Below are positions 1-53,465 of a stretch of 53,465 bases of DNA, one piece after another (the stretch's first letter is position 1; each line of letters opens with the position of its first letter). The translations under genes and the position numbers were made by a program. Under the pieces are notes generated by a model. It was given only the letters and a program-made list of their open reading frames with translations, was not told where the DNA came from and made no database searches. The DNA comes from an uncultured Erythrobacteraceae bacterium (GTDB taxonomy: Bacteria; Pseudomonadota; Alphaproteobacteria; Sphingomonadales; Sphingomonadaceae), in assembly GCA_946482075.1 (NCBI GenBank), contig CAMLQG010000010.1, forward strand, positions 1 to 53,465, given 5' to 3'.

Positions 1-55
1 AGGCGCCAAACTTCACACCAAAATACCGGCCCAAATATGCAGGGCTGAAATCCAT
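1..55 (-). CDS. 5' end of an unidentified gene running off the left edge
   Basis: An ATG at 55 reading leftwards opens 18 codons (MDFSPAYLGRYFGVKFGA) without a stop before the window ends. A GGAGG sequence lies five bases upstream of the ATG, which supports a real translation start. The gene is oriented like bioA, which ends 85 bases upstream of it, so it could be the next gene of the biotin operon or a separate unit. Too little is visible to assign a family. Confidence 0.4.
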   Translation of the reverse strand, partial: MDFSPAYLGRYFGVKFGA

Positions 56-140
56 GACATCCTCCACACCGCTTCTATCCCGCGCTTGCGCCCTTCCATG
101 CCGCAAGGCGCGCCGCTCTCCAAGAGGGGATGCGGAATCT

Positions 141-1394
141 TCAGTACGAAAGGCACTCATCCGCCGCATGCCGGATCGCGGCATAGACCGCATCGAGATC
201 GGCATCGTCGATGCAATAGGGCGGCATCACATAGACCGTATTGCCCAGCGGCCGCAGCAGCACGCCCGCCTCGCGGAAATGCGCGAGCAGGCGCGGCCCG
301 AGATCGGAGAGATAGGCCGCATCCGTCCCGCCCAATTCCATCGCGGTCACCGTGCCGCAGCGGCGCGGGTTGGAAATGCCTTCATGGCCGGACAGCAGGC
401 CCAGCCGCACTTCCTGCCCCATGGCGAGCTTTTCGACACGCTCCGGGACCGGCTCTTCCCGCCAGATCGCGAGATTGGCGGCGGCAGCGGCGCAGGCGAT
501 CGGATTGGCGGTGTAGCTGGAAGAATGGAAAAACGTCCGCGCGCGATCGGTCGAATAATGCGCGTCCCATACCGCCTCGCTCGCCAGGGTGACTGCGAGC
601 GGCAGCACTCCGCCCGTCAGGCCCTTGGACAGGCACAGGAGGTCGGGCACGACACCCGCCTGCTCGCAAGCCAGCAGCGTGCCCGTGCGGCCCCAGCCGG
701 TCATCACCTCGTCTGCGATGAACAACACGCCATGCGCCGCGCAGATCGCGCGCATATGGGCCAGCACATGCGGGAGATAGACCAGCATTCCGCCCGCCCC
801 GAGCAGCAGCGGTTCCACGATGAAGGCTGCCGCGCCCGCCCGGCATTCCGCGTCCAGCGCGTCATAGGTCGCCTGCGGATCGGACGGGAATGGCACGCGC
901 CCGACATCGAACAGCAGGGGCGCATAGGACGCAGTGAAGACGCCCCGCGCGCCGACCGACATCGCCCCGATCGTGTCGCCATGATAGGAACGCTCCATCA
1001 CCACGATACGGTGGCGCGGCTCGCCTCGCCCGGCCCAATATCCCAGCGCCATCTTCAATGCGACTTCCACGCTGGTGGAACCGGAATCGGAGAAGAACAC
1101 CCGCGTCAGCGCGTCGGGCATGATCGCGCGCAGCCCCCGCGCGACGTCCTCCGCCGGTTCGTGCGTCCAGCCGGCGAAGATGATCTGGTCGAGCTTGGTC
1201 GCCTGTTCCGCGATCGCCGCGGTGATCCGGGGATTGGCGTGGCCATGCGTCGTCACCCACCAGGAAGAGATCGCATCGATGATGCGCCGCCCGTCCTGTG
1301 TAAAAAGCGCCGCGCCTTCCGCGCGCTCGACCAACGGGATCGGCTCGCTCAACCCGTGCTGGGTGAAAGGATGCCAGATGGAGGACCCGCTCAC
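141..1394 (-). CDS. bioA: adenosylmethionine-8-amino-7-oxononanoate aminotransferase BioA
   Basis: PLP-dependent aminotransferase that converts 8-amino-7-oxononanoate (KAPA) to 7,8-diaminopelargonate with S-adenosylmethionine as amino donor, in the cytoplasmic biotin pathway. The 417-residue protein starts with the family's IWHPFTQH signature. It carries SSWWVTTHGHANP near residue 45, the IADEVMTGWGRTG strand that holds the PLP-binding Asp, and the Schiff-base Lys in LSKGLTGG. Length is normal for BioA. The start is a GTG at 1394 that overlaps the TGA of bioD (GTGA), so translation is probably coupled. It is the last clear gene of the GNAT-bioF-bioD-bioA operon. No bioB is in the window. Confidence 0.96.
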   Translation of the reverse strand: MSGSSIWHPFTQHGLSEPIPLVERAEGAALFTQDGRRIIDAISSWWVTTHGHANPRITAAIAEQATKLDQIIFAGWTHEPAEDVARGLRAIMPDALTRVFFSDSGSTSVEVALKMALGYWAGRGEPRHRIVVMERSYHGDTIGAMSVGARGVFTASYAPLLFDVGRVPFPSDPQATYDALDAECRAGAAAFIVEPLLLGAGGMLVYLPHVLAHMRAICAAHGVLFIADEVMTGWGRTGTLLACEQAGVVPDLLCLSKGLTGGVLPLAVTLASEAVWDAHYSTDRARTFFHSSSYTANPIACAAAAANLAIWREEPVPERVEKLAMGQEVRLGLLSGHEGISNPRRCGTVTAMELGGTDAAYLSDLGPRLLAHFREAGVLLRPLGNTVYVMPPYCIDDADLDAVYAAIRHAADECLSY

Positions 1395-1999
1395 AGCGTG
1401 ATGTCCTGCGCGAATGCAGCTTGTAAGCTTTCCGCGTCCAGCGGATCGAGCCAGGGAAGCCGGCCAAGCGAACGGACCTGCCCGATCCGACAGATCGTAT
1501 CCTGGCTGTCCGCCGCTTCCTCCCCGATGAAAGCGATGCCGTGGATCGGCACGCCGCGCGCCTGGAGCGCCTCGATCGTCATCAGCGAATGGCTGATCGT
1601 GCCCAGCGCGGTGCGCGCGACGATGATCGTGGGGAGGCCCCAGCGCGCGAAGAGATCGGCCGCCAGCAGATCGTCGCGCAGCGGCACCAGCGCTCCGCCC
1701 GCGCCTTCCACCACCAGCGGGCGTTGGTCCGGCAGGGAAAGCGCACCGTCCTCGATCCGCACGCCATCGATTGCGGCCGCGCGATGCGGGGAACAGGGCG
1801 TGGTCAGGCGATAGGCTTCCGGCAGGATGCGGTCCGGTGCGAGGCCGGACAGCGCCGCAACCCGGCCAGCGTCCCCGCCATCCTCCAGCCCCGCCTGCAC
1901 CGGCTTCCAGTACCAGCCGTCGAGACGGCCGGCGAGGCCGGCGGCGAAGATCGTCTTGCCGACATCGGTATCGGTGCCGGTGACGACGAAGCCGGTCAC
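1391..1999 (-). CDS. bioD: dethiobiotin synthase BioD
   Basis: ATP-dependent synthetase that carboxylates 7,8-diaminopelargonate and closes the ureido ring to give dethiobiotin. The N-terminus carries the P-loop GTDTDVGKT. Further on, VVEGAGGALVPL matches the conserved 'EGAGG' substrate loop. The protein is about 202 residues, typical of the family. I chose the GTG at 1999 because it overlaps the bioF TGA (GTGA) and puts the P-loop about seven residues from the start. A longer in-frame reading further upstream is only antisense or out-of-frame to bioF. The stop overlaps the bioA GTG in the same way. Confidence 0.94.
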   Translation of the reverse strand: MTGFVVTGTDTDVGKTIFAAGLAGRLDGWYWKPVQAGLEDGGDAGRVAALSGLAPDRILPEAYRLTTPCSPHRAAAIDGVRIEDGALSLPDQRPLVVEGAGGALVPLRDDLLAADLFARWGLPTIIVARTALGTISHSLMTIEALQARGVPIHGIAFIGEEAADSQDTICRIGQVRSLGRLPWLDPLDAESLQAAFAQDITL

Positions 2000-3123
2000 G
2001 CCAGCACCTGAGCCAATGTGGAGGCGAGCGCGCTCACATCCTCCTTCGAGGCGTTCAGCGTCAGCGAGATGCGCAGGCGCGACGTGCCGGTGGGCACGGT
2101 CGGCGGGCGAATGCCGCGCACGTCGAAGCCGGCCTCCTGCAGCCTGCGCGCCACGTTCATCGTGCACGCATCCTCGCCCAGCACCAGCGGCAGGATCTGC
2201 GAACCCGCAGCGCTCGCGCCCAGGGGGACGAGCGCTTCCTCCGCATGGCTGACCAGCGCATGGAGGTTCTGTCGCCGCTCGGGCTCGTCCACCAGGATGC
2301 GCAGCGCCTCGCGCGTCGCGGCCGCCAGCAGAGGCGACGGCGCGGTCGAAAAGATGAAGCCGCGCCCGCGATTGACGAGGAAATCCGTCACCACGCGCGG
2401 CCCGCAGACCAACGCGCCTTCGCAGCCCAGCGCCTTGCCGCAGGTGCGCAGCGCGATCACGTTCTCCCGCCCGTCGAGGTGGGCGGCCAGCCCGCGCCCG
2501 TCCGGACCGAACACGCCGGTGGCATGGGCTTCGTCCACCAGCAGCACGCCGTCCTGCGCATCGGCCAGCGCGATCAGATCGTCGAGCGGGGCCTGGTCGC
2601 CATCCATCGAATAGAGGCTTTCGACCAGCAGCCATACGCGGCCCGTCCCGCCCTTGCTGCGCCAGCGGGCAATGGCATCGGCAAAGCTCTGCGGGTCATT
2701 ATGTTCGGCCACCACCTGGTCCGCACGGGACAGGCGCATGCCTTCATGCGCGCTGGCGTGCACCAGCCGGTCATAGACGATGAGATCGCCCTTGGCCGGC
2801 AGCGTGGAGACCAGCGCCGAGTTCGCACCATAGCCATTGGCGAAGAACAGCGCGCTTTCGCATTTGAAGAAACGCGCGGCCTCGGCCTCCAGCAGCTCGT
2901 GCTCCGGCGCATTGCCGCGCAGCAGGCGCGAACCGCCCGAGCCGATCGGCACGCCGCTCGCCAGCGCACGCTCGATCGCCCGGCGCAGGCGCGGCTCGGA
3001 CGCGAGCGCGAGATAATCGTTCGACGCGAAATCCACGCCTTCGCGCGGGCGGAGTTCGCGCAGGCGAGCTCGCGCGGCAAGGGCAGCAAGATCGTCAGCC
3101 TGGGATGCGAATGGGCCAGCCAT
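1996..3123 (-). CDS. bioF: 8-amino-7-oxononanoate synthase BioF
   Basis: PLP enzyme of the alpha-oxoamine synthase family; condenses a pimeloyl thioester with L-alanine to give KAPA, the first ring-assembly step of biotin synthesis. The 375-residue sequence shows DFASNDYLALASEPR near residue 31, the FFANGYGANSALVSTL segment, the PLP-binding LLVDEAHATGVFGPDGRG, and the Schiff-base Lys in ALRTCGKALGCEGALVCG. Family-typical length. It starts 17 bases after the GNAT gene and ends in a GTGA overlap with bioD, so it lies in the middle of a tightly packed operon. A 5-aminolevulinate synthase is less likely given the bioD-bioA neighbours. Confidence 0.93.
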   Translation of the reverse strand: MAGPFASQADDLAALAARARLRELRPREGVDFASNDYLALASEPRLRRAIERALASGVPIGSGGSRLLRGNAPEHELLEAEAARFFKCESALFFANGYGANSALVSTLPAKGDLIVYDRLVHASAHEGMRLSRADQVVAEHNDPQSFADAIARWRSKGGTGRVWLLVESLYSMDGDQAPLDDLIALADAQDGVLLVDEAHATGVFGPDGRGLAAHLDGRENVIALRTCGKALGCEGALVCGPRVVTDFLVNRGRGFIFSTAPSPLLAAATREALRILVDEPERRQNLHALVSHAEEALVPLGASAAGSQILPLVLGEDACTMNVARRLQEAGFDVRGIRPPTVPTGTSRLRISLTLNASKEDVSALASTLAQVLA

Positions 3124-3140
3124 GGGGCCGCTTTGCCGGA

Positions 3141-3740
3141 TCAGGACCGATCCGACAACCGCCTGATCCAGTACTGCATCGGCTTGGGACTTTCGCCGGC
3201 TTCGCCATGCTCCTTCCAGGCAAGCGAGGTGACGAAGCCCGGCACCGGCACATAGCCGCGCTTCGTCCAGAACGGATCGAGCGGCGCATAATCGGCCGGT
3301 CGTGCCGGATGGTCGGCCGGACGGATCACGGCAGCGAAGGTCGCGCTGTCCGCCCCGCAGGCCAAGGCCTGGGCTTCACGGTGATCGAAGAAGCCGTGCC
3401 CGATCCCTTGCCCCCGATAATCGCGCAGCAGCACGCTTTCCCCGAAATAGAACAGGCGTGAAGTATCGAGGCCATGCCGTTTGAAAGGCACGCGAAACTC
3501 TTCCTTCTGTGCCCACATCGGCGCGCCCGTGGCGGCGCCCACGACGCGGTCTCCATCGAAGGCGGCGACCAGGACCGCATCGGGCGCGACGGTGAATTCC
3601 CTCAGGTAACGCGCCTCATACTCCGCATCGCCCTCGTAAAGGTAAGGGAAGTCGCGGAACACCGCGATCCGCAGTGCGGCAAGGTCGCCCAGCCACGCGG
3701 CGATTTCATCTCCGGTAAGCGAACGAAGAATTACCGTCAT
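3141..3740 (-). CDS. GNAT-family N-acetyltransferase, first gene of the biotin operon
   Basis: A 199-residue acyltransferase of the GNAT fold. Visible elements are the central strand VLVAAFDGDRVVGAATGAPMW, and the acetyl-CoA pyrophosphate loop in the segment DYRGQGIGHGFFDHRE (R/QxxGxG/A type). The ATG at 3740 is preferred over an upstream in-frame ATG at 3788 because the domain begins directly with MTVILRSLTGDEI. It lies 17 bases ahead of bioF on the same strand, so it is co-transcribed with the biotin genes. Whether it has any role in biotin metabolism is unknown; the substrate cannot be told from sequence. Confidence 0.85.
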   Translation of the reverse strand: MTVILRSLTGDEIAAWLGDLAALRIAVFRDFPYLYEGDAEYEARYLREFTVAPDAVLVAAFDGDRVVGAATGAPMWAQKEEFRVPFKRHGLDTSRLFYFGESVLLRDYRGQGIGHGFFDHREAQALACGADSATFAAVIRPADHPARPADYAPLDPFWTKRGYVPVPGFVTSLAWKEHGEAGESPKPMQYWIRRLSDRS

Positions 3741-3924
3741 GTTCCGAACCTCATGGGAACATTTTCCCTGATCGGGGACCAATTGCAATTCGGGCGGATT
3801 CGCCTATAGGGTGCGCAAACGCCCCGGCCCCGCACGAAAAGCCAGCGAAAGCGGCATTCGTTCACGCCGGGGCGAGTCATTTGAAGGGCCCCAGACAGGC
3901 CTGCTGCCCGGTAAGGAAGTTCCC

Positions 3925-4710
3925 ATGACCCGTCGCCGCCAGATCTATGAAGGCAAGGCCAAGATTCTCTACGAAGGCCCCGAGCCCGGCACGCTGATCC
4001 AGTATTTCAAGGATGATGCCACCGCCTTCAACGCCCAGAAGAAGGGCACGATCAATGGCAAGGGCGTGATCAACAATCGGATTTCCGAATATGTCTTCAC
4101 CCGGCTGAGCCATATCGGCATTCCCACACACTTCATACGTCGTCTCAACATGCGCGAACAACTCGTTCGTCAGTGTGAGATTATCCCTATCGAAGTGGTA
4201 GTGCGCAATGTCGCTGCCGGCTCGATCTCCAAGCGCCTCGGCATCGAGGAAGGGGAACCCCTGCCCCACACGCTGATCGAATATTACTACAAGGACGATG
4301 CGCTGGGCGACCCGCTGATCGCGGAAGAGCACATCGCCTGCTTCGGCTGGGCGAGCAACGAGGAGATGCAGGACATTTCTTCGATGGCGATCCGGGTGAA
4401 CGATTTCATGAGCGGGATGTTCGCCGGGATCAATATCCGCCTGGTCGACTTCAAGCTGGAATTCGGCCGCATCTGGGACGGCGATTATTCGCGCGTGATC
4501 CTGGCGGACGAGATCAGCCCCGACGGCTGCCGCCTGTGGGACATGACAACCGGCGAAAAGCTCGACAAGGATCGCTTCCGCCGCGATCTCGGCGGCGAGG
4601 AAGAAGCCTATCAGGAAGTCGCCCGCCGGCTCGGCCTGCTGCAGGACGATAGCGGTCCGGGCGAGATCTTCGATCTGTCCACCCACCGCCGCCTGCGCGG
4701 GAAGAAGTAA
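3925..4710 (+). CDS. purC: phosphoribosylaminoimidazole-succinocarboxamide synthase PurC
   Basis: ATP-dependent SAICAR synthetase of purine biosynthesis; joins aspartate to CAIR. The 261-residue protein begins [15 protein letters not shown], the nucleotide-binding signature of PurC. It continues with [17 protein letters not shown], the substrate loop [15 protein letters not shown], the KDDALGDP motif, and [10 protein letters not shown] followed by LADEISPD. The ATG at 3925 fits the family start; an in-frame extension upstream to 3811 has no family similarity. It is divergent from the GNAT-bio operon, so the roughly 180 bases between them must hold both promoters. A palindromic hairpin follows the stop. 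Confidence 0.96.
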
Positions 4711-4729
4711 GGGCGGCACAAGCCTTCTG

Positions 4730-4762
4730 CCGTTCGTCCTGAATTTGTCGAAGGACGAACGG
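4730..4762. repeat. intergenic hairpin of the sphingomonad REP type
   Basis: Perfect 11-bp arms CCGTTCGTCCT / AGGACGAACGG flank an 11-base loop (gaatttgtcga). It lies between the convergent ends of purC and the lipid-kinase-like gene, so it may act as a bidirectional terminator. The 'GTCCTGAATTTGTCGAAGGAC' core resembles palindromes repeated in many gammaproteobacterial and sphingomonad genomes; that similarity is from memory, not a search. Confidence 0.7.
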
Positions 4763-4770
4763 ACGTTAGG

Positions 4771-5661
4771 CTAGATACAGTACCGCGCGACATGCCCGGC
4801 TGCCGCGAGGCGGCCGGCGCGCGGCGGGGTGCTGTCGCCGTCGACCTGGATCGGCAGGAGGCTTTCCCCGATATCGACCGCGCGGACCGAATGGGTGCGC
4901 GCGATACCGAGCCGGTCGAGCGGCAGGCCCATCATCACCGCCAGCGCGAAGAATGTGCAGTGCAATCGCCCGGCACGCGGCATGATAACCAGTTCCACCG
5001 TCTCGCTATCCAACGCGGCCTTCTTCGACAAACGGAAGGGCCCCGCATAGTACCGTCCCCGCGCCAGGAAGATCGCTTCCGCCTGGATTTCAAGCATGGT
5101 GCCGTCAGCCAGTTCCGCACGCAGGTCCATGCGGTGGCGGGGCCACCGCCGCACAAGCTGCGCCATCGCCACGACATAGGCATAGCGTCCGATGCGCTGC
5201 TTGAGCGCAGACGAAAGATGCGCGACCGTGGCACTGTCCGGCCCGATGCTGGCGCACGCAACCACCGGCGCACCGCCGAAGCTGATCACCGGCGAACTGA
5301 TCCAGCTTTCCCGCCCTCGCGCCCAGGCTCGCGCAATCTGCGCGGCGAGCAGCGCCGGCTGGCTGCGATAACCGAGTTCCCGCGCGACGAGATTGATCGT
5401 ACCGGCGGGCGAAATGCATAGCGGCACCTTGCCCACCCGCTGGCCCAGCGCCTCCACGGTCAGGCGCACCGCGCCATCGCCGCCATGGACGCAGACCAGT
5501 TCGGCATCATCGGACAGCGCGACGCCTTCCGGCGTGGTCGCGATCATGCGCGGCAGGAAGCCATAGCTGCGCAAGGCATCGGCCAGCGCATCCAGCTGTG
5601 CCGGACGAAACCGCCCGGCGGCCGGATTGTAGACCAGATCCATCCGCACACCGTTTTCCAT
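4771..5661 (-). CDS. diacylglycerol kinase / sphingosine kinase-like lipid kinase
   Basis: A 296-residue protein of the DAGK catalytic superfamily, which phosphorylates lipid hydroxyls in the membrane. Near the N-terminus it has VYNPAAG (variant of the NPxSG opening motif) and the nucleotide loop VHGGDGAVRLTVEAL, in which the usual GGDGT reads GGDGA. Then comes SPAGTINLVARELG (PxGTxNxxAxxLG). The C-terminal QVDGDSTPP matches the QxDGE/D element of YegS-type kinases. I chose ATG 5661 (MENGVRMDL); the in-frame ATG at 5643 is a possible alternative. It is divergent from the M16 peptidase gene, and the actual lipid substrate is unknown. Confidence 0.85.
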   Translation of the reverse strand: MENGVRMDLVYNPAAGRFRPAQLDALADALRSYGFLPRMIATTPEGVALSDDAELVCVHGGDGAVRLTVEALGQRVGKVPLCISPAGTINLVARELGYRSQPALLAAQIARAWARGRESWISSPVISFGGAPVVACASIGPDSATVAHLSSALKQRIGRYAYVVAMAQLVRRWPRHRMDLRAELADGTMLEIQAEAIFLARGRYYAGPFRLSKKAALDSETVELVIMPRAGRLHCTFFALAVMMGLPLDRLGIARTHSVRAVDIGESLLPIQVDGDSTPPRAGRLAAAGHVARYCI

Positions 5662-5778
5662 GTCCCATCCATAGCTGCGTGAGAGTTGAAAAATGACGAA
5701 AATATTGCAGCTGTCGGAAAGCGGGCCGATGGCGCATTCGGTTGTCTTCGCCCCGACGGTAAGGCAGGTATCGTGGAA

Positions 5779-8616
5779 ATGAAACGCCATCGCCCGATCG
5801 CCGCGCTGCTGTTCGCCACCGCGCTTGCCGCCTGCGCCCAGCAGATTTCCCCGCCCGCCGCCACGCCGAGGCCACAAGTCACCTGGACGTTCGAGGCCAG
5901 TGACGTGCCGGTGGACCCCGCCTTCCGCTTCGGCAAGCTGCCCAACGGGATGCGCTATGTCATTCGCCAGAATGCGCGGCCGGAAGCCACCGCGCTGGTC
6001 CGCATGGTGGTGGATAGCGGCTCGCTGTCGGAAACCGATGCGGAACGTGGCTATGCCCATTTCGTGGAGCATATGGCGTTCAACGGCTCCACTCATGTGC
6101 CCGAAGGCGAGATGGTGAAGCTGCTGGAGCGCAAGGGCCTCGCTTTCGGGGCGGATACCAACGCATCGACCGGCTTCGAGCAGACCACCTATAAGCTGGA
6201 CCTGCCGCGCAACGATCCCGCCCTGCTTGACACCGCACTGATGCTGATGCGCGAGACCGCGAGCGAACTGACGATGTCGCAGGAAGCGGTCGACCGTGAG
6301 CGCGGCGTGATCCTGGCGGAAAAGCGCGACCGCAACACCTATGCGTTTCGCGAGCTGGAAGACCGGCTGCAGTTCTCCGATCCCGGCGCGTTCTATGTCC
6401 AGCGGATGCCGATCGGTACGGCCGAAACGCTGAACGCCGCCACGACCCAGTCGCTGCGTGCGTTCTGGAGCCGCGAATATGTGCCGACCAACACCACGCT
6501 GGTCGTGGTCGGCGATTTCGCGCCCGATTTGGTGGAAGCCAAGATCCGCGAGCGTTTCACGGACTGGCAAGGCGCGGCCCAGCCCGCCGAGCCCGATCCC
6601 GGTCCGGTCGATCCGAAACGCAGCGATCTGACCGACATCTATCTCGATCCCGCGCTGTCGGAGCGGGTCAGCGCCACGCGCAACGGCCCTTGGCTGGACG
6701 AGCCCGACACGATCACCCAGCGGCGGGAAAATCTGCTGCGCCAGATCGGCTATGCGATCATCAATCGCCGGCTCGAACGGATTTCGCGGAGCGCCAAGCC
6801 GCCGTTCCGCGGGGCCGGCATCGGCACCGGCTCGACCTTCAAGGTCGGACGATCGACCAATCTCATCATCGACACCGGCGACGGCGAATGGCGCAAGGGA
6901 CTGACCGCCGCCGCGGTCGAATATCGCCGCGCGATGCGATACGGCTTCACCGACGCGGAAGTGGCGGAACAGGTCGCCAACACCCGCACTGCCACGGAGA
7001 ACGCGGCAGCCTCCGCCGATACGCGGTCCAACAGCGCTCTCGCTGCGCTGGTGCTGAATTCGCTGAGCGACGAAACCGTCACTTCCACGCCGCAAAGCGC
7101 GCTCGAACGCTTCCTCGCCTTCGTGCCACAGATCACGCCGAAATCGGTGATGGCCGCCCTGAAGCGCGAGGCGATCCCGCTCGACAAGCCGCTGCTGCGC
7201 TTCCGGGGGCGCAGGGAGCCGGAAGGCGGGGCGGACGCGATCCGGGCAGCCTGGAACGCAGCCGTGGGCACGAAGCTCGAACGCGGCAGCGACGCGCAAC
7301 TCGGCGCCTTCGCCTATACGGATTTCGGCCCGCCGGGTGCGGTGGTGTCCGACAAGGTCGATCCGCGCCTCGGCATCCGCGAGGTGCGCTTCGCCAATGG
7401 CGTGCGGCTGAACCTCAAATCGACCGCGCTCGAAAAGGACACGGTGCGGATCAAGCTCAATCTCGATGGCGGATCGATGCTCGACACGGCCGGCAGCCCG
7501 CTCTCCACCGCGATGATCGACATGCTGCCCGATGGCGGACTCGGCAAGCACAGCCAGGACGATCTCCAGTCGATCCTCGCGGGCAAGAGCGTGGGCTTCT
7601 CGATCACCGCGGAAGGCGAGACTTTCGTTTCCGACGCGCGCACCACGCCGCGCGATCTCGAATTGCAGCTTGACCTGCTGGCGGCCGCGATCACCGACCC
7701 GGGATACCGGCCGGAAGGGGAAGAAAATTACCGCCGCAACATCGCGAACTACTTCGCGCGCAAGGACGCTACGCCCGCAGGGGCGCTTTCCAGCGAGATC
7801 GGCGGAATCACATCTGACAAGGACCCGCGCTTCACGCTGCAATCCGAAGCGGATTACCGTGCGCTGACCTTTGCGAAGCTGCGGGATTCGATCGACGACC
7901 GGATGGGGAAAGGCGCAATCGAGATCGCGCTGGTCGGCGATCTCGACGAGGACAAGGCAATTGCGCTGGTCGCCAGGACGCTGGGCGCGATTCCCGCGCG
8001 CGAGGCGGAGTTCCGCCCCTACGCGGAGAACCGCAACCGCGGCTTCACGGCCGACCGCAAGCCGCGCGTGATCCACCATACCGGCCCCACCGACCAGGCG
8101 CTGCTGCGCCTGACCTGGCCGACACGCGACGACAGCGATCCGCTCGACACGCTGAAGCTGCAATTGCTGGAAAAGATCGTCCGCATCGAACTGACCGACA
8201 CGCTGCGTGAAAAGCTCGGCAAGGCCTATTCACCGCAGGCGTCCAGTGCGCCGTCACGCTATTATCGGGGTTACGGCACGTTCGACCTGACGGCCTCTGT
8301 CGATGTCGTCGATGTCGACGCGACCCGCGCTGCGATCCAGGAAACGCTGGCCGAACTGCGCGCCGCACCGGTAGACCCCGACATCCTCAGCCGCGCGCGC
8401 CAGCCGCTGCTGGAAAGCTATGAGAACATGCTGAAGACCAATGCCGGCTGGATGGCGCTGGTGGACCGCGCCCAGAGCCGATCGGACCGGATCGATCGAT
8501 ACCAGAACGCCGCGAAGCTGCTGCAAGCGATCACCGCGCAGGATATCCAGACGCTGGTGAAGCGCTATCTCGGCAAGGAGGGCGGGCTGGAAGTGCTGGT
8601 CCTGCCCAGGGGCTGA
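5779..8616 (+). CDS. M16-family zinc metallopeptidase, predicted lipoprotein
   Basis: A 945-residue insulinase/pitrilysin-type peptidase with two tandem M16 halves. The N-terminus MKRHRPIAALLFATALAAC is a lipoprotein signal with Cys19 as lipidation site, so it is probably anchored on the periplasmic side. The zinc motif HxxEH is present as H94-FVE-H98 (HFVEH), and the distal Glu lies in the RGVILAEKRD region. The second half (from about residue 560) lacks HxxEH, as expected for the inactive C-terminal partner. ATG 5779 was chosen because it gives the lipobox. The gene stands alone between divergent and convergent neighbours; the substrate is unknown. Confidence 0.93.
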   Translation: MKRHRPIAALLFATALAACAQQISPPAATPRPQVTWTFEASDVPVDPAFRFGKLPNGMRYVIRQNARPEATALVRMVVDSGSLSETDAERGYAHFVEHMAFNGSTHVPEGEMVKLLERKGLAFGADTNASTGFEQTTYKLDLPRNDPALLDTALMLMRETASELTMSQEAVDRERGVILAEKRDRNTYAFRELEDRLQFSDPGAFYVQRMPIGTAETLNAATTQSLRAFWSREYVPTNTTLVVVGDFAPDLVEAKIRERFTDWQGAAQPAEPDPGPVDPKRSDLTDIYLDPALSERVSATRNGPWLDEPDTITQRRENLLRQIGYAIINRRLERISRSAKPPFRGAGIGTGSTFKVGRSTNLIIDTGDGEWRKGLTAAAVEYRRAMRYGFTDAEVAEQVANTRTATENAAASADTRSNSALAALVLNSLSDETVTSTPQSALERFLAFVPQITPKSVMAALKREAIPLDKPLLRFRGRREPEGGADAIRAAWNAAVGTKLERGSDAQLGAFAYTDFGPPGAVVSDKVDPRLGIREVRFANGVRLNLKSTALEKDTVRIKLNLDGGSMLDTAGSPLSTAMIDMLPDGGLGKHSQDDLQSILAGKSVGFSITAEGETFVSDARTTPRDLELQLDLLAAAITDPGYRPEGEENYRRNIANYFARKDATPAGALSSEIGGITSDKDPRFTLQSEADYRALTFAKLRDSIDDRMGKGAIEIALVGDLDEDKAIALVARTLGAIPAREAEFRPYAENRNRGFTADRKPRVIHHTGPTDQALLRLTWPTRDDSDPLDTLKLQLLEKIVRIELTDTLREKLGKAYSPQASSAPSRYYRGYGTFDLTASVDVVDVDATRAAIQETLAELRAAPVDPDILSRARQPLLESYENMLKTNAGWMALVDRAQSRSDRIDRYQNAAKLLQAITAQDIQTLVKRYLGKEGGLEVLVLPRG

Positions 8617-8652
8617 ACGAAGAAGGGACGCCGATGGCGCCCCTCCGGATAT

Positions 8653-10815
8653 TCAGAACTTGTAGTTCGCGGCAATGTTGAAGTTGCGTGGGGCGCCGTA
8701 GCGGTACTGGCTGTAGAAGCCCATCTGGCTGTAGTACTTCTTGTCGAACAGGTTCTCGACATTGGCCTGCAACTGGAACTGCTCGGTCACGTTGAGGCGG
8801 GCCATGAGGCTCACCGTCGCATAGCTGTCCTGCTGAAAGCGGAACGGATCGCCCGTCACCGGGTTCGAGCCCGGCGAATAGGCCTTGCTGCGATAGTTCA
8901 CGCCACCGCCGAATGTGAAACCCTGGAGCAAGTTCTCGATCGTGTAGGTCGTGAACAGTTTCAGCAGCTTGCGCGGCTGGTCGGTGTTGACCGCATTACC
9001 CTCCGCATCCTTGGCCTTGAACTGGGTGTACCCGAAATTGACGTTCCAGCCCGGCAGCGGCGAACCGGTGATCTCGATTTCGAAACCCTTGCTGACTGTG
9101 CCTTGCGCGGAGCGATATGTCTGCTGCGGCAGTCCGCCCCCGGGCGGAATGACCACGATGTCGGGAACCGCGAGATTATCCTGCTCCACCCGGAACAGGG
9201 CAACGGAAGTCTGGAGCGCCTCGTTGAAGAACGCGCTCTTCAGGCCGATTTCGTAAGCCTTGCCGTCCAGCGGATCGAGCAGCTTCAGAGCGCGGTCGCG
9301 CGCGCTCTGCGGCTGGAATATCTTGGTGAAGCTCGCATAGAGGCGGTGGTTGGGAGTGATGTCGAACAGCGCCCCGACATAGGGGATGAAGACGCCGCTA
9401 TCGCCGAAGTCGCTCGATACGCCATAGCTGACACCGCGCGATTTCCAGCTGGAGATGCGGCCACCCCCGATCAGCTTGAACGGATCGGCGATGTTCAGGC
9501 GAACCACGCCGTAGACGCCGTTCTGCTCCACCCGCTCCCGGACGGCGAGGCTGCCGGTCTCGGAGAAGCCGGGATCGGGATAGGCGGCGCCGTCCCAATT
9601 GACGAAGTCCGGTCCGGAAGCGGGATAGGAAAGCGCATTGTAACCAAAGTTGCGGCGCTTCTGCACGCTGTGGAGCGCGCCGAGAACAACTTCATGATCG
9701 CGGCCGAAGACGTTGACCTTGCCTTTGATCTGCGCATCGAAGCTGTTCTGGACGCTCGATCCCGCGTCCTTGTAGGGATAGGCGTACTGGATAAGCCCGG
9801 TCGCCTTGTCGACGAGGCCGGACAGGTAGAGCAGCTTCGCCTTCTCGGAATTCTTCAGGCGGTTATAGTTGACGACGATGCTCCAATCCTCGCCGAAATC
9901 CTGCTTCAGCGTGGCGAAGATGTTCTGGTTGGTCGTGTCCCAATAGGCCCAGCTCGCCGTCGTGCTCTTCGAACGCGGCCAGTCGGTCACTGTCCCGTCG
10001 CTGTAGAAGGTGGGCAAGTTGCCCCAGGCGGGAGCATCCCGATCGTTCTCCTGATGGCTGATGCCGACCCGCAGCAGTGTGCTTTCGGTGATGTCGGCAT
10101 CGATCACGCCATACAGCACGAACTTCTTGTTCTTGTAGAGATCGACCTGGCTCTTGCCTTCTTCATAGCGGCCTACGCCACGGAAGCGGATGCGGCCGTC
10201 GGAGGTCAGCGCGCTCCCGACATCGGCGGAAATACGCCACGTATCCCAACTGCCGAAGCCGGCATTGACATAACCCGCAAGGTCGGTGGCGTCGGCGTGC
10301 TTGCGGACGAAGTTCACCGAGGCCGAAGGATCGCCCGCGCCGCTCAGCAAGCCGGTCGCCCCGCGCACGATTTCAACGCGTTCGTAGATCGAGGCGTCGA
10401 CGCTGGTCTCGCCGGCGCCGCCTGCGAGCGTCCATGCAAGGGGGACGCCGTCAAACTGGAAGTTGTTGATCTTGAAACCGCGCGCGAAGAACTCGTTGCG
10501 GAGATCGTCGAGCGAGTTGACCGAAACACCGACCGAATTGACGATCACGTCCTTCACGCTGGTCAGATTCTGGTCGAGGATGCGCTGCGCGGTCATGATG
10601 CTGACCGACTGGGGGGTTTCGCGCACCGTCAGGCCCAGGCCGGTCGCCGTGTCGATGGCATCAGGCAGCGTGTATTTGCCGCTGACGACGATGACGTCGT
10701 CATCCGCGCCACCCTGGTCTTCCGCTTCGCTCTGCGTATCGGCCGGCTGCGCCGCCGCAGGCACGGCGAAGGCAAAGAGCGCACCGCCAAGCAGAAGCGA
10801 ATATTTCGAAATCAT
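8653..10815 (-). CDS. TonB-dependent siderophore receptor
   Basis: A 720-residue outer-membrane receptor that imports ferric siderophores with TonB energy. The signal peptide (MISKYSLLLGG... ending AAA) is followed by the plug domain with RETPQSVSIMTAQ, DVIVNSVGVSV and FARGFKINNFQFDGVPL, which is the FpvA/FhuE-type siderophore-receptor pattern. It then shows IVRGATGLLSGAGDPSASVN and a beta-barrel that ends in NFNIAANYKF with the expected terminal Phe. Length matches the family. It converges on the M16 gene, 36 bases away. The LuxR pair lies just upstream on the same strand and could control it; this is inference. Confidence 0.93.
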   Translation of the reverse strand: MISKYSLLLGGALFAFAVPAAAQPADTQSEAEDQGGADDDVIVVSGKYTLPDAIDTATGLGLTVRETPQSVSIMTAQRILDQNLTSVKDVIVNSVGVSVNSLDDLRNEFFARGFKINNFQFDGVPLAWTLAGGAGETSVDASIYERVEIVRGATGLLSGAGDPSASVNFVRKHADATDLAGYVNAGFGSWDTWRISADVGSALTSDGRIRFRGVGRYEEGKSQVDLYKNKKFVLYGVIDADITESTLLRVGISHQENDRDAPAWGNLPTFYSDGTVTDWPRSKSTTASWAYWDTTNQNIFATLKQDFGEDWSIVVNYNRLKNSEKAKLLYLSGLVDKATGLIQYAYPYKDAGSSVQNSFDAQIKGKVNVFGRDHEVVLGALHSVQKRRNFGYNALSYPASGPDFVNWDGAAYPDPGFSETGSLAVRERVEQNGVYGVVRLNIADPFKLIGGGRISSWKSRGVSYGVSSDFGDSGVFIPYVGALFDITPNHRLYASFTKIFQPQSARDRALKLLDPLDGKAYEIGLKSAFFNEALQTSVALFRVEQDNLAVPDIVVIPPGGGLPQQTYRSAQGTVSKGFEIEITGSPLPGWNVNFGYTQFKAKDAEGNAVNTDQPRKLLKLFTTYTIENLLQGFTFGGGVNYRSKAYSPGSNPVTGDPFRFQQDSYATVSLMARLNVTEQFQLQANVENLFDKKYYSQMGFYSQYRYGAPRNFNIAANYKF

Positions 10816-11000
10816 ATGTGCAAACCCCGTTCATCCGTTCAGCCCAACCGCATCCACGGACGCCATGCGGAGAGGAACCATCGGCACTGGCGATTAAGCA
10901 TATCGCGAATGATTTGCAATAACGATTCTGTGCCACACGGGCTTGTAAGCAAGAGCGTGATCTTTGCGCCACTCCCGGCCGGCTCCTCCATCTGGAGTTC

Positions 11001-11798
11001 CTAGAGTTCGATGTCCTTGAAGATCAGGGCCCGGGCGACGGCTTGCGCCGTGGTAGCCGCGCGCAACTTGCGCCGGGCGTTCCTCAGATGCATCTCCACC
11101 GTCACGTCGGCCAGCCCCATGCGTTCGCCGATCCGGCTGGTGCGCAGGCCAAGCGCGACAAAGGCCATCACATCGCGCTCGCGCGCCGTCAGCGATTGCG
11201 CGCCAACCTGCTCGCGGCGGATCTCGCCGATGCAGTGATTGTGGAAGATCAACGCCGCCGACAGAAGCATGTCTTCCTTGCCCGCGATCGCTTTGAAGTA
11301 ATCGGGCGACTGGATGGACGATCCGATCGTCATCCCCCCGATCGGGTCACGCGCACCCTTGGGGTCGGCAGCGATCACGCTCAGTTGCGATTTCAGCCCG
11401 GCATCCACGGCCATGAGAAGAACGTCTCGGGCGCGTTTATCCTCCAGGCGAAGAGCCGCCGCCTCGTCGAACCTGTAGGGCCGGTGATGGCATTCCCGCA
11501 CATAGTGAACATGCGGATCGTCGAGATCCATCTTCCGGTCGAGGTAGAATTCGATCCAGGACGGATCCATGTTGGAGAACTGGGTGACGCGCGCTTCGTT
11601 GCGTTCGTCGGTCAGCGTGTTGAGCACCGCGTAATTGATCAGATCGGCCCCGTGGCGAGCCATGAAACCGGTGAGGATGTGCCAATGATCGTCGACGCAT
11701 TGGCCACCGGCCAGCGTCTCGTACAATTCCCCCAGTTCCCGTTCGTATAATCGTGTATCCAATGCAAATATCCGCAAGACCGCTATTACTCGATCCAC
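11001..11798 (-). CDS. LuxR-family regulator with autoinducer-binding-like domain
   Basis: A 265-residue protein with an N-terminal PAS-like autoinducer-binding domain (about 20-180) and a C-terminal LuxR helix-turn-helix (LTARERDVMAFVALGLRTSR..., about 200-262). In the sensor half, the W, Y and D-P positions of AHL receptors can be matched in PSWIEFYL and DLDDPHV, but the second Trp region reads HRPYRF, so AHL binding is uncertain. No luxI-type synthase is in the window, so it would be a solo receptor. The start is a GTG at 11798 without a clear Shine-Dalgarno sequence; later TTG codons are possible. It lies 33 bases after the small HTH gene. Confidence 0.85.
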   Translation of the reverse strand: MDRVIAVLRIFALDTRLYERELGELYETLAGGQCVDDHWHILTGFMARHGADLINYAVLNTLTDERNEARVTQFSNMDPSWIEFYLDRKMDLDDPHVHYVRECHHRPYRFDEAAALRLEDKRARDVLLMAVDAGLKSQLSVIAADPKGARDPIGGMTIGSSIQSPDYFKAIAGKEDMLLSAALIFHNHCIGEIRREQVGAQSLTARERDVMAFVALGLRTSRIGERMGLADVTVEMHLRNARRKLRAATTAQAVARALIFKDIEL

Positions 11799-11831
11799 AG
11801 AATATCAGAGTCAAAACGGCACGCAACGGGG

Positions 11832-12041
11832 TTAGACGTCAATAACACCGAGCGTAATGGCCTTGGCCACCGCTTCCGGATTGGTGGACGCGCCGAGCTT
11901 CAGCCGGACATTGCGCAGATGCATCTCTACCGTGACGGGTGCGATCTCCAGCCGCTCCGCGATACCCTGTACGCGCTTGCCGCGGGCAATCTCTTCCAGG
12001 CACTGCTTTTCCCGCCCGGACAATTGAATGGCTTGCCTCAT
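11832..12041 (-). CDS. stand-alone LuxR-type helix-turn-helix protein (69 aa)
   Basis: A complete small gene whose whole product is a GerE/LuxR DNA-binding domain: LSGREKQCLEEIARGK, then a recognition helix VTVEMHLRNVRLKL. It closely matches the HTH of the next gene (both have TVEMHLRN and end with an AVAxAxx segment and a short acidic tail), so the two probably arose by duplication. ATG at 12041. It lies upstream of the full-length LuxR gene on the same strand with 33 bases between them, so both are probably co-transcribed. With no sensor domain it could act constitutively or as a partner or competitor of the larger protein; this is inference. Confidence 0.8.
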   Translation of the reverse strand: MRQAIQLSGREKQCLEEIARGKRVQGIAERLEIAPVTVEMHLRNVRLKLGASTNPEAVAKAITLGVIDV

Positions 12042-12265
12042 CGGTGGGGCCGCTCCTCCCTCTTGGCGTCACCGCCGCCCATGCTCGCCGGCATCCTGGT
12101 CATCGTCCGAAGCATTCCCCTTTGCTTGCATGACGTTAACTTATGTGATCCGCAGCGGACCAGCGCCACCTATGGAAATCCATAGATTGTTCGCGAGATC
12201 ACCCGCCGCGTAAGTTCTTTCCCGGGTTTTCAGTTGCCTAAGCAACCGAATCAGGGGGAAATAAA

Positions 12266-15200
12266 TTGCCGAAAAGTTGGAGGATGTCCCGTCGCGTGAT
12301 CGCGGCCGGTGTGAGCGTGTATGCCTTGTCCGTGGCACAGACGGCGATGGCGCAGTCGACTTGCGGCGATGGCAGCCCCGGCCCGGTCTGCACGATCAAC
12401 AACACCGAAACGCGCGGCGAAGTCGTCGGTACGCCCGGCACGGTTACCATCGTCACCAATAGCGGGGAGATAAACGACGATCCCGGCACGCCGGACACCC
12501 GCGCGATCAGCCAGGCCGGCTCCTTCGCCCTGTTCGTCAACAACCAGGCGGGCGGTTCGATCGACAATATCGACGGTTATGCGTCCTACACGTTCGGCGT
12601 CACCAACGCGGGAGAGATCGACGGGTTTGTTTTCGTGCATGACGCCGGACCGACTCCCTTCGACAATTCGATCATCTACTACATCGACGAAGGCGGCACC
12701 GCGGGCAGCGTCACGCTGGGCACCACGGGCTACTCCACGGCCAACTACATCCAGCGCGGGGCACAAGCCGGCACCGATACGATCCTGGCCGGCGGCGGGC
12801 TCGACATCTATACGAAGAGCTACGCCGCCACCCAATCGGTGGCGATGGGCCAATATGAACTTCCGGACACTTTCGAACTCGAAGGCTATGAAGTCCGCGG
12901 AACCGACACTACGCTGACGCTGACCGGCACGGGCCAGACGATCGCCCTCATGGGCGACGGCAACGTAGTGAATGACGGCACGATCGGAATGATCGACACG
13001 ACCGGGGTCTATCCCATCGAAGTGACGCCTGCCGCCATATTCACCTACCATACCACGCAGACGACCTATCCGCGCGCCGGGGTCGAGCCGGGCGCTCCGC
13101 AGAGCATCCATACGATCGGCCATGGAAACGAGCTCACCAGCTTCACCAACAATGGGATCGTCAACGGCGACATTCGCATCGCCGCCGCGACTTTCACCAA
13201 CAATGGCAACGTCAATCTGACGAGTAATGGGCCGGGTACGGTCATTCGCGGCGCGGCAGACAAGGATTTCACGTTCCGCAACACGGGCACCATCGAGATG
13301 ACGGATTCGGGCGCGCGCCCGTCCTCGACTGCTATCGAAGCCGAGTTCGAGGACGGAACGGACGCCGCCGTCCGCCTCACGACAGCCGTCAATGCTACGG
13401 AACTGAATGAAGTCACGATCGAGAATGGCGAAAACGGCCTGATCTCGGGTGGTCTTTCTTTCACCGGCGTTGCCTCGGATTTCACGTTCACCAATGATGG
13501 CGAAATCGAAATTGGCGATAATCCATTCGAAATCGACCGTGCGGTTGAAATCAATCTCGGCAATTTCGAGGTCGCCCAGAATGCGGCCTTGCGCGAAGAC
13601 GCCGTCGCGAACAGCGTAACCATCACCAACAATGGCACGCTGGACGGCGGTATCGAGGCGGAAGTCACGACCCGCGTGCTCAGTTTCACCAACAACGGTC
13701 ATATCAATGCCGACGTTACCGACGCGCAGGCGGCGGCCGTCGAGCTGGCGGCCGATGACTGGGCCGACACGCCGGACGGTGAAGACGTAAACGACGCCGA
13801 GAGCGTCACATTCGTCAACAGCGCGAGCGGAACGATTGCCGGATCGGTCGAACTGGAAGCCAATGCCAGCCTCGTCACGATCACCAACAATGGATCGATC
13901 ACGCAGGCGCTCCGGTCCGACCATGGGGTGACGGTAGGCGCGAATACCGATGGCAATCTTCGCGAAGCGCTGTTCGTCGAACAGGAGACGGCGCTGGGCG
14001 CGGAACTCGTCTTCAACAATACCGGCACGATCAGCAATGCCGATTACGCAGGCGGCGCCGTGTTCCTAGACCTCGAGGCCGGCGACGTTGGCTCCGGGCT
14101 GCCCGAAGCTGTCGATGCGGATGCGACCGTGACGGTTACCAATAGCGGCTCGATCACCGCTTCCGGCGGCAATTACCTGACGTTTCCTCCAGCTGCAGGG
14201 CTGACGCAGGGACAGATTGGCATCGATTTCAATGTTGCGCTTGCGGTGGTGGCCGAAGCCGAAGGAACTTCCAGCGTCACGATCACCAACCAACAAGGCG
14301 GGCTGATCGACGCGCGCGGCACGGCGCACATGTGGACGGGCAGCGTGCAGGTGGTGCCGGATCAGCAGCCTGACAGCGGGGGTCTTGCGATCGTTGTGGC
14401 AGAAGCCAATGATGTGACGATCGTGAACCACGGAACCATACGCGGTGGTCCGGGCGGTTCGCTCAACCTTCCCAACGGCAGCACTCTGGTTCCCATCAAC
14501 GCAGGCGACGTCGATTTCGAAGGTGTTTGGGGCGGCGCAATCGATACGTTCGGTCCCAGCGCCGACAGCGTCACGAACTCCTCGACGGGCGTGATCGAGG
14601 GCGGCATCGCGCTGCGTTCGGGTAATGACCGGTTCGAGAATTACGGCACCGTAGACGGAGATCTCTATCTGGGCGAAGGGGACGACACCTTCGTCCAGGC
14701 TTGGGATGCGACCTTCACCGGGACGGCCGACGGCGGCGCGGGCACCGACACGTTCGTCCTCGATCTGACCGGAAGCGAGGACGAAATCGTCGACCTCGGT
14801 ATCTACGATCAGCTCGTCAGCTTCGAAGTGCTGGAAACCCGCGGCACCGGCGGCGGCGTCAGTGCCGGCGACGGCGACGACAATCTCAGCAATTCCGGCA
14901 CGCTGAACGGCCCGGTCGATCTGGGCGGCGGCGACAACACATACACCAACGCGCCCGGCGGCACGATCAACAACAATGTCACCGCCGGTTCGGGCAACGA
15001 CGAGGTCGCCAATCAGGGCACGATCAACGGCCGCGTCGACCTGGGCGAGGGCAACAACGCCTTCACCAACGCGCAGGGCGGCACCATCATCGGCGATGTC
15101 CAATCGGGCTCCGGCGATGATCAGATGGCCAATCAGGGCACGATCAATGGCGAGGTCAATCTCGGCGACGGTGCCAACAGCTTCACCAATGCGCCGGACG

Positions 15201-17299
15201 CGACGGTGAACGGCACGGTGACTTCCGGCACCGGGAGCGACAACCTCACCAATCAGGGCACGATCGCGGGTGATGTCGTCCTCGACGGCGCGAGCCTGCC
15301 TCCCTCCGAGCCGGAACCCGAGGAGGAAGCGGAACAGCCACCGGTGCAGGGCGACGCCCGCATGGCGACCTTCGCTGCAGCATCCGCAGAGGAGGAAGTA
15401 GCGGCCTCCGCCATGGCAGTGTCTACCGGCGGGGACGACGTTCTGACGAACGAAAAGACCATCAGCGGCAGCGTTTATGCCGGCGCCGGTAACGATCGCA
15501 TCGTCAACAGCGGCAAGATCGCCGGCGATGTCGATCTGGGCGATGGCAACGACGTGGTGGAACTGAGCGGCTCATGGGAGATCGGCGGCACGATCAAAGG
15601 CGGCGCCGGCAGCGATACGGTCAAGGTCGCCTTCGGGAACGAGACGACGCCCGAAGCGGACCTTCCGATCCTCGACCTCTCCGGATATCAGGAAATCGAG
15701 CAATTCCAAGTCGATAGCGGCGTCGGCAAGATCGGCGGCAAGGCCACGTTCGAAGCCATTTCGATCAATGGCGGCCGGCTGATCGGGGCCGAGGATTCCG
15801 TCATCACGGCCGACGTCAATGTCGGCAATGGCGGCATTTTCGGCAGCGCTGGCACGGTTATCGGCGATATCGCGGTCGCATCGGGCGGCACGCTGTCACC
15901 CGGCGCTTCCCCCGCAGTGATGAACGTCGTCGGCGATGTCTCGCTCGCCGGCGGCTCGATCACTACGTTCGAATTCGTGCCTTCTCCGGGCCAGAGCGAC
16001 CAGCTGATCATCGACGGCGATCTCGCCATCGCATCGGGAGCGGTGCTCAACATGACGGGCAACCGCCCGCTGACGCCGGGCACCGCCTACGACATGATCG
16101 TGGCCGATTCCATCACTGGCGAATTCACGATCGGCACTTGGGATCATTCCAAGATCGCGGGCTTCCTCCGCTATGTCGATGGTGCAAGCCAGGATCGTCT
16201 GCAGCTGATGGGCACGTTCCTTCCGACAGTCGGTACCTCGCCCCAGGCAATAGCGGGTATCGACTACGTCAACGCCCTGCTGATCGCCGGGGATGCGAGC
16301 CCCGCCCTGCTCGACGCCGTACCCGTGTTGCTCGATACGAACGGCTATGCCAGCGCGGCCGCTTTCGGCCTCGTCTCGCCGGAGCCATACGCCACGGCGA
16401 TTCAGCTCGGCGTGGAACAAGGCCTCAGCCTGGCCAAGACGGTACGCTCCGGCGTCGCCGCCGCGCCGCAGGCGGAAACGGGGCTTTATGCCTTCGCCGG
16501 CGCCATCGGCAACTGGCGCTCGCTATCCGCCGACAGCCATACCGGCACCTCCCGCGCCAAGAGCGAGAGCTTCGGCTTCCTCGGCGGAATCGGCTATGGC
16601 AGCCGAACGGGCTCGGTCGCGGCCTTCGTAGGCTATATCGACAGCAACCAGCGGATCGCGGCACTCGATGCGCGCACTGATGCCGACGGCATGGTCGCGG
16701 GCCTCGCCGCGCACCTTTCCACCGGCGGCTTGGAGCTCAACGGTCTCATCGCCTATGATTGGAGCAAGGCGCATACCAGCCGCGCGGTGCCGGACGGGCG
16801 CGTGCAATCCTCCAAATACGATCTGCACGGCCTCGTGCTCGACGCGTCGGCCGCCTACGCCCTGCCATTTTCGGAAGGCTGGGCGCTCCAGCCGCAGGTC
16901 GGCGTCACTCATGTCTCCAACCGCAGGGGGTCGGCGAGCGAGACCGGCAGCGCGGCTTTCGCGCTCGACGTCGAACGCCGGCGCACGAAAGCGACCTTCC
17001 TGGACGCCGCGCTGGTGCTGCGCGGGGGCCGGCAAGCCGAAGCCAGCTTCAAGCCCTGGCTGCAGGCCGGCCTGCGACACCAGCTAGAAGGCGAACGCAC
17101 CTACGCGACCGGCGGCTTCCAGGGTACGGACATCCGTTTCACCGTGCCGGGCGCACCGCGCAAGGACACGGTGGTGATCGCCGGCGCGGGCTTCAGTGCC
17201 GATCTGTCCGCCAAAGTAAGGGTGTTCGCCGGTTATCAGGGCGAATTCGGCGGCGGTACCGGCCACGCCGTGAGCGGAGGCATCCGCATCGGCTTCTGA
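12266..17299 (+). CDS. giant autotransporter outer-membrane protein
   Basis: A 1677-residue type V secreted surface protein. The signal peptide (RRVIAAGVSVYALSVAQTAMAQ) is followed by a long passenger rich in Thr/Asn/Gly repeats such as FTNNGxI and VTITNNGxI, typical of a beta-helix. There is an acidic, Pro/Glu-rich linker near residues 1010-1055, and a C-terminal autotransporter beta-barrel of about 270 residues starting near GLYAFAGAIGNWRS and ending GGIRIGF. The start is probably the TTG at 12266 (MPKSWRMSRR) because GGGGGA lies six to eight bases upstream; the ATG at 12284 is the alternative. No passenger enzyme domain was recognised, so it may be an adhesin. Confidence 0.88.
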   Translation: MPKSWRMSRRVIAAGVSVYALSVAQTAMAQSTCGDGSPGPVCTINNTETRGEVVGTPGTVTIVTNSGEINDDPGTPDTRAISQAGSFALFVNNQAGGSIDNIDGYASYTFGVTNAGEIDGFVFVHDAGPTPFDNSIIYYIDEGGTAGSVTLGTTGYSTANYIQRGAQAGTDTILAGGGLDIYTKSYAATQSVAMGQYELPDTFELEGYEVRGTDTTLTLTGTGQTIALMGDGNVVNDGTIGMIDTTGVYPIEVTPAAIFTYHTTQTTYPRAGVEPGAPQSIHTIGHGNELTSFTNNGIVNGDIRIAAATFTNNGNVNLTSNGPGTVIRGAADKDFTFRNTGTIEMTDSGARPSSTAIEAEFEDGTDAAVRLTTAVNATELNEVTIENGENGLISGGLSFTGVASDFTFTNDGEIEIGDNPFEIDRAVEINLGNFEVAQNAALREDAVANSVTITNNGTLDGGIEAEVTTRVLSFTNNGHINADVTDAQAAAVELAADDWADTPDGEDVNDAESVTFVNSASGTIAGSVELEANASLVTITNNGSITQALRSDHGVTVGANTDGNLREALFVEQETALGAELVFNNTGTISNADYAGGAVFLDLEAGDVGSGLPEAVDADATVTVTNSGSITASGGNYLTFPPAAGLTQGQIGIDFNVALAVVAEAEGTSSVTITNQQGGLIDARGTAHMWTGSVQVVPDQQPDSGGLAIVVAEANDVTIVNHGTIRGGPGGSLNLPNGSTLVPINAGDVDFEGVWGGAIDTFGPSADSVTNSSTGVIEGGIALRSGNDRFENYGTVDGDLYLGEGDDTFVQAWDATFTGTADGGAGTDTFVLDLTGSEDEIVDLGIYDQLVSFEVLETRGTGGGVSAGDGDDNLSNSGTLNGPVDLGGGDNTYTNAPGGTINNNVTAGSGNDEVANQGTINGRVDLGEGNNAFTNAQGGTIIGDVQSGSGDDQMANQGTINGEVNLGDGANSFTNAPDATVNGTVTSGTGSDNLTNQGTIAGDVVLDGASLPPSEPEPEEEAEQPPVQGDARMATFAAASAEEEVAASAMAVSTGGDDVLTNEKTISGSVYAGAGNDRIVNSGKIAGDVDLGDGNDVVELSGSWEIGGTIKGGAGSDTVKVAFGNETTPEADLPILDLSGYQEIEQFQVDSGVGKIGGKATFEAISINGGRLIGAEDSVITADVNVGNGGIFGSAGTVIGDIAVASGGTLSPGASPAVMNVVGDVSLAGGSITTFEFVPSPGQSDQLIIDGDLAIASGAVLNMTGNRPLTPGTAYDMIVADSITGEFTIGTWDHSKIAGFLRYVDGASQDRLQLMGTFLPTVGTSPQAIAGIDYVNALLIAGDASPALLDAVPVLLDTNGYASAAAFGLVSPEPYATAIQLGVEQGLSLAKTVRSGVAAAPQAETGLYAFAGAIGNWRSLSADSHTGTSRAKSESFGFLGGIGYGSRTGSVAAFVGYIDSNQRIAALDARTDADGMVAGLAAHLSTGGLELNGLIAYDWSKAHTSRAVPDGRVQSSKYDLHGLVLDASAAYALPFSEGWALQPQVGVTHVSNRRGSASETGSAAFALDVERRRTKATFLDAALVLRGGRQAEASFKPWLQAGLRHQLEGERTYATGGFQGTDIRFTVPGAPRKDTVVIAGAGFSADLSAKVRVFAGYQGEFGGGTGHAVSGGIRIGF
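14881..15270 (+). repeat. about 120-bp tandem repeats inside the autotransporter
   Basis: Three and a half units of about 40 codons follow one another. Each runs N-Q/S-G-T-I/L-N-G-x-V-D/N-L-G-x-G-x-N-x-F/Y-T-N-A, then a Gly-Thr-Val/Ile stretch, then SGSGDD or a variant. DNA similarity is clear, for example around the repeated 'aatcagggcacgatcaa'. The units would stack as beta-helix turns in the passenger and can change in number by slippage or recombination. Confidence 0.8.
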
Positions 17300-17321
17300 A
17301 GGAAGAGCTTCTGAAGGGAGA
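17292..17321 (+). repeat. 15-bp tandem duplication over the autotransporter stop codon
   Basis: GCTTCTGAAGGAAGA is followed at once by GCTTCTGAAGGGAGA, and the first 7 bases recur a third time. The first copy contains the stop codon TGA of the autotransporter gene. It looks like a small slippage duplication with no evident function. Confidence 0.6.
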
Positions 17322-17745
17322 GCTTCTGGGGGGCTCCCGGGCCGGTACTCCGTGAGGGCGGATGCCGGTCCGGGTTAGTTCGGAAAGCCCGTGCCGACAG
17401 GATTGCCTGCGCTGCGGACGCATGCGCGCCGACTCCGAAAGTCCGAACCTGGCGTGACTCGAACATGAAGGGGCCATCTTACGGCAGGCCTTCGTGTTTG
17501 GCGCGCCCGACAGGATGCGAACCTGTGGCCCCAAGCTTAGAAGGCTGGGGCAACGCCTAGTCCCTCCTCAGAACTTTGCATTTTTGGCCTGATGAACGCT
17601 GCATGATATTCAATGGGTTAGTGCGACCTCTGCAAAGGCAAAATCTAGCCCGAGGTCCATCAATCCCCAGACCGTGGGCCACCACTTATCTAGGGTTGAT
17701 CAATCCGAGAGGCGGCCGACTTGGGTGTCACCGTAGGCGGCGGGA
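17322..17745. other. noncoding junction around the left island boundary
   Basis: No supportable gene. The stretch 17322-17496 is chromosomal downstream sequence of the autotransporter. It includes an imperfect CCGGGCCGG / CCGGTCCGG inverted repeat (about 17338-17374) that may be a terminator. The tRNA-derived direct repeat sits at 17497-17546. The stretch 17547-17745 is less G+C-rich island-end DNA with no recognisable gene. Confidence 0.5.
17497..17546 (-). repeat. distal attachment-site repeat: 3' part of a tRNA-Arg gene
   Basis: Fifty bases match 36130-36179 at all but one position (17517 G against 36150 T). They correspond to the tRNA-Arg(TCT) 3' half, from the anticodon arm through the T arm, acceptor 3' strand and CCA. 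The 5' half of a tRNA does not follow, so this copy is not a functional gene. The single difference changes the T loop from TTCGAAT to TTCGCAT. It marks the far end of an element inserted at the tRNA gene. Confidence 0.9.
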
Positions 17746-18159
17746 TCACTCTGGCGGATGCCCCTTCGACTGCAAGGTTTGCAAGTAGGCGACGATCGCC
17801 CGGACATCTGCGTCGTTCAATGGCGCGTGATACACGTCACGCATTTTCAAGACTATTTCGCGCCATTTGTCCGGCGGTAGTTGAGGCTGCACAAGGACCA
17901 TATTGGGTGAATGGCAGGCCAAGCACCTGGCATTCACGACTTCCACATGAGGGCCGTCAGGATAGATCTCGTCGAATGATGGCAGTGTCACATCCTGCGA
18001 AACGAGAGTGAAGCCATTGACACTTAGGCTATCAGTCGGTGCGGACGTATCCACAGGAACCGGGACTTCCCTTGCCCCCGGCGGGCCAATTACAGCCAAG
18101 CCCAGAACTGTGCTCGCAATAACCAGCCCCGAAATCCTTCCGAAAGACAACTTGGCCAC
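17746..18159 (-). CDS. c-type cytochrome, SorB-like subunit of sulfite dehydrogenase
   Basis: A 137-residue periplasmic cytochrome c. The N-terminus has a hydrophobic signal or anchor (GLVIASTVLGLAVIG). The single haem motif is C79-L-A-C82-H83, and Met106 in KWREIVLKMRD is a candidate axial ligand. The rest (LNDADVRAIVAYLQTL) is the usual C-terminal helix of class I cytochromes. The start is the GTG at 18159, two bases after the TAG of the molybdoenzyme gene, so the two are translated together. By analogy with SorA/SorB of Starkeya, it would accept electrons from sulfite oxidation. The exact partner role is inferred from adjacency. Confidence 0.85.
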   Translation of the reverse strand: MAKLSFGRISGLVIASTVLGLAVIGPPGAREVPVPVDTSAPTDSLSVNGFTLVSQDVTLPSFDEIYPDGPHVEVVNARCLACHSPNMVLVQPQLPPDKWREIVLKMRDVYHAPLNDADVRAIVAYLQTLQSKGHPPE

Positions 18160-18161
18160 CG

Positions 18162-19394
18162 CTACACGGCCATGATCGTCGTGATTTCGACGTTGGAGCG
18201 CATGAAGCCGCTCGGATTCCAGATCGGCGTGATGGACTGAGTAACGCCCGATTGATTGGTGCACTTGGCCATCAAGGCGATAGGCCCGGGGCGCTTTAGC
18301 GGTACCCGCGCATCCCAGCGACGGAAACTGTACTTTCCGTGGTCCGGTCCAAGGTCCGCAATCCGCCAGGTTCGCCCGTGATCGCTCGATACTTCCACAC
18401 GAGCAACTCCCGTGCCTCCACCCATCGCAATGCCCCCGATCGGTATGATCGGTTCGAAGGCAATTTCCTGGCCTTCCTCAAGGCTGGTGACCCAACTCCT
18501 CGGAACCATCCTGTTGATCGGCAATGTTGGGAAACCGTGCGCGCCCGGTTCGACATTCGCTCCGGGCGTATCCGGGATCTTGTAGGCTTTCGCCATCCAG
18601 TATCGATCGTCGGGCACTTCAAGCACCTCGATCTCGTTCAGCATTTTCATCCAATAGGTGGAGTACCAACCGGGAACCACCAATCGCAGCGGAAACCCGT
18701 TCAGCAATGGCAGCTGCGTGCCGTTCATTCCGTAGGCCAGCATCACTTCACCATCGCGGCAATGATCTATGCTGAGCGCTTTGGTGAAATCTGGCGCATC
18801 GGGCATTAGCGGTCGGTCAAGCCCACCGAAGCGCACCGCGACCGCATTAGGTTTCACCCCGGCAAGATCAAGCACATGGCGCAGGCTCACGCCCAGCCAA
18901 AGGGCATTTCCCATCGCCCCGTGAGACCACTGCGCGCCCGGCACTCGTGGCCTGAACAGACCACGAGAGTTTCCTGAACATTGATTTACTGCAGCAATCT
19001 CCATGCGTGGAAGGCGCATCAGATCGGCCAGGCCCAACGATAGCGGGCGGTTTATGGCGCCGCCCACCTGGAGGCGAAACTCTCGCACATTGATAGCCGT
19101 CGGGATGTCGCCCCAGTGCCAGCGCACGAAAAACTGATCGTTCGGTGTGAATATCTCACGGTCGAATACGTGCATCGGCGTTTCAAGCAGCGGTGGATGG
19201 GCCCGCTGCAGGATCATCTCCCCTTTACCAGGAAAGTCGGAAGTCAAACGCCGCTGGGACGGCCCACCCGGAAGATGCAGATCCGCGAAGCCCGTCGTAG
19301 CTGCTGGCAGGACAAGACCGGACGCGCCAGCTGCCATGGCTTTCAGCAACCGCCGCCGAGCGATCGCAAACGCCACCACCTCGTCGATCTGCAC
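18162..19394 (-). CDS. molybdopterin sulfite dehydrogenase, SorA-like, Tat-exported
   Basis: Sulfite oxidase-family enzyme (Mo cofactor domain plus dimerisation domain) that oxidises sulfite to sulfate in the periplasm. A twin-arginine leader ARRRLLKAMAAGASG is followed by the molybdenum-binding Cys in AAVNQCSGNSRG, then SIDHCRDGEVMLAYGMNG, GFPLRLVVPGWYSTYWMKML and the C-terminal VEVSSDHGRTWRIADLG. No haem domain is fused; the cytochrome is encoded just downstream. I prefer GTG 19394, which has GAGGA seven bases upstream and gives a short Tat n-region. A longer frame to GTG 19487 lacks a ribosome-binding site. This enzyme would clear sulfite made by the dioxygenases. Confidence 0.9.
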   Translation of the reverse strand: MQIDEVVAFAIARRRLLKAMAAGASGLVLPAATTGFADLHLPGGPSQRRLTSDFPGKGEMILQRAHPPLLETPMHVFDREIFTPNDQFFVRWHWGDIPTAINVREFRLQVGGAINRPLSLGLADLMRLPRMEIAAVNQCSGNSRGLFRPRVPGAQWSHGAMGNALWLGVSLRHVLDLAGVKPNAVAVRFGGLDRPLMPDAPDFTKALSIDHCRDGEVMLAYGMNGTQLPLLNGFPLRLVVPGWYSTYWMKMLNEIEVLEVPDDRYWMAKAYKIPDTPGANVEPGAHGFPTLPINRMVPRSWVTSLEEGQEIAFEPIIPIGGIAMGGGTGVARVEVSSDHGRTWRIADLGPDHGKYSFRRWDARVPLKRPGPIALMAKCTNQSGVTQSITPIWNPSGFMRSNVEITTIMAV

Positions 19395-19542
19395 GAACCG
19401 TTCCTCATCTTCAATTCGATCGAAGCAAGCCGGGCGTAGCCATCGGCCTACAGGCCTTCGCCCGCCTCTCAGCGCTTCAAGATTCACATCGCGATAACGC
19501 CGTCATGCGTGCGAGAAATGGGCAAGCGAGCCAATCGCCAGA

Positions 19543-20385
19543 CTAATGCACGAAGAGCTTCTCTTCGGTGCCAAGCTGCACAGCGGAGTCGGATTCAGGG
19601 AACGCGACAACGCGATGCATGACCCTGGGAAAGGCGCGGTCGAGGACCAGATAATGTTGGGTAACCGTGTTGTCCCATATGACCACGGTTCCGACCTCCC
19701 ACGACACGCGCAGGAGGAATTCGTGATACTTGGTCTGCTGATAAAGGAACTTAAGCAGTAGATCGCTCTCGTCTGGCCGCATGTTCTTGATCGACCGAGT
19801 ATACTCGCGGTTGACGTAGAGCGACTTTCGGCCGGTTTCCGGATCGACGAGGACAACGGGATGCTCGACCGGCGCGATATGCGCATGATCGGGTCCCCAG
19901 GAATGGATCGCCGTCTGCTGCTCCAGGAACGTGCGCATTGGCTCAGACAGGGCAGCGAAAGCCGCTTCCATATCGGCGAAAACCGTATCACGCCCATAGT
20001 CTGGAATGGTCACGGCCTGCAAAGCGCTGATGCAACGGGGATCGACCCGCGTTGATCCGTCGGTATGCCAGCTATCCACAAGTGGGAGATCCGCACTGTT
20101 GGAATGCAGGACCATCACCCCGGGAACCCCGTCGAGGTTCTTGTGTATCGGGTGAAATGTCTCGGGGGTCCCATAGGCGTGCCCGATATTCAGGAGGTCG
20201 TGCGGCGAAACCTCCGCCTCTCCCTTCAGCACCACAACCTTGTATCGCTTCAGCGCGTCACGGAGGAACTGCTTCCAATCTGAGCTCCGGAAATCACTTT
20301 GTGCCCCCGCCCTGATCCGAAGACCGAACGTTCCAGTGATCGGTGTTGCCGAAGCATCTTCCGGCACTTTCAGTTTTAAACTCAT
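19543..20385 (-). CDS. TauD/TfdA-family 2-oxoglutarate dioxygenase (paralogue 1)
   Basis: Fe(II)/2-oxoglutarate dioxygenase of 280 residues. The iron facial triad is H107-x-D109 (WHTDGS) and H244 (TQHYLV); R258 (VMHRV) would bind the 2-oxoglutarate carboxylate. Relatives such as TauD hydroxylate a sulfonate next to sulfur, which then falls apart to an aldehyde and sulfite; others act on sulfate esters or aryloxy acids. The ATG at 20385 has a strong AAGGAGA site. It lies 43 bases after the TonB receptor and 148 bases before sorA on the same strand, so its product may be sulfite. It is most like the dioxygenase at 32666-33472. Substrate unknown. Confidence 0.9.
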   Translation of the reverse strand: MSLKLKVPEDASATPITGTFGLRIRAGAQSDFRSSDWKQFLRDALKRYKVVVLKGEAEVSPHDLLNIGHAYGTPETFHPIHKNLDGVPGVMVLHSNSADLPLVDSWHTDGSTRVDPRCISALQAVTIPDYGRDTVFADMEAAFAALSEPMRTFLEQQTAIHSWGPDHAHIAPVEHPVVLVDPETGRKSLYVNREYTRSIKNMRPDESDLLLKFLYQQTKYHEFLLRVSWEVGTVVIWDNTVTQHYLVLDRAFPRVMHRVVAFPESDSAVQLGTEEKLFVH

Positions 20386-20428
20386 TTTTCGTCTCCTTGA
20401 GACAATTCGATATGATCTAGACGATGGC

Positions 20429-22942
20429 TCAGAAACGCACAGTGCCCTGTATGGTAACGGTTCGAGGCTCGGTCACGCTTCCCAGGAAATCGCCTTCAAA
20501 TGCCGTTGCGCTGCCCGTGCGTCCTCCGGTCAGAGCATTGGCGAAACTGTGGGTTACCCGAAGCTTCTGCGTGAGATTGGTGCCGATAAGAGCTAGCTCC
20601 CACTTGTCCTCAGGTCCGCGCAGCGCAGCCGTGGCGTTGAGCAGCCAATATCCCTTCTGAAGGGCTCGCGGGTTTTGGGAAGGATCAGGTGTGTAGGAGC
20701 TACGGTAATTCCCATCGCCGGAAATCGAGAAGCTCAATCCACCACCGATCTCGTGCTCATAAGTTGCCCCAATGTTACCACTCCATTTCGAAGAACGAGT
20801 GAGCGGGCGGCCGCTTAGGTCCTGCGCGTTGCCAGTTTCTCCGGGCAGGATCGGCCTCACCATAACCTTCCCGTCGACTGCGGTTGCTCTGAAGGCGCAT
20901 CCCTTGGCCGGCGTTTGGCCGGTAAAGCATGGAGCGTTTTCGAACGACGTGTAGTGCTGATCACCGTAGTTCACGGCGGCGCGCAACTGCAGCCCGGGCA
21001 CCGCACGCGGTTCGAACTGAGCGCTCAGCTCAACGCCCTTGGTAACCGCCGTGCCCGCATTGGTGACGCGATAAGTGAGAGTTTCACCGTCGAACGCCGA
21101 TACCTGAAGGTCCTGGTACTTGTAGTGGTAGAGCGCGAGATCGAGAGAGAGCTGGCGATCGACAAGAATACCCTTGAAGCCGACTTCGCCACCTTCGACC
21201 TTGACCTGGTCATAGGATACGTCGCCAAGTGTCGTGCGTCCGCCCGAGATAATGCCCAATCCAAAATCGAAGCCGCCGGACTGGAAACCCTTCTTGTAGG
21301 TTCCATAGAACGTCGTATTCGGGCTCGGCTTGTACCGTATCGCGACTTCAGGAGAGAAATTCTTCCAGGATTTCTCGTCGGGTGTAATAGCCACTTCAAA
21401 TGTGTTCGGGTTGAATGCGTAAGGCTGCGAGATCGCCTTGATCGACTTGTTCTCCCACGAATATCGTCCGCCAGCCGTAATCTGAATTTGCGACGACAGG
21501 TCAAGGATCGCCTGACCAAACACCGAATACGCCTCAACCTTCATCGTATTCGTGTGATTTATGAATACGAAGACGTCCTTTCGACCAACGACTTCGCTAG
21601 CTGGAGGCGCCCAGATGGACGATCCCGGGTGAAAATTCTTGATGTGCTGATAATATCCGCCGACCAGAAAATTAAATGGTCCGTCGAAAGACGACAGAAC
21701 CCGTAATTCCTGCGACCATTGATCAATACTTACATTTTCAAGAGATTGGAGATTGGCAAGATCACCCAACCATGTAGTGCCGGTCGCAAATTCCTTGAGC
21801 TTGTAATATCCGCTAGTCGATGAGATCGTGATCGTGTCCGAAGGCTGGAAGTTCATGCTCAAAGAGGTCAAAAGCTGCGAGCTGTTCACATGCTGAACCC
21901 CATCGGCCAAACGAGCGTCGAACTTGGCTATCTCCGGATTGACGAGAGGTTCGTTGAAGTTCCGATCAAGCTTGCAATCTCGTGAGCCGGCGCTGCCTAG
22001 AGCGAGCACCCATTGTGGTGCACCGTTTGCGCAGGAATGAAACTGATTGCCTGCCCCCAAGCCTCCTAGTTGTCGCTGTCGACCATAAGCAATCTTCAGC
22101 TTGGCATCGAATGCGCCATCGCCGGATTCGAAAGCAAGCGTGCCTCGAACGAAGAGCTCCTTACGATGGGGCCAGCTTGTAACCTTGTCATTACCAAGGC
22201 CGGGGAGTGTGCTCTCTCCAGTGCCACCGAGTGAAGCAGGAACGACAACCGCCGGGATGGGTTTTGCATCGTTCTTGAACCAGCCATTGCTCTCGCCATA
22301 ATAACCCACAACCCTGATGCCGAGTGTCTCGGTGAGCGGCGTAGAAATCATCCCTTCTGCGTATTTTAGCTCGTTAGCGAATTCGTATCCTCCACGGATG
22401 CTCGCTTCGAACTTGTCACCGGGATTTGCCGTATCGATCGAGATCACACCGGCTGGACTGTTCTTGCCGAAGAACAGGGACTGAGGGCCCTTCAAGACCT
22501 GGACGCCCGCCAGATCTCGCAGACCCATTCTGAGAATATTGGCCTGACTGAAGAAGATGCCGTCCACCACGATCCCCACGGCCTGATCGGTCGCCGGAGA
22601 TCCGGAGGGCGATCCGATGCCACGCAGATTGAGAACGCCGGCGCCGGTATTGGCATTGCCCCCGACCATCAGTCCGGGGACCTGCTTCGCGACCTGGGAA
22701 ACTGTCGTGATGTTGTACCGAGCAATATCCTCCTGGCTTACTGCCGCTATGACAACGGGCACATCCTGGCTCGCTTCGTCTCGCCGCCGCGCGGTCACGA
22801 TAATTTCCTGGACGCCACCGCTTGAAAATTGTGCCGGTTGCTGAGCCGGGACGTCTTGCGCCGCTGCGATGGCCGCGCCTCCGAATGCCAATGGCAACGC
22901 ACCAAACCAGAATAACGATTTCCGGGTAATTCTAACGGTCAC
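20429..22942 (-). CDS. TonB-dependent receptor of the island
   Basis: An 837-residue outer-membrane active transporter. A signal peptide (LPLAFGGAAIAAAQ) is followed by the TonB box-like QEIIVTARRR. The plug shows DVPVVIAAVSQEDI, NLRGIG, VGIVVDGIFFSQ and VQVLKGPQSLFFGKNSPAGVI, and the barrel ends TVTIQGTVRF. This is the broad TonB class that sphingomonads use for aromatic and other organic substrates rather than the siderophore subclass. The start is GTG 22942 with AGGAGGGG upstream. It sits between two dioxygenase genes on the same strand, so it probably imports their substrate or a precursor; this is inference. Confidence 0.92.
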   Translation of the reverse strand: MTVRITRKSLFWFGALPLAFGGAAIAAAQDVPAQQPAQFSSGGVQEIIVTARRRDEASQDVPVVIAAVSQEDIARYNITTVSQVAKQVPGLMVGGNANTGAGVLNLRGIGSPSGSPATDQAVGIVVDGIFFSQANILRMGLRDLAGVQVLKGPQSLFFGKNSPAGVISIDTANPGDKFEASIRGGYEFANELKYAEGMISTPLTETLGIRVVGYYGESNGWFKNDAKPIPAVVVPASLGGTGESTLPGLGNDKVTSWPHRKELFVRGTLAFESGDGAFDAKLKIAYGRQRQLGGLGAGNQFHSCANGAPQWVLALGSAGSRDCKLDRNFNEPLVNPEIAKFDARLADGVQHVNSSQLLTSLSMNFQPSDTITISSTSGYYKLKEFATGTTWLGDLANLQSLENVSIDQWSQELRVLSSFDGPFNFLVGGYYQHIKNFHPGSSIWAPPASEVVGRKDVFVFINHTNTMKVEAYSVFGQAILDLSSQIQITAGGRYSWENKSIKAISQPYAFNPNTFEVAITPDEKSWKNFSPEVAIRYKPSPNTTFYGTYKKGFQSGGFDFGLGIISGGRTTLGDVSYDQVKVEGGEVGFKGILVDRQLSLDLALYHYKYQDLQVSAFDGETLTYRVTNAGTAVTKGVELSAQFEPRAVPGLQLRAAVNYGDQHYTSFENAPCFTGQTPAKGCAFRATAVDGKVMVRPILPGETGNAQDLSGRPLTRSSKWSGNIGATYEHEIGGGLSFSISGDGNYRSSYTPDPSQNPRALQKGYWLLNATAALRGPEDKWELALIGTNLTQKLRVTHSFANALTGGRTGSATAFEGDFLGSVTEPRTVTIQGTVRF

Positions 22943-23068
22943 TGGCCCCTCCTGATGTTATCGTTGAACTCTTTAATTTCGGCTGACCTACCGAGAGACG
23001 AAAGATCGCTCCGGGCTTTGCGTGGCCTCTTAGATTGATGGCGACCTTCCGCGAGAACCGCGTCGCGA

Positions 23069-23092
23069 CCTATCGATAATTTTTAAGATAGG
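23069..23092. promoter_or_regulatory. A+T-rich inverted repeat upstream of the TonB receptor
   Basis: Six-bp arms CCTATC / GATAGG surround 12 A+T-rich bases (gataatttttaa), about 127 bases upstream of the GTG of the TonB receptor and inside the 204-base gap after the second dioxygenase gene. It could be an operator for the island's LysR protein. This is a guess from position and symmetry. Confidence 0.35.
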
Positions 23093-23146
23093 ACTTTGCC
23101 GTTCCTCAATCGGTCGGGCGAAGCCTCTCGGTGTCGTCGGCTCGCG

Positions 23147-24040
23147 CTATTGGGCAGCGGCCGCGCGCGATTGTAGAGCGCTGTCCAAGCCGATCGGAGA
23201 AGATGCGGTGAAGGAAATTCGGCGCATCACCCGCGGTTCGGGCGCGAAGTCCCTTACCCCGTAGTGCTGCGAGGAACGGTTGTCGAAAATCGCGATGTCG
23301 CCCATCTGCCATTGCCATCGGATCGTGTTTTCCGGTCGCGTGATATAGTAATGCAGTAATTCGTAGATCGCATTGGTCGCCGTCCTCGGAAACCCGTCGA
23401 AGGATTCGACGAAGTTGCCTAGCAGCAGCGATCTTTCGCCCGTTTCTGGATGCACGCGCACGACAGGGTGCAGCGTGGCTTTGCCGATCCCTTTGTTGTA
23501 CTCCCTGTAGTTGGCCTTCCCCGCTTCCGTGACATCGGGCACCAGCAGCGTGAGCGGCAACGCCGAATTGTGCGTCGCCCAGAGCCTATCCGCCATTTCG
23601 CGCAAGGGCTCGGGAAGTTCGGCATAGGCCGCAGCGGTATTCGACCAGCAAGTGTCGCCGCCGCGCGTGGGCAGGAGTTCAGGATAAAGCATCCCACCAT
23701 CGATGAAGCTCTCGAGAAAGGAGAAGTCGGTGTGCCAGTGATCCGCCCTGAACTCCTTTGTGGAATTCATCTCGTAGACATAGCGGTTCCCATCGGGAGC
23801 CGTGGCGAGGGGGTGGCCTACCGGATCTCCATAGAGCTCCGCAAAGCCTTCAAAATCGGACGAGCTTCCCGTCTGGTTGCGCAGGAAGACGACCTTGTGC
23901 TCGAGCACGGCCTTCCTGATAACCTCGACGACTTCTCGATCGAGTCCTCCCGACAGCTGGACATTCTCCACCAACGCGCCGATCCGCCCGCCGATCGGTT
24001 TGACCTGACAGGCCACCTTGTCCTTATCAAGAACGCTCAT
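23147..24040 (-). CDS. TauD/TfdA-family 2-oxoglutarate dioxygenase (paralogue 2)
   Basis: A 297-residue dioxygenase with the facial triad H103-x-D105 (HWHTDFSF) and H259 (SSQHYGV), and the 2-oxoglutarate Arg in PRVMRRISF (about R273). The segment LLPTRGGDTCWSNTAAAYAELP is characteristic of the AtsK/TfdA side of the family, so a sulfate ester or aryloxy-type substrate is as possible as a sulfonate. The ATG at 24040 is preceded by GAGAGG. It is divergent from the MFS gene, and a 20-bp palindrome stands 18 bases upstream of its ATG. It may head the unit that continues with the TonB receptor 204 bases downstream. Confidence 0.9.
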   Translation of the reverse strand: MSVLDKDKVACQVKPIGGRIGALVENVQLSGGLDREVVEVIRKAVLEHKVVFLRNQTGSSSDFEGFAELYGDPVGHPLATAPDGNRYVYEMNSTKEFRADHWHTDFSFLESFIDGGMLYPELLPTRGGDTCWSNTAAAYAELPEPLREMADRLWATHNSALPLTLLVPDVTEAGKANYREYNKGIGKATLHPVVRVHPETGERSLLLGNFVESFDGFPRTATNAIYELLHYYITRPENTIRWQWQMGDIAIFDNRSSQHYGVRDFAPEPRVMRRISFTASSPIGLDSALQSRAAAAQ

Positions 24041-24058
24041 TTCGATACCTCTCCATCC

Positions 24059-24108
24059 CGCCGGGTTCGAACCCGGCGCTCAGTCAATATCCCGTCGAGC
24101 TTCGACGG
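24059..24108. promoter_or_regulatory. two palindromes in the divergent dioxygenase / MFS promoter region
   Basis: A perfect 20-bp palindrome, CGCCGGGTTC and its complement, occupies 24059-24078. A second inverted repeat, CCGTCGA-gct-TCGACGG, occupies 24092-24108. Both lie between the divergent starts of the dioxygenase (24040) and the MFS gene (24302). They are plausible operators. The first also resembles a tRNA T arm, but no tRNA surrounds it. Confidence 0.45.
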
Positions 24109-24301
24109 CGGTCAATTGAGAAATCGCAATGGGCGTGTTGAGCCGGTTTCAACGCGCGATGTTAATGGCGCCAATCCCCCTCTTGAGGAAATTTCGCTAG
24201 AACGCGTTGGGACGAAATGCGAGTTCAGCGGAATAAGAAATGCTTCGGTCTCGCGTCTACGTGCGAGCAGGGTGAGGCGCGAATGCGTTCGTTCCGGAGC
24301 G

Positions 24302-25762
24302 GTGGGCAAGGATTGGACGAAATTGGCGATCAAGCAACTCCTGAACGGCTCTCCAGCGAGTATCCTGTTCATCCTCGTCACCGCACAGACGATCATCTCG
24401 CTCGATTTCTCGCTCGTCACGATCGCCCTTCCCTCGATCGAGGCGAAGTTCGGCCTTTCACCGATCACCGCACAGTGGATCCTTACAAGCGACATCGTGG
24501 TCTATGGCGGCTTCATGATCGTAGGGGGCCGGTTCGCTGACACTTATGGAGAGCGAAAGGCGCTTACGATCGGCCTTAGTCTCTTTCTCGCAGGAAGCCT
24601 CATCAACACATTCTCAAACGGCCTCGCCCTTCTGCTTTTGGGGCGGGCGACACAGGGTTTCGGCGCGGCTTTCACCTTCCCGACAACCATCGCACTGCTT
24701 ACCCGCACGTTCGTTGAGGGGAACGCCAGGTTCAAGGCATTGACCATAAGCACCGCCGCTCAAGCGACCGGCGTACCGCTCGGAACGATGGCAGCAGGTT
24801 ATCTGGTGACGACCTTCGGGGGCCCTTCAGCCTTCTTCCTGAACGTGCCGATCTGTGCGCTGCTCCTTTTCATGGTTCGTTTCGGCCTTGCCGAAAGGCC
24901 ACCTCTAGAAGGAGCAAACGGCAAAATCCCGCTGACGAGCGCAATCGTCCTGGCGATCGGCATGGGGCTGCTGATCCAAAGCGCACTGGCAATCGTAGCC
25001 AAAGACGAGCAGACTCGAGCGCTGGCGCCCCTAGCTTTCCCGGCAAGCGTGGTAGTCCTGTCGCTCTTCGTTTATCTTCAGAAGCGATCCAGCAACCCGC
25101 TCTTTTCGTTCTCGATATTGAGGATCGAAAATCTCGCGATGTATATCCTGATCACCGCCTGCATGACCCTTGTCGGCAAGGGGCTCATCGCCTTGTCCAA
25201 CATCTCGTTTCAACAAGGTCTTGGATACTCTCCATGGGAAGCTTCGCTGGCTTTGTTCCCGATGGCAGTGAGTTCTATCATGCTCGTTTTCCTTACTCCG
25301 TTCATCTCACGTCCCCTGCTGCGGAAATCACGGATCTCGTTGCTGGTTGCGTTCGTCGTCATGGTAGCGCTTCACCTGACCTTGGCTAATACACCAGGTG
25401 CCTTCGCTGCCGCAGCGCTACTCACGATACTATTAATCCAGCCCTTCGTGTCCGTCACTGGCAACAATCTCGGCGTGAGCGAGATCATGGCGCGCGCCCC
25501 TGCCGCGAGCCACGGCGTCGTCGCCGCTATGCTTTACACCACGATCCAGATTGTCGGCGGGCTCGGACTGGCGCTCATGATCGCCGCCAAGGATCAAGGC
25601 CCGGGCGTCGTCGATGAGTTTCAGCGCTTCTCACCAGGTTTCATGGTGGCGGCTGGCGGCGGTTTGATCGCAGCGCTGCTGATCATCTTCGCGATCAAGC
25701 CGTTTGCCTTCGCTAAACGTTCTGACGAAGGACTAACCAAAGCGAGGACCGAGGCTCCCTGA
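24302..25762 (+). CDS. MFS transporter, DHA2-like (about 14 membrane segments)
   Basis: A 486-residue major facilitator. From its N-terminus there is a first helix ILFILVTAQTIISLDFSLV, the MFS motif GGRFADTYGERKAL between helices 2 and 3, GRATQGFGAAFTFPT, and GTMAAGYLVTTFGG in the antiporter-motif position. Further helices run to near the end. Length and helix number fit the 14-TMS DHA2/EmrB group, usually drug or metabolite exporters but also known for uptake. The start is uncertain: GTG 24302 (used here) or TTG 24323. It is divergent from a dioxygenase and convergent with the rhodanese gene 17 bases away. It may move the organosulfur substrate or a product. Confidence 0.88.
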   Translation: MGKDWTKLAIKQLLNGSPASILFILVTAQTIISLDFSLVTIALPSIEAKFGLSPITAQWILTSDIVVYGGFMIVGGRFADTYGERKALTIGLSLFLAGSLINTFSNGLALLLLGRATQGFGAAFTFPTTIALLTRTFVEGNARFKALTISTAAQATGVPLGTMAAGYLVTTFGGPSAFFLNVPICALLLFMVRFGLAERPPLEGANGKIPLTSAIVLAIGMGLLIQSALAIVAKDEQTRALAPLAFPASVVVLSLFVYLQKRSSNPLFSFSILRIENLAMYILITACMTLVGKGLIALSNISFQQGLGYSPWEASLALFPMAVSSIMLVFLTPFISRPLLRKSRISLLVAFVVMVALHLTLANTPGAFAAAALLTILLIQPFVSVTGNNLGVSEIMARAPAASHGVVAAMLYTTIQIVGGLGLALMIAAKDQGPGVVDEFQRFSPGFMVAAGGGLIAALLIIFAIKPFAFAKRSDEGLTKARTEAP

Positions 25763-25779
25763 TCGCCAGGGCGATTTAC

Positions 25780-27345
25780 CTAGATGACGTAAAAGCCGTG
25801 GGTTCCATCGCGACGTAGTTGTTCGACCAAGCCATACTCCCAATCGAGATACGCCTGCATGGCAGCTTCGCTGTTGCTTGTACCCTCATAGGGCCGCTTG
25901 TAGCGATCGCGCGGTTCGCTCAGGGCATTTTCCATTCCCTTCGCCGTTGGCAAGCCAGCGCCGATCCAGGCTTGTGTCCCACCGTCCAAAACCAAGACCT
26001 CCCGGTCACCAAACTCCGCCGCTGCGAAGCGAGACAGCTGCCCTCGTTCATCGGTAAGCACCGGGATCGCTTCGTCAGGGAGACGGGCAAGGATCTGAGC
26101 AAGCTCAACCCTGAGCGCAAAGCGCGCGCCCGGTATATGACACGCCTGGTGCGCCTTTGACGTCGCCAGGTCGATTAGCTCCGTTGGTCCATCTTTGATC
26201 AATTCGGACAGGGACACCGCATCTATCGTCACGACATTTGGGATCGCTGGCAGCGCGAACATCCCTTCGCCGGTCTCGAGAGCCCCGGACAGATCTTCGT
26301 CGAGAACGTAGACTTCCCATCCCATCTGCGCGAGCCAAGAGGCCGTCATGTCGGCACGTGGCCCTAGATGGTCGGCTAACACGATCCGCGCACCGCGCAC
26401 GGGCGCGAACATGTCGGTTTCCTGCACCAGCTGGCCACCGGGGGCACTGCGAAAGCCCGGGAGGTGACCGGCCCGGAATTCAGCCGGATCGCGCACGTCG
26501 AACCGATAGAGTGTCCTCGTCGTAACGCTAGCAAGCGCGGCCAGTCCTGCGCGATCGACGTGTTTGACGCCGGCGCGATAGGAAACCTCTCGTGCCCTGG
26601 CTCGCGCCGTTTCGATATCCGCTATACTCGGCAAAGGTATCGACCGGGTCTGCGCAGTGTCGAGCGATTGCCCGGCAAGGGTCCAGCCTATCGTGCCGTT
26701 CCGCAACGCGAAGATTCGGTTTGGCAGGCCTGCATTGATAAGCGACTGCGTGCCGATGATGCTTCGGGTCCGCCCGGCACAATTGACGATGATCGTGGTG
26801 CCTTCATCGGGTGCTGCGCTGGGCGCACGCAGGACCAGCTCAGCTCCTGGAACGCTGGTGCCGGTCGGGATGCTCATCGTCTCGTATTCGTCGAAACGGC
26901 GGGCATCGAGAATGCGGATATCAGCGTTTTCTTCAATCAGGCGACGGACTTCCTGGGCGGGAAGAGAAGGTGTCCCACGGCGATGCTCGACCAGTTCGCC
27001 AAACGCCTTGCTGTAGGAATTGACGTCCTGAAACAGCTCGTAACCCGACGCTTCCCAACCGCGCAGGCCGCCCTCCAGCAGGTTTATCTCACCATACCCC
27101 AAAGCTTCGAGTTTGGCCGCCGCCCCTTCCGTCAATCCTTCACCATCATCATACAAGACGATCCGGGTGTCCTTGCGGGGAACGCGATCGAGTATCTCGG
27201 TCTCAATCCGGCCAGCCGACAGCTGTGCCGCAAAGAGCGGATGGGACAGCGCGAAGGGGGCCTCTTCGCGCAGATCGATCAACGCGATTTCTTCGCGGGC
27301 GAGAAGCGATTGCCGCACAGCTTGCGGCGAAAGGTTTCCAGGCAA
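25780..27345 (-). CDS. four-domain rhodanese-like protein
   Basis: A 521-residue cytoplasmic protein made of four rhodanese folds, at about residues 5-105, 125-230, 262-355 and 372-468, followed by a C-terminal tail (YLDWEYGLVEQL). Only the second domain has an active-site cysteine, C189 in NCAGRTRS. The equivalent loops of the others read DDGEG, DHLGPRA and DERGQL and lack Cys. Such proteins transfer sulfane sulfur or bind persulfides. The TTG start at 27345 is supported by GGAG eight bases upstream, which overlaps the end of the thiol dioxygenase gene 12 bases away, so the two are co-translated. A link to persulfide or thiol oxidation is inferred from this pairing. Confidence 0.9.
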   Translation of the reverse strand: MPGNLSPQAVRQSLLAREEIALIDLREEAPFALSHPLFAAQLSAGRIETEILDRVPRKDTRIVLYDDGEGLTEGAAAKLEALGYGEINLLEGGLRGWEASGYELFQDVNSYSKAFGELVEHRRGTPSLPAQEVRRLIEENADIRILDARRFDEYETMSIPTGTSVPGAELVLRAPSAAPDEGTTIIVNCAGRTRSIIGTQSLINAGLPNRIFALRNGTIGWTLAGQSLDTAQTRSIPLPSIADIETARARAREVSYRAGVKHVDRAGLAALASVTTRTLYRFDVRDPAEFRAGHLPGFRSAPGGQLVQETDMFAPVRGARIVLADHLGPRADMTASWLAQMGWEVYVLDEDLSGALETGEGMFALPAIPNVVTIDAVSLSELIKDGPTELIDLATSKAHQACHIPGARFALRVELAQILARLPDEAIPVLTDERGQLSRFAAAEFGDREVLVLDGGTQAWIGAGLPTAKGMENALSEPRDRYKRPYEGTSNSEAAMQAYLDWEYGLVEQLRRDGTHGFYVI

Positions 27346-27357
27346 GTTGTTACTCCG

Positions 27358-27957
27358 TCATGCGTGCCAGAAGTTGGGGCACGTGTCGTTCGAATAGCCC
27401 GAGGTGAAGGCTTTCTCTTGCCCAGCCGCAGTGTAGGTCGCACGCGGCCAGCGACCGATATTGACGCCGTACACGTGGATGCTCACGGATACGCGGTCGG
27501 CATAGGCATTCGTTACCCTGTGGATGTCGCCCGACGTGGGCGAAACATGCTCGACTGCGCCAGGTTCAAGTCGGCTGGGCGATCCGATTGGCTGAACCGA
27601 ACCATCGGCGCAGCGTTGATAATGCTGGCCTAGTTCGGCGCCTCGCAGCATGCCAATCAAGCCCCAGGTGCGATGATCGTGGATCGGCGTTTCCTGGCCG
27701 GGTCCCCAGACGAAACTGACCACGCTGAAGCGCTCCGCGCTGTCGCAATGCAAAAGGTATTGGCAATAGCGCTCTGCCGATGGCTGGCTGAATTCGTCGG
27801 GGAGCCAGTCATCTTTCCTCACAAGCGTCGCGAGGAGACGCGATCCTTCGGAGATGATATCGGCTTCGCCTGAAGCCCGGCTGAGTAGCTTAGAGAATTC
27901 CATTACGAATTCGCGCAGCTTCGACAGATTGCCATTATCCATTCGCATCCGTCCCAT
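27358..27957 (-). CDS. thiol dioxygenase, Gln-type (3-mercaptopropionate dioxygenase-like)
   Basis: A 199-residue cupin of the cysteine dioxygenase family that oxidises a thiol to a sulfinate using Fe(II) and O2. Iron ligands are H93, H95 (TPIHDHRTWG) and H146 (DIHRVTN), and the Ser-His-Tyr outer-sphere triad is S159-H161-Y163 (SIHVY). At the place where mammalian cysteine dioxygenase has the carboxylate-binding Arg60 (YTRNL) this protein reads YCQYL, with Gln66; that marks the bacterial Gln-type enzymes acting on 3-mercaptopropionate. The Cys of the Cys-Tyr cross-link is a Gly. The ATG at 27957 has GGAAGG upstream. It is the first gene of a two-gene unit with the rhodanese. Confidence 0.88.
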   Translation of the reverse strand: MGRMRMDNGNLSKLREFVMEFSKLLSRASGEADIISEGSRLLATLVRKDDWLPDEFSQPSAERYCQYLLHCDSAERFSVVSFVWGPGQETPIHDHRTWGLIGMLRGAELGQHYQRCADGSVQPIGSPSRLEPGAVEHVSPTSGDIHRVTNAYADRVSVSIHVYGVNIGRWPRATYTAAGQEKAFTSGYSNDTCPNFWHA

Positions 27958-28304
27958 CGGCGCCTTCCGCGCAGCAATCCACGCCGGCTGGCAGGCGCTT
28001 TCCCCCTCTCGTCTCTAGGACATCATTTGAACGGCCATGCAACATCATCGAATGGGAAGCGCCTATCGCACGCGCACCAAGGCCCCGGAATTCAATAATT
28101 TTAACATCACCGATGAGCCAACCTAAAGAGCCAGGCATCCTAAAAAAAACTCACCCCACTCTTTATGATTACTCAATTGACCGGGACCGCGATGTTGCTG
28201 TGATTGTTACCTGCGGAGCAGAACCCGCATCTAGAACATCTTGCCATCAAGGTCGGAGTTCCGAGGGGACGATTGACCGCGAAGGTCTTCGAAACAGGAA
28301 AAAA
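27958..28304. promoter_or_regulatory. divergent promoter region of thiol dioxygenase and GST genes
   Basis: 347 bases with no gene. The two genes start outward from it, so both promoters lie here. It contains a spaced inverted repeat, AGGCGCTTTCCC at 27993-28004 and GGGAAGCGCCT at 28054-28064, and an A+T-rich stretch (aattcaataattttaac, near 28090). These are candidate regulator sites without further support. Confidence 0.4.
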
Positions 28305-28958
28305 ATGAGCATCGAACTTTTCTATGCACCCGGGAGTTGCGCGTTTGCCGTCCTTACCTCGCTTGAACAAGCCGAAGCGAGCTATTCCGCGGTGAAGCTG
28401 GATCTGGCTGGCGGAGATCAGAGGTCACCTGAGTTTCTGCAGATCAATCCTCTCGGCCGCGTGCCGGTTCTGATAGCGGAGGGGCGCACGATTACCGAAG
28501 CCATTGCTGCACTGACCTACGTGGCCGCAAGCAATCGCGATGCAGAGCTCCTTTCGTTCGATGATCCCGGAGCTCTCGCCAGCGAGTACGAGATGCTCGC
28601 CTGGTTCTCCACGAGCGTTCACCTGCACATCGCGCAGATATTTCGCGGAGAACGTTTCGGCGATGATGAAGATGTCCGGCGCCTGATAAAGGAAAACGGC
28701 GTCAAGCAGTTCGCTGAAGATCTGGTCGCCCTGGAGCAGCGCTGTGCGGCCGGTAATGCCTATTCCGCAGACCGCTTCACGGTCGTGAACGCGTTCGGCC
28801 TCGTGATCTGGCGCTGGGCGCAGCGGCTTGAATGCGACACGGGCGCGCTGCCGCTCTGGTCGGCCATCGTCGCCAAGGATCTCGCCAGGCCCGCGGCGGT
28901 CCGCGCAACAGAGCGCGAGGCCGGAGGAGAGCGGTGGATAAAGCTGGCTGCTGCATAA
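28305..28958 (+). CDS. glutathione S-transferase, beta-class-like
   Basis: A 217-residue cytoplasmic transferase with an N-terminal thioredoxin fold (1-78) and an all-helical C-terminal domain. The start MSIELFYAPGSCAFAVL matches the beta-class signature with a catalytic Cys (C12). NPLGRVPVL supplies the cis-Pro, and EGRTITEAIAAL stands where the glutathione-contacting E-S pair usually lies (here E-A). ATG 28305 is chosen because AGGA precedes it and family similarity begins there. It is convergent with the LysR gene. A role in conjugating or thiol-cleaving the island's substrate is inference. Confidence 0.88.
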   Translation: MSIELFYAPGSCAFAVLTSLEQAEASYSAVKLDLAGGDQRSPEFLQINPLGRVPVLIAEGRTITEAIAALTYVAASNRDAELLSFDDPGALASEYEMLAWFSTSVHLHIAQIFRGERFGDDEDVRRLIKENGVKQFAEDLVALEQRCAAGNAYSADRFTVVNAFGLVIWRWAQRLECDTGALPLWSAIVAKDLARPAAVRATEREAGGERWIKLAAA

Positions 28959-28986
28959 AGGCTAGAGCGCGCCGGAGCAGTCTTTC

Positions 28987-29820
28987 CTAGATCGTCTGAA
29001 TCGCGCCTCTGATCAGTTCCGCCAGGCTCTCGATTGCAGGATGCGGCGACTGACGGATTCCCAGATTATAGGAGATCTTGGGTAGCGGTTTCAATTCGAG
29101 GTCGAGCACCGGGTGACGCTTGCCAAGGAAGGCCTGCGTCCGCGTCGTGATCGCAAGGCCGCTTTCGACCGCTGCGCGCAGCACGGAGATGCTCGGTGTT
29201 TCGATCACTACGGAATGCGCCTTGCCCAGTTCCTCCAGCGCATCCATCGCTGCTTCCCGGAACAGGCAAGGCTTGGACATGAGGGCGATCGGGAGAACCG
29301 GCAAAGCCAACAGCTCAGGGTCCCCCAGCCAAACGAGGTCGGCATCCATGATGGAAGCCTCGTCATCGTGTTCGCCCAGGTAAAGAGCGATATCCAGCAG
29401 ATCGGATTGGAGCATTTCGCAAAGATCGGCAGAGTTCGCGATCTTGATCTCCATCTGAATATCCGGGTTCGATCGCTTGAACCGGGTGAGTACGTTGGAA
29501 AGGATTACGTCTGCGAAATCCTGCACCATGCCGATCCGTACCGGCCCGGTGATCCGCCCTCCGAGATTTGCGATTACCTCATCGTTGAGCGCCAACACCT
29601 TCCGCGCATATTCCAGCAGCGTCTTGCCTGCCGGAGTGAGCACGGTGGTGTTCTGGTAGCGTTGGAAGATCGGCTGCTGGATAATGTCGGCTAGCCGTTT
29701 CATCTGCAGGCTGAGCGCGGATTGCGTCAGGAAGATATACTCGCTGGCACGCGCCATCGATCCCGTGTCGACGATCGTCACAAAGCTACGCAGCAAATCC
29801 ATCGGAAGGTTAACGCGCAA
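28987..29820 (-). CDS. LysR-family transcriptional regulator
   Basis: A 277-residue regulator with an N-terminal winged helix-turn-helix (DLLRSFVTIVDTGSMARASEYIFLTQSALSLQMKRLAD, first 55 residues) and a periplasmic-binding-protein-like effector domain (from about 90). The start is a TTG at 29820 or the ATG at 29802; neither has a strong ribosome-binding site. It is the only regulator inside the island and sits between the two gene blocks, so it is the best candidate to control the dioxygenase operons. By family habit it would respond to a small-molecule inducer, possibly the organosulfur substrate; the effector cannot be read from sequence. Confidence 0.9.
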   Translation of the reverse strand: MRVNLPMDLLRSFVTIVDTGSMARASEYIFLTQSALSLQMKRLADIIQQPIFQRYQNTTVLTPAGKTLLEYARKVLALNDEVIANLGGRITGPVRIGMVQDFADVILSNVLTRFKRSNPDIQMEIKIANSADLCEMLQSDLLDIALYLGEHDDEASIMDADLVWLGDPELLALPVLPIALMSKPCLFREAAMDALEELGKAHSVVIETPSISVLRAAVESGLAITTRTQAFLGKRHPVLDLELKPLPKISYNLGIRQSPHPAIESLAELIRGAIQTI

Positions 29821-29936
29821 GGCTACCCCACTCTCCTCTCAACACGCAGATGTTTTCTGCAAACTCACGATAGGACAACATCACCGAGGTTCTCAATCCC
29901 CACCGCACTTACCAACTTGATGTTGGCCTAACGCAT

Positions 29937-29965
29937 ATGCCGCCGGCCAGCGTGACCGGCGGCAT
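29937..29965 (-). terminator. strong hairpin after the dioxygenase-aldolase operon
   Basis: A perfect 10-bp stem, ATGCCGCCGG / CCGGCGGCAT, with a 9-base loop lies 53 bases beyond the stop of the dioxygenase at 30019-30885. No T tract follows on the minus strand, so an intrinsic terminator is only likely. A smaller CCAAC-ttgat-GTTGG repeat stands beside it at 29912-29926. Confidence 0.5.
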
Positions 29966-30018
29966 CGCCCCTCAAGCCGATTTGCTAGAATGTCGCTCCT
30001 TTTGCGTCGCGGATGCCG

Positions 30019-30885
30019 CTAAACCCCCACGCTTTCTCGCTGTTCGGTTGTGACTGGCGACAGACTGCCCCTGATCGTCATTCGCCGCATTACCCGACGC
30101 ACTCGATAGTCGGTCACGCCATAATGCAGCGTCGAACGGTTATCCCAGATCGCGATATCGCCCATGCGCCAGCGATGGCGCACCTGGAATTCCAGGCTCG
30201 ACGTGGTGTGCGAGTACAGGAATTCGAGAAAGTGCCTGCTCTCGGCTTCCGAGAACCCGATGATGTGCCGCGTGAACATCCGATGGACGAAAAGCGAGCG
30301 CCTTCCAGTTTCGGGATGGATAAGGGCCACGGGGCGGATGCGCCCCGCAATATCCTGTTCGCTGGGTCGCTTCGTTGGGTGCAGTCCGACCAGGTCCTTC
30401 GCGCTGAGGATCGGCGCAGAATGGAGTGCTTCCAGCCGATCGCAAAGATCCCTCAAACTATCCGGCAGGGCATCGTAGGCAGCGTACATGCTGGCAAACG
30501 CCGTATCCCCCCCGACCGGCGGAATATCGAGCGGCGCCAGGATCGACGCTGTGGTGGGAAACTCCAGATAGGTTCCGTCGATGTGCCACTGGTCCGCAGT
30601 AGTCCCGCGAGGCCGGCTACCGTCGAAGGAAATTTGCTGAACCTGTTCCAGATCCCCGCCCAGATTGTTGTGGAACGGATGGATATCAAGTTCGCCGAAA
30701 TTTTGACCGAAGCGCTTGAATTGCTCGGGCGACAAATGTTGATCGCGCAGGAAAATCACCTGCCGCTCAAGCCAGACGGCCCGCAGTTGGGCCATGGTCT
30801 CGGCCGCAATTGGTTGCGTAGCATCGATGCCATGAATTATGGCGCCGATCGCGGGGGTCAGCGGTTCGACTTCAAATGAACTCAT
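30019..30885 (-). CDS. TauD/TfdA-family 2-oxoglutarate dioxygenase (paralogue 3)
   Basis: A 288-residue dioxygenase with the triad H101-x-D103 (WHIDGTYL) and H254 (TLHYGV), and the 2-oxoglutarate Arg in RRVMRRMT (R267 or R268). The first loop reads WHID instead of the WHTD of the other three copies. The motif IPPVGGDTAFASMYAAYDALP is TauD-like. ATG 30885 has GAGAGATGG upstream. It is the last gene of a four-gene unit, starting 31 bases after the class II aldolase gene, so its reaction is probably in the same pathway as the aldolase and dehydrogenase. Substrate unknown. Confidence 0.9.
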   Translation of the reverse strand: MSSFEVEPLTPAIGAIIHGIDATQPIAAETMAQLRAVWLERQVIFLRDQHLSPEQFKRFGQNFGELDIHPFHNNLGGDLEQVQQISFDGSRPRGTTADQWHIDGTYLEFPTTASILAPLDIPPVGGDTAFASMYAAYDALPDSLRDLCDRLEALHSAPILSAKDLVGLHPTKRPSEQDIAGRIRPVALIHPETGRRSLFVHRMFTRHIIGFSEAESRHFLEFLYSHTTSSLEFQVRHRWRMGDIAIWDNRSTLHYGVTDYRVRRVMRRMTIRGSLSPVTTEQRESVGV

Positions 30886-30916
30886 GCCATCTCTCCAGTT
30901 CGAGCAAGTCCATCAT

Positions 30917-31684
30917 TCAGCAAGCGAAGCCAGGCGAGCGCCTCTCCACGCGACGAACCAGGGCCGCCCACGCAGCGTCGTACACCGATTGACCGCCGCC
31001 CGCGGCGACCAGCCCGGCAACCTGTTCCTGTGCAGCATCTGGAGCGTCGCAGACCCCATCGCGCCCTGCGCTCAAGGCCCGAATTTGTACCGCGCATGCA
31101 CGTTCCAGCATGTAGATACCGAACCACGCCTCGCCAGCGCTTGCGCCAACCGCAAGAGAGCCGTGCTTCTTCAGAAGCATGACGCGCTTGTTGCCAAGAT
31201 CCGCGACAAGGCGCTCTCGCTCCGCGAGATCAAGAGCGATGCCTTCATATTCATGATAGGCAAGCTGGGGGATCATGGTGAGCGCGGCTTGCCCGATCGG
31301 CATCAGTCCTTCTCTTTGCGCAGCCACGGCCATGGCGTCGAGCGTGTGGAGATGGATGACGAAATGCGCGTCCGCTCGTGCAGCATGGATCGCTGAATGG
31401 ATTACATAGCCCGCCGCGTTCAATTCCCCGCTTGCGCCATCTTCGACAAGATTGCCTTCGAGATCCACCTTCAGCAGATCGGAAGCCGTGATCTCATCGA
31501 AACCGAGATGAAAGGGATTGATCAGGAAATGACCTTCCGGACCGGGAACCCGGGCGGAGATGTGAGTAAAAATAATGTCGTCCCAGCCCTGCAGCGCAAC
31601 CAGCCGATACATCGCCGCCAGATCGACGCGGACGCGCCATTCCTCGGCAGGCATCGCAAGCCTGGAGGCCGAAGACGCAACCAT
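30917..31684 (-). CDS. class II aldolase/adducin-family protein
   Basis: A 255-residue zinc-type aldolase/adducin domain protein. The metal-binding HLH of VIHLHTLDAMA and the third His in LLKKHGSLAVG are present. Ahead of them stands VIHSAIHAARAD, where classical fuculose-phosphate aldolase has a catalytic Glu; this substitution is common in the adducin-like branch, so aldolase activity is not assured. I chose ATG 31684 because AAGGA stands eight bases upstream; an in-frame TTG at 31690 is too close to it. It lies between the hydroxyacid dehydrogenase and a dioxygenase in one operon, suggesting processing of a carbon skeleton after sulfur removal. Confidence 0.87.
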   Translation of the reverse strand: MVASSASRLAMPAEEWRVRVDLAAMYRLVALQGWDDIIFTHISARVPGPEGHFLINPFHLGFDEITASDLLKVDLEGNLVEDGASGELNAAGYVIHSAIHAARADAHFVIHLHTLDAMAVAAQREGLMPIGQAALTMIPQLAYHEYEGIALDLAERERLVADLGNKRVMLLKKHGSLAVGASAGEAWFGIYMLERACAVQIRALSAGRDGVCDAPDAAQEQVAGLVAAGGGQSVYDAAWAALVRRVERRSPGFAC

Positions 31685-31708
31685 ACTCAATTTCCTTTCA
31701 CGCAGTTG

Positions 31709-32638
31709 TCAGGCATCGACTGCGCTTCCGTGGACTCTCCACCGCATCAGTCGCCCCGCCCCAAAGTTCCCGAGATTCTCGGTGAACATTGCGACGAGGT
31801 CGGGCAGAACGTGATCGTCGAGCGAAGCCGAGTGCGGAGTGAGATCGACCTGGGGATGGGAATAGAAAGGATGGCCTGCCGGCAAGGGCTCGGGATCGGT
31901 CACGTCCAAAGAGGCCAGCGCGATTCTCTCACCGTCCAGGGCTTCCAGCAATGCGTCCTGATCGATGAGTGAACCGCGAGCCACATTGACCAGATGCATC
32001 CCATACCGTGCACAAGAAAGCACGGCTGCATCCACCATCTTGCGTGTTTCACCAGTCGCGGGCGCGGCCAGAACGACATGGTCGCTCTGCGCGAAGAGAT
32101 CCGCAAGGCTAACCGCTCGTTGCACACCTTGCGGCATTGGACGGTGGGATTTTCGCAGGGCGATCACATTCATGCCCAGCGCCAACGCCCGCTTGGCGAG
32201 TGCCCCGCCGATGGCGCCCATCCCGACTACGCCGAGCGTCCGTCCTTGCAAGCGGCCAGCCTGTACCGGCTTCCATTGTTCCGGGGCACTGACCGCAAGT
32301 TCTCGAAGACGACGGGCGTGAGACAGCATCGTCGCCAGCGCAAATTCCGCGAGTGGGATTGCAGAAACGCCCGGCGAATGCGTGACGGTGACGCCTTCGA
32401 ACAACCAGTCCGGATAACCGTCCAAACCCGAAGAAAGCAGATGAACCCAACGTAGCGAGAACGGCCATCCCACCGGTTGTGTCGTTTCGCTGCCCAGCGT
32501 TGGTCCGGGGGCCGCGAGCAAAATCTCTTGGCCCTTCGACAGCTCCGCGAGCGTAGCCAGCGGCCCGACGTCAATCCCCGCGGCTGCATGGCTGAAGAGA
32601 TCACAGACCGCCGGTGGCAAGAGCGCTGCTATATTCAT
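31709..32638 (-). CDS. D-2-hydroxyacid dehydrogenase (NAD(P)-dependent)
   Basis: A 309-residue dehydrogenase of the D-isomer 2-hydroxyacid family, which interconverts 2-hydroxyacids and 2-oxoacids. It has the dinucleotide loop GRTLGVVGMGAIGG, the catalytic Arg in VNVARGSLID, the Glu in DVTDPEPLP and the His in VDLTPHSAS. The glyoxylate/hydroxypyruvate reductase branch fits best by length and motif spacing. It lies 27 bases after a dioxygenase gene and 24 bases before the aldolase gene. A sulfolactate-like or similar hydroxyacid would suit the setting, but that is a guess. Confidence 0.9.
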   Translation of the reverse strand: MNIAALLPPAVCDLFSHAAAGIDVGPLATLAELSKGQEILLAAPGPTLGSETTQPVGWPFSLRWVHLLSSGLDGYPDWLFEGVTVTHSPGVSAIPLAEFALATMLSHARRLRELAVSAPEQWKPVQAGRLQGRTLGVVGMGAIGGALAKRALALGMNVIALRKSHRPMPQGVQRAVSLADLFAQSDHVVLAAPATGETRKMVDAAVLSCARYGMHLVNVARGSLIDQDALLEALDGERIALASLDVTDPEPLPAGHPFYSHPQVDLTPHSASLDDHVLPDLVAMFTENLGNFGAGRLMRWRVHGSAVDA

Positions 32639-32665
32639 GGTGGAAACCGAACTCAGCTAGGTCGA

Positions 32666-33472
32666 TCAGGCCGGTTCCACCATCACGCGGTGCATGCGCC
32701 GCTGATAGCGGGAATCCTGCACGATGTAGTGCTGCGTGATCTGGTTATCCCAGACTGTGATGGTGCCCGGCTTCCACACCACGCGGACGTGATATTCGGG
32801 AATGTAGACGCGCTTGAACAGGAATTGCAGCAGCATCTCGCTTTCGTTCGGATGCAGCCCTTCGATCTCGCGCGTGTAGCCGCTGTTGACGTAGAGGCCG
32901 AACCGTCCGGTGACGGGATTCTCAACCGTGGCGGGATGCGAGACGGGCGGCGCTTCCGGCTTCGACACGCCCCAGGATTGCAATGCGTCGCTATCCTTCA
33001 GGAACGCCTGCAATTTTGGCGACAGTCCTTCAAAGACCGCCTCCATGTCCGCGAAGATCGTGTCGCGGCCGTTAGGCGGAATATCGATCGCCTGGAGGAA
33101 GCTTAGCCAGCGTGTCTGTTGCCGGGTCGCACCATCGGTATGCCAGGTGTCCCGACCATAGGAACCGTTGGCGACAATTACCTTCACGGCCGGCACATCT
33201 GGGAAGTCTTCATGATCCGGATGCGGTGCCGTTTCGGGCTTGCCGAAATGGCTCGCAAATCGCGCAAGATCATGCGCGTCCACGCCAAACTGCTCACGGA
33301 AGACGAGAACCTTGCGTTCACGCAGGAGACGATCGATCTTCTCCACCATGCTTTGCTCGATCGGCTTGGTCATGTCGACACCGACGATCTCCGCACCACA
33401 AATCGGAGTGATCGGTTTGACCTCCAGATCGTTTGCCATTGCTTGGCGCATATCCGCGATAGAATCAGGCAT
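32666..33472 (-). CDS. TauD/TfdA-family 2-oxoglutarate dioxygenase (paralogue 4)
   Basis: A 268-residue dioxygenase with triad H111-x-D113 (WHTDGATR) and H248 (TQHYIV), and R262 (RMHRV) for 2-oxoglutarate. It shares long stretches with the dioxygenase at 19543, for example GRDTxFADMEAxF, SWG, TQHY and MHRV, so these two are recent paralogues or orthologues joined in one island. ATG 33472 has GAGAGG upstream. It heads the unit dioxygenase-dehydrogenase-aldolase-dioxygenase; a palindrome lies about 95 bases upstream. Substrate unknown. Confidence 0.9.
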   Translation of the reverse strand: MPDSIADMRQAMANDLEVKPITPICGAEIVGVDMTKPIEQSMVEKIDRLLRERKVLVFREQFGVDAHDLARFASHFGKPETAPHPDHEDFPDVPAVKVIVANGSYGRDTWHTDGATRQQTRWLSFLQAIDIPPNGRDTIFADMEAVFEGLSPKLQAFLKDSDALQSWGVSKPEAPPVSHPATVENPVTGRFGLYVNSGYTREIEGLHPNESEMLLQFLFKRVYIPEYHVRVVWKPGTITVWDNQITQHYIVQDSRYQRRMHRVMVEPA

Positions 33473-33565
33473 TTGACCTCTCCAGTGTCTGTTTTTGCGA
33501 GCCGAAGAGCCCTACTTCGTTCCCCGAAAATCTCGTTCTCAAGCAAGATAAGTCAAATGAGTTTT

Positions 33566-33578
33566 GCTCACAGTGAGC
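33566..33578. promoter_or_regulatory. palindrome upstream of the dioxygenase-aldolase operon
   Basis: GCTCAC-A-GTGAGC is a perfect 13-bp palindrome in the 150-base gap between the exporter gene and the operon that starts at 33472. On the minus strand a TTGACT (about 33551-33556) lies between it and the gene and could be a -35 element. It is a candidate operator only. Confidence 0.35.
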
Positions 33579-33622
33579 TTGAGAGACAGCTCCGGCCACG
33601 ATCGCGGTGAGATGGCCATTTC

Positions 33623-34729
33623 CTAGAGAAGAAGCTTAGCGCAAAGGAAGGATAAGGTTGCGCACCAGGCAGTCGCGCCTGCGATAACGATAAGCGGCCG
33701 GACGCCATATCCAGCAAGCTGCGCCATCGGCGAACGAATACCCGCAGCCGTGAGAGCAATGACCACGAAAATCGACCCCAGCTCGGCAAGTCGAAGCGCC
33801 ACTTCGCCCGGAACGATCCCGGTGGAGTTGATGACGACGACCGCAAGAAATCCCATGACGAACCAAGGCAATCCGAACACGCCCTCGCGTCGCTTCGATC
33901 TAACACCGAAGCTCATGCTGATGATCGCCAGCAGCGGTGCCAGCAAGCATACCCGCGTAAGTTTGATGATGGTAGCGATCCCGCCAGCCTGATGCGAGAA
34001 GGTGTAACCTGCGCCCAACGCCTGGGCGACGTCGTGGATCGCCGCGCCAAGAAAGAACCCAGCTTCGCGGTCCGTCATACCCGCTTCCCTGGCAATGATC
34101 GGATAAGTGGACATCGCAATGGCGCTCAGCGCGGCGATGCCGATGAGGACGATCGAAAGCTCGGCCCGTTTCGTCCGCCGTTCGGTAAGCACTGCGAAGA
34201 TCGCCAATGCGGCCGAAGCCCCGCAGATCGCGACAGCTCCCGCCGCAAGAATGCCGAACCCGACATCGAAGCGGCATGCGCGTGCGATGACGATCCCGCC
34301 CGTGATGGTCAACGCTGCCACGAGCGTGACCGCAAGAAGCACGCTTGGCCCGAGATTGCCGATCTGCCCGGTCGTGACGCGCGCGCCCAGCAGCACGATC
34401 CCGATCTTCAGCACTGTTCCCGCGGCAAAGCTCAGGCCCGGTGCAAGCTTCACGTCCTCGGCAAGGAAATTCAGGGACAGGCCGACCAGGAACGCCATGA
34501 GCGTAAGCGGAACACCGTAGTGATCCGAAATGAAGGCGGCCGCCAGCGTCGCCAGTGCGGTAACGACCAATCCGCTCTTCAGATCGCGCCAACGCGCTGC
34601 GGGCTTTCCTTCAATATCACAGTATAGATCCGCGACAGAAATGGCCTGCGTGCGATGGCCGGCATTCGGCCTGAACGCCGCCGAGTTCTCGAACGTCAAT
34701 CTTCCGTCGCGCTTGTCGATGTCACTCAT
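33623..34729 (-). CDS. YeiH-family putative sulfate exporter
   Basis: A 368-residue integral membrane protein with about ten hydrophobic helices, of the family often named 'putative sulfate exporter' (YeiH, UPF0324). Recognisable parts are GLSLNFLAEDVKLAPGLSFAAGTVLKIGIVLLGARV, AICGASAALAIFAVLTERR, and FFLGAAIHDVAQALGAGYTFSHQAG. The ATG at 34729 has GGAGG nine bases upstream; the in-frame ATG at 34774 adds 15 low-value residues. It lies upstream of the dioxygenase operon on the same strand. With the sulfite dehydrogenase in the same island it would remove sulfate made from organosulfur compounds; export of sulfate by this family is not firmly proven. Confidence 0.88.
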   Translation of the reverse strand: MSDIDKRDGRLTFENSAAFRPNAGHRTQAISVADLYCDIEGKPAARWRDLKSGLVVTALATLAAAFISDHYGVPLTLMAFLVGLSLNFLAEDVKLAPGLSFAAGTVLKIGIVLLGARVTTGQIGNLGPSVLLAVTLVAALTITGGIVIARACRFDVGFGILAAGAVAICGASAALAIFAVLTERRTKRAELSIVLIGIAALSAIAMSTYPIIAREAGMTDREAGFFLGAAIHDVAQALGAGYTFSHQAGGIATIIKLTRVCLLAPLLAIISMSFGVRSKRREGVFGLPWFVMGFLAVVVINSTGIVPGEVALRLAELGSIFVVIALTAAGIRSPMAQLAGYGVRPLIVIAGATAWCATLSFLCAKLLL

Positions 34730-34858
34730 CCCGCCTCCGCCTGTCGTATGAGGCCGGGCTGCAAATGGCGTCAATCAAGGCATTTTAATGAAAGCTATCA
34801 GTTTGTTTCATGTCGTCCAATTCAAGTGCCGAACAGGCAAGAGAGGCCAACAAATGCA

Positions 34859-35089
34859 CTATCGATTATCGCCACGGGTGATCAGTTCAGCGGTTAGGTC
34901 CGCTGTGGCAGCCGAGAGCGTCCAGCCCAGATGTCCATGACCGGTATTGTAGAAGATACGCTTTCGCCGCCCCTTGCCCAGGCGCGGCAACATGTCAGGC
35001 ATCATTGGACGCAACCCTGCCCAAGGAATGACCCGATTTGTGCCGATATCCGGGAATAGCATGCGCACCCAATCGACCAGAGGCTTATT
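34859..35089 (-). pseudogene. 3' remnant of a D-amino acid dehydrogenase (DadA-like) gene
   Basis: About 75 codons match the C-terminus of FAD-dependent D-amino acid dehydrogenases: VIPWAGLRPMMPDMLPRLG followed by IFYNTGHGHLGWTLS. The FAD-binding N-terminus and most of the protein are missing. Sequence upstream of about 35089 in the same frame has no family similarity and is overlapped by a plus-strand gene. It is a decayed or truncated gene at the end of the island, probably from an earlier insertion or rearrangement. Confidence 0.7.
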
Positions 35090-35137
35090 GTGGTAGCCAA
35101 TCGGGCGGTCTCCTTGGTCAAGAAGAAGTGATGCTCC

Positions 35138-36109
35138 TTGATCGCAACGGAGATCGACATCTCTTCGCATTCGAAACCTTCTTCAACCGGTATGAAGCGC
35201 TCACTCTCGGCGTTTGGTCGCGGCCCCAGCGGCAATGAAGAGATCTCGCTCGTCTGGGAGGTGGCAACGGGACATCCCGTGGTTACAGATTTGCAGGTTG
35301 TGTTCCTCAGCTATCGAAACGGCGAGAGGTGCGAGCAGCTCGACGAGATCATACTCGAGCAATACCGCCGAAGGTTTAAGATCGCGGAGGACGCCAAGAA
35401 GCGTGTCGAGAAGGAGATTGCCGAAAGCGACTCTGAGAACTTCGACCTTGCCAAGCTCCTGTCACTGCACGCCGAGTTCAGTAAAGACCGCAACGAGGCT
35501 AAGGCGCTGGAAAAGCGGCGACGAGACCGCAGGGCGGCGCTCAATGTTCAGCGTAAGATCGCAGGGATGGCGGAAAGAGCAAAGCTCTCGGACGAGGACC
35601 GCGCGAACTTCAACACGCTTTTCAGGGATCTGGTCACTTCGGGTGACGGTCACCGCCACCTCTGGCACTCAGGCGACATCCATCGCCGGGGCCAGGAAGC
35701 GTTGTCAAATCCACGTGGGACAATCGCGCTGTTCTCAATGGCTCAGGATGCCGCCCGACTTCCGTCGGAGCAAGGCTACGCCAAGATGCGAGCAACTGCC
35801 GACAAAATCGCCGGCGTCGGGATCAACATGGTGTCCGAGATGCTCTGCACCTTTGCGCCCAAGCGCTACACCGTCTTCAACGGTAATACATCCAACGCCC
35901 TGCGCGCTGTCGGGGCCGATCCGCCGAAGTCGGTCACCCTGTTTTCACCGGAAGCCTATGCGCGTGTATGCGGCGTAGTGGAGGCGGTCCGACGGCGGAT
36001 ATGCGATGGCCCAAAAGTACATGTCCAGGAGGCGCACGAGGGAGAAAGTGCAAAGTCTGCTCGAGAAAAGTGCAAAGTCCGAAAACTAGGCAAAATTGGA
36101 TGCACCTAA
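35138..36109 (+). CDS. hypothetical protein with McrB-like helical region
   Basis: An open frame of 323 codons ending 20 bases before the tRNA-derived repeat. The middle is a charged, probably coiled-coil stretch (EQYRRRFKIAEDAKKRVEKEI). The C-terminal part contains KIAGVGINMVSEMLCTFAPKRYTVFNGNTSNALRAVG, which resembles the helical 'I/VG...SEIL...P.KY.V.N..' element in N-terminal regions of McrB-type restriction AAA proteins. No Walker motifs are present. The true start is unclear; in-frame ATG 35192 or later GTG codons are possible, and the first 60 codons overlap the dehydrogenase remnant. The last 35 residues look like read-through. It may be a truncated defence gene. Confidence 0.5.
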   Translation: MIATEIDISSHSKPSSTGMKRSLSAFGRGPSGNEEISLVWEVATGHPVVTDLQVVFLSYRNGERCEQLDEIILEQYRRRFKIAEDAKKRVEKEIAESDSENFDLAKLLSLHAEFSKDRNEAKALEKRRRDRRAALNVQRKIAGMAERAKLSDEDRANFNTLFRDLVTSGDGHRHLWHSGDIHRRGQEALSNPRGTIALFSMAQDAARLPSEQGYAKMRATADKIAGVGINMVSEMLCTFAPKRYTVFNGNTSNALRAVGADPPKSVTLFSPEAYARVCGVVEAVRRRICDGPKVHVQEAHEGESAKSAREKCKVRKLGKIGCT

Positions 36110-36129
36110 TATTATGATTTCATTGTATT

Positions 36130-36179
36130 TTTGGCGCGCCCGACAGGATTCGAACCTGTGGCCCCAAGCTTAGAAGGCT
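36130..36179 (-). repeat. tRNA-proximal attachment-site repeat
   Basis: Fifty bases identical to 17497-17546 except for one base (36150). They cover the 3' half of the intact tRNA-Arg gene from the anticodon arm plus two bases beyond CCA. Together the two copies define the island ends. Confidence 0.9.
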
Positions 36180-36208
36180 CGTGCTCTATCCAGCTGAGCT
36201 ACGGGCGC
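36132..36208 (-). tRNA. tRNA-Arg (anticodon TCT)
   Basis: Read on the minus strand, the 77-base gene gives a 7-bp acceptor stem GCGCCCG / CGGGCGC, a D arm with GCTCAGCTGGATAGAGC, an anticodon loop CTTCTAA (anticodon TCT), a T arm with GGTTCGAATCC, discriminator G and an encoded CCA. It decodes AGA. The 3' half is the insertion target of the island, and the gene stays intact because the element carries the same sequence. Confidence 0.96.
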
Positions 36209-36267
36209 GCGCGTGATGCGCCATAGCGTGCTTTTCGTAGCCAGCAAATCCATCTAGAGCGTGAGGC

Positions 36268-37005
36268 ATGGACAGGGAACTCACCCCGATCGAGGGGCAG
36301 GCGAGCGGGCAGCGGCATTTCCGCTATTACGATCTGGTCATGGCGGCCTTCGTCGCCATCCTGCTGCTGTCCAACATCATCGGCGCCTCCAAGCCGTCCT
36401 ACATCACTCTACCGAGCGGCGAGCAGTGGTCGTTCGGGGCGGGCGTGCTGTTTTTCCCGGTGAGCTACATCATCGGGGACGTACTGACCGAGGTCTATGG
36501 CTATGCCCGTGCGCGCCGTGTGATCTGGACGGGTTTCGCCGCGCTGATCTTCATGGCGTTCATGGCCTGGGTGGTCGTCTCGCTGCCGCCGGCCAAGGGT
36601 TGGCCCAACCAGCCCGCCTATGAAGCGGTGTTCGGCAACAGCTGGCGCATCGTCCTTGCGTCGATGACCGCCTTCTGGGCCGGCGAATTCGCCAATTCCT
36701 ACGTGCTCGCGCGGATGAAGGTGTGGACCGGCGGCAAGCATCTGTGGACCCGCACGATCGGCTCCACCGTGGTCGGCCAGGGGCTCGACAGCCTGATCTT
36801 CTACCCTCTCGCCTTCTACGGCCTCGCCGGCTGGCCGCCGGAGCAGCTGCTGCAGGTCGTGATCTCGCAATGGGTGATCAAGACCGGCTGGGAAGTGATC
36901 CTCACCCCTCTCACCTATCTTGCGGTCAACACGCTCAAGCGGCGCGAAGGCGTGGACGTGTTCGACACCGAGACCGATTTCTCGCCCTTCGCCAGCACGC
37001 GCTGA
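36268..37005 (+). CDS. queuosine precursor transporter (YhhQ/VUT family)
   Basis: A 245-residue inner-membrane protein with about six helices, of the family that imports 7-cyano-7-deazaguanine or related queuosine precursors. Family elements are the segment VAILLLSNIIGASKP, FPVSYIIGDVLTEVYGYARARRVIW and WTRTIGSTVVGQGLDSLIFYP. It starts at ATG 36268 and ends two bases before the recF ATG, so the two genes are co-transcribed. It is the first chromosomal gene right of the tRNA-Arg. Confidence 0.92.
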   Translation: MDRELTPIEGQASGQRHFRYYDLVMAAFVAILLLSNIIGASKPSYITLPSGEQWSFGAGVLFFPVSYIIGDVLTEVYGYARARRVIWTGFAALIFMAFMAWVVVSLPPAKGWPNQPAYEAVFGNSWRIVLASMTAFWAGEFANSYVLARMKVWTGGKHLWTRTIGSTVVGQGLDSLIFYPLAFYGLAGWPPEQLLQVVISQWVIKTGWEVILTPLTYLAVNTLKRREGVDVFDTETDFSPFASTR

Positions 37006-37007
37006 GC

Positions 37008-38096
37008 ATGGGGATCGACCGCGTCACCCTGTCCGCGTTCCGAAACCATGCGGAAAGCCGGCTGGACGATACGCGGCATTTCAACCTCCTGGTGGGCGAG
37101 AACGGCGCGGGCAAGACGAACGTGCTCGAAGCGATCTCGCTGTTCGCGCCCGGCCGGGGCCTGCGCCGCGCCGCACTGGGTGAGATCGCCACGGCCGGCG
37201 GTTCCGGCGGCTTCGCGGTCAGCGCCCGGCTCGATTGCGGAGATAGCAGCGAGCCGGTTCTGCTGGGCACGGGGATGGAGCCTGCGCGCCCCGGTCGGCG
37301 TGTCGTGCAGGTCAACGGGGCGGAAGCGAGCGCGATGTCGCTGGGCGAATGGCTGGCGATCGGCTGGCTGACGCCCGCGATGGACCGGCTGTTCGCCGAC
37401 AGCGCGGGCGCGCGGCGGCGCTTCATGGACCGGATGGCTCTTGCGCTCGATCCCGGCCATGCCCGCGCCGCTTCGCGCTATGAACGCGCCCTGCGCGAGC
37501 GCAATCGCCTGCTCGCCGATGCGGCGGAGCCCGACCCGACCTGGCTGGACGCGATCGAGGCGCAGCTGGGTCAAACGGGCAGCGTGCTGGCATCGGGCCG
37601 GCGGACGCTGATCGAGCGGCTGACGCAGGAGCTCGCCGCCCTGCCCGAGGCGCCTTTCGCGCGCCCCGCTCTTACCTACGTGCCCGGGGGCCCGGACACC
37701 TCCGAAGCCCTGGCGGAAGCCCTGCGTACCGCGCGCGCGCGCGACCGAGCGGCGCAGCGCACGCTCACTGGCCCCCATCGCGACGAACTGGAAGTGAGCA
37801 TCGCGGGCAAGGGCCTCGCCGCTGCGCAGTGCTCCACCGGGGAACAGAAGGCGATGCTGATCGCCATCACGCTGGCGCATGCCACGCTCGCTGCACGCGG
37901 GCGACCGAGCCTCCTCCTGCTGGATGAAGTCGCCGCCCATCTGGACCCGGTGCGCCGCAGCGCCTTGTTCACCCGCTTGCGTGAGGGCGCGGCGCAAGTC
38001 TGGCTGACCGGAACGGAGCTCCCGCCCTTCGAGGAGATCGCGGCGGAAGCGGCGGTCTGGCAGGTGAGCGGGGGAAACGTGCGGCGCGTGGCATAG
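37008..38096 (+). CDS. recF: DNA replication and repair protein RecF
   Basis: A 362-residue SMC-like ATPase that helps load RecA at gaps through RecOR. Walker A is GENGAGKT (about residues 31-38), the ABC signature is STGEQKAML and Walker B is LLLLDEVAAHLD. VSGGNVRR at the end fits the family. ATG 37008 is two bases after the transporter stop. It is not next to dnaA or dnaN here, unlike in many bacteria; in alphaproteobacteria recF is often separate. Confidence 0.95.
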   Translation: MGIDRVTLSAFRNHAESRLDDTRHFNLLVGENGAGKTNVLEAISLFAPGRGLRRAALGEIATAGGSGGFAVSARLDCGDSSEPVLLGTGMEPARPGRRVVQVNGAEASAMSLGEWLAIGWLTPAMDRLFADSAGARRRFMDRMALALDPGHARAASRYERALRERNRLLADAAEPDPTWLDAIEAQLGQTGSVLASGRRTLIERLTQELAALPEAPFARPALTYVPGGPDTSEALAEALRTARARDRAAQRTLTGPHRDELEVSIAGKGLAAAQCSTGEQKAMLIAITLAHATLAARGRPSLLLLDEVAAHLDPVRRSALFTRLREGAAQVWLTGTELPPFEEIAAEAAVWQVSGGNVRRVA

Positions 38097-38250
38097 GTCG
38101 AAACGGAACGAACGACGTTTCACTGACAGAATGACCAGGGTGCACGGACAGAAGAGGCCGGGCCGCCTTCCCTGCTATCAAGAACGCTGCCGAAGCCCGC
38201 GCAAATCGGCCGCCAAGACAATAGCGATGGTGGGAAACAGGGAGAGGAAC

Positions 38251-39942
38251 ATGACGGACGAGCGCTCGCTGAAGGACGACCGGATCGTCCTGCCCCCGGA
38301 GATTGTGGCAGATCCCGAGAGCTTCGCCTGGGACGACGCGGCAGACATGGTGGTGATCGGCTTCGGCGCTTCCGGATCCTCTGCCGCGATCGAGGCGCGG
38401 GACGCGGGCGCCGACGTGCTGATCGTCGAGCGTTTCGACGGCGGTGGTGCTGCGGCCTATAGCGGGGGCGTGGTCTATGCCGCAGGCACGAAATACCAGC
38501 GAGACGCCGGGATCGACGACAATGCCGAGGAGATGTTCAAATATCTCTCGATGGAAGTCGGCGACGCCGTCCGCCCCGAGACGTTGCGCCGCTATTGCGA
38601 ACAAAGCGCCGCCAATCTGGATTGGCTGGCGGAACAGGGCGCGGAATTCGAAGGCTCGCTCCATCCAACCAAGACGACCTATCCCGACGAGGATAAATAT
38701 CTCTACTATTCCGGCAGCGAGCCTGTCCCTGCTTTCGCCGCCGTGGCCAAGCCTGCGCCGCGCGGCCACCGCACCAAGGCTCCGGGCTTCACCGGCTATG
38801 CGCTGTTCGACGCGCTGAAGAAGTCGGTCTTGCGCAAGGGTGTTCGCGTTTCGCAGCACAGCCGCGCTGTGCGGCTGATGACCACGCCCCAAGGTGCCGT
38901 GATCGGCATCGAGATCATGGTGCTCGACGACAGCGCGCGGGGAGTCCACCAGAAACAATATGCGATCGTGCATCCCTGGAAGCCGTTCAAGGCTAAGGCC
39001 GTGAAGAAGGCGATCCGCACCGCCCGCGAACTTGAGAAAGGGAAGAGCCGCCGCAAGTTCATCCGCGCGCGCCACGGCATCGTGCTTGCCACCGGCGGCT
39101 TCAGCTACAATCTGCCGATGCTGGAGGAGCACATGCCGGTGATCGCATCCACGTTCGACACGCTGATGCCCAACGCTTCCATCGGGTGCGACGGCAGCGG
39201 CATCCAGCTCGGCAAGTCGGTCGGCGCGGCGACCGGGCTGATGAGCAACAATCTGGTCGCCCGCCAGCTCTCCCCGCCGGTTTCGGCGGTGAAGGGCCTG
39301 ATGGTCAACGCCGAGGGCAAGCGCTTCATCAACGAAGACACCTATCTCGCGCGATTGGGGGGCGCGATCGCCGAACAGCCCGGCGCAAGGGCCTGGCTGG
39401 TGGTCGACAACAAGACCTATTGGACGATCTTCCGGGAATCCATGCCGTCGCGCGCGGCAGGGCTGGTGGCGTTCAAATATTACGGGTTGCCATCGCTCTT
39501 CAACATGTTCTTCGGCGGCACCAGGAAAGCGAAGACGATCGAGGAACTGGCCCGCAAATGCGGCATGTCGCCCGAAGTGCTGCGCGAGACGGTGGACGCG
39601 TCCAACCGCGCGATCGACGCAGGCGAACCCGATCCGATGGGCAAGAGCCCCAGCTATATGCAGCGGATCGATCACGGCCCCTATCGCGCGATGAACAACG
39701 ATGTGAGCAATGCGACGACTTTCCCGCCCTTCTTCACGCTTGGCGGGCTGCGCGTGGACGAGGATACCGGCGCGGTGGTCTCCGAGGCGGGGCAGACGAT
39801 CGACGGCCTCTACGCCGCCGGGCGCGCCGCCGTGGGCGTCTGTTCGAACGGCTATTTCAGCAGCGGAGTGTCGCTGCAGGATTGCGTGTTTTCCGGCAGG
39901 CGCGCCGCGCGATCGATCATAGCGCGCCTGCGCGGGAGCTGA
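38251..39942 (+). CDS. FAD-dependent oxidoreductase, fumarate reductase/ketosteroid dehydrogenase-like (copy 1)
   Basis: A 563-residue flavoprotein. Near residue 35 it has the FAD Rossmann loop MVVIGFGASGSSAAIEARDAGADVLIVE. It ends with GLYAAGRAAVGVCSNGYFSSGVSLQDCVFSGRRAA, the FAD-closing segment of the fumarate reductase / 3-ketosteroid-delta1-dehydrogenase superfamily. ATG 38251 has GGAGAGG seven bases upstream. It is a close paralogue of the flavoprotein at 50626-52332. No signal peptide is visible. Oxidation of an alicyclic or steroid-like substrate is the family expectation; the substrate is unknown. Confidence 0.85.
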   Translation: MTDERSLKDDRIVLPPEIVADPESFAWDDAADMVVIGFGASGSSAAIEARDAGADVLIVERFDGGGAAAYSGGVVYAAGTKYQRDAGIDDNAEEMFKYLSMEVGDAVRPETLRRYCEQSAANLDWLAEQGAEFEGSLHPTKTTYPDEDKYLYYSGSEPVPAFAAVAKPAPRGHRTKAPGFTGYALFDALKKSVLRKGVRVSQHSRAVRLMTTPQGAVIGIEIMVLDDSARGVHQKQYAIVHPWKPFKAKAVKKAIRTARELEKGKSRRKFIRARHGIVLATGGFSYNLPMLEEHMPVIASTFDTLMPNASIGCDGSGIQLGKSVGAATGLMSNNLVARQLSPPVSAVKGLMVNAEGKRFINEDTYLARLGGAIAEQPGARAWLVVDNKTYWTIFRESMPSRAAGLVAFKYYGLPSLFNMFFGGTRKAKTIEELARKCGMSPEVLRETVDASNRAIDAGEPDPMGKSPSYMQRIDHGPYRAMNNDVSNATTFPPFFTLGGLRVDEDTGAVVSEAGQTIDGLYAAGRAAVGVCSNGYFSSGVSLQDCVFSGRRAARSIIARLRGS

Positions 39943-40328
39943 CCGCACGCCCTTTCAGCGGGGCCATGCGCATTTCGGCTCTTCATATCGACATATGCCC
40001 TCCCAGGCGGCGGGATTCGCGCCCGCTATGGCCGGATGCTTCGCGGCAGGAACCGGGTGGAACACGGGCATCACTAGTCGTGATTACACCGCATGCCCAG
40101 AACCTGAACGATAATTCATCGACTTAGCGCCTACCCTTGATTATGCAGCCTGAGCGCAATCGCTCCAGTGCAGATTCGCAGCTTGCAAGGATTTCAGCAG
40201 ATCAAGCACGGGAGATGTGATGCTGCTTCTGCTCGGAGCTCACATAAAGGGTTTTTCCCAGACGCTGATGAGCGTCGCGCGCACTCGCATATTCGTAGCG
40301 ACATGGTCCGATTGGGACAGGACCGCGA
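39943..40328. other. noncoding region, nothing recognised
   Basis: 386 bases between the flavoprotein and the SMP-30-like gene. A short ATCAC-tagtc-GTGAT inverted repeat lies near 40070. No gene, RNA or repeat family was recognised; it presumably carries the promoter of the downstream gene. Confidence 0.4.
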
Positions 40329-41288
40329 ATGATGGATAGGCTTCAGTATCAATTCCTGACTGGCTTCGCCAACCCTGAAGACCTTGTGCCGGTCCCCGAC
40401 ACCCAATGGCTCATCGCGAGTGGCATGGGCGATCCTGACAAGGGCGAGCCGGGCGGGCTCTATGCCATTGATCGCACAAGTCGTGAAGTTCATAGGCTTT
40501 GGCCTAGCGGAAACGGCATGATCGCGCGCGACGGTGCCTATGATGATTTTGCATCTCCGGTTTCGCCGGCAGCGTTCATGACACACGGTATCTGCCTGGA
40601 AACACGTCCCGACGGGCGTGACAGGCTTTACGCTGTCAACCATGGCGAGCGGGAGTCGATCGAGATCTTTGACCTGCGGGTCGCTGGAGGCGCGGTGAAG
40701 CTCGACTGGGTTGGCGGCATCGCGGTTCCATATCCCAGCCACGGCAATGCGGTGGCAAGACTCGCCGATGGTACCGTCCTCATGTCGTGTATCTACCGGC
40801 TGGATGATCCAGATTTCGGCGCAAGGATCGGAAGAGGCGAGAAAACCGGCTATCTGTTGAGTTGGCGGAAGAGCAGGGGTTGGATGAAAATCGCTGGGAG
40901 TGAGGCGAGCTGTCCCAATGGTCTGATTGCTTCGGAAGACGGGGAAACGCTGTTCACCGCCAATACCGGCTCGCGAACCGTCACGCGCAGCAAGTTGGAT
41001 CCGCACAAAGCCAGTGTATCGGGCCACGTTTCGGTCGATTTAGGTTTTGCTCCCGACAATCTGCGTTGGAACGAAGACGGATCGATCTGCGCCGCGGGCT
41101 TCGCATCACTGAGCGATCCCGCGCCGCGTGCCTGCCGGATCGATCCCAGGACACTGGAGATCACGCATTTCGCGTTGCCGCCGCACACCGCCGATTTCGA
41201 ATATGTCGCAACCGCGGTGATGGTCGACCGCGAATTGTGGCTAAGCGTCTATCAGGGGGACAAGGTGGCCGTAATTCCCTTGCAGTAG
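40329..41288 (+). CDS. SMP-30/gluconolactonase-like beta-propeller protein
   Basis: A 319-residue protein with repeated propeller-blade elements: PEDLVPVPDTQWLIASGM, THGICLETRPDGRDRLYAVNHG, SHGNAVARLADGTVLMSC, CPNGLIASEDGETLFTAN and APDNLRWNEDGSICAAG. The N-x-L pattern and Ca-binding style Asn/Asp residues resemble SMP-30, paraoxonase and strictosidine synthase-type lactonases or esterases. The start is ATG 40329 (or the next ATG). It lies 138 bases upstream of a SnoaL-like gene on the same strand. A hydrolase of a lactone or ester is probable, the substrate unknown. Confidence 0.8.
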   Translation: MMDRLQYQFLTGFANPEDLVPVPDTQWLIASGMGDPDKGEPGGLYAIDRTSREVHRLWPSGNGMIARDGAYDDFASPVSPAAFMTHGICLETRPDGRDRLYAVNHGERESIEIFDLRVAGGAVKLDWVGGIAVPYPSHGNAVARLADGTVLMSCIYRLDDPDFGARIGRGEKTGYLLSWRKSRGWMKIAGSEASCPNGLIASEDGETLFTANTGSRTVTRSKLDPHKASVSGHVSVDLGFAPDNLRWNEDGSICAAGFASLSDPAPRACRIDPRTLEITHFALPPHTADFEYVATAVMVDRELWLSVYQGDKVAVIPLQ

Positions 41289-41426
41289 GAGCCGGGAATG
41301 AATCGCGCCGAGCCGCAAACTCGTCCTTCGTCGCAATCGGTGATTGCCGCGCAAGCAGGTCAGAAGAGAATGATAAAACTGCCCAAACGCCGCTCGATAT
41401 GACGTGAATAGAGGAAGGAGAGTGAG

Positions 41427-41987
41427 ATGACGTCGACGGAAACCAATACGCTTGATGTCGCGAAGCTGCAGGAATTGTGGGACGTTCGCCAGATCGAACG
41501 GGTTCTGTACAGATATAGCCGGGGATTCGATCGGTGCGATCTGCAAATGGCACAAGACACCTATTGGCCGGAAGCACTCGACGATCATCCGGGTTTCGTC
41601 GGGAACGGACAGGCCATGTGCGTTCACTGGGACAACGAGCACAGGAAGCAGTTCGATTCGACGCAGCATTACATAATGAACAACGACATTGAGGTCGATG
41701 GGAACACCGCCCATGCCGAAAGCTATGTCATGTTGGCGGCGCGGATGAAGGATTCCTTCGAAACCACCGTCGCCGGCGGGCGCTATGTCAGGCGGCTGGA
41801 AAAGCGAAACGGCGAATGGCGCATTGCCGCCACTGTGTGCGTCACGGAATGGGCGCTCGACCCCGCAAATGCCAAGGCCGTGCTTTCGGTCAGCGCGCCG
41901 TCACTTCGCAACAAGTCCGATAGTGTCTACGATCGGCCACTGGAGGTGACGCGCCCATCTTCTTCAGCTGAAATCACGTTCAAATAA
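41427..41987 (+). CDS. SnoaL-like / nuclear transport factor 2-fold protein (186 aa)
   Basis: A cone-shaped NTF2-fold protein. The N-terminal helix has the typical ELWDVRQIERVLYRYSRGFDRCD (scytalone dehydratase / SnoaL_4 type), followed by STQHYIMNNDIEVDGNTAHAESYVML and GGRYVRRLEKRNGEWRIAATV. The Tyr, Asp and His residues in these stretches match the usual active-site positions. ATG 41427 has GGAAGGAGAG upstream. Members act as small-molecule dehydratases, isomerases or ring hydroxylase partners; no specific substrate can be given. Confidence 0.85.
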   Translation: MTSTETNTLDVAKLQELWDVRQIERVLYRYSRGFDRCDLQMAQDTYWPEALDDHPGFVGNGQAMCVHWDNEHRKQFDSTQHYIMNNDIEVDGNTAHAESYVMLAARMKDSFETTVAGGRYVRRLEKRNGEWRIAATVCVTEWALDPANAKAVLSVSAPSLRNKSDSVYDRPLEVTRPSSSAEITFK

Positions 41988-42113
41988 AAATGGTCAAACG
42001 CCAAATACCCGTTTTCTTTCGATCCCGAAGTACGACAATCAGATCGCCAATGTCGGCTATGGAGTCGAGTGAGCTTCCGCGTTCTTGCTTATCATGCCAA
42101 ACCCAAACGTTCT

Positions 42114-42290
42114 TGGATCCCCGTTTGCAAGGGATGACGAGGTGGGAGTGGGTTTGTTCCGCATCGTGAGAATTTCTGCTTCTCGAAAGTCTTCTCCCCA
42201 TCCCTTCAGGGGATGGAGGGGTGGGCGGTCGTTCGAGGCACTGTGCTTGAAGGCGGTATCCCTCCTCTGAAGGGAAGGAGAGACCTAGCC
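42114..42290. repeat. decayed intergenic palindromic elements
   Basis: The 306-base gap between the SnoaL-like gene and the TPR gene holds an imperfect element GGATCCCCGTTTGCAAGGGATGACGA (42114-42139, given here as an inverted 'ccc...ggg' pair) and a second one at 42194-42290. In the second, CCCATCCCTTCAGGGGATGG pairs internally, and CCTCCTCTGAAGGGAAGGAG ends it. Both are of the dispersed intergenic type seen elsewhere in the window. They lie at the convergent ends of two genes and may help termination. Confidence 0.5.
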
Positions 42291-42293
42291 CTC

Positions 42294-43409
42294 TCACCGC
42301 GCCATGCGCGCGATGATCTGTTCCAGAGTGCGACCCTTGCCGTCGATCGGCTGGCGCAGTGCGAGTTCGACGCGGCGACGCGCCGCTTTCTCGTCACCGT
42401 CCGCCGCGGCCAGCAGGATGGAGGCATAAGCGGCGGAAAAGCATTGCCGGTCCAGGCGGAAAGCCACTTCGATCCTCCGTTCGGCCGCTTCGCGCTCGCC
42501 TTCCATCGTTTCGATCACCGCGAGCGAGCCCTGCGCTTCAGCGAAGTTCGGGTCCAGCTCGTGCGCCTTGCGGAAACGCGCCTGCGCCGTCGCCCGGTCG
42601 CCCGCGATGAGATAAGCCCAACCCGCTGCGATCCAGCTGCCGAGATGATCGCCGAACAGCCGAGCACCCCGGTCGATCTCCTCGCCCGCCGCATTCGCTT
42701 TCCCTTCCGCCAGGCTCGCGAGGCCGAGGCCGATCCAGGCGCGGGGCGACTGGCCGTTGATCGCCAGCGCCTTTTCCAGCAGCGGGCGCGCGGCCTGCGG
42801 GCCCTCCTCCGTCAGCGCGAGCGAGCCCAAAGTGGTCAGCGCATCGGGATGATCGCCGGCCTTTAGCGCGCAATCGCGGGCCAAATCCTCGTCCTCGACA
42901 TCCATCGCCAGCACGGAGATCGCAGCGAGCAGCGGCGGATAGTCGCCATGCCGCGCGAGGTAGCCGCGCGCGCGTTCCGCCGCATCCTCGAACTGGCCGG
43001 CATCATGCATCAACTGCACGTCGAGCAGCGCGGCCTGCGGCAATTCGGCCAGCACGTCTTCATGGAGCGCTTCGCGCGCGCCGGTGAAATCCTTCGCCAG
43101 CGCGCGCGCCCAGGCGAGATTGAAGCGCAGCGCAGTGCTGCCGGGATCATCAGACAGAAGGGCGGCGAAGCGGGCGGCCGCCTCTTCCGGCGCGCCGCCA
43201 CGCATGGCAGCCAGCGCATCGAGATTGACGTCCGCGGGGCCGAACTGACCCGTATCCTCCAGCCGCGCGAGCAGGGCGCGGACCTCGCTCAGCGCATTGG
43301 CACGCATCGCGGCCTGCGCGGCATCGCGTAGCAGGGCAGGATTGGCTGGGTCCTGCTCCAGATAGGACAGCAGCCGGTCCAGCGCTTCCTGGGGGGGATT
43401 ATCCTGCAC
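42294..43409 (-). CDS. tetratricopeptide-repeat protein downstream of flhA
   Basis: A 371-residue protein composed of helical TPR-like repeats (ALTTLGSLALTEEGPQAARPLLEKAL, AWIGLGLASLAEGKANAAGEEI, AWAYLIAGDRATAQARFRKAHELDPNFAEA). No signal peptide or membrane segment. The start is GTG 43409 with GGGAGG upstream. It lies 44 bases after the end of flhA on the same strand, so it is probably co-transcribed with flagellar export genes. A scaffold or chaperone role in flagellar assembly is possible but not shown. Confidence 0.8.
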   Translation of the reverse strand: MQDNPPQEALDRLLSYLEQDPANPALLRDAAQAAMRANALSEVRALLARLEDTGQFGPADVNLDALAAMRGGAPEEAAARFAALLSDDPGSTALRFNLAWARALAKDFTGAREALHEDVLAELPQAALLDVQLMHDAGQFEDAAERARGYLARHGDYPPLLAAISVLAMDVEDEDLARDCALKAGDHPDALTTLGSLALTEEGPQAARPLLEKALAINGQSPRAWIGLGLASLAEGKANAAGEEIDRGARLFGDHLGSWIAAGWAYLIAGDRATAQARFRKAHELDPNFAEAQGSLAVIETMEGEREAAERRIEVAFRLDRQCFSAAYASILLAAADGDEKAARRRVELALRQPIDGKGRTLEQIIARMAR

Positions 43410-43453
43410 GCGCGTCCTCCCGTTTCATGAAACTCTCTTTGCCCCGCGGCCCG

Positions 43454-45478
43454 TCATGCGTCCAGCCGCACGACGTCGAAGGATTGCAGCGCGGTGCGCA
43501 GCGGAATCTCGTCCACCGACAGCACCGAGAGATGCGGCATCGCGCGACCCGTGAGCTTGACCAGCGCGCGGCGGATCGGCCCCGCGCAGAGCAGCACCGG
43601 CGCCTTGCCTTGGCGCATCATCGCCTCGCTCATCGGCGCGAGCTTCTGCAGCAGCTGTTCAGCCAGCCGCGGCTCCATCCCCAGCACGCTCGCCTCACGC
43701 CCGCCGCTGTCGGCCAATATGCGGTTCTCGAGCTTGGGATCGAGACTGAGCACGGCGAGCTGACCGTTGGCGCCGCGCAGGCCGTTGCAGATCGCCGTGC
43801 CGAGCGACTGGCGGATGCGCTCCGTCAGCGAAGCGGGATCGCGCTCCGTCCGGCCGATATCGACCAGCACTTCGACGATGAGGTCGATATTGGCGATGGA
43901 AACCCGTTCCTGCAGCAGGTTCTGGAGGATGCGCTGGACATCCGACAAGGTCATCACATTCGGGATCAGTTCTTCCACCAGACCGGGCTGTCTTTCGCGC
44001 AGCTGGTCGAGCAATTCGCCCGCCACCGCGCGGGTTAGGAGAGCGGGCGCTTCCATCCGCATCACTTCGTTGAAATGGGTGATCATCACCGTTTCCGGAT
44101 CGATCACGTTGTATCCGGCTTCCGCCGCATCGCGCGACAACGCGGGCTCGATCCAGGTGCCGGGCAGGCCGAAAGCGGGATCGCGCCCCTCTATCCCTAC
44201 CAGGCGCGGCGCGTCGTCCCCCGGTACGATGGCGAGCAGGCGATCCGGCTGCAGCAGGCCCGCGCCATGCATCACCCCATGGATCGCGATGCGGTATTCA
44301 TGCGTGCCGGCATCGCCCGCATCGACGAAGCGGACGGCGGGGAAAGCGATGCCGAAAATTTTCTCATGCGCGGCGCGGCTGCCGGCGATCCGATCGAGCA
44401 GCAGCGCCTGCTTGCCGGCCCATGCCGCGCCAAGCACGCTGCCGAGGCCGATCTCCAGCGCGGCATGCTGCACGCCGGCCGCGGCGACCGGCAACTCCTC
44501 ACCCGCATCCTCCGCCTCGGCAGGGCTTTCCCGCTGGATTCGCCGGATGCGCCGCCAGCCGAGGAAGGCGACAACAAGGAGGATCAGGATCGGCCATTTG
44601 GGCATGCCCGGCATTAGCATCAGCAGGCCCATCACCCCCATGACGATGATCGGGATGCGCGGTTCGGAGGCGAGCTGGCGGAATATCTCGGTACTCAGTT
44701 GTCGGTCGGCGGAAGAGCGCGTGACGATGATCCCGGTGGCGATCGAGATGATGAGCGCGGGCAGCTGGGTGGCGATGCCATCACCGATGGTCAGCAGCGT
44801 GAAGCGGTGCAGCGCGTCGCCCCAGGCCATGCCCATCTGCGCCACGCCCACGATCAGCCCGGCGATGATGTTGATCAGCAGGATAAGGATGCCGGCGATC
44901 GCATCGCCTTTCACGAACTTGCTCGCTCCATCCATCGCGCCGTAGAACGACGCCTCTTTCTCCAATGCCTCGCGCCTTGCGACCGCCTGTTTCTGGTCGA
45001 TCAGGCCGAGATTGAGATCGGCATCGATGCTCATCTGCTGGCCGGGCATGGAATCGAGCGTGAAGCGCGCCGCCACTTCCGACACGCGCTGCGCGCCCGA
45101 GGTCACTACCACGTACTGCACGATTACCAGGATCGTGAAGACGACTAGACCGATCACGAAATTGCCCTGCACGGCGTAAGTACCGATCGCCTCGATCACA
45201 TGGCCGGCATTCGCATCCGTCAGGATCAGCCGCGTGGCGGCCACATTGAGCGACAGACGATAGAGCGTCGCCACCAGCAGCAGGGACGGGAAGGTCGAGA
45301 ATTCCACCGGCTTGGCGACGTAGAAGGTCAGCAGCATGATCGTGAGGCCGAGGCTGAAATTCACGATGATCGCGAGATCGAGCAGCGCCGGGGGGATCGG
45401 CGAAAACAGGATCAGCAGGATCAGGATCGTGCCGAGGACGAGCACGAGATCCTTGTTGCGGTCGAAGAGGTTGGTCAT
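43454..45478 (-). CDS. flhA: flagellar type III export protein FlhA
   Basis: A 674-residue core membrane protein of the flagellar export gate. The N-terminal half has about eight helices, with the signature LYRLSLNVAATRLIL and the FHIPEP-region equivalent (SEVAARFTLDSMPGQQMSIDADLNLG). The C-terminal half is the cytosolic ring domain (ETVMITHFNEVMRM, LVEELIPNVMTLSDVQRILQNLLQE). Length is slightly under the usual 690-700. ATG 45478. It follows flhB, with a 134-base gap that contains a palindromic repeat. Confidence 0.96.
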   Translation of the reverse strand: MTNLFDRNKDLVLVLGTILILLILFSPIPPALLDLAIIVNFSLGLTIMLLTFYVAKPVEFSTFPSLLLVATLYRLSLNVAATRLILTDANAGHVIEAIGTYAVQGNFVIGLVVFTILVIVQYVVVTSGAQRVSEVAARFTLDSMPGQQMSIDADLNLGLIDQKQAVARREALEKEASFYGAMDGASKFVKGDAIAGILILLINIIAGLIVGVAQMGMAWGDALHRFTLLTIGDGIATQLPALIISIATGIIVTRSSADRQLSTEIFRQLASEPRIPIIVMGVMGLLMLMPGMPKWPILILLVVAFLGWRRIRRIQRESPAEAEDAGEELPVAAAGVQHAALEIGLGSVLGAAWAGKQALLLDRIAGSRAAHEKIFGIAFPAVRFVDAGDAGTHEYRIAIHGVMHGAGLLQPDRLLAIVPGDDAPRLVGIEGRDPAFGLPGTWIEPALSRDAAEAGYNVIDPETVMITHFNEVMRMEAPALLTRAVAGELLDQLRERQPGLVEELIPNVMTLSDVQRILQNLLQERVSIANIDLIVEVLVDIGRTERDPASLTERIRQSLGTAICNGLRGANGQLAVLSLDPKLENRILADSGGREASVLGMEPRLAEQLLQKLAPMSEAMMRQGKAPVLLCAGPIRRALVKLTGRAMPHLSVLSVDEIPLRTALQSFDVVRLDA

Positions 45479-45514
45479 CGATTCACCTGCATGGCCACAG
45501 CGTCAGGAAATTGT

Positions 45515-45603
45515 CGTCATTGCGAGCCCGGCAAAGCCGGGAGAAGCAATCCAGGGCACGCGGGGCCCTGGATTGCTTCGGACCTGCGGTCCTCGCAATG
45601 ACG
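45515..45603. repeat. intergenic palindromic repeat, GTCATTGCGAG family (copy 1)
   Basis: Terminal 12-bp inverted repeats CGTCATTGCGAG / CTCGCAATGACG enclose an inner stem GAAGCAATCCAGGGC / GCCCTGGATTGCTTC. It lies between flhB and flhA inside an operon. The ends and the GAAGCAATCC core are shared with the element at 49208-49283, so this is a dispersed family. Confidence 0.85.
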
Positions 45604-45612
45604 AAACTTCTT

Positions 45613-46689
45613 TCAATCACGAGCATCACCGCCCGCCTGCCGCCGCAGCCGCGCATAATGCCGCGCCACGGCGTGGAAGTGGTGCGAGGGGATTTCCTGC
45701 CCCGGCCGGCAATCGCGATAGAGGCCGCGCGCCAGCATCGGGTCAGCGATTACCGGCACTGCGACCAGCCGTGCCTTGCGCTTGATTAATTGGGCGAAGC
45801 GGTTGCGGCCCCGCGCCCGCACGGTCGGCGCGTTCATCGCATCGGGACGGTAGGCGAGCGCCACGGCAAAATGTTCGGGATTGGTGACAATGAAGTCCGA
45901 TCCGGCCACTTGGCCAAGCCCTTCCACCTGGCGGCGCATCTCGACATGGAGCTCGCGACGCTTCGCCTTCATCCGTGGCTCGCCCTCCCGCTCCTTGCTT
46001 TCGCGAGTCAGCTCGCGCCGGCTCATGCGCATCTGCTTGTGATATTCGCGCCGGACGATGAACTGGTCGATTGCCATGAACAGCACCGCGAGGCTGATAA
46101 AGGCGAAGAGCAGCCGCTTGCCCGCCCCTTCCATCGCCCGTCCAAGCGCATGGGCATCGCCCACGCTGTCGGCGAAGATCGCGACCGATGAACGGACCAC
46201 CAGCCAAGCCACGAACGCATAGGCGGCCATCTTGACGATGTTCTTCAGCGTCTCCTTCAGCATCTTGAGGGAGAACAGGCGCTTCAGGCCCTTGGCGGGA
46301 TTGAGGCGGGAGAAATCGGGCTTGAGCGGCTGTCCGCTGAACAGGAAGCCGCGCAATTGCAGCAGGTCGAGCAGCACCAGCACCACGACCACCGTTCCGC
46401 CGAGCAGCAGCAACGGCTGAAAGGCGAGCCAATAGACATCGCGCAGATGGGCAAGCGCCGCGCGCGGATCGCCCGCCCCGCTGATGCCAGCGGTGAAGGA
46501 CAGCCGCATGAGATCCGACAGGCGGGTGGCGAAGCCCTGCCCGGCGAGGAGCAGAAAGGCGGTGAACGCGGCCAGGCTGCCAACGAAGCCGAGATCCATC
46601 CCGCGCGCAACCTGGCCTTTCTCCCGCGCGCGCTTGAGCTTGAACGGGGTCGGTTCTTCCGAACGGTCCTGATCCTGCTGCTCAGCCAT
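45613..46689 (-). CDS. flhB: flagellar type III export switch protein FlhB
   Basis: A 358-residue export-gate protein that sets substrate specificity. It begins MAEQQDQDRSEEPTPFKLKRAREKG, the FlhB/SctU signature, with four helices in the first 210 residues and a cytosolic domain after that. The autocleavage site, usually NPTH, reads NPEH (VTNPEHFAVALAY), keeping the Asn-Pro scissile bond and the His. The ATG at 46689 overlaps the fliR TGA by one base. The C-terminal end (about 20 residues past the core) is short. Gene order fliQ-fliR-flhB-flhA is typical. Confidence 0.95.
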   Translation of the reverse strand: MAEQQDQDRSEEPTPFKLKRAREKGQVARGMDLGFVGSLAAFTAFLLLAGQGFATRLSDLMRLSFTAGISGAGDPRAALAHLRDVYWLAFQPLLLLGGTVVVVLVLLDLLQLRGFLFSGQPLKPDFSRLNPAKGLKRLFSLKMLKETLKNIVKMAAYAFVAWLVVRSSVAIFADSVGDAHALGRAMEGAGKRLLFAFISLAVLFMAIDQFIVRREYHKQMRMSRRELTRESKEREGEPRMKAKRRELHVEMRRQVEGLGQVAGSDFIVTNPEHFAVALAYRPDAMNAPTVRARGRNRFAQLIKRKARLVAVPVIADPMLARGLYRDCRPGQEIPSHHFHAVARHYARLRRQAGGDARD

Positions 46690-47456
46690 CAGCCCACTTG
46701 CCCCAGCAGCTGCGGCGCGCTTTCCAGCGCCAGGCGCAACATCCGCACGATCACCCCGCCCGACAGCGCGATGGCGAGCGGGAGCGTGACCAGCATCGCC
46801 ATCGACTTCACCTGGAAGCCGAGCAGCAGCACGTTCATCTGCGGCAGGGTGCGCGACATGAAGGCGATCGCGCAATCGAGCAGGAACAGCATCAGCATCA
46901 CCACGCCGACCAGCCCCATCCCGGCCGCGAAGAGGCTGCCCATCAGCGTGAACAGCGCGCGCATGTCGCCTGCCAGGACGCCATGCCCCATCGGCAGCAT
47001 CTCCAGCGTCGCCATCCACAGCGCGAGGAGATCGTGAGCGCCGCCCATGGTGAAGAACAGCGCGGCCGCTGCATAGGCGAAGACGGTGCCGGCCAGCGGC
47101 ATCTGCGCCTGGGTGGTCGGATCGGCGATGGTGGCAAGACCGAAGCCCGCCTGGATATCGAGCGCATTGCCCGCCCACAGAACCGCCGCAAATGCGAGCT
47201 GGAGCGACAGCGCGATCGTGCCGCCGACGAAGAGCTCCCCTGCCGCCAAGCCCGGCAGGCTCGGCCCGCCCTTCACCACATCCAGCGTCTGCGCCGGATG
47301 GCCCGCCACCAGCGCGATCGCCAGCCCCAGCGCCAGCAGCACCCGGATCGTGACCGGCAGGCGCAGCAGTGCGAAGGGCCCCGCCAGCGCGAAGGCGGGC
47401 GCCACGCGCAAGGTGAGCAGGATCGCCGCCGTCAGCCAGGCCCCGATATCCTGCAT
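46689..47456 (-). CDS. fliR: flagellar export protein FliR
   Basis: A 255-residue inner-membrane component of the flagellar export gate with about six helices. Recognisable are LRVAPAFALAGPFALLRLPVTIRVLLALGLA at the start, and FAAVLWAGNALDIQAGFGLATIADPTTQAQMP in the middle, matching FliR/SctT. ATG 47456. It ends overlapping flhB by one base. Its distance to fliQ (154 bases) is filled by a palindromic repeat. Confidence 0.94.
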   Translation of the reverse strand: MQDIGAWLTAAILLTLRVAPAFALAGPFALLRLPVTIRVLLALGLAIALVAGHPAQTLDVVKGGPSLPGLAAGELFVGGTIALSLQLAFAAVLWAGNALDIQAGFGLATIADPTTQAQMPLAGTVFAYAAAALFFTMGGAHDLLALWMATLEMLPMGHGVLAGDMRALFTLMGSLFAAGMGLVGVVMLMLFLLDCAIAFMSRTLPQMNVLLLGFQVKSMAMLVTLPLAIALSGGVIVRMLRLALESAPQLLGQVG

Positions 47457-47510
47457 CGCTAGGATAGGGCCGTTATGGGTGGAATTGCCCGCCTGGCAAC
47501 CAAGCTGCTT

Positions 47511-47590
47511 TCGTCATTCTCGCGAAAGCGGGAACCAAATCGGCTCATGCGCCCAGTCCAGCGGAGTTCCCACCTTCGTGGGAATGACGA
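47511..47590. repeat. intergenic palindromic repeat between fliQ and fliR
   Basis: TCGTCATTC at the left end pairs with GAATGACGA at the right; inside, CGCGAAAGCGGGAA and TTCCCACCTTCGTGGGAA form further stems. It is of the same general design (outer end TCGTCAT) as the elements at 45515 and 47971, but with a different interior. Confidence 0.75.
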
Positions 47591-47610
47591 ACTAATGGTC
47601 GACATCCCAC

Positions 47611-47880
47611 CTATCCCCCGAGCGACGGAATGATGAGGAACAGTCCCCGCGCAAAGCCGGTCAGCCGCGCCACCATCCACGGCCCCAATCCCACCAGCAG
47701 GAAGCCGGCGGTGAACAGCTTGGGCACGTAGCTCAAGGTGATTTCCTGGATCTGCGTCGCCACCTGGAACACCGAAACTATGAGCCCCACCCCCAGCGTG
47801 GCGAGCAGGATCGGCCCGCCGATGATCGCGGCCTGCCACAGCATCTCATTGATCAGATTGAGCGCGCGATCCGGCCCCAC
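47611..47880 (-). CDS. fliQ: flagellar export protein FliQ
   Basis: An 89-residue, two-helix export-gate protein. The segments ALNLINEMLWQAAIIGGPILLATLGVGLIVSVFQVATQIQE and SYVPKLFTAGFLLVGLGPWMV match FliQ/SctS, and the length is normal. The start is GTG 47880 with GGGGGA upstream. fliP, which usually precedes it, is not adjacent; the next gene upstream is the formaldehyde dehydrogenase beyond a repeat. Confidence 0.95.
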   Translation of the reverse strand: MGPDRALNLINEMLWQAAIIGGPILLATLGVGLIVSVFQVATQIQEITLSYVPKLFTAGFLLVGLGPWMVARLTGFARGLFLIIPSLGG

Positions 47881-47970
47881 GATGTCCCCCTAAAGACGAT
47901 GGGGGTCCATAGAATGGATTTAGCATCGGTTCCGGATTGATGGGTCCGAAATCGATCTAAGCGTTCGAGC

Positions 47971-48050
47971 CGTCATCCCAGCGCAGGCTGGGATCTTTCT
48001 CGAGGAATTCCGCCAGTTCACAACAATCCCAGCTTTCGCTGGGATGACGA
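47971..48050. repeat. intergenic palindromic repeat between adhC and fliQ
   Basis: CGTCATCCCAGC at 47971-47982 and GCTGGGATGACG at 48038-48049 form a perfect 12-bp outer stem. Inner copies of CTGGGATC and AATCCCAGC add more pairing. It lies right after the stop of the formaldehyde dehydrogenase gene. Confidence 0.8.
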
Positions 48051-48058
48051 CCGGAAGG

Positions 48059-49171
48059 TTAAAACACCACCACGGATCGAATGCTTTCGCCCGCATGCAT
48101 CAGGTCGAAGCCCTTGTTGATCTCCTCCAGCGTAAGGACATGGGTGATCATCGGGTCGATCTCGATCTTGCCGTTCATGTACCAGTCGACGATCTTCGGC
48201 ACGTCGGTGCGGCCCTTGGCGCCGCCGAAGGCGGTTCCCTTCCATACCCGCCCGGTGACCAGTTGGAAGGGGCGCGTGGCGATTTCCTTGCCCGCTTCGG
48301 CCACGCCAATGATGATGCTTTCGCCCCATCCGCGATGGCAGCATTCGAGCGCCGTGCGCATCACCTCGGTATTGCCGGTGGCGTCGAAGCTGTAATCCGC
48401 ACCGCCATCGGTCGCCTCGAGGATTCTCGCGACCGTCTCTTCGCGCGACAGGCCCTTGCTGTTTATGAAATGGGTCATACCGAACTTCCGACCCCATTCC
48501 TCGCGCTCGGGATTGATATCGATCCCGATGATCTTGTCCGCACCGACCATCTTGGCGCCCTGGATCACGTTGAGGCCGATCCCGCCGAGCCCGAAGACGA
48601 CCACATTCTCGCCCGCCTGGACCTTGGCGGTGTTCACCACCGCACCCACGCCCGTGGTCACTCCACAGCCGACATAGCAGCTCGACTGGAACGGCGCGTC
48701 CTCGCGGATCTTGGCGACCGCGATCTCGGGCAGCACGGTGAAGTTCGAGAAGGTGGAGCAGCCCATGTAGTGGAAGATCGGCTGCCCCTTGTAGGAAAAA
48801 CGCGTCGTGCCGTCCGGCATCAGCCCTTGCCCCTGCGTCGCGCGGATCGCGGTGCAGAGGTTGGTCCTGCCCGACAGGCAGCTTTTGCACTGGCGGCATT
48901 CCGGGGTGTAGAGCGGGATCACGTGATCGCCCGGCTTCACGGACGTCACGCCGCGCCCTACCTCGCGCACGATGCCCGCGCCTTCATGGCCCAGGATCGA
49001 GGGGAAGATGCCTTCGCTGTCGAACCCGTCCAGCGTGTAGGCGTCGGTATGGCAGATGCCCGTCGCCATGATCTCCACCAGCACTTCGCCATCCTTCGGC
49101 CCTTCGAGATCGACTTCGACGATCTCCAGCGGCTGTTTGGCTGCGAATGCGACGGCGGCGCGGGTCTTCAT
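48059..49171 (-). CDS. S-(hydroxymethyl)glutathione dehydrogenase (class III alcohol dehydrogenase)
   Basis: A 370-residue zinc dehydrogenase that oxidises the formaldehyde-glutathione adduct to S-formylglutathione (AdhC/FrmA type). Catalytic-zinc residues are in [12 protein letters not shown] and GHEGAGIV, the structural-zinc cysteines in [17 protein letters not shown], and the NAD loop in [37 protein letters not shown] is diagnostic of class III. ATG 49171 gives the family length; an in-frame extension upstream lies in a repeat. It is preceded and followed by palindromic repeats, so it stands alone. Confidence 0.95.
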
Positions 49172-49207
49172 GATGGGGAATCCTTCACTTATCGATTTGC
49201 TCTCATT

Positions 49208-49283
49208 GTCATTGCGAGCGCAGCGAAGCAATCCAGAGCCCAACGCGAAATGCTCCGGATTGCTTCGCTGCGCTCGCAATGAC
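49208..49283. repeat. intergenic palindromic repeat, GTCATTGCGAG family (copy 2)
   Basis: Perfect 27-bp inverted repeat: 49208-49234 begins GTCATTGCGAGCGCAGCGAA and is the exact reverse complement of 49257-49283. The loop is 22 bases. It shares GTCATTGCGAGC and GAAGCAATCC with the copy at 45515-45603. It lies between the formaldehyde dehydrogenase start and the SnoaL-like gene. Confidence 0.9.
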
Positions 49284-49285
49284 GA

Positions 49286-49669
49286 TTACGGCACGTTCAA
49301 CCAGCAGACGGTGATCTCGCGCGCCTGGCCGTTCTCGAAATGCCATTCCTCCAGCACCGGCGTGTCGATCATACGGTGGCCGTCCACGGTATGGCCCTTC
49401 AGATGGAAGTGGAACACCATGTGGTCCGGATCGTCATCGCCCGTGAAGCTGCGCACCAGCTGGATATCGTCGATCTTGTAGGTGCCGAAGATCACGCCCA
49501 CCGTTTCGAGGAACTGCTCCGGCCCCTGGCGCACGCCGCCGAAGGGATGGGCCAGGTTCTGGCGGTTGATCATCTCGGGATGGCAGAGCTTGCGCAGCGT
49601 CTCGATATCGCCCGCCCCGGCCGCCGCCAGGATGGCCTGCTTGATCTTGGCATTCGCATTCTCGGCCAT
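49286..49669 (-). CDS. SnoaL-like / NTF2-fold protein (127 aa)
   Basis: A small NTF2-fold protein: helix KQAILAAAGAGDIETLRKLCHPEM, sheet elements DDIQLVRSFTGDDDPDHMVFHFHLKGHTVDG, and the closing VLEEWHFENGQAREITVCW. It belongs to the ester cyclase / SnoaL group. ATG 49669 is preceded by GGAGG. It is divergent from the membrane-protein gene that leads the flavoprotein unit. Function unknown; similar small proteins accompany oxidoreductases of aromatic or steroid metabolism. Confidence 0.82.
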   Translation of the reverse strand: MAENANAKIKQAILAAAGAGDIETLRKLCHPEMINRQNLAHPFGGVRQGPEQFLETVGVIFGTYKIDDIQLVRSFTGDDDPDHMVFHFHLKGHTVDGHRMIDTPVLEEWHFENGQAREITVCWLNVP

Positions 49670-49847
49670 TCGGCGCCTCCGATCCCGTTGATTTGCTTCG
49701 ATGCAGCAGAGCGGAATATCGCGCGCTCCGCAATCGATCCGTTGCGCGCAGGCGATGGTGGCGATGCGCCATCGCGCGATGTCCTCATTCACCGGATGAT
49801 AGCCTCACAGGGAAGCCGCCAGATCGAGCGGATATGAGGAGGGGCAG

Positions 49848-50624
49848 ATGGCAAGCGAATTCCTGCCGGTAGGCAGTTTTCCATCCTATGCGTTGGAGCC
49901 GACGGTGGATCGGTGGGCGTTGATCACTCTGGCCGTGCTCGTATTCGTCGGCAGCGCCTATTGCGCTATCCAGGCTGTGAGGACCGGTTCGCGCCTACCT
50001 CTGATCATCCTCGTCGCCAGCCTGACCACGATCACACTGGAACCCTTCTTCGACGTGCTGGGCAGCGTTGTGCACCCCGGGGAAGGCGCGACGCCGGGCA
50101 TCATCCTGTTGGGCCGCGAGATGCCGGTCTACAACGCGCTGATCTACATCCTCTACTGGTCGGGCACGATCGTCTATGTCGTGGACCTGATCGAAAAGGG
50201 CATCACGCTCCAGAAATGGTTGGCCCTTTCGGCCCTGCTGATGGTCAGCGCGCTGATCTTCGAACTGATCCCGATCCATTTCGGCATGTGGCGCTACTAC
50301 AATACCCAGCCTTTCGAGATTGCCGGTTTCCCGCTGTGGTGGGCCTTTGTGAACACTCATGCCGCGATGGGCATCTCGGCCGCCTGCTATTTCCTCCATC
50401 GGCTGCTCGGGCCCGGCCGTGCCTGGCTGATCGCGCCGATCTATCCGGGGCTGCTGTTCGGCATCCACATGTTCGCGGCCTTCCCCGGCTATGCGGCGGT
50501 TTCCACCACGCCGGATTACGGGCTGGCCCTGCTGGGGACCGGGCTCGCCATGGCTTATTCGTGGATCTTCATCTGGATCTACGGCCTCGCCGTCTGCCGA
50601 GACCAGACGGCGGCGAAAATCTGA
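49848..50624 (+). CDS. polytopic membrane protein, possibly AveC-like
   Basis: A 258-residue protein with about seven hydrophobic helices (for example ALITLAVLVFVGSAYCAI, IIVASLTTITLEPFFDVLG-like segment near 55-75, ALIYILYWSGTIVYVVDLI, LALSALLMVSALIFELI). Conserved-looking polar spots are EPFFDVLGSVVHP and IPIHFGMWRYY. I do not recognise it with confidence; the layout resembles spirocyclase AveC-like membrane proteins. ATG 49848 has GAGGAGGGG upstream. It ends one base before the flavoprotein ATG, so the two are translated together and the protein probably serves the same pathway. Confidence 0.75.
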   Translation: MASEFLPVGSFPSYALEPTVDRWALITLAVLVFVGSAYCAIQAVRTGSRLPLIILVASLTTITLEPFFDVLGSVVHPGEGATPGIILLGREMPVYNALIYILYWSGTIVYVVDLIEKGITLQKWLALSALLMVSALIFELIPIHFGMWRYYNTQPFEIAGFPLWWAFVNTHAAMGISAACYFLHRLLGPGRAWLIAPIYPGLLFGIHMFAAFPGYAAVSTTPDYGLALLGTGLAMAYSWIFIWIYGLAVCRDQTAAKI

Positions 50625-50625
50625 C

Positions 50626-52332
50626 ATGACCGCGCTTGTCGAACCGCCGCTAGAGCTTTCCGCCGATGCGGAAGCCGCCTGGGACGAGGAAGCCGATGTC
50701 GTGGTGGTCGGCTTCGGCGCCGCGGGGGCCAGCGCGGCGATCCAGGCGCGCGACGAGGGAGCGGAGGTCCTGATCCTCGACCGCTTCGAAGGTGGCGGGG
50801 CCACCCGCTGGTGCGGCGGGATCTTCTATGCCGGCGGTACGCGCTACCAGCGCGAGGCGGGCAAGGAGGATTCGGCCGAGGAGATGTTCGCCTATCTCGC
50901 ACTGGAAGTGGGCGACGCGGTGCGCCCGGAAACGCTGCGGCGCTTCTGCGAGACCAGCAACGAGCATATCGAATGGCTGGCCGCGCAGGGCGTCGGCTTC
51001 TCCGGCAAGCTCCACGCGGCCAAGACCACTTTCCCCGACGAGGACAAGTTCCTCTATTATTCCGGCAATGAGAAGGCGCCCGAATATGCGGCGAAAGCGA
51101 AGCCCGCCCCGCGCGGCCATCGCGCCGTGGGCAAGGGCTGGACGGGCTATGTCATCGCCGGAAAGCTCAAGGAAGCGGCCGCCAGGAGCACCCGCCAGAT
51201 CGACCATGCGCGCGTGATACGGCTGGTGACAGATGCGCAGGGCCGCGTGATCGGCGTGGAAGCACTGCGGATCGATCCCGGCCACCGCGCCGCGCACCAG
51301 AAGCTCTACGACAAGCTCGATCCCATGCGCCCCTTCGGCGCGGCCCGCGCGCACAAGATCGTCGCCGAGGCCCGCCGGATCGAGGCGGAGCACGGGCAAC
51401 GTATCCTGATCCGCGCGAGGAAAGGCGTGATCCTCGCCGCCGGAGGCTTCGGCTACAATCTCGACATGATCCACCAGCATCTGCCCCGGATCGCGGGCTA
51501 TTTCGACAGCCTGATCCGCATGTCCTCCCTGGGCTGCGACGGCAGCGGCATCCAGCTCGGCCAGTCGGCGGGCGGCGCCACGGCGCGGATGGACATGCCG
51601 TTCCTCGGTCGAATGATCACCCCGCCCAACGCCAGCGTGCAATCGCTGATCGTCAATCGCGAGGGACAGCGCTTCTGCAACGAGGACGCCTATGTCGAGA
51701 AGCTCGGCCGCGCGATCGCCGCCCAGCCGGATGGCGCGGCCTGGATGATCGTGGACAGAGCGATCTTCAAACGGATCGTGCGGCAGGCGCTCGACTTCAA
51801 GAGCGGGAATTTCAAGAATTTCGGCCTGCCGAGCCTGCTCAACATCCTGTTCGGCGGGACGAAGAAAGCGAGGACGTTGGCCGGGCTTGAGCAGAAGCTC
51901 GGCCTGCCGTCGGGCTCGCTGGAAGCCACGGCGAAAGCGAATGACGAGGCTGCCACATCGGGCGCGCCCGATCCGATGGGACGCATCGCGGATAATGTCG
52001 TCGCCTTCGGCGCCGGCCCCTATCGAGCGATCAACAGCGCACCGGACAATGTCTTCTCCTTCATGCCCTTCTTCACGCTCGGCGGCCTGCGGGTGGACGA
52101 GGATAGCGGCCATGTGGTGCGCGATGACGGCTCGATCATTCCCGGTCTCTATGCCGCCGGGCGCACGGCGGTGGGCGTGTGCTCCAATTCCTATATGAGC
52201 GGCATGTCGATCGCGGATTGCGTGTTCTCCGGCCGGCGCGCTGGCGCGCATGCCGCGAGGGACCAGATCAAGCAACCTCACCCATTCGTGTCGAGCGAAG
52301 ACGGGAAACATTCAAGCCCGCAGGCCTCCTGA
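50626..52332 (+). CDS. FAD-dependent oxidoreductase, fumarate reductase/ketosteroid dehydrogenase-like (copy 2)
   Basis: A 568-residue flavoprotein with the FAD loop VVVVGFGAAGASAAIQARDEGAEVLILD near residue 28, and the C-terminal GLYAAGRTAVGVCSNSYMSGMSIADCVFSGRRAG. It matches copy 1 at 38251-39942 along its whole length, for example LEVGDAVRPETLRRxCE and MxSLGCDGSGIQLGQS, so they are paralogues that may differ in substrate. ATG 50626 is one base after the membrane-protein stop. The 3' end overlaps the convergent SDR gene by 21 bases. Confidence 0.87.
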   Translation: MTALVEPPLELSADAEAAWDEEADVVVVGFGAAGASAAIQARDEGAEVLILDRFEGGGATRWCGGIFYAGGTRYQREAGKEDSAEEMFAYLALEVGDAVRPETLRRFCETSNEHIEWLAAQGVGFSGKLHAAKTTFPDEDKFLYYSGNEKAPEYAAKAKPAPRGHRAVGKGWTGYVIAGKLKEAAARSTRQIDHARVIRLVTDAQGRVIGVEALRIDPGHRAAHQKLYDKLDPMRPFGAARAHKIVAEARRIEAEHGQRILIRARKGVILAAGGFGYNLDMIHQHLPRIAGYFDSLIRMSSLGCDGSGIQLGQSAGGATARMDMPFLGRMITPPNASVQSLIVNREGQRFCNEDAYVEKLGRAIAAQPDGAAWMIVDRAIFKRIVRQALDFKSGNFKNFGLPSLLNILFGGTKKARTLAGLEQKLGLPSGSLEATAKANDEAATSGAPDPMGRIADNVVAFGAGPYRAINSAPDNVFSFMPFFTLGGLRVDEDSGHVVRDDGSIIPGLYAAGRTAVGVCSNSYMSGMSIADCVFSGRRAGAHAARDQIKQPHPFVSSEDGKHSSPQAS

Positions 52333-53091
52333 GACGAACAGCGTCTCACCCGTGATGAAGGATGCGCGGGCGGAGCTGAGGAAGCCCACCGCGTCCGCGA
52401 TTTCTTCCGCGCGGCCCAGCCGGCGCAGATCGGTGCGCGCGACAATCCCCGCCTGCGCATTCCCGCCCAGATGGTCCAGCAGCTTGCGGCCCAGCCCGCC
52501 ATCCACGAAGCCCGGCGCGACGCAATTGGCTCGCAGGCCGTAGCGGCCTTCCTCCTGCGCCAGCGTCTTCACCATCGCCTCGATCGCCGCCTTGGGTACG
52601 GAGGACAGCCCGTCCAGCGCGGGCGGGCGGGCCAGCGCGGCAGTGAGGACGGCGGTGAAGCTGCCTTTCGACGCGCGCAGATGGCGCAGCGCCGCCCGCG
52701 CGAGATGAAAGCAACCATTGATGTCCGCATCCATCACACGTGCCCATTCGGCAGGGTCGATCTTGCCGACGAAGCTCAACGGGATGTCGGGCCCGGCGGC
52801 ATAGATCACCGCGTCGATTCGGCCGAGATTCTCCGCCACACGCTCGATGAAAGCAGCAACGGCCTGCGCGTCCTCATTCGCCACCGCGCCCCAGACCACG
52901 CGACCGCCGGCGCCCTCAAGCTCGGACGCAAGCGCTTCGGCGCCCGCCCGGTTGGCTCGGCACGTGAAAGCGACATCCGCACCCTCCGCCGCCAGCAGCC
53001 GGCAGATGGCAGCGCCGATCGCGCCTGTCCCACCGAAGACGAGGGCGACCTTTCCCTTGCGATCCTCAAACGCTAGCGTGGCTGCGCTCAC
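52312..53091 (-). CDS. SDR-family oxidoreductase with missing catalytic Ser and Tyr
   Basis: A 259-residue Rossmann protein of the short-chain dehydrogenase type. The cofactor loop VALVFGGTGAIGAAI, the NAG-equivalent YAAGPDIPL and the C-terminal NCVAPGFVDGG...ITGETLFVSGG are clear. Where classical SDRs have Ser and YxxxK, this reads VLTAALARPP and SSVPKAAIEAM: the Lys stays but Ser is Ala and Tyr is Ser. It may be non-catalytic or use another chemistry. GTG 53091 overlaps the TGA of the SnoaL-like gene (GTGA), so they are translationally coupled. An in-frame extension to ATG 53175 would overlap that gene by 84 bases. Confidence 0.85.
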   Translation of the reverse strand: MSAATLAFEDRKGKVALVFGGTGAIGAAICRLLAAEGADVAFTCRANRAGAEALASELEGAGGRVVWGAVANEDAQAVAAFIERVAENLGRIDAVIYAAGPDIPLSFVGKIDPAEWARVMDADINGCFHLARAALRHLRASKGSFTAVLTAALARPPALDGLSSVPKAAIEAMVKTLAQEEGRYGLRANCVAPGFVDGGLGRKLLDHLGGNAQAGIVARTDLRRLGRAEEIADAVGFLSSARASFITGETLFVSGGLRA

Positions 53092-53465
53092 ATCCCCGCC
53101 CAGCCGGGGAACGGCGGCAGCGTCTTCAGGTGCTGCTGCCATTTGAGGCCGATCTCCTTCAGGGCGATCCGCCACTGGCCATTCCGCTTCTCCAGCGTGT
53201 CGCGATAGGTACCGATGATCAGCGAATCCGTATCGACATCCACCGCGCCGAAGATCGCGTCAGCCCCCGGATCGCCCAGATTGGCCGGTACACCGTGATA
53301 GGCGAAGACGTAGGACCGCGCGACTGCCCGGTCCCCGTCGATCGTGACCACCTCGTTGCTGATCTTGTGGCAGGTGTTCATCCGCGCGACGATATTGGGG
53401 ATCGCCACGCAATATTCATCCACGCTCATCGTTTGTCCGAACGCCTTGATCTGAGCGTCCGGATG
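53088..53465 (-). CDS. SnoaL-like / NTF2-fold protein, 5' end beyond the window
   Basis: The frame is open from the right edge (HPDAQIKAFGQT) into MSVDEYCVAIPNIVARMNTCHKISNEVVTIDGDRAVARSY (split here only for description), then TYRDTLEKRNGQWRIALKE. These match the second half of SnoaL_4-type NTF2-fold proteins such as the one at 41427. An internal ATG at 53429 exists, but the family has an N-terminal helix before this point, so the gene probably begins outside. It is coupled to the SDR gene by a GTGA overlap. Confidence 0.8.
   Translation of the reverse strand, partial: HPDAQIKAFGQTMSVDEYCVAIPNIVARMNTCHKISNEVVTIDGDRAVARSYVFAYHGVPANLGDPGADAIFGAVDVDTDSLIIGTYRDTLEKRNGQWRIALKEIGLKWQQHLKTLPPFPGWAGM

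Follow-up and report, generated by a model that had tools for sequence, protein, structure and literature searches.

A tRNA-Arg-inserted island in a sphingomonad with genes for putative organosulfur uptake and oxidation

Do the dioxygenase, thiol oxidation and sulfite-handling genes that sit side by side in a sphingomonad genome serve one route for organosulfur compounds? The question arises from a window of 53,465 nucleotides, the whole stretch of DNA analysed here (uncultured Erythrobacteraceae bacterium, contig CAMLQG010000010.1). A preliminary description had read positions 17746-34729 as a complete and portable organosulfur mineralisation programme. Using Pfam and NCBIfam, we recovered each of the genes it listed, at or beside the position assigned to it.

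Island borders and insertion site

Judged by its sequence, the segment is a genomic island of foreign DNA integrated in a sphingomonad tRNA-Arg gene. The insertion site, tRNA-Arg(TCT), was called at 36132..36208 (minus strand), and its 3' end forms a direct repeat at both island ends: the left attachment-type repeat (17497..17546), a copy of the tRNA-Arg 3' part, is identical to 36130-36179 at 49/50 bases (E 1.3e-19). The island extends from about 17499 to 36179 (about 18.6 kb), past the end at 34729 given earlier. Its GC content is 0.583 versus 0.642 in the left and 0.643 in the right flank, and tetranucleotide usage also changes close to these borders. Repeat and GC content bear out the earlier view of a tRNA-inserted element with organosulfur genes. 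Inside the island the composition is fairly uniform; a patch of island-like composition was also seen in the right flank, at 40-43 kb.

Just inside the right island end (36045..36079, plus strand), AAAGTGCAAAGTC occurs twice with a spacing of 22 bases. The window's third TGCAAAGT is found at 17573 (minus strand), just inside the left end; 6/100 shuffles gave three or more matches. Between the last sulfur-related gene and the tRNA, we found the C-terminal stub of a D-amino-acid dehydrogenase (34859..35170, minus strand; profile positions 335-405 of 410) and, beside the tRNA, a 323-aa ORF (35138..36109, plus strand) with weak OGG-like similarity (PF21790, 22.2 bits, cut-off 27). Among the island ORFs profiled, none matched an integrase in Pfam or NCBIfam, nor was a remnant integrase recognised among the island-end ORFs of at least 39 aa, which were inspected by eye and two of which were profiled; the term 'portable' is therefore not sustained. 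A different element, which has an integrase-like ORF, occupies the same tRNA gene in another sphingomonad. The tRNA-QueT side is conserved across many Sphingomonadaceae. The left-flank genes were in place in 0/12 relative stretches read, and in L117 two of them sit on the QueT side. Plasmid DNA matched the island only with a 342-base Sphingobium piece and two tRNA matches.

Dioxygenases, sulfite handling and transport

The TauD-like enzymes are four 2-oxoglutarate dioxygenases (PF02668), all encoded on the minus strand and 24-40% identical to each other. At 152-233 of 313 bits (151.6, 193.6, 232.6 and 169.7 for TauD1-4), none passes the NF007104 cut-off for taurine dioxygenase. TauD2 (23147..24040) is an AtsK-like, alkylsulfatase-type dioxygenase, with 281 bits to solved AtsK versus 149 to E. 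coli TauD and 156 to Pseudomonas TauD. TauD3 (30019..30885) scored 208.5 bits with PF02668 and 186 with E. coli TauD. Together with TauD1 (19543..20385; Fe(II)/2-oxoglutarate dioxygenase, PF02668 142.5 bits) and TauD4 (32666..33472; 156.7 bits, 40% identical to TauD1), TauD3 also matched phenoxypropionate dioxygenases. TauD1 and TauD4 reached 125 and 130 bits with a solved phenoxypropionate dioxygenase; with Pseudomonas TauD, the values were 122 and 137 bits.

TauD4 relatives (E<=1e-50) were found in 0/397 Sphingomonadaceae genomes and TauD1 relatives (E<=1e-45) in 0/249 Caulobacteraceae genomes, both searches being run without a positive control, so that their emptiness shows nothing. Among 385 Alphaproteobacteria genomes, one (G789) held a TauD4 relative at E<=1e-45 (43%). 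This protein was rejected as an orthologue, being nearer to TauD3 and the dioxygenase of Sphingobium TomTYG65 and sharing no neighbourhood. The nearest TauD4 relative among the matches listed is 72% identical and lies on a 1.3-kb public contig.

TauD1 starts 43 bases behind a TonB-dependent receptor gene (20429..22942, minus strand; PF00593/PF07715), whose nearest relative among the matches listed is 50% identical, and ends 55 bases before the ORF of a SorA-like molybdopterin sulfite dehydrogenase (18162..19487, minus strand; true start probably later). A SorB-like c-type cytochrome with the CxxCH haem motif CLACH follows (17746..18264, minus strand; true start uncertain). Both stay under the curated NCBIfam cut-offs (SorA-like, NF052245, 508.6 of 600 bits; SorB-like, NF052246, 66.5 of 93 bits); the SorA-like protein matches solved SorA (2blf) with 402 bits, and the region of the molybdenum-binding Cys, NQCSGNSRG, is aligned. 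Receptor, TauD1, SorA-like and SorB-like genes thus form a run in one direction with short gaps, an operon-like order that ties the dioxygenase to sulfite oxidation. At the other side of the island, a YeiH-like putative sulfate/sulfite exporter (33623..34774, minus strand) passes the cut-off of PF03601 (176 bits) and remains under that of TIGR00698 (125.5 versus 232.6 bits). The MFS transporter listed earlier is present (24320..25762, plus strand, start uncertain within ORF 23450-25762; PF07690), yet it is DHA2/efflux-like: the named NCBIfam families that it matches best, all under their cut-offs, comprise drug exporters. Sulfonate-type ABC transporter and flavin monooxygenase genes are absent from the island.

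The thiol dioxygenase-rhodanese core

The remaining genes make up a core of thiol dioxygenase, multi-rhodanese protein, LysR-type regulator, 2-hydroxyacid dehydrogenase, class II aldolase and glutathione S-transferase (GST). By sequence comparison, the thiol dioxygenase (27358..27957, minus strand) groups with solved 3-mercaptopropionate dioxygenases (MDOs): it scored 234-257 bits with 4qma, 6xb9, 3uss/4tlf and 4wvz versus 41 bits with mercaptosuccinate dioxygenase, the best match, 4qma, bearing only the name 'cysteine dioxygenase type I'. Its His-x-His iron motif (HDH), DIH and the Ser-His-Tyr set (SIHVY) are aligned, the latter being described as a 3-mercaptopropionate dioxygenase feature in PMC10966181. 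The adjoining rhodanese protein (25780..27345, minus strand) has four domains (PF00581, four stretches) and two Cys, of which Cys189 alone lies in a CxxxxR-type loop; in Pseudomonas protegens, loss of the rhodanese gene made no significant difference on 3-mercaptopropionate (PMC12947264). The GST gene (28305..28958, plus strand; PF02798, 50 bits) has a start inferred within ORF 28113-28958. LysR (28987..29820; PF00126/PF03466), the class II aldolase/adducin-type enzyme (30917..31690; NF005451, 329.9 bits, cut-off 207) and the D-2-hydroxyacid dehydrogenase (31709..32638; PF02826, 165 bits) are encoded on the minus strand. No regulatory word was common to the upstream regions of the gene groups above controls (observed 2; five controls 2-4).

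The combination had been called unrecognised. The full set was indeed not found in the relatives searched, but the core recurs, whole or in part, in Caulobacteraceae, Sphingomonadaceae, Pseudomonas and Burkholderiales, mostly alongside sulfonate-type ABC transporters and flavin monooxygenases. Among 55 full-length rhodanese loci, 52 held within the stretch a thiol dioxygenase, 39 a flavin monooxygenase (LLM), 35 an ABC ATPase, 19 a class II aldolase and 16 the dehydrogenase; 16 were without flavin monooxygenase at the threshold used. Exceptions to the usual company include a Sodalis plasmid, where a tripartite tricarboxylate transporter and MmgE/PrpD genes accompany the pair, and two sphingomonad loci (L122, L124) with TonB receptor and MFS genes nearby and no ABC ATPase detected. 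The neighbourhood search proposed earlier found the core linked in other genomes, but not the sulfite dehydrogenase: SorA had a match in 0/80 and 0/34 relative neighbourhoods read (some ending at contig ends), and SorB in none of the 80. YeiH matched in 1/80, in Sphingopyxis; in Sphingopyxis granuli (L032/L121), YeiH-like and GST genes lie directly beside the thiol dioxygenase-rhodanese pair.

Some relatives encode an acyl-CoA-dehydrogenase-like protein, which we labelled 'SfnB/DszC-like' although it has only 37-38 bits to DszC itself. The idea that it is a desulfinase was not supported: the L001 copy scored 192 bits with 5gj7 versus 54 with 5af7, which we take to be the desulfinase, and the S. 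granuli copy 55 bits with 5af7 versus 104 for its best match.

Possible pathways and known systems

We consider it probable that the island is an organosulfur uptake-and-oxidation or scavenging locus from which surplus sulfite is exported and then oxidised. The sequence itself shows gene families, operon-like order and island ends; substrates, transport direction, sulfite flow and regulation we infer. The TonB receptor would let the substrate in. In the cytoplasm, the AtsK-like TauD2 may cleave sulfate esters; sulfonates would probably be cleaved by TauD1 and perhaps also by TauD3 and TauD4, and the thiol dioxygenase would convert a small thiol to a sulfinate. Excess sulfite could exit via the YeiH-like protein, the SorAB-like pair would oxidise it to sulfate in the periplasm, and LysR may govern the whole gene set. 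The run from TonB receptor to SorB-like gene, the AtsK-like TauD2, the proximity of the thiol dioxygenase to MDOs and the position of the core beside sulfonate-type genes in many relatives argue for this reading, as do the TonB receptor and MFS genes of L122 and L124, the YeiH-like and GST genes of S. granuli and the SorA/SorB genes beside LysR and a TDT transporter on a Sphingomonas plasmid. Against it stand the sub-cut-off scores of the SorA-like, SorB-like and YeiH-like proteins and of all TauDs, the phenoxypropionate dioxygenase matches of TauD1, TauD3 and TauD4, the exporter-like MFS protein, loci whose core has no sulfonate genes close by, the lack of a common regulatory word above controls and the P. 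protegens deletion result. 'Complete' mineralisation goes too far. Among the island ORFs profiled with Pfam and NCBIfam, we found no desulfinase, CoA-transferase, acyl-CoA dehydrogenase or aldehyde-processing gene. No recognised island gene supplies the CoA activation and desulfinase steps that are described for the Variovorax thiol branch (PMC6370202), and none leads aldehyde products to central metabolism.

A purely assimilatory role, sulfur scavenging under sulfate shortage with the SorAB-like pair and the YeiH-like protein only guarding against sulfite, is conceivable but doubtful. SsuABCD-type genes are usually assumed to serve sulfur acquisition when sulfate is short, and sulfonate-type transporters and flavin monooxygenases are usually linked to sulfur starvation. 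It is beside the latter two that the core often lies (LLM in 39/55, ABC ATPase in 35/55 loci), and the island is without a recognised carbon pathway. However, extracytoplasmic sulfite oxidation wastes sulfur, so the SorAB-like pair in the TauD1 run would better suit excess sulfite. We regard as unlikely a desulfinase-free thiol branch on a transferable island, where the four 2-oxoglutarate dioxygenases replace flavin monooxygenases: the thiol dioxygenase would form 3-sulfinolactate from a 3-mercaptolactate-type substrate, the D-2-hydroxyacid dehydrogenase would convert this to 3-sulfinopyruvate, and spontaneous breakdown would give pyruvate and sulfite, the latter becoming periplasmic sulfate via the YeiH-like and SorAB-like proteins. 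If true, the recurrence of dehydrogenase and thiol dioxygenase elsewhere would mark a widespread unrecognised route.

Separately derived genes may also have collected in one hot spot, with no joint pathway. The low mutual identity of the four TauDs, a TonB receptor that shares 23-29% identity with its counterparts in the 80 loci and an aldolase 50-58% identical to copies in most matching Pseudomonas loci (34% in L024) but 33-37% to Caulobacter copies would fit such a mosaic. We find it quite improbable, since the six core genes occur together in other genomes, L125, L148 and L150 have the window's aldolase type (59-61% identical) close to the pair, and the composition across the island is fairly even. 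Xenobiotic breakdown, with dioxygenases cleaving aryloxyalkanoate ethers, GST and MFS proteins detoxifying and sulfur genes incidental, appears very improbable. TauD1 and TauD4 score the phenoxypropionate dioxygenase about like Pseudomonas TauD and the MFS protein is efflux-like, but no chlorophenol or aromatic-ring genes were recognised in the island, and sulfur is indicated by the AtsK-like, SorAB-like and YeiH-like genes as well as by those for thiol dioxygenase and rhodanese.

For uptake and oxidation of organosulfur compounds, the reading we prefer, known systems offer partial counterparts; a search of open-licence papers returned none on this gene combination. As described in PMC6370202 and PMC5373536, the Variovorax TBEA6 and Advenella pathways likewise lead from a thiol dioxygenase to a sulfinate and subsequent sulfite oxidation, and LysR and rhodanese genes lie near the Advenella mercaptosuccinate dioxygenase. 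The TBEA6 3-mercaptopropionate/thiodipropionate route, as given there, uses the CoA-transferase Act (or SucCD) and the desulfinase AcdA (PMC6370202), whereas an Act-type CoA-transferase and AcdA were both unrecognised among the island ORFs profiled. Pseudomonas 3mdo-tst (PA2602-PA2603; PMC12947264) combines these two core families, thiol dioxygenase and rhodanese, in the order seen in the island, where 12 bases separate them, and rhodanese copies in the Pseudomonas loci listed are 55-58% identical; the island differs by SorA and SorB, found in none of the 80 relatives, and by YeiH, found in one.

The cluster of Caulobacter, strain SO-S41 and Niveispirillum (L001-L005, L012) shares, all in one stretch, LysR, D-2-hydroxyacid dehydrogenase, class II aldolase, TonB receptor, thiol dioxygenase, four-domain rhodanese and GST (the last not in L001). 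Its aldolases are only 33-34% alike, it carries, except in L012, an acyl-CoA-dehydrogenase-fold flavoprotein, and it has flavin monooxygenases and ABC transporter genes where the island has 2-oxoglutarate dioxygenases. The Sphingobium TomTYG65 plasmid cluster shares TonB receptor, LysR, thiol dioxygenase, rhodanese and a taurine-type dioxygenase, but it also encodes a sulfonate ABC transporter and an alkanesulfonate monooxygenase, and nothing in the stretch matched the SorAB-like, YeiH-like, aldolase or dehydrogenase proteins of the island. A plasmid module of Sphingomonas naphthae holds LysR, transporter, SorA (66% identical) and SorB together; its transporter is a TDT-family protein, its LysR gene adjoins SorA/SorB, and the annotation of the 8 kb on each side shows neither a TauD nor a thiol dioxygenase. 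The island thus has a known recurrent core, with an unusual oxygenase mix and sulfite-handling genes. The thiol dioxygenase/rhodanese neighbourhood can be rebuilt on another oxygenase class and joined with sulfite-handling genes on one island, and its recurring dehydrogenase (16/55) and aldolase (19/55) partners, for which we came across no assigned role, can now be tested as parts of a sulfur pathway.

Borders of the island and its tRNA-Arg site

The segment 17497–36208 is a coherent island with a GC content of 0.583 (versus 0.642 and 0.643 in the flanks), and its tetranucleotide profile changes close to these borders; the right-flank stretch 40001–43000 is also closer to the island in composition. 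The tRNA-Arg(TCT) gene lies at 36132–36208 on the minus strand. Since a copy of its 3' part, differing at one of 50 bases (E 1.3e-19), stands at 17497–17546, the island sits on the 3' side of this gene, the position expected for integration at a tRNA. Pfam and NCBIfam domains, the tRNA-end repeat and the GC shift confirmed the observation that the organosulfur genes are carried by a tRNA-borne island.

In the whole window, TGCAAAGT occurs three times, each copy at most 90 bases from the inner repeat edges and in opposite orientation between the two island ends. As 6 of 100 shuffles gave at least three matches, the count by itself is weak; the placing alone suggests that these copies may be integrase arm sites. 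Among the island ORFs profiled, no integrase was recognised. A D-amino-acid dehydrogenase C-terminal stub (34859–35170, minus strand) suggests deletion or rearrangement at the island's right end. The left end adjoins a 1,677-aa ORF (12266–17299, plus strand) with no match in NCBIfam, and the opposite-strand ORFs tested in that region had no Pfam match. A second low-GC patch (0.57–0.58) lies in the right flank at 40001–42000, with an SMP-30-like gene at 40329–41288.

The tRNA-QueT stretch reached up to 84% DNA identity in Sphingomonadaceae, and some match to this query, which includes the tRNA itself, was found in 297 of 298 genomes of the family. These matches mark the host as a sphingomonad. 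Left-flank genes were not found beyond the tRNA in the 12 relative stretches read (one only 2.4 kb long); in one of these, from S. granuli, two left-flank genes sit on the QueT side. The tRNA-Arg gene is an insertion site elsewhere in the family, since in another sphingomonad genome (G070) it holds a different 7-kb element (2107–9225 of locus L111) with a 46-base repeat. There, an integrase-like ORF adjoins the tRNA (7695–9053 of L111, minus strand); it contains an arm-binding domain, and its match to the integrase central domain stays below cut-off. In the window, the corresponding place is taken by a 323-aa ORF (35138–36109, plus strand) with a weak OGG-like match below cut-off.

Gene order and proposed working of the locus

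Based on ORF coordinates and on Pfam and NCBIfam profiles, the minus-strand order starts with the YeiH-like gene (33623–34774). It is followed by a run of TauD4 (32666–33472), dehydrogenase, aldolase and TauD3 (30019–30885) with gaps of 27, 18 and 31 bases, a LysR gene, the thiol dioxygenase (27358–27957) and four-domain rhodanese (25780–27345) genes 12 bases apart, and TauD2 (23147–24040). The last run comprises the TonB receptor (20429–22942), TauD1 (19543–20385), SorA-like (18162–19487) and SorB-like (17746–18264) genes, with gaps of 43 and 55 bases among the first three and, in the ORF coordinates used, overlapping SorA and SorB ORFs. The plus strand carries the GST and MFS genes.

All four TauD proteins keep the WHxD motif, and none reached the taurine dioxygenase cut-off. 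TauD2 is AtsK-like and TauD3 is closest to TauD (186 bits). Within the island, TauD1 and TauD4 match each other best (40% identical); solved structures are only distantly related to them, scoring at most 138 and 137 bits. SorA, SorB and YeiH matches each fell under their own curated cut-off; key SorA and SorB motifs are preserved. In sequence comparison, the thiol dioxygenase clusters with solved 3-mercaptopropionate dioxygenases, and Cys189 of the rhodanese protein is the only cysteine within a CxxxxR-type loop. TauD genes as such are ordinary in sphingomonads, because a Novosphingobium study reports tauD in every strain studied, and a taurine transport system in none (PMC5443232). A TauD1 relative (36%) on a Phaeobacter plasmid is flanked by LysR and arylsulfatase genes.

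AtsK and TauD families cleave sulfate esters and sulfonates using 2-oxoglutarate and oxygen, SorAB oxidizes sulfite outside the cytoplasm, mercaptopropionate dioxygenases (MDO) yield sulfinates, and 3-sulfinopyruvate decays. The TonB receptor-TauD1-SorA-SorB run would connect uptake, dioxygenase and sulfite oxidation. Since the TauDs are cytoplasmic and SorAB periplasmic, an exporter would be required, putatively the YeiH-like protein.

For the thiol branch, Variovorax TBEA6 is described as activating 3-sulfinopropionate with CoA before cleavage by the desulfinase AcdA (PMC6370202). Profiling of the island ORFs revealed no gene recognisable for either step; the branch is therefore incomplete as written, and the "complete" of the preliminary description is not supported. 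Mercaptosuccinate is an exception to the desulfinase need, because its sulfinate breaks down spontaneously (PMC5373536). By analogy, we hypothesize that a sulfinate convertible to 3-sulfinopyruvate by the D-2-hydroxyacid dehydrogenase would also dispense with a desulfinase. In Pseudomonas protegens, deletion of 3mdo raised 3-mercaptopropionate and deletion of the rhodanese gene caused no significant change in it (PMC12947264), so the rhodanese seems dispensable for the first step there.

Rhodanese neighbourhoods in other genomes

With the window rhodanese protein as probe, a genome-contig scan confirmed at least 577 relatives. We kept the best 80 and counted genes in the 55 of these loci that span at least 21 kb. 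Under the match rule applied (E<=1e-12, half the query covered) all counts are lower bounds, and those for LysR, TauD and TonB are limited to copies resembling the seeds. Among these 55, we found the thiol dioxygenase in 52, a flavin (LLM) monooxygenase in 39, a substrate-binding protein in 37, an ABC ATPase in 35, an acyl-CoA-dehydrogenase-like flavoprotein in 33, an ABC permease in 31, a class II aldolase in 19, the dehydrogenase in 16, GST in 9, LysR in 8, TauD and the TonB receptor in 3 each, YeiH in 1 and SorA in none.

At E<=1e-100, whole-genome searches detected the rhodanese in 23 of the 397 Sphingomonadaceae genomes and in 37 of the 249 from Caulobacteraceae, and 34 of these 60 neighbourhoods were read (23 of 23 and 11 of 37), a set overlapping the 80 loci at least at S. 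granuli. The 23 Sphingomonadaceae neighbourhoods held the thiol dioxygenase (23), ABC ATPase (18), LysR (15), dehydrogenase, aldolase and TauD (4 each), YeiH (1) and no SorA. The 11 from Caulobacteraceae held the thiol dioxygenase (10), aldolase and ABC ATPase (7 each), dehydrogenase and LysR (6 each), GST (3), TauD (2) and again no SorA; several of the 34 stretches end at contig ends (down to 8.9 kb), which makes absences there weaker. A laxer search (E<=1e-5) across the loci gathered until then found SorA only in three chosen for SorA. The rhodanese match spans only about residues 1–372 of 521 in 21 of the 23 Sphingomonadaceae genomes, pointing to probably shorter copies, and reaches residue 521 in 33 of 37 Caulobacteraceae matches, like the four-domain window protein.

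Comparison with related loci

Uptake without an ABC transporter is not unique to the window, because in two sphingomonad loci (L122 and L124) no ABC ATPase was detected and TonB receptor and MFS genes lie near the thiol dioxygenase-rhodanese pair; L122 also has luciferase-type monooxygenases there, overlooked by the BLAST count. Some rhodanese relatives lie away from sulfonate genes, since 16 of the 55 loci (from the best 80 of at least 577) lack an LLM match at the threshold used, and an annotated Sodalis plasmid locus carries tripartite tricarboxylate transporter and MmgE/PrpD genes in place of sulfonate genes. For the whole gene combination, we found no paper among the open-licence literature searched. 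The interpretation as a complete and portable mineralisation route was supported in part: among the loci read, the combination with SorAB-like genes occurs in the window only. The surprise is an oxygenase swap with added sulfite handling, not a complete portable route.
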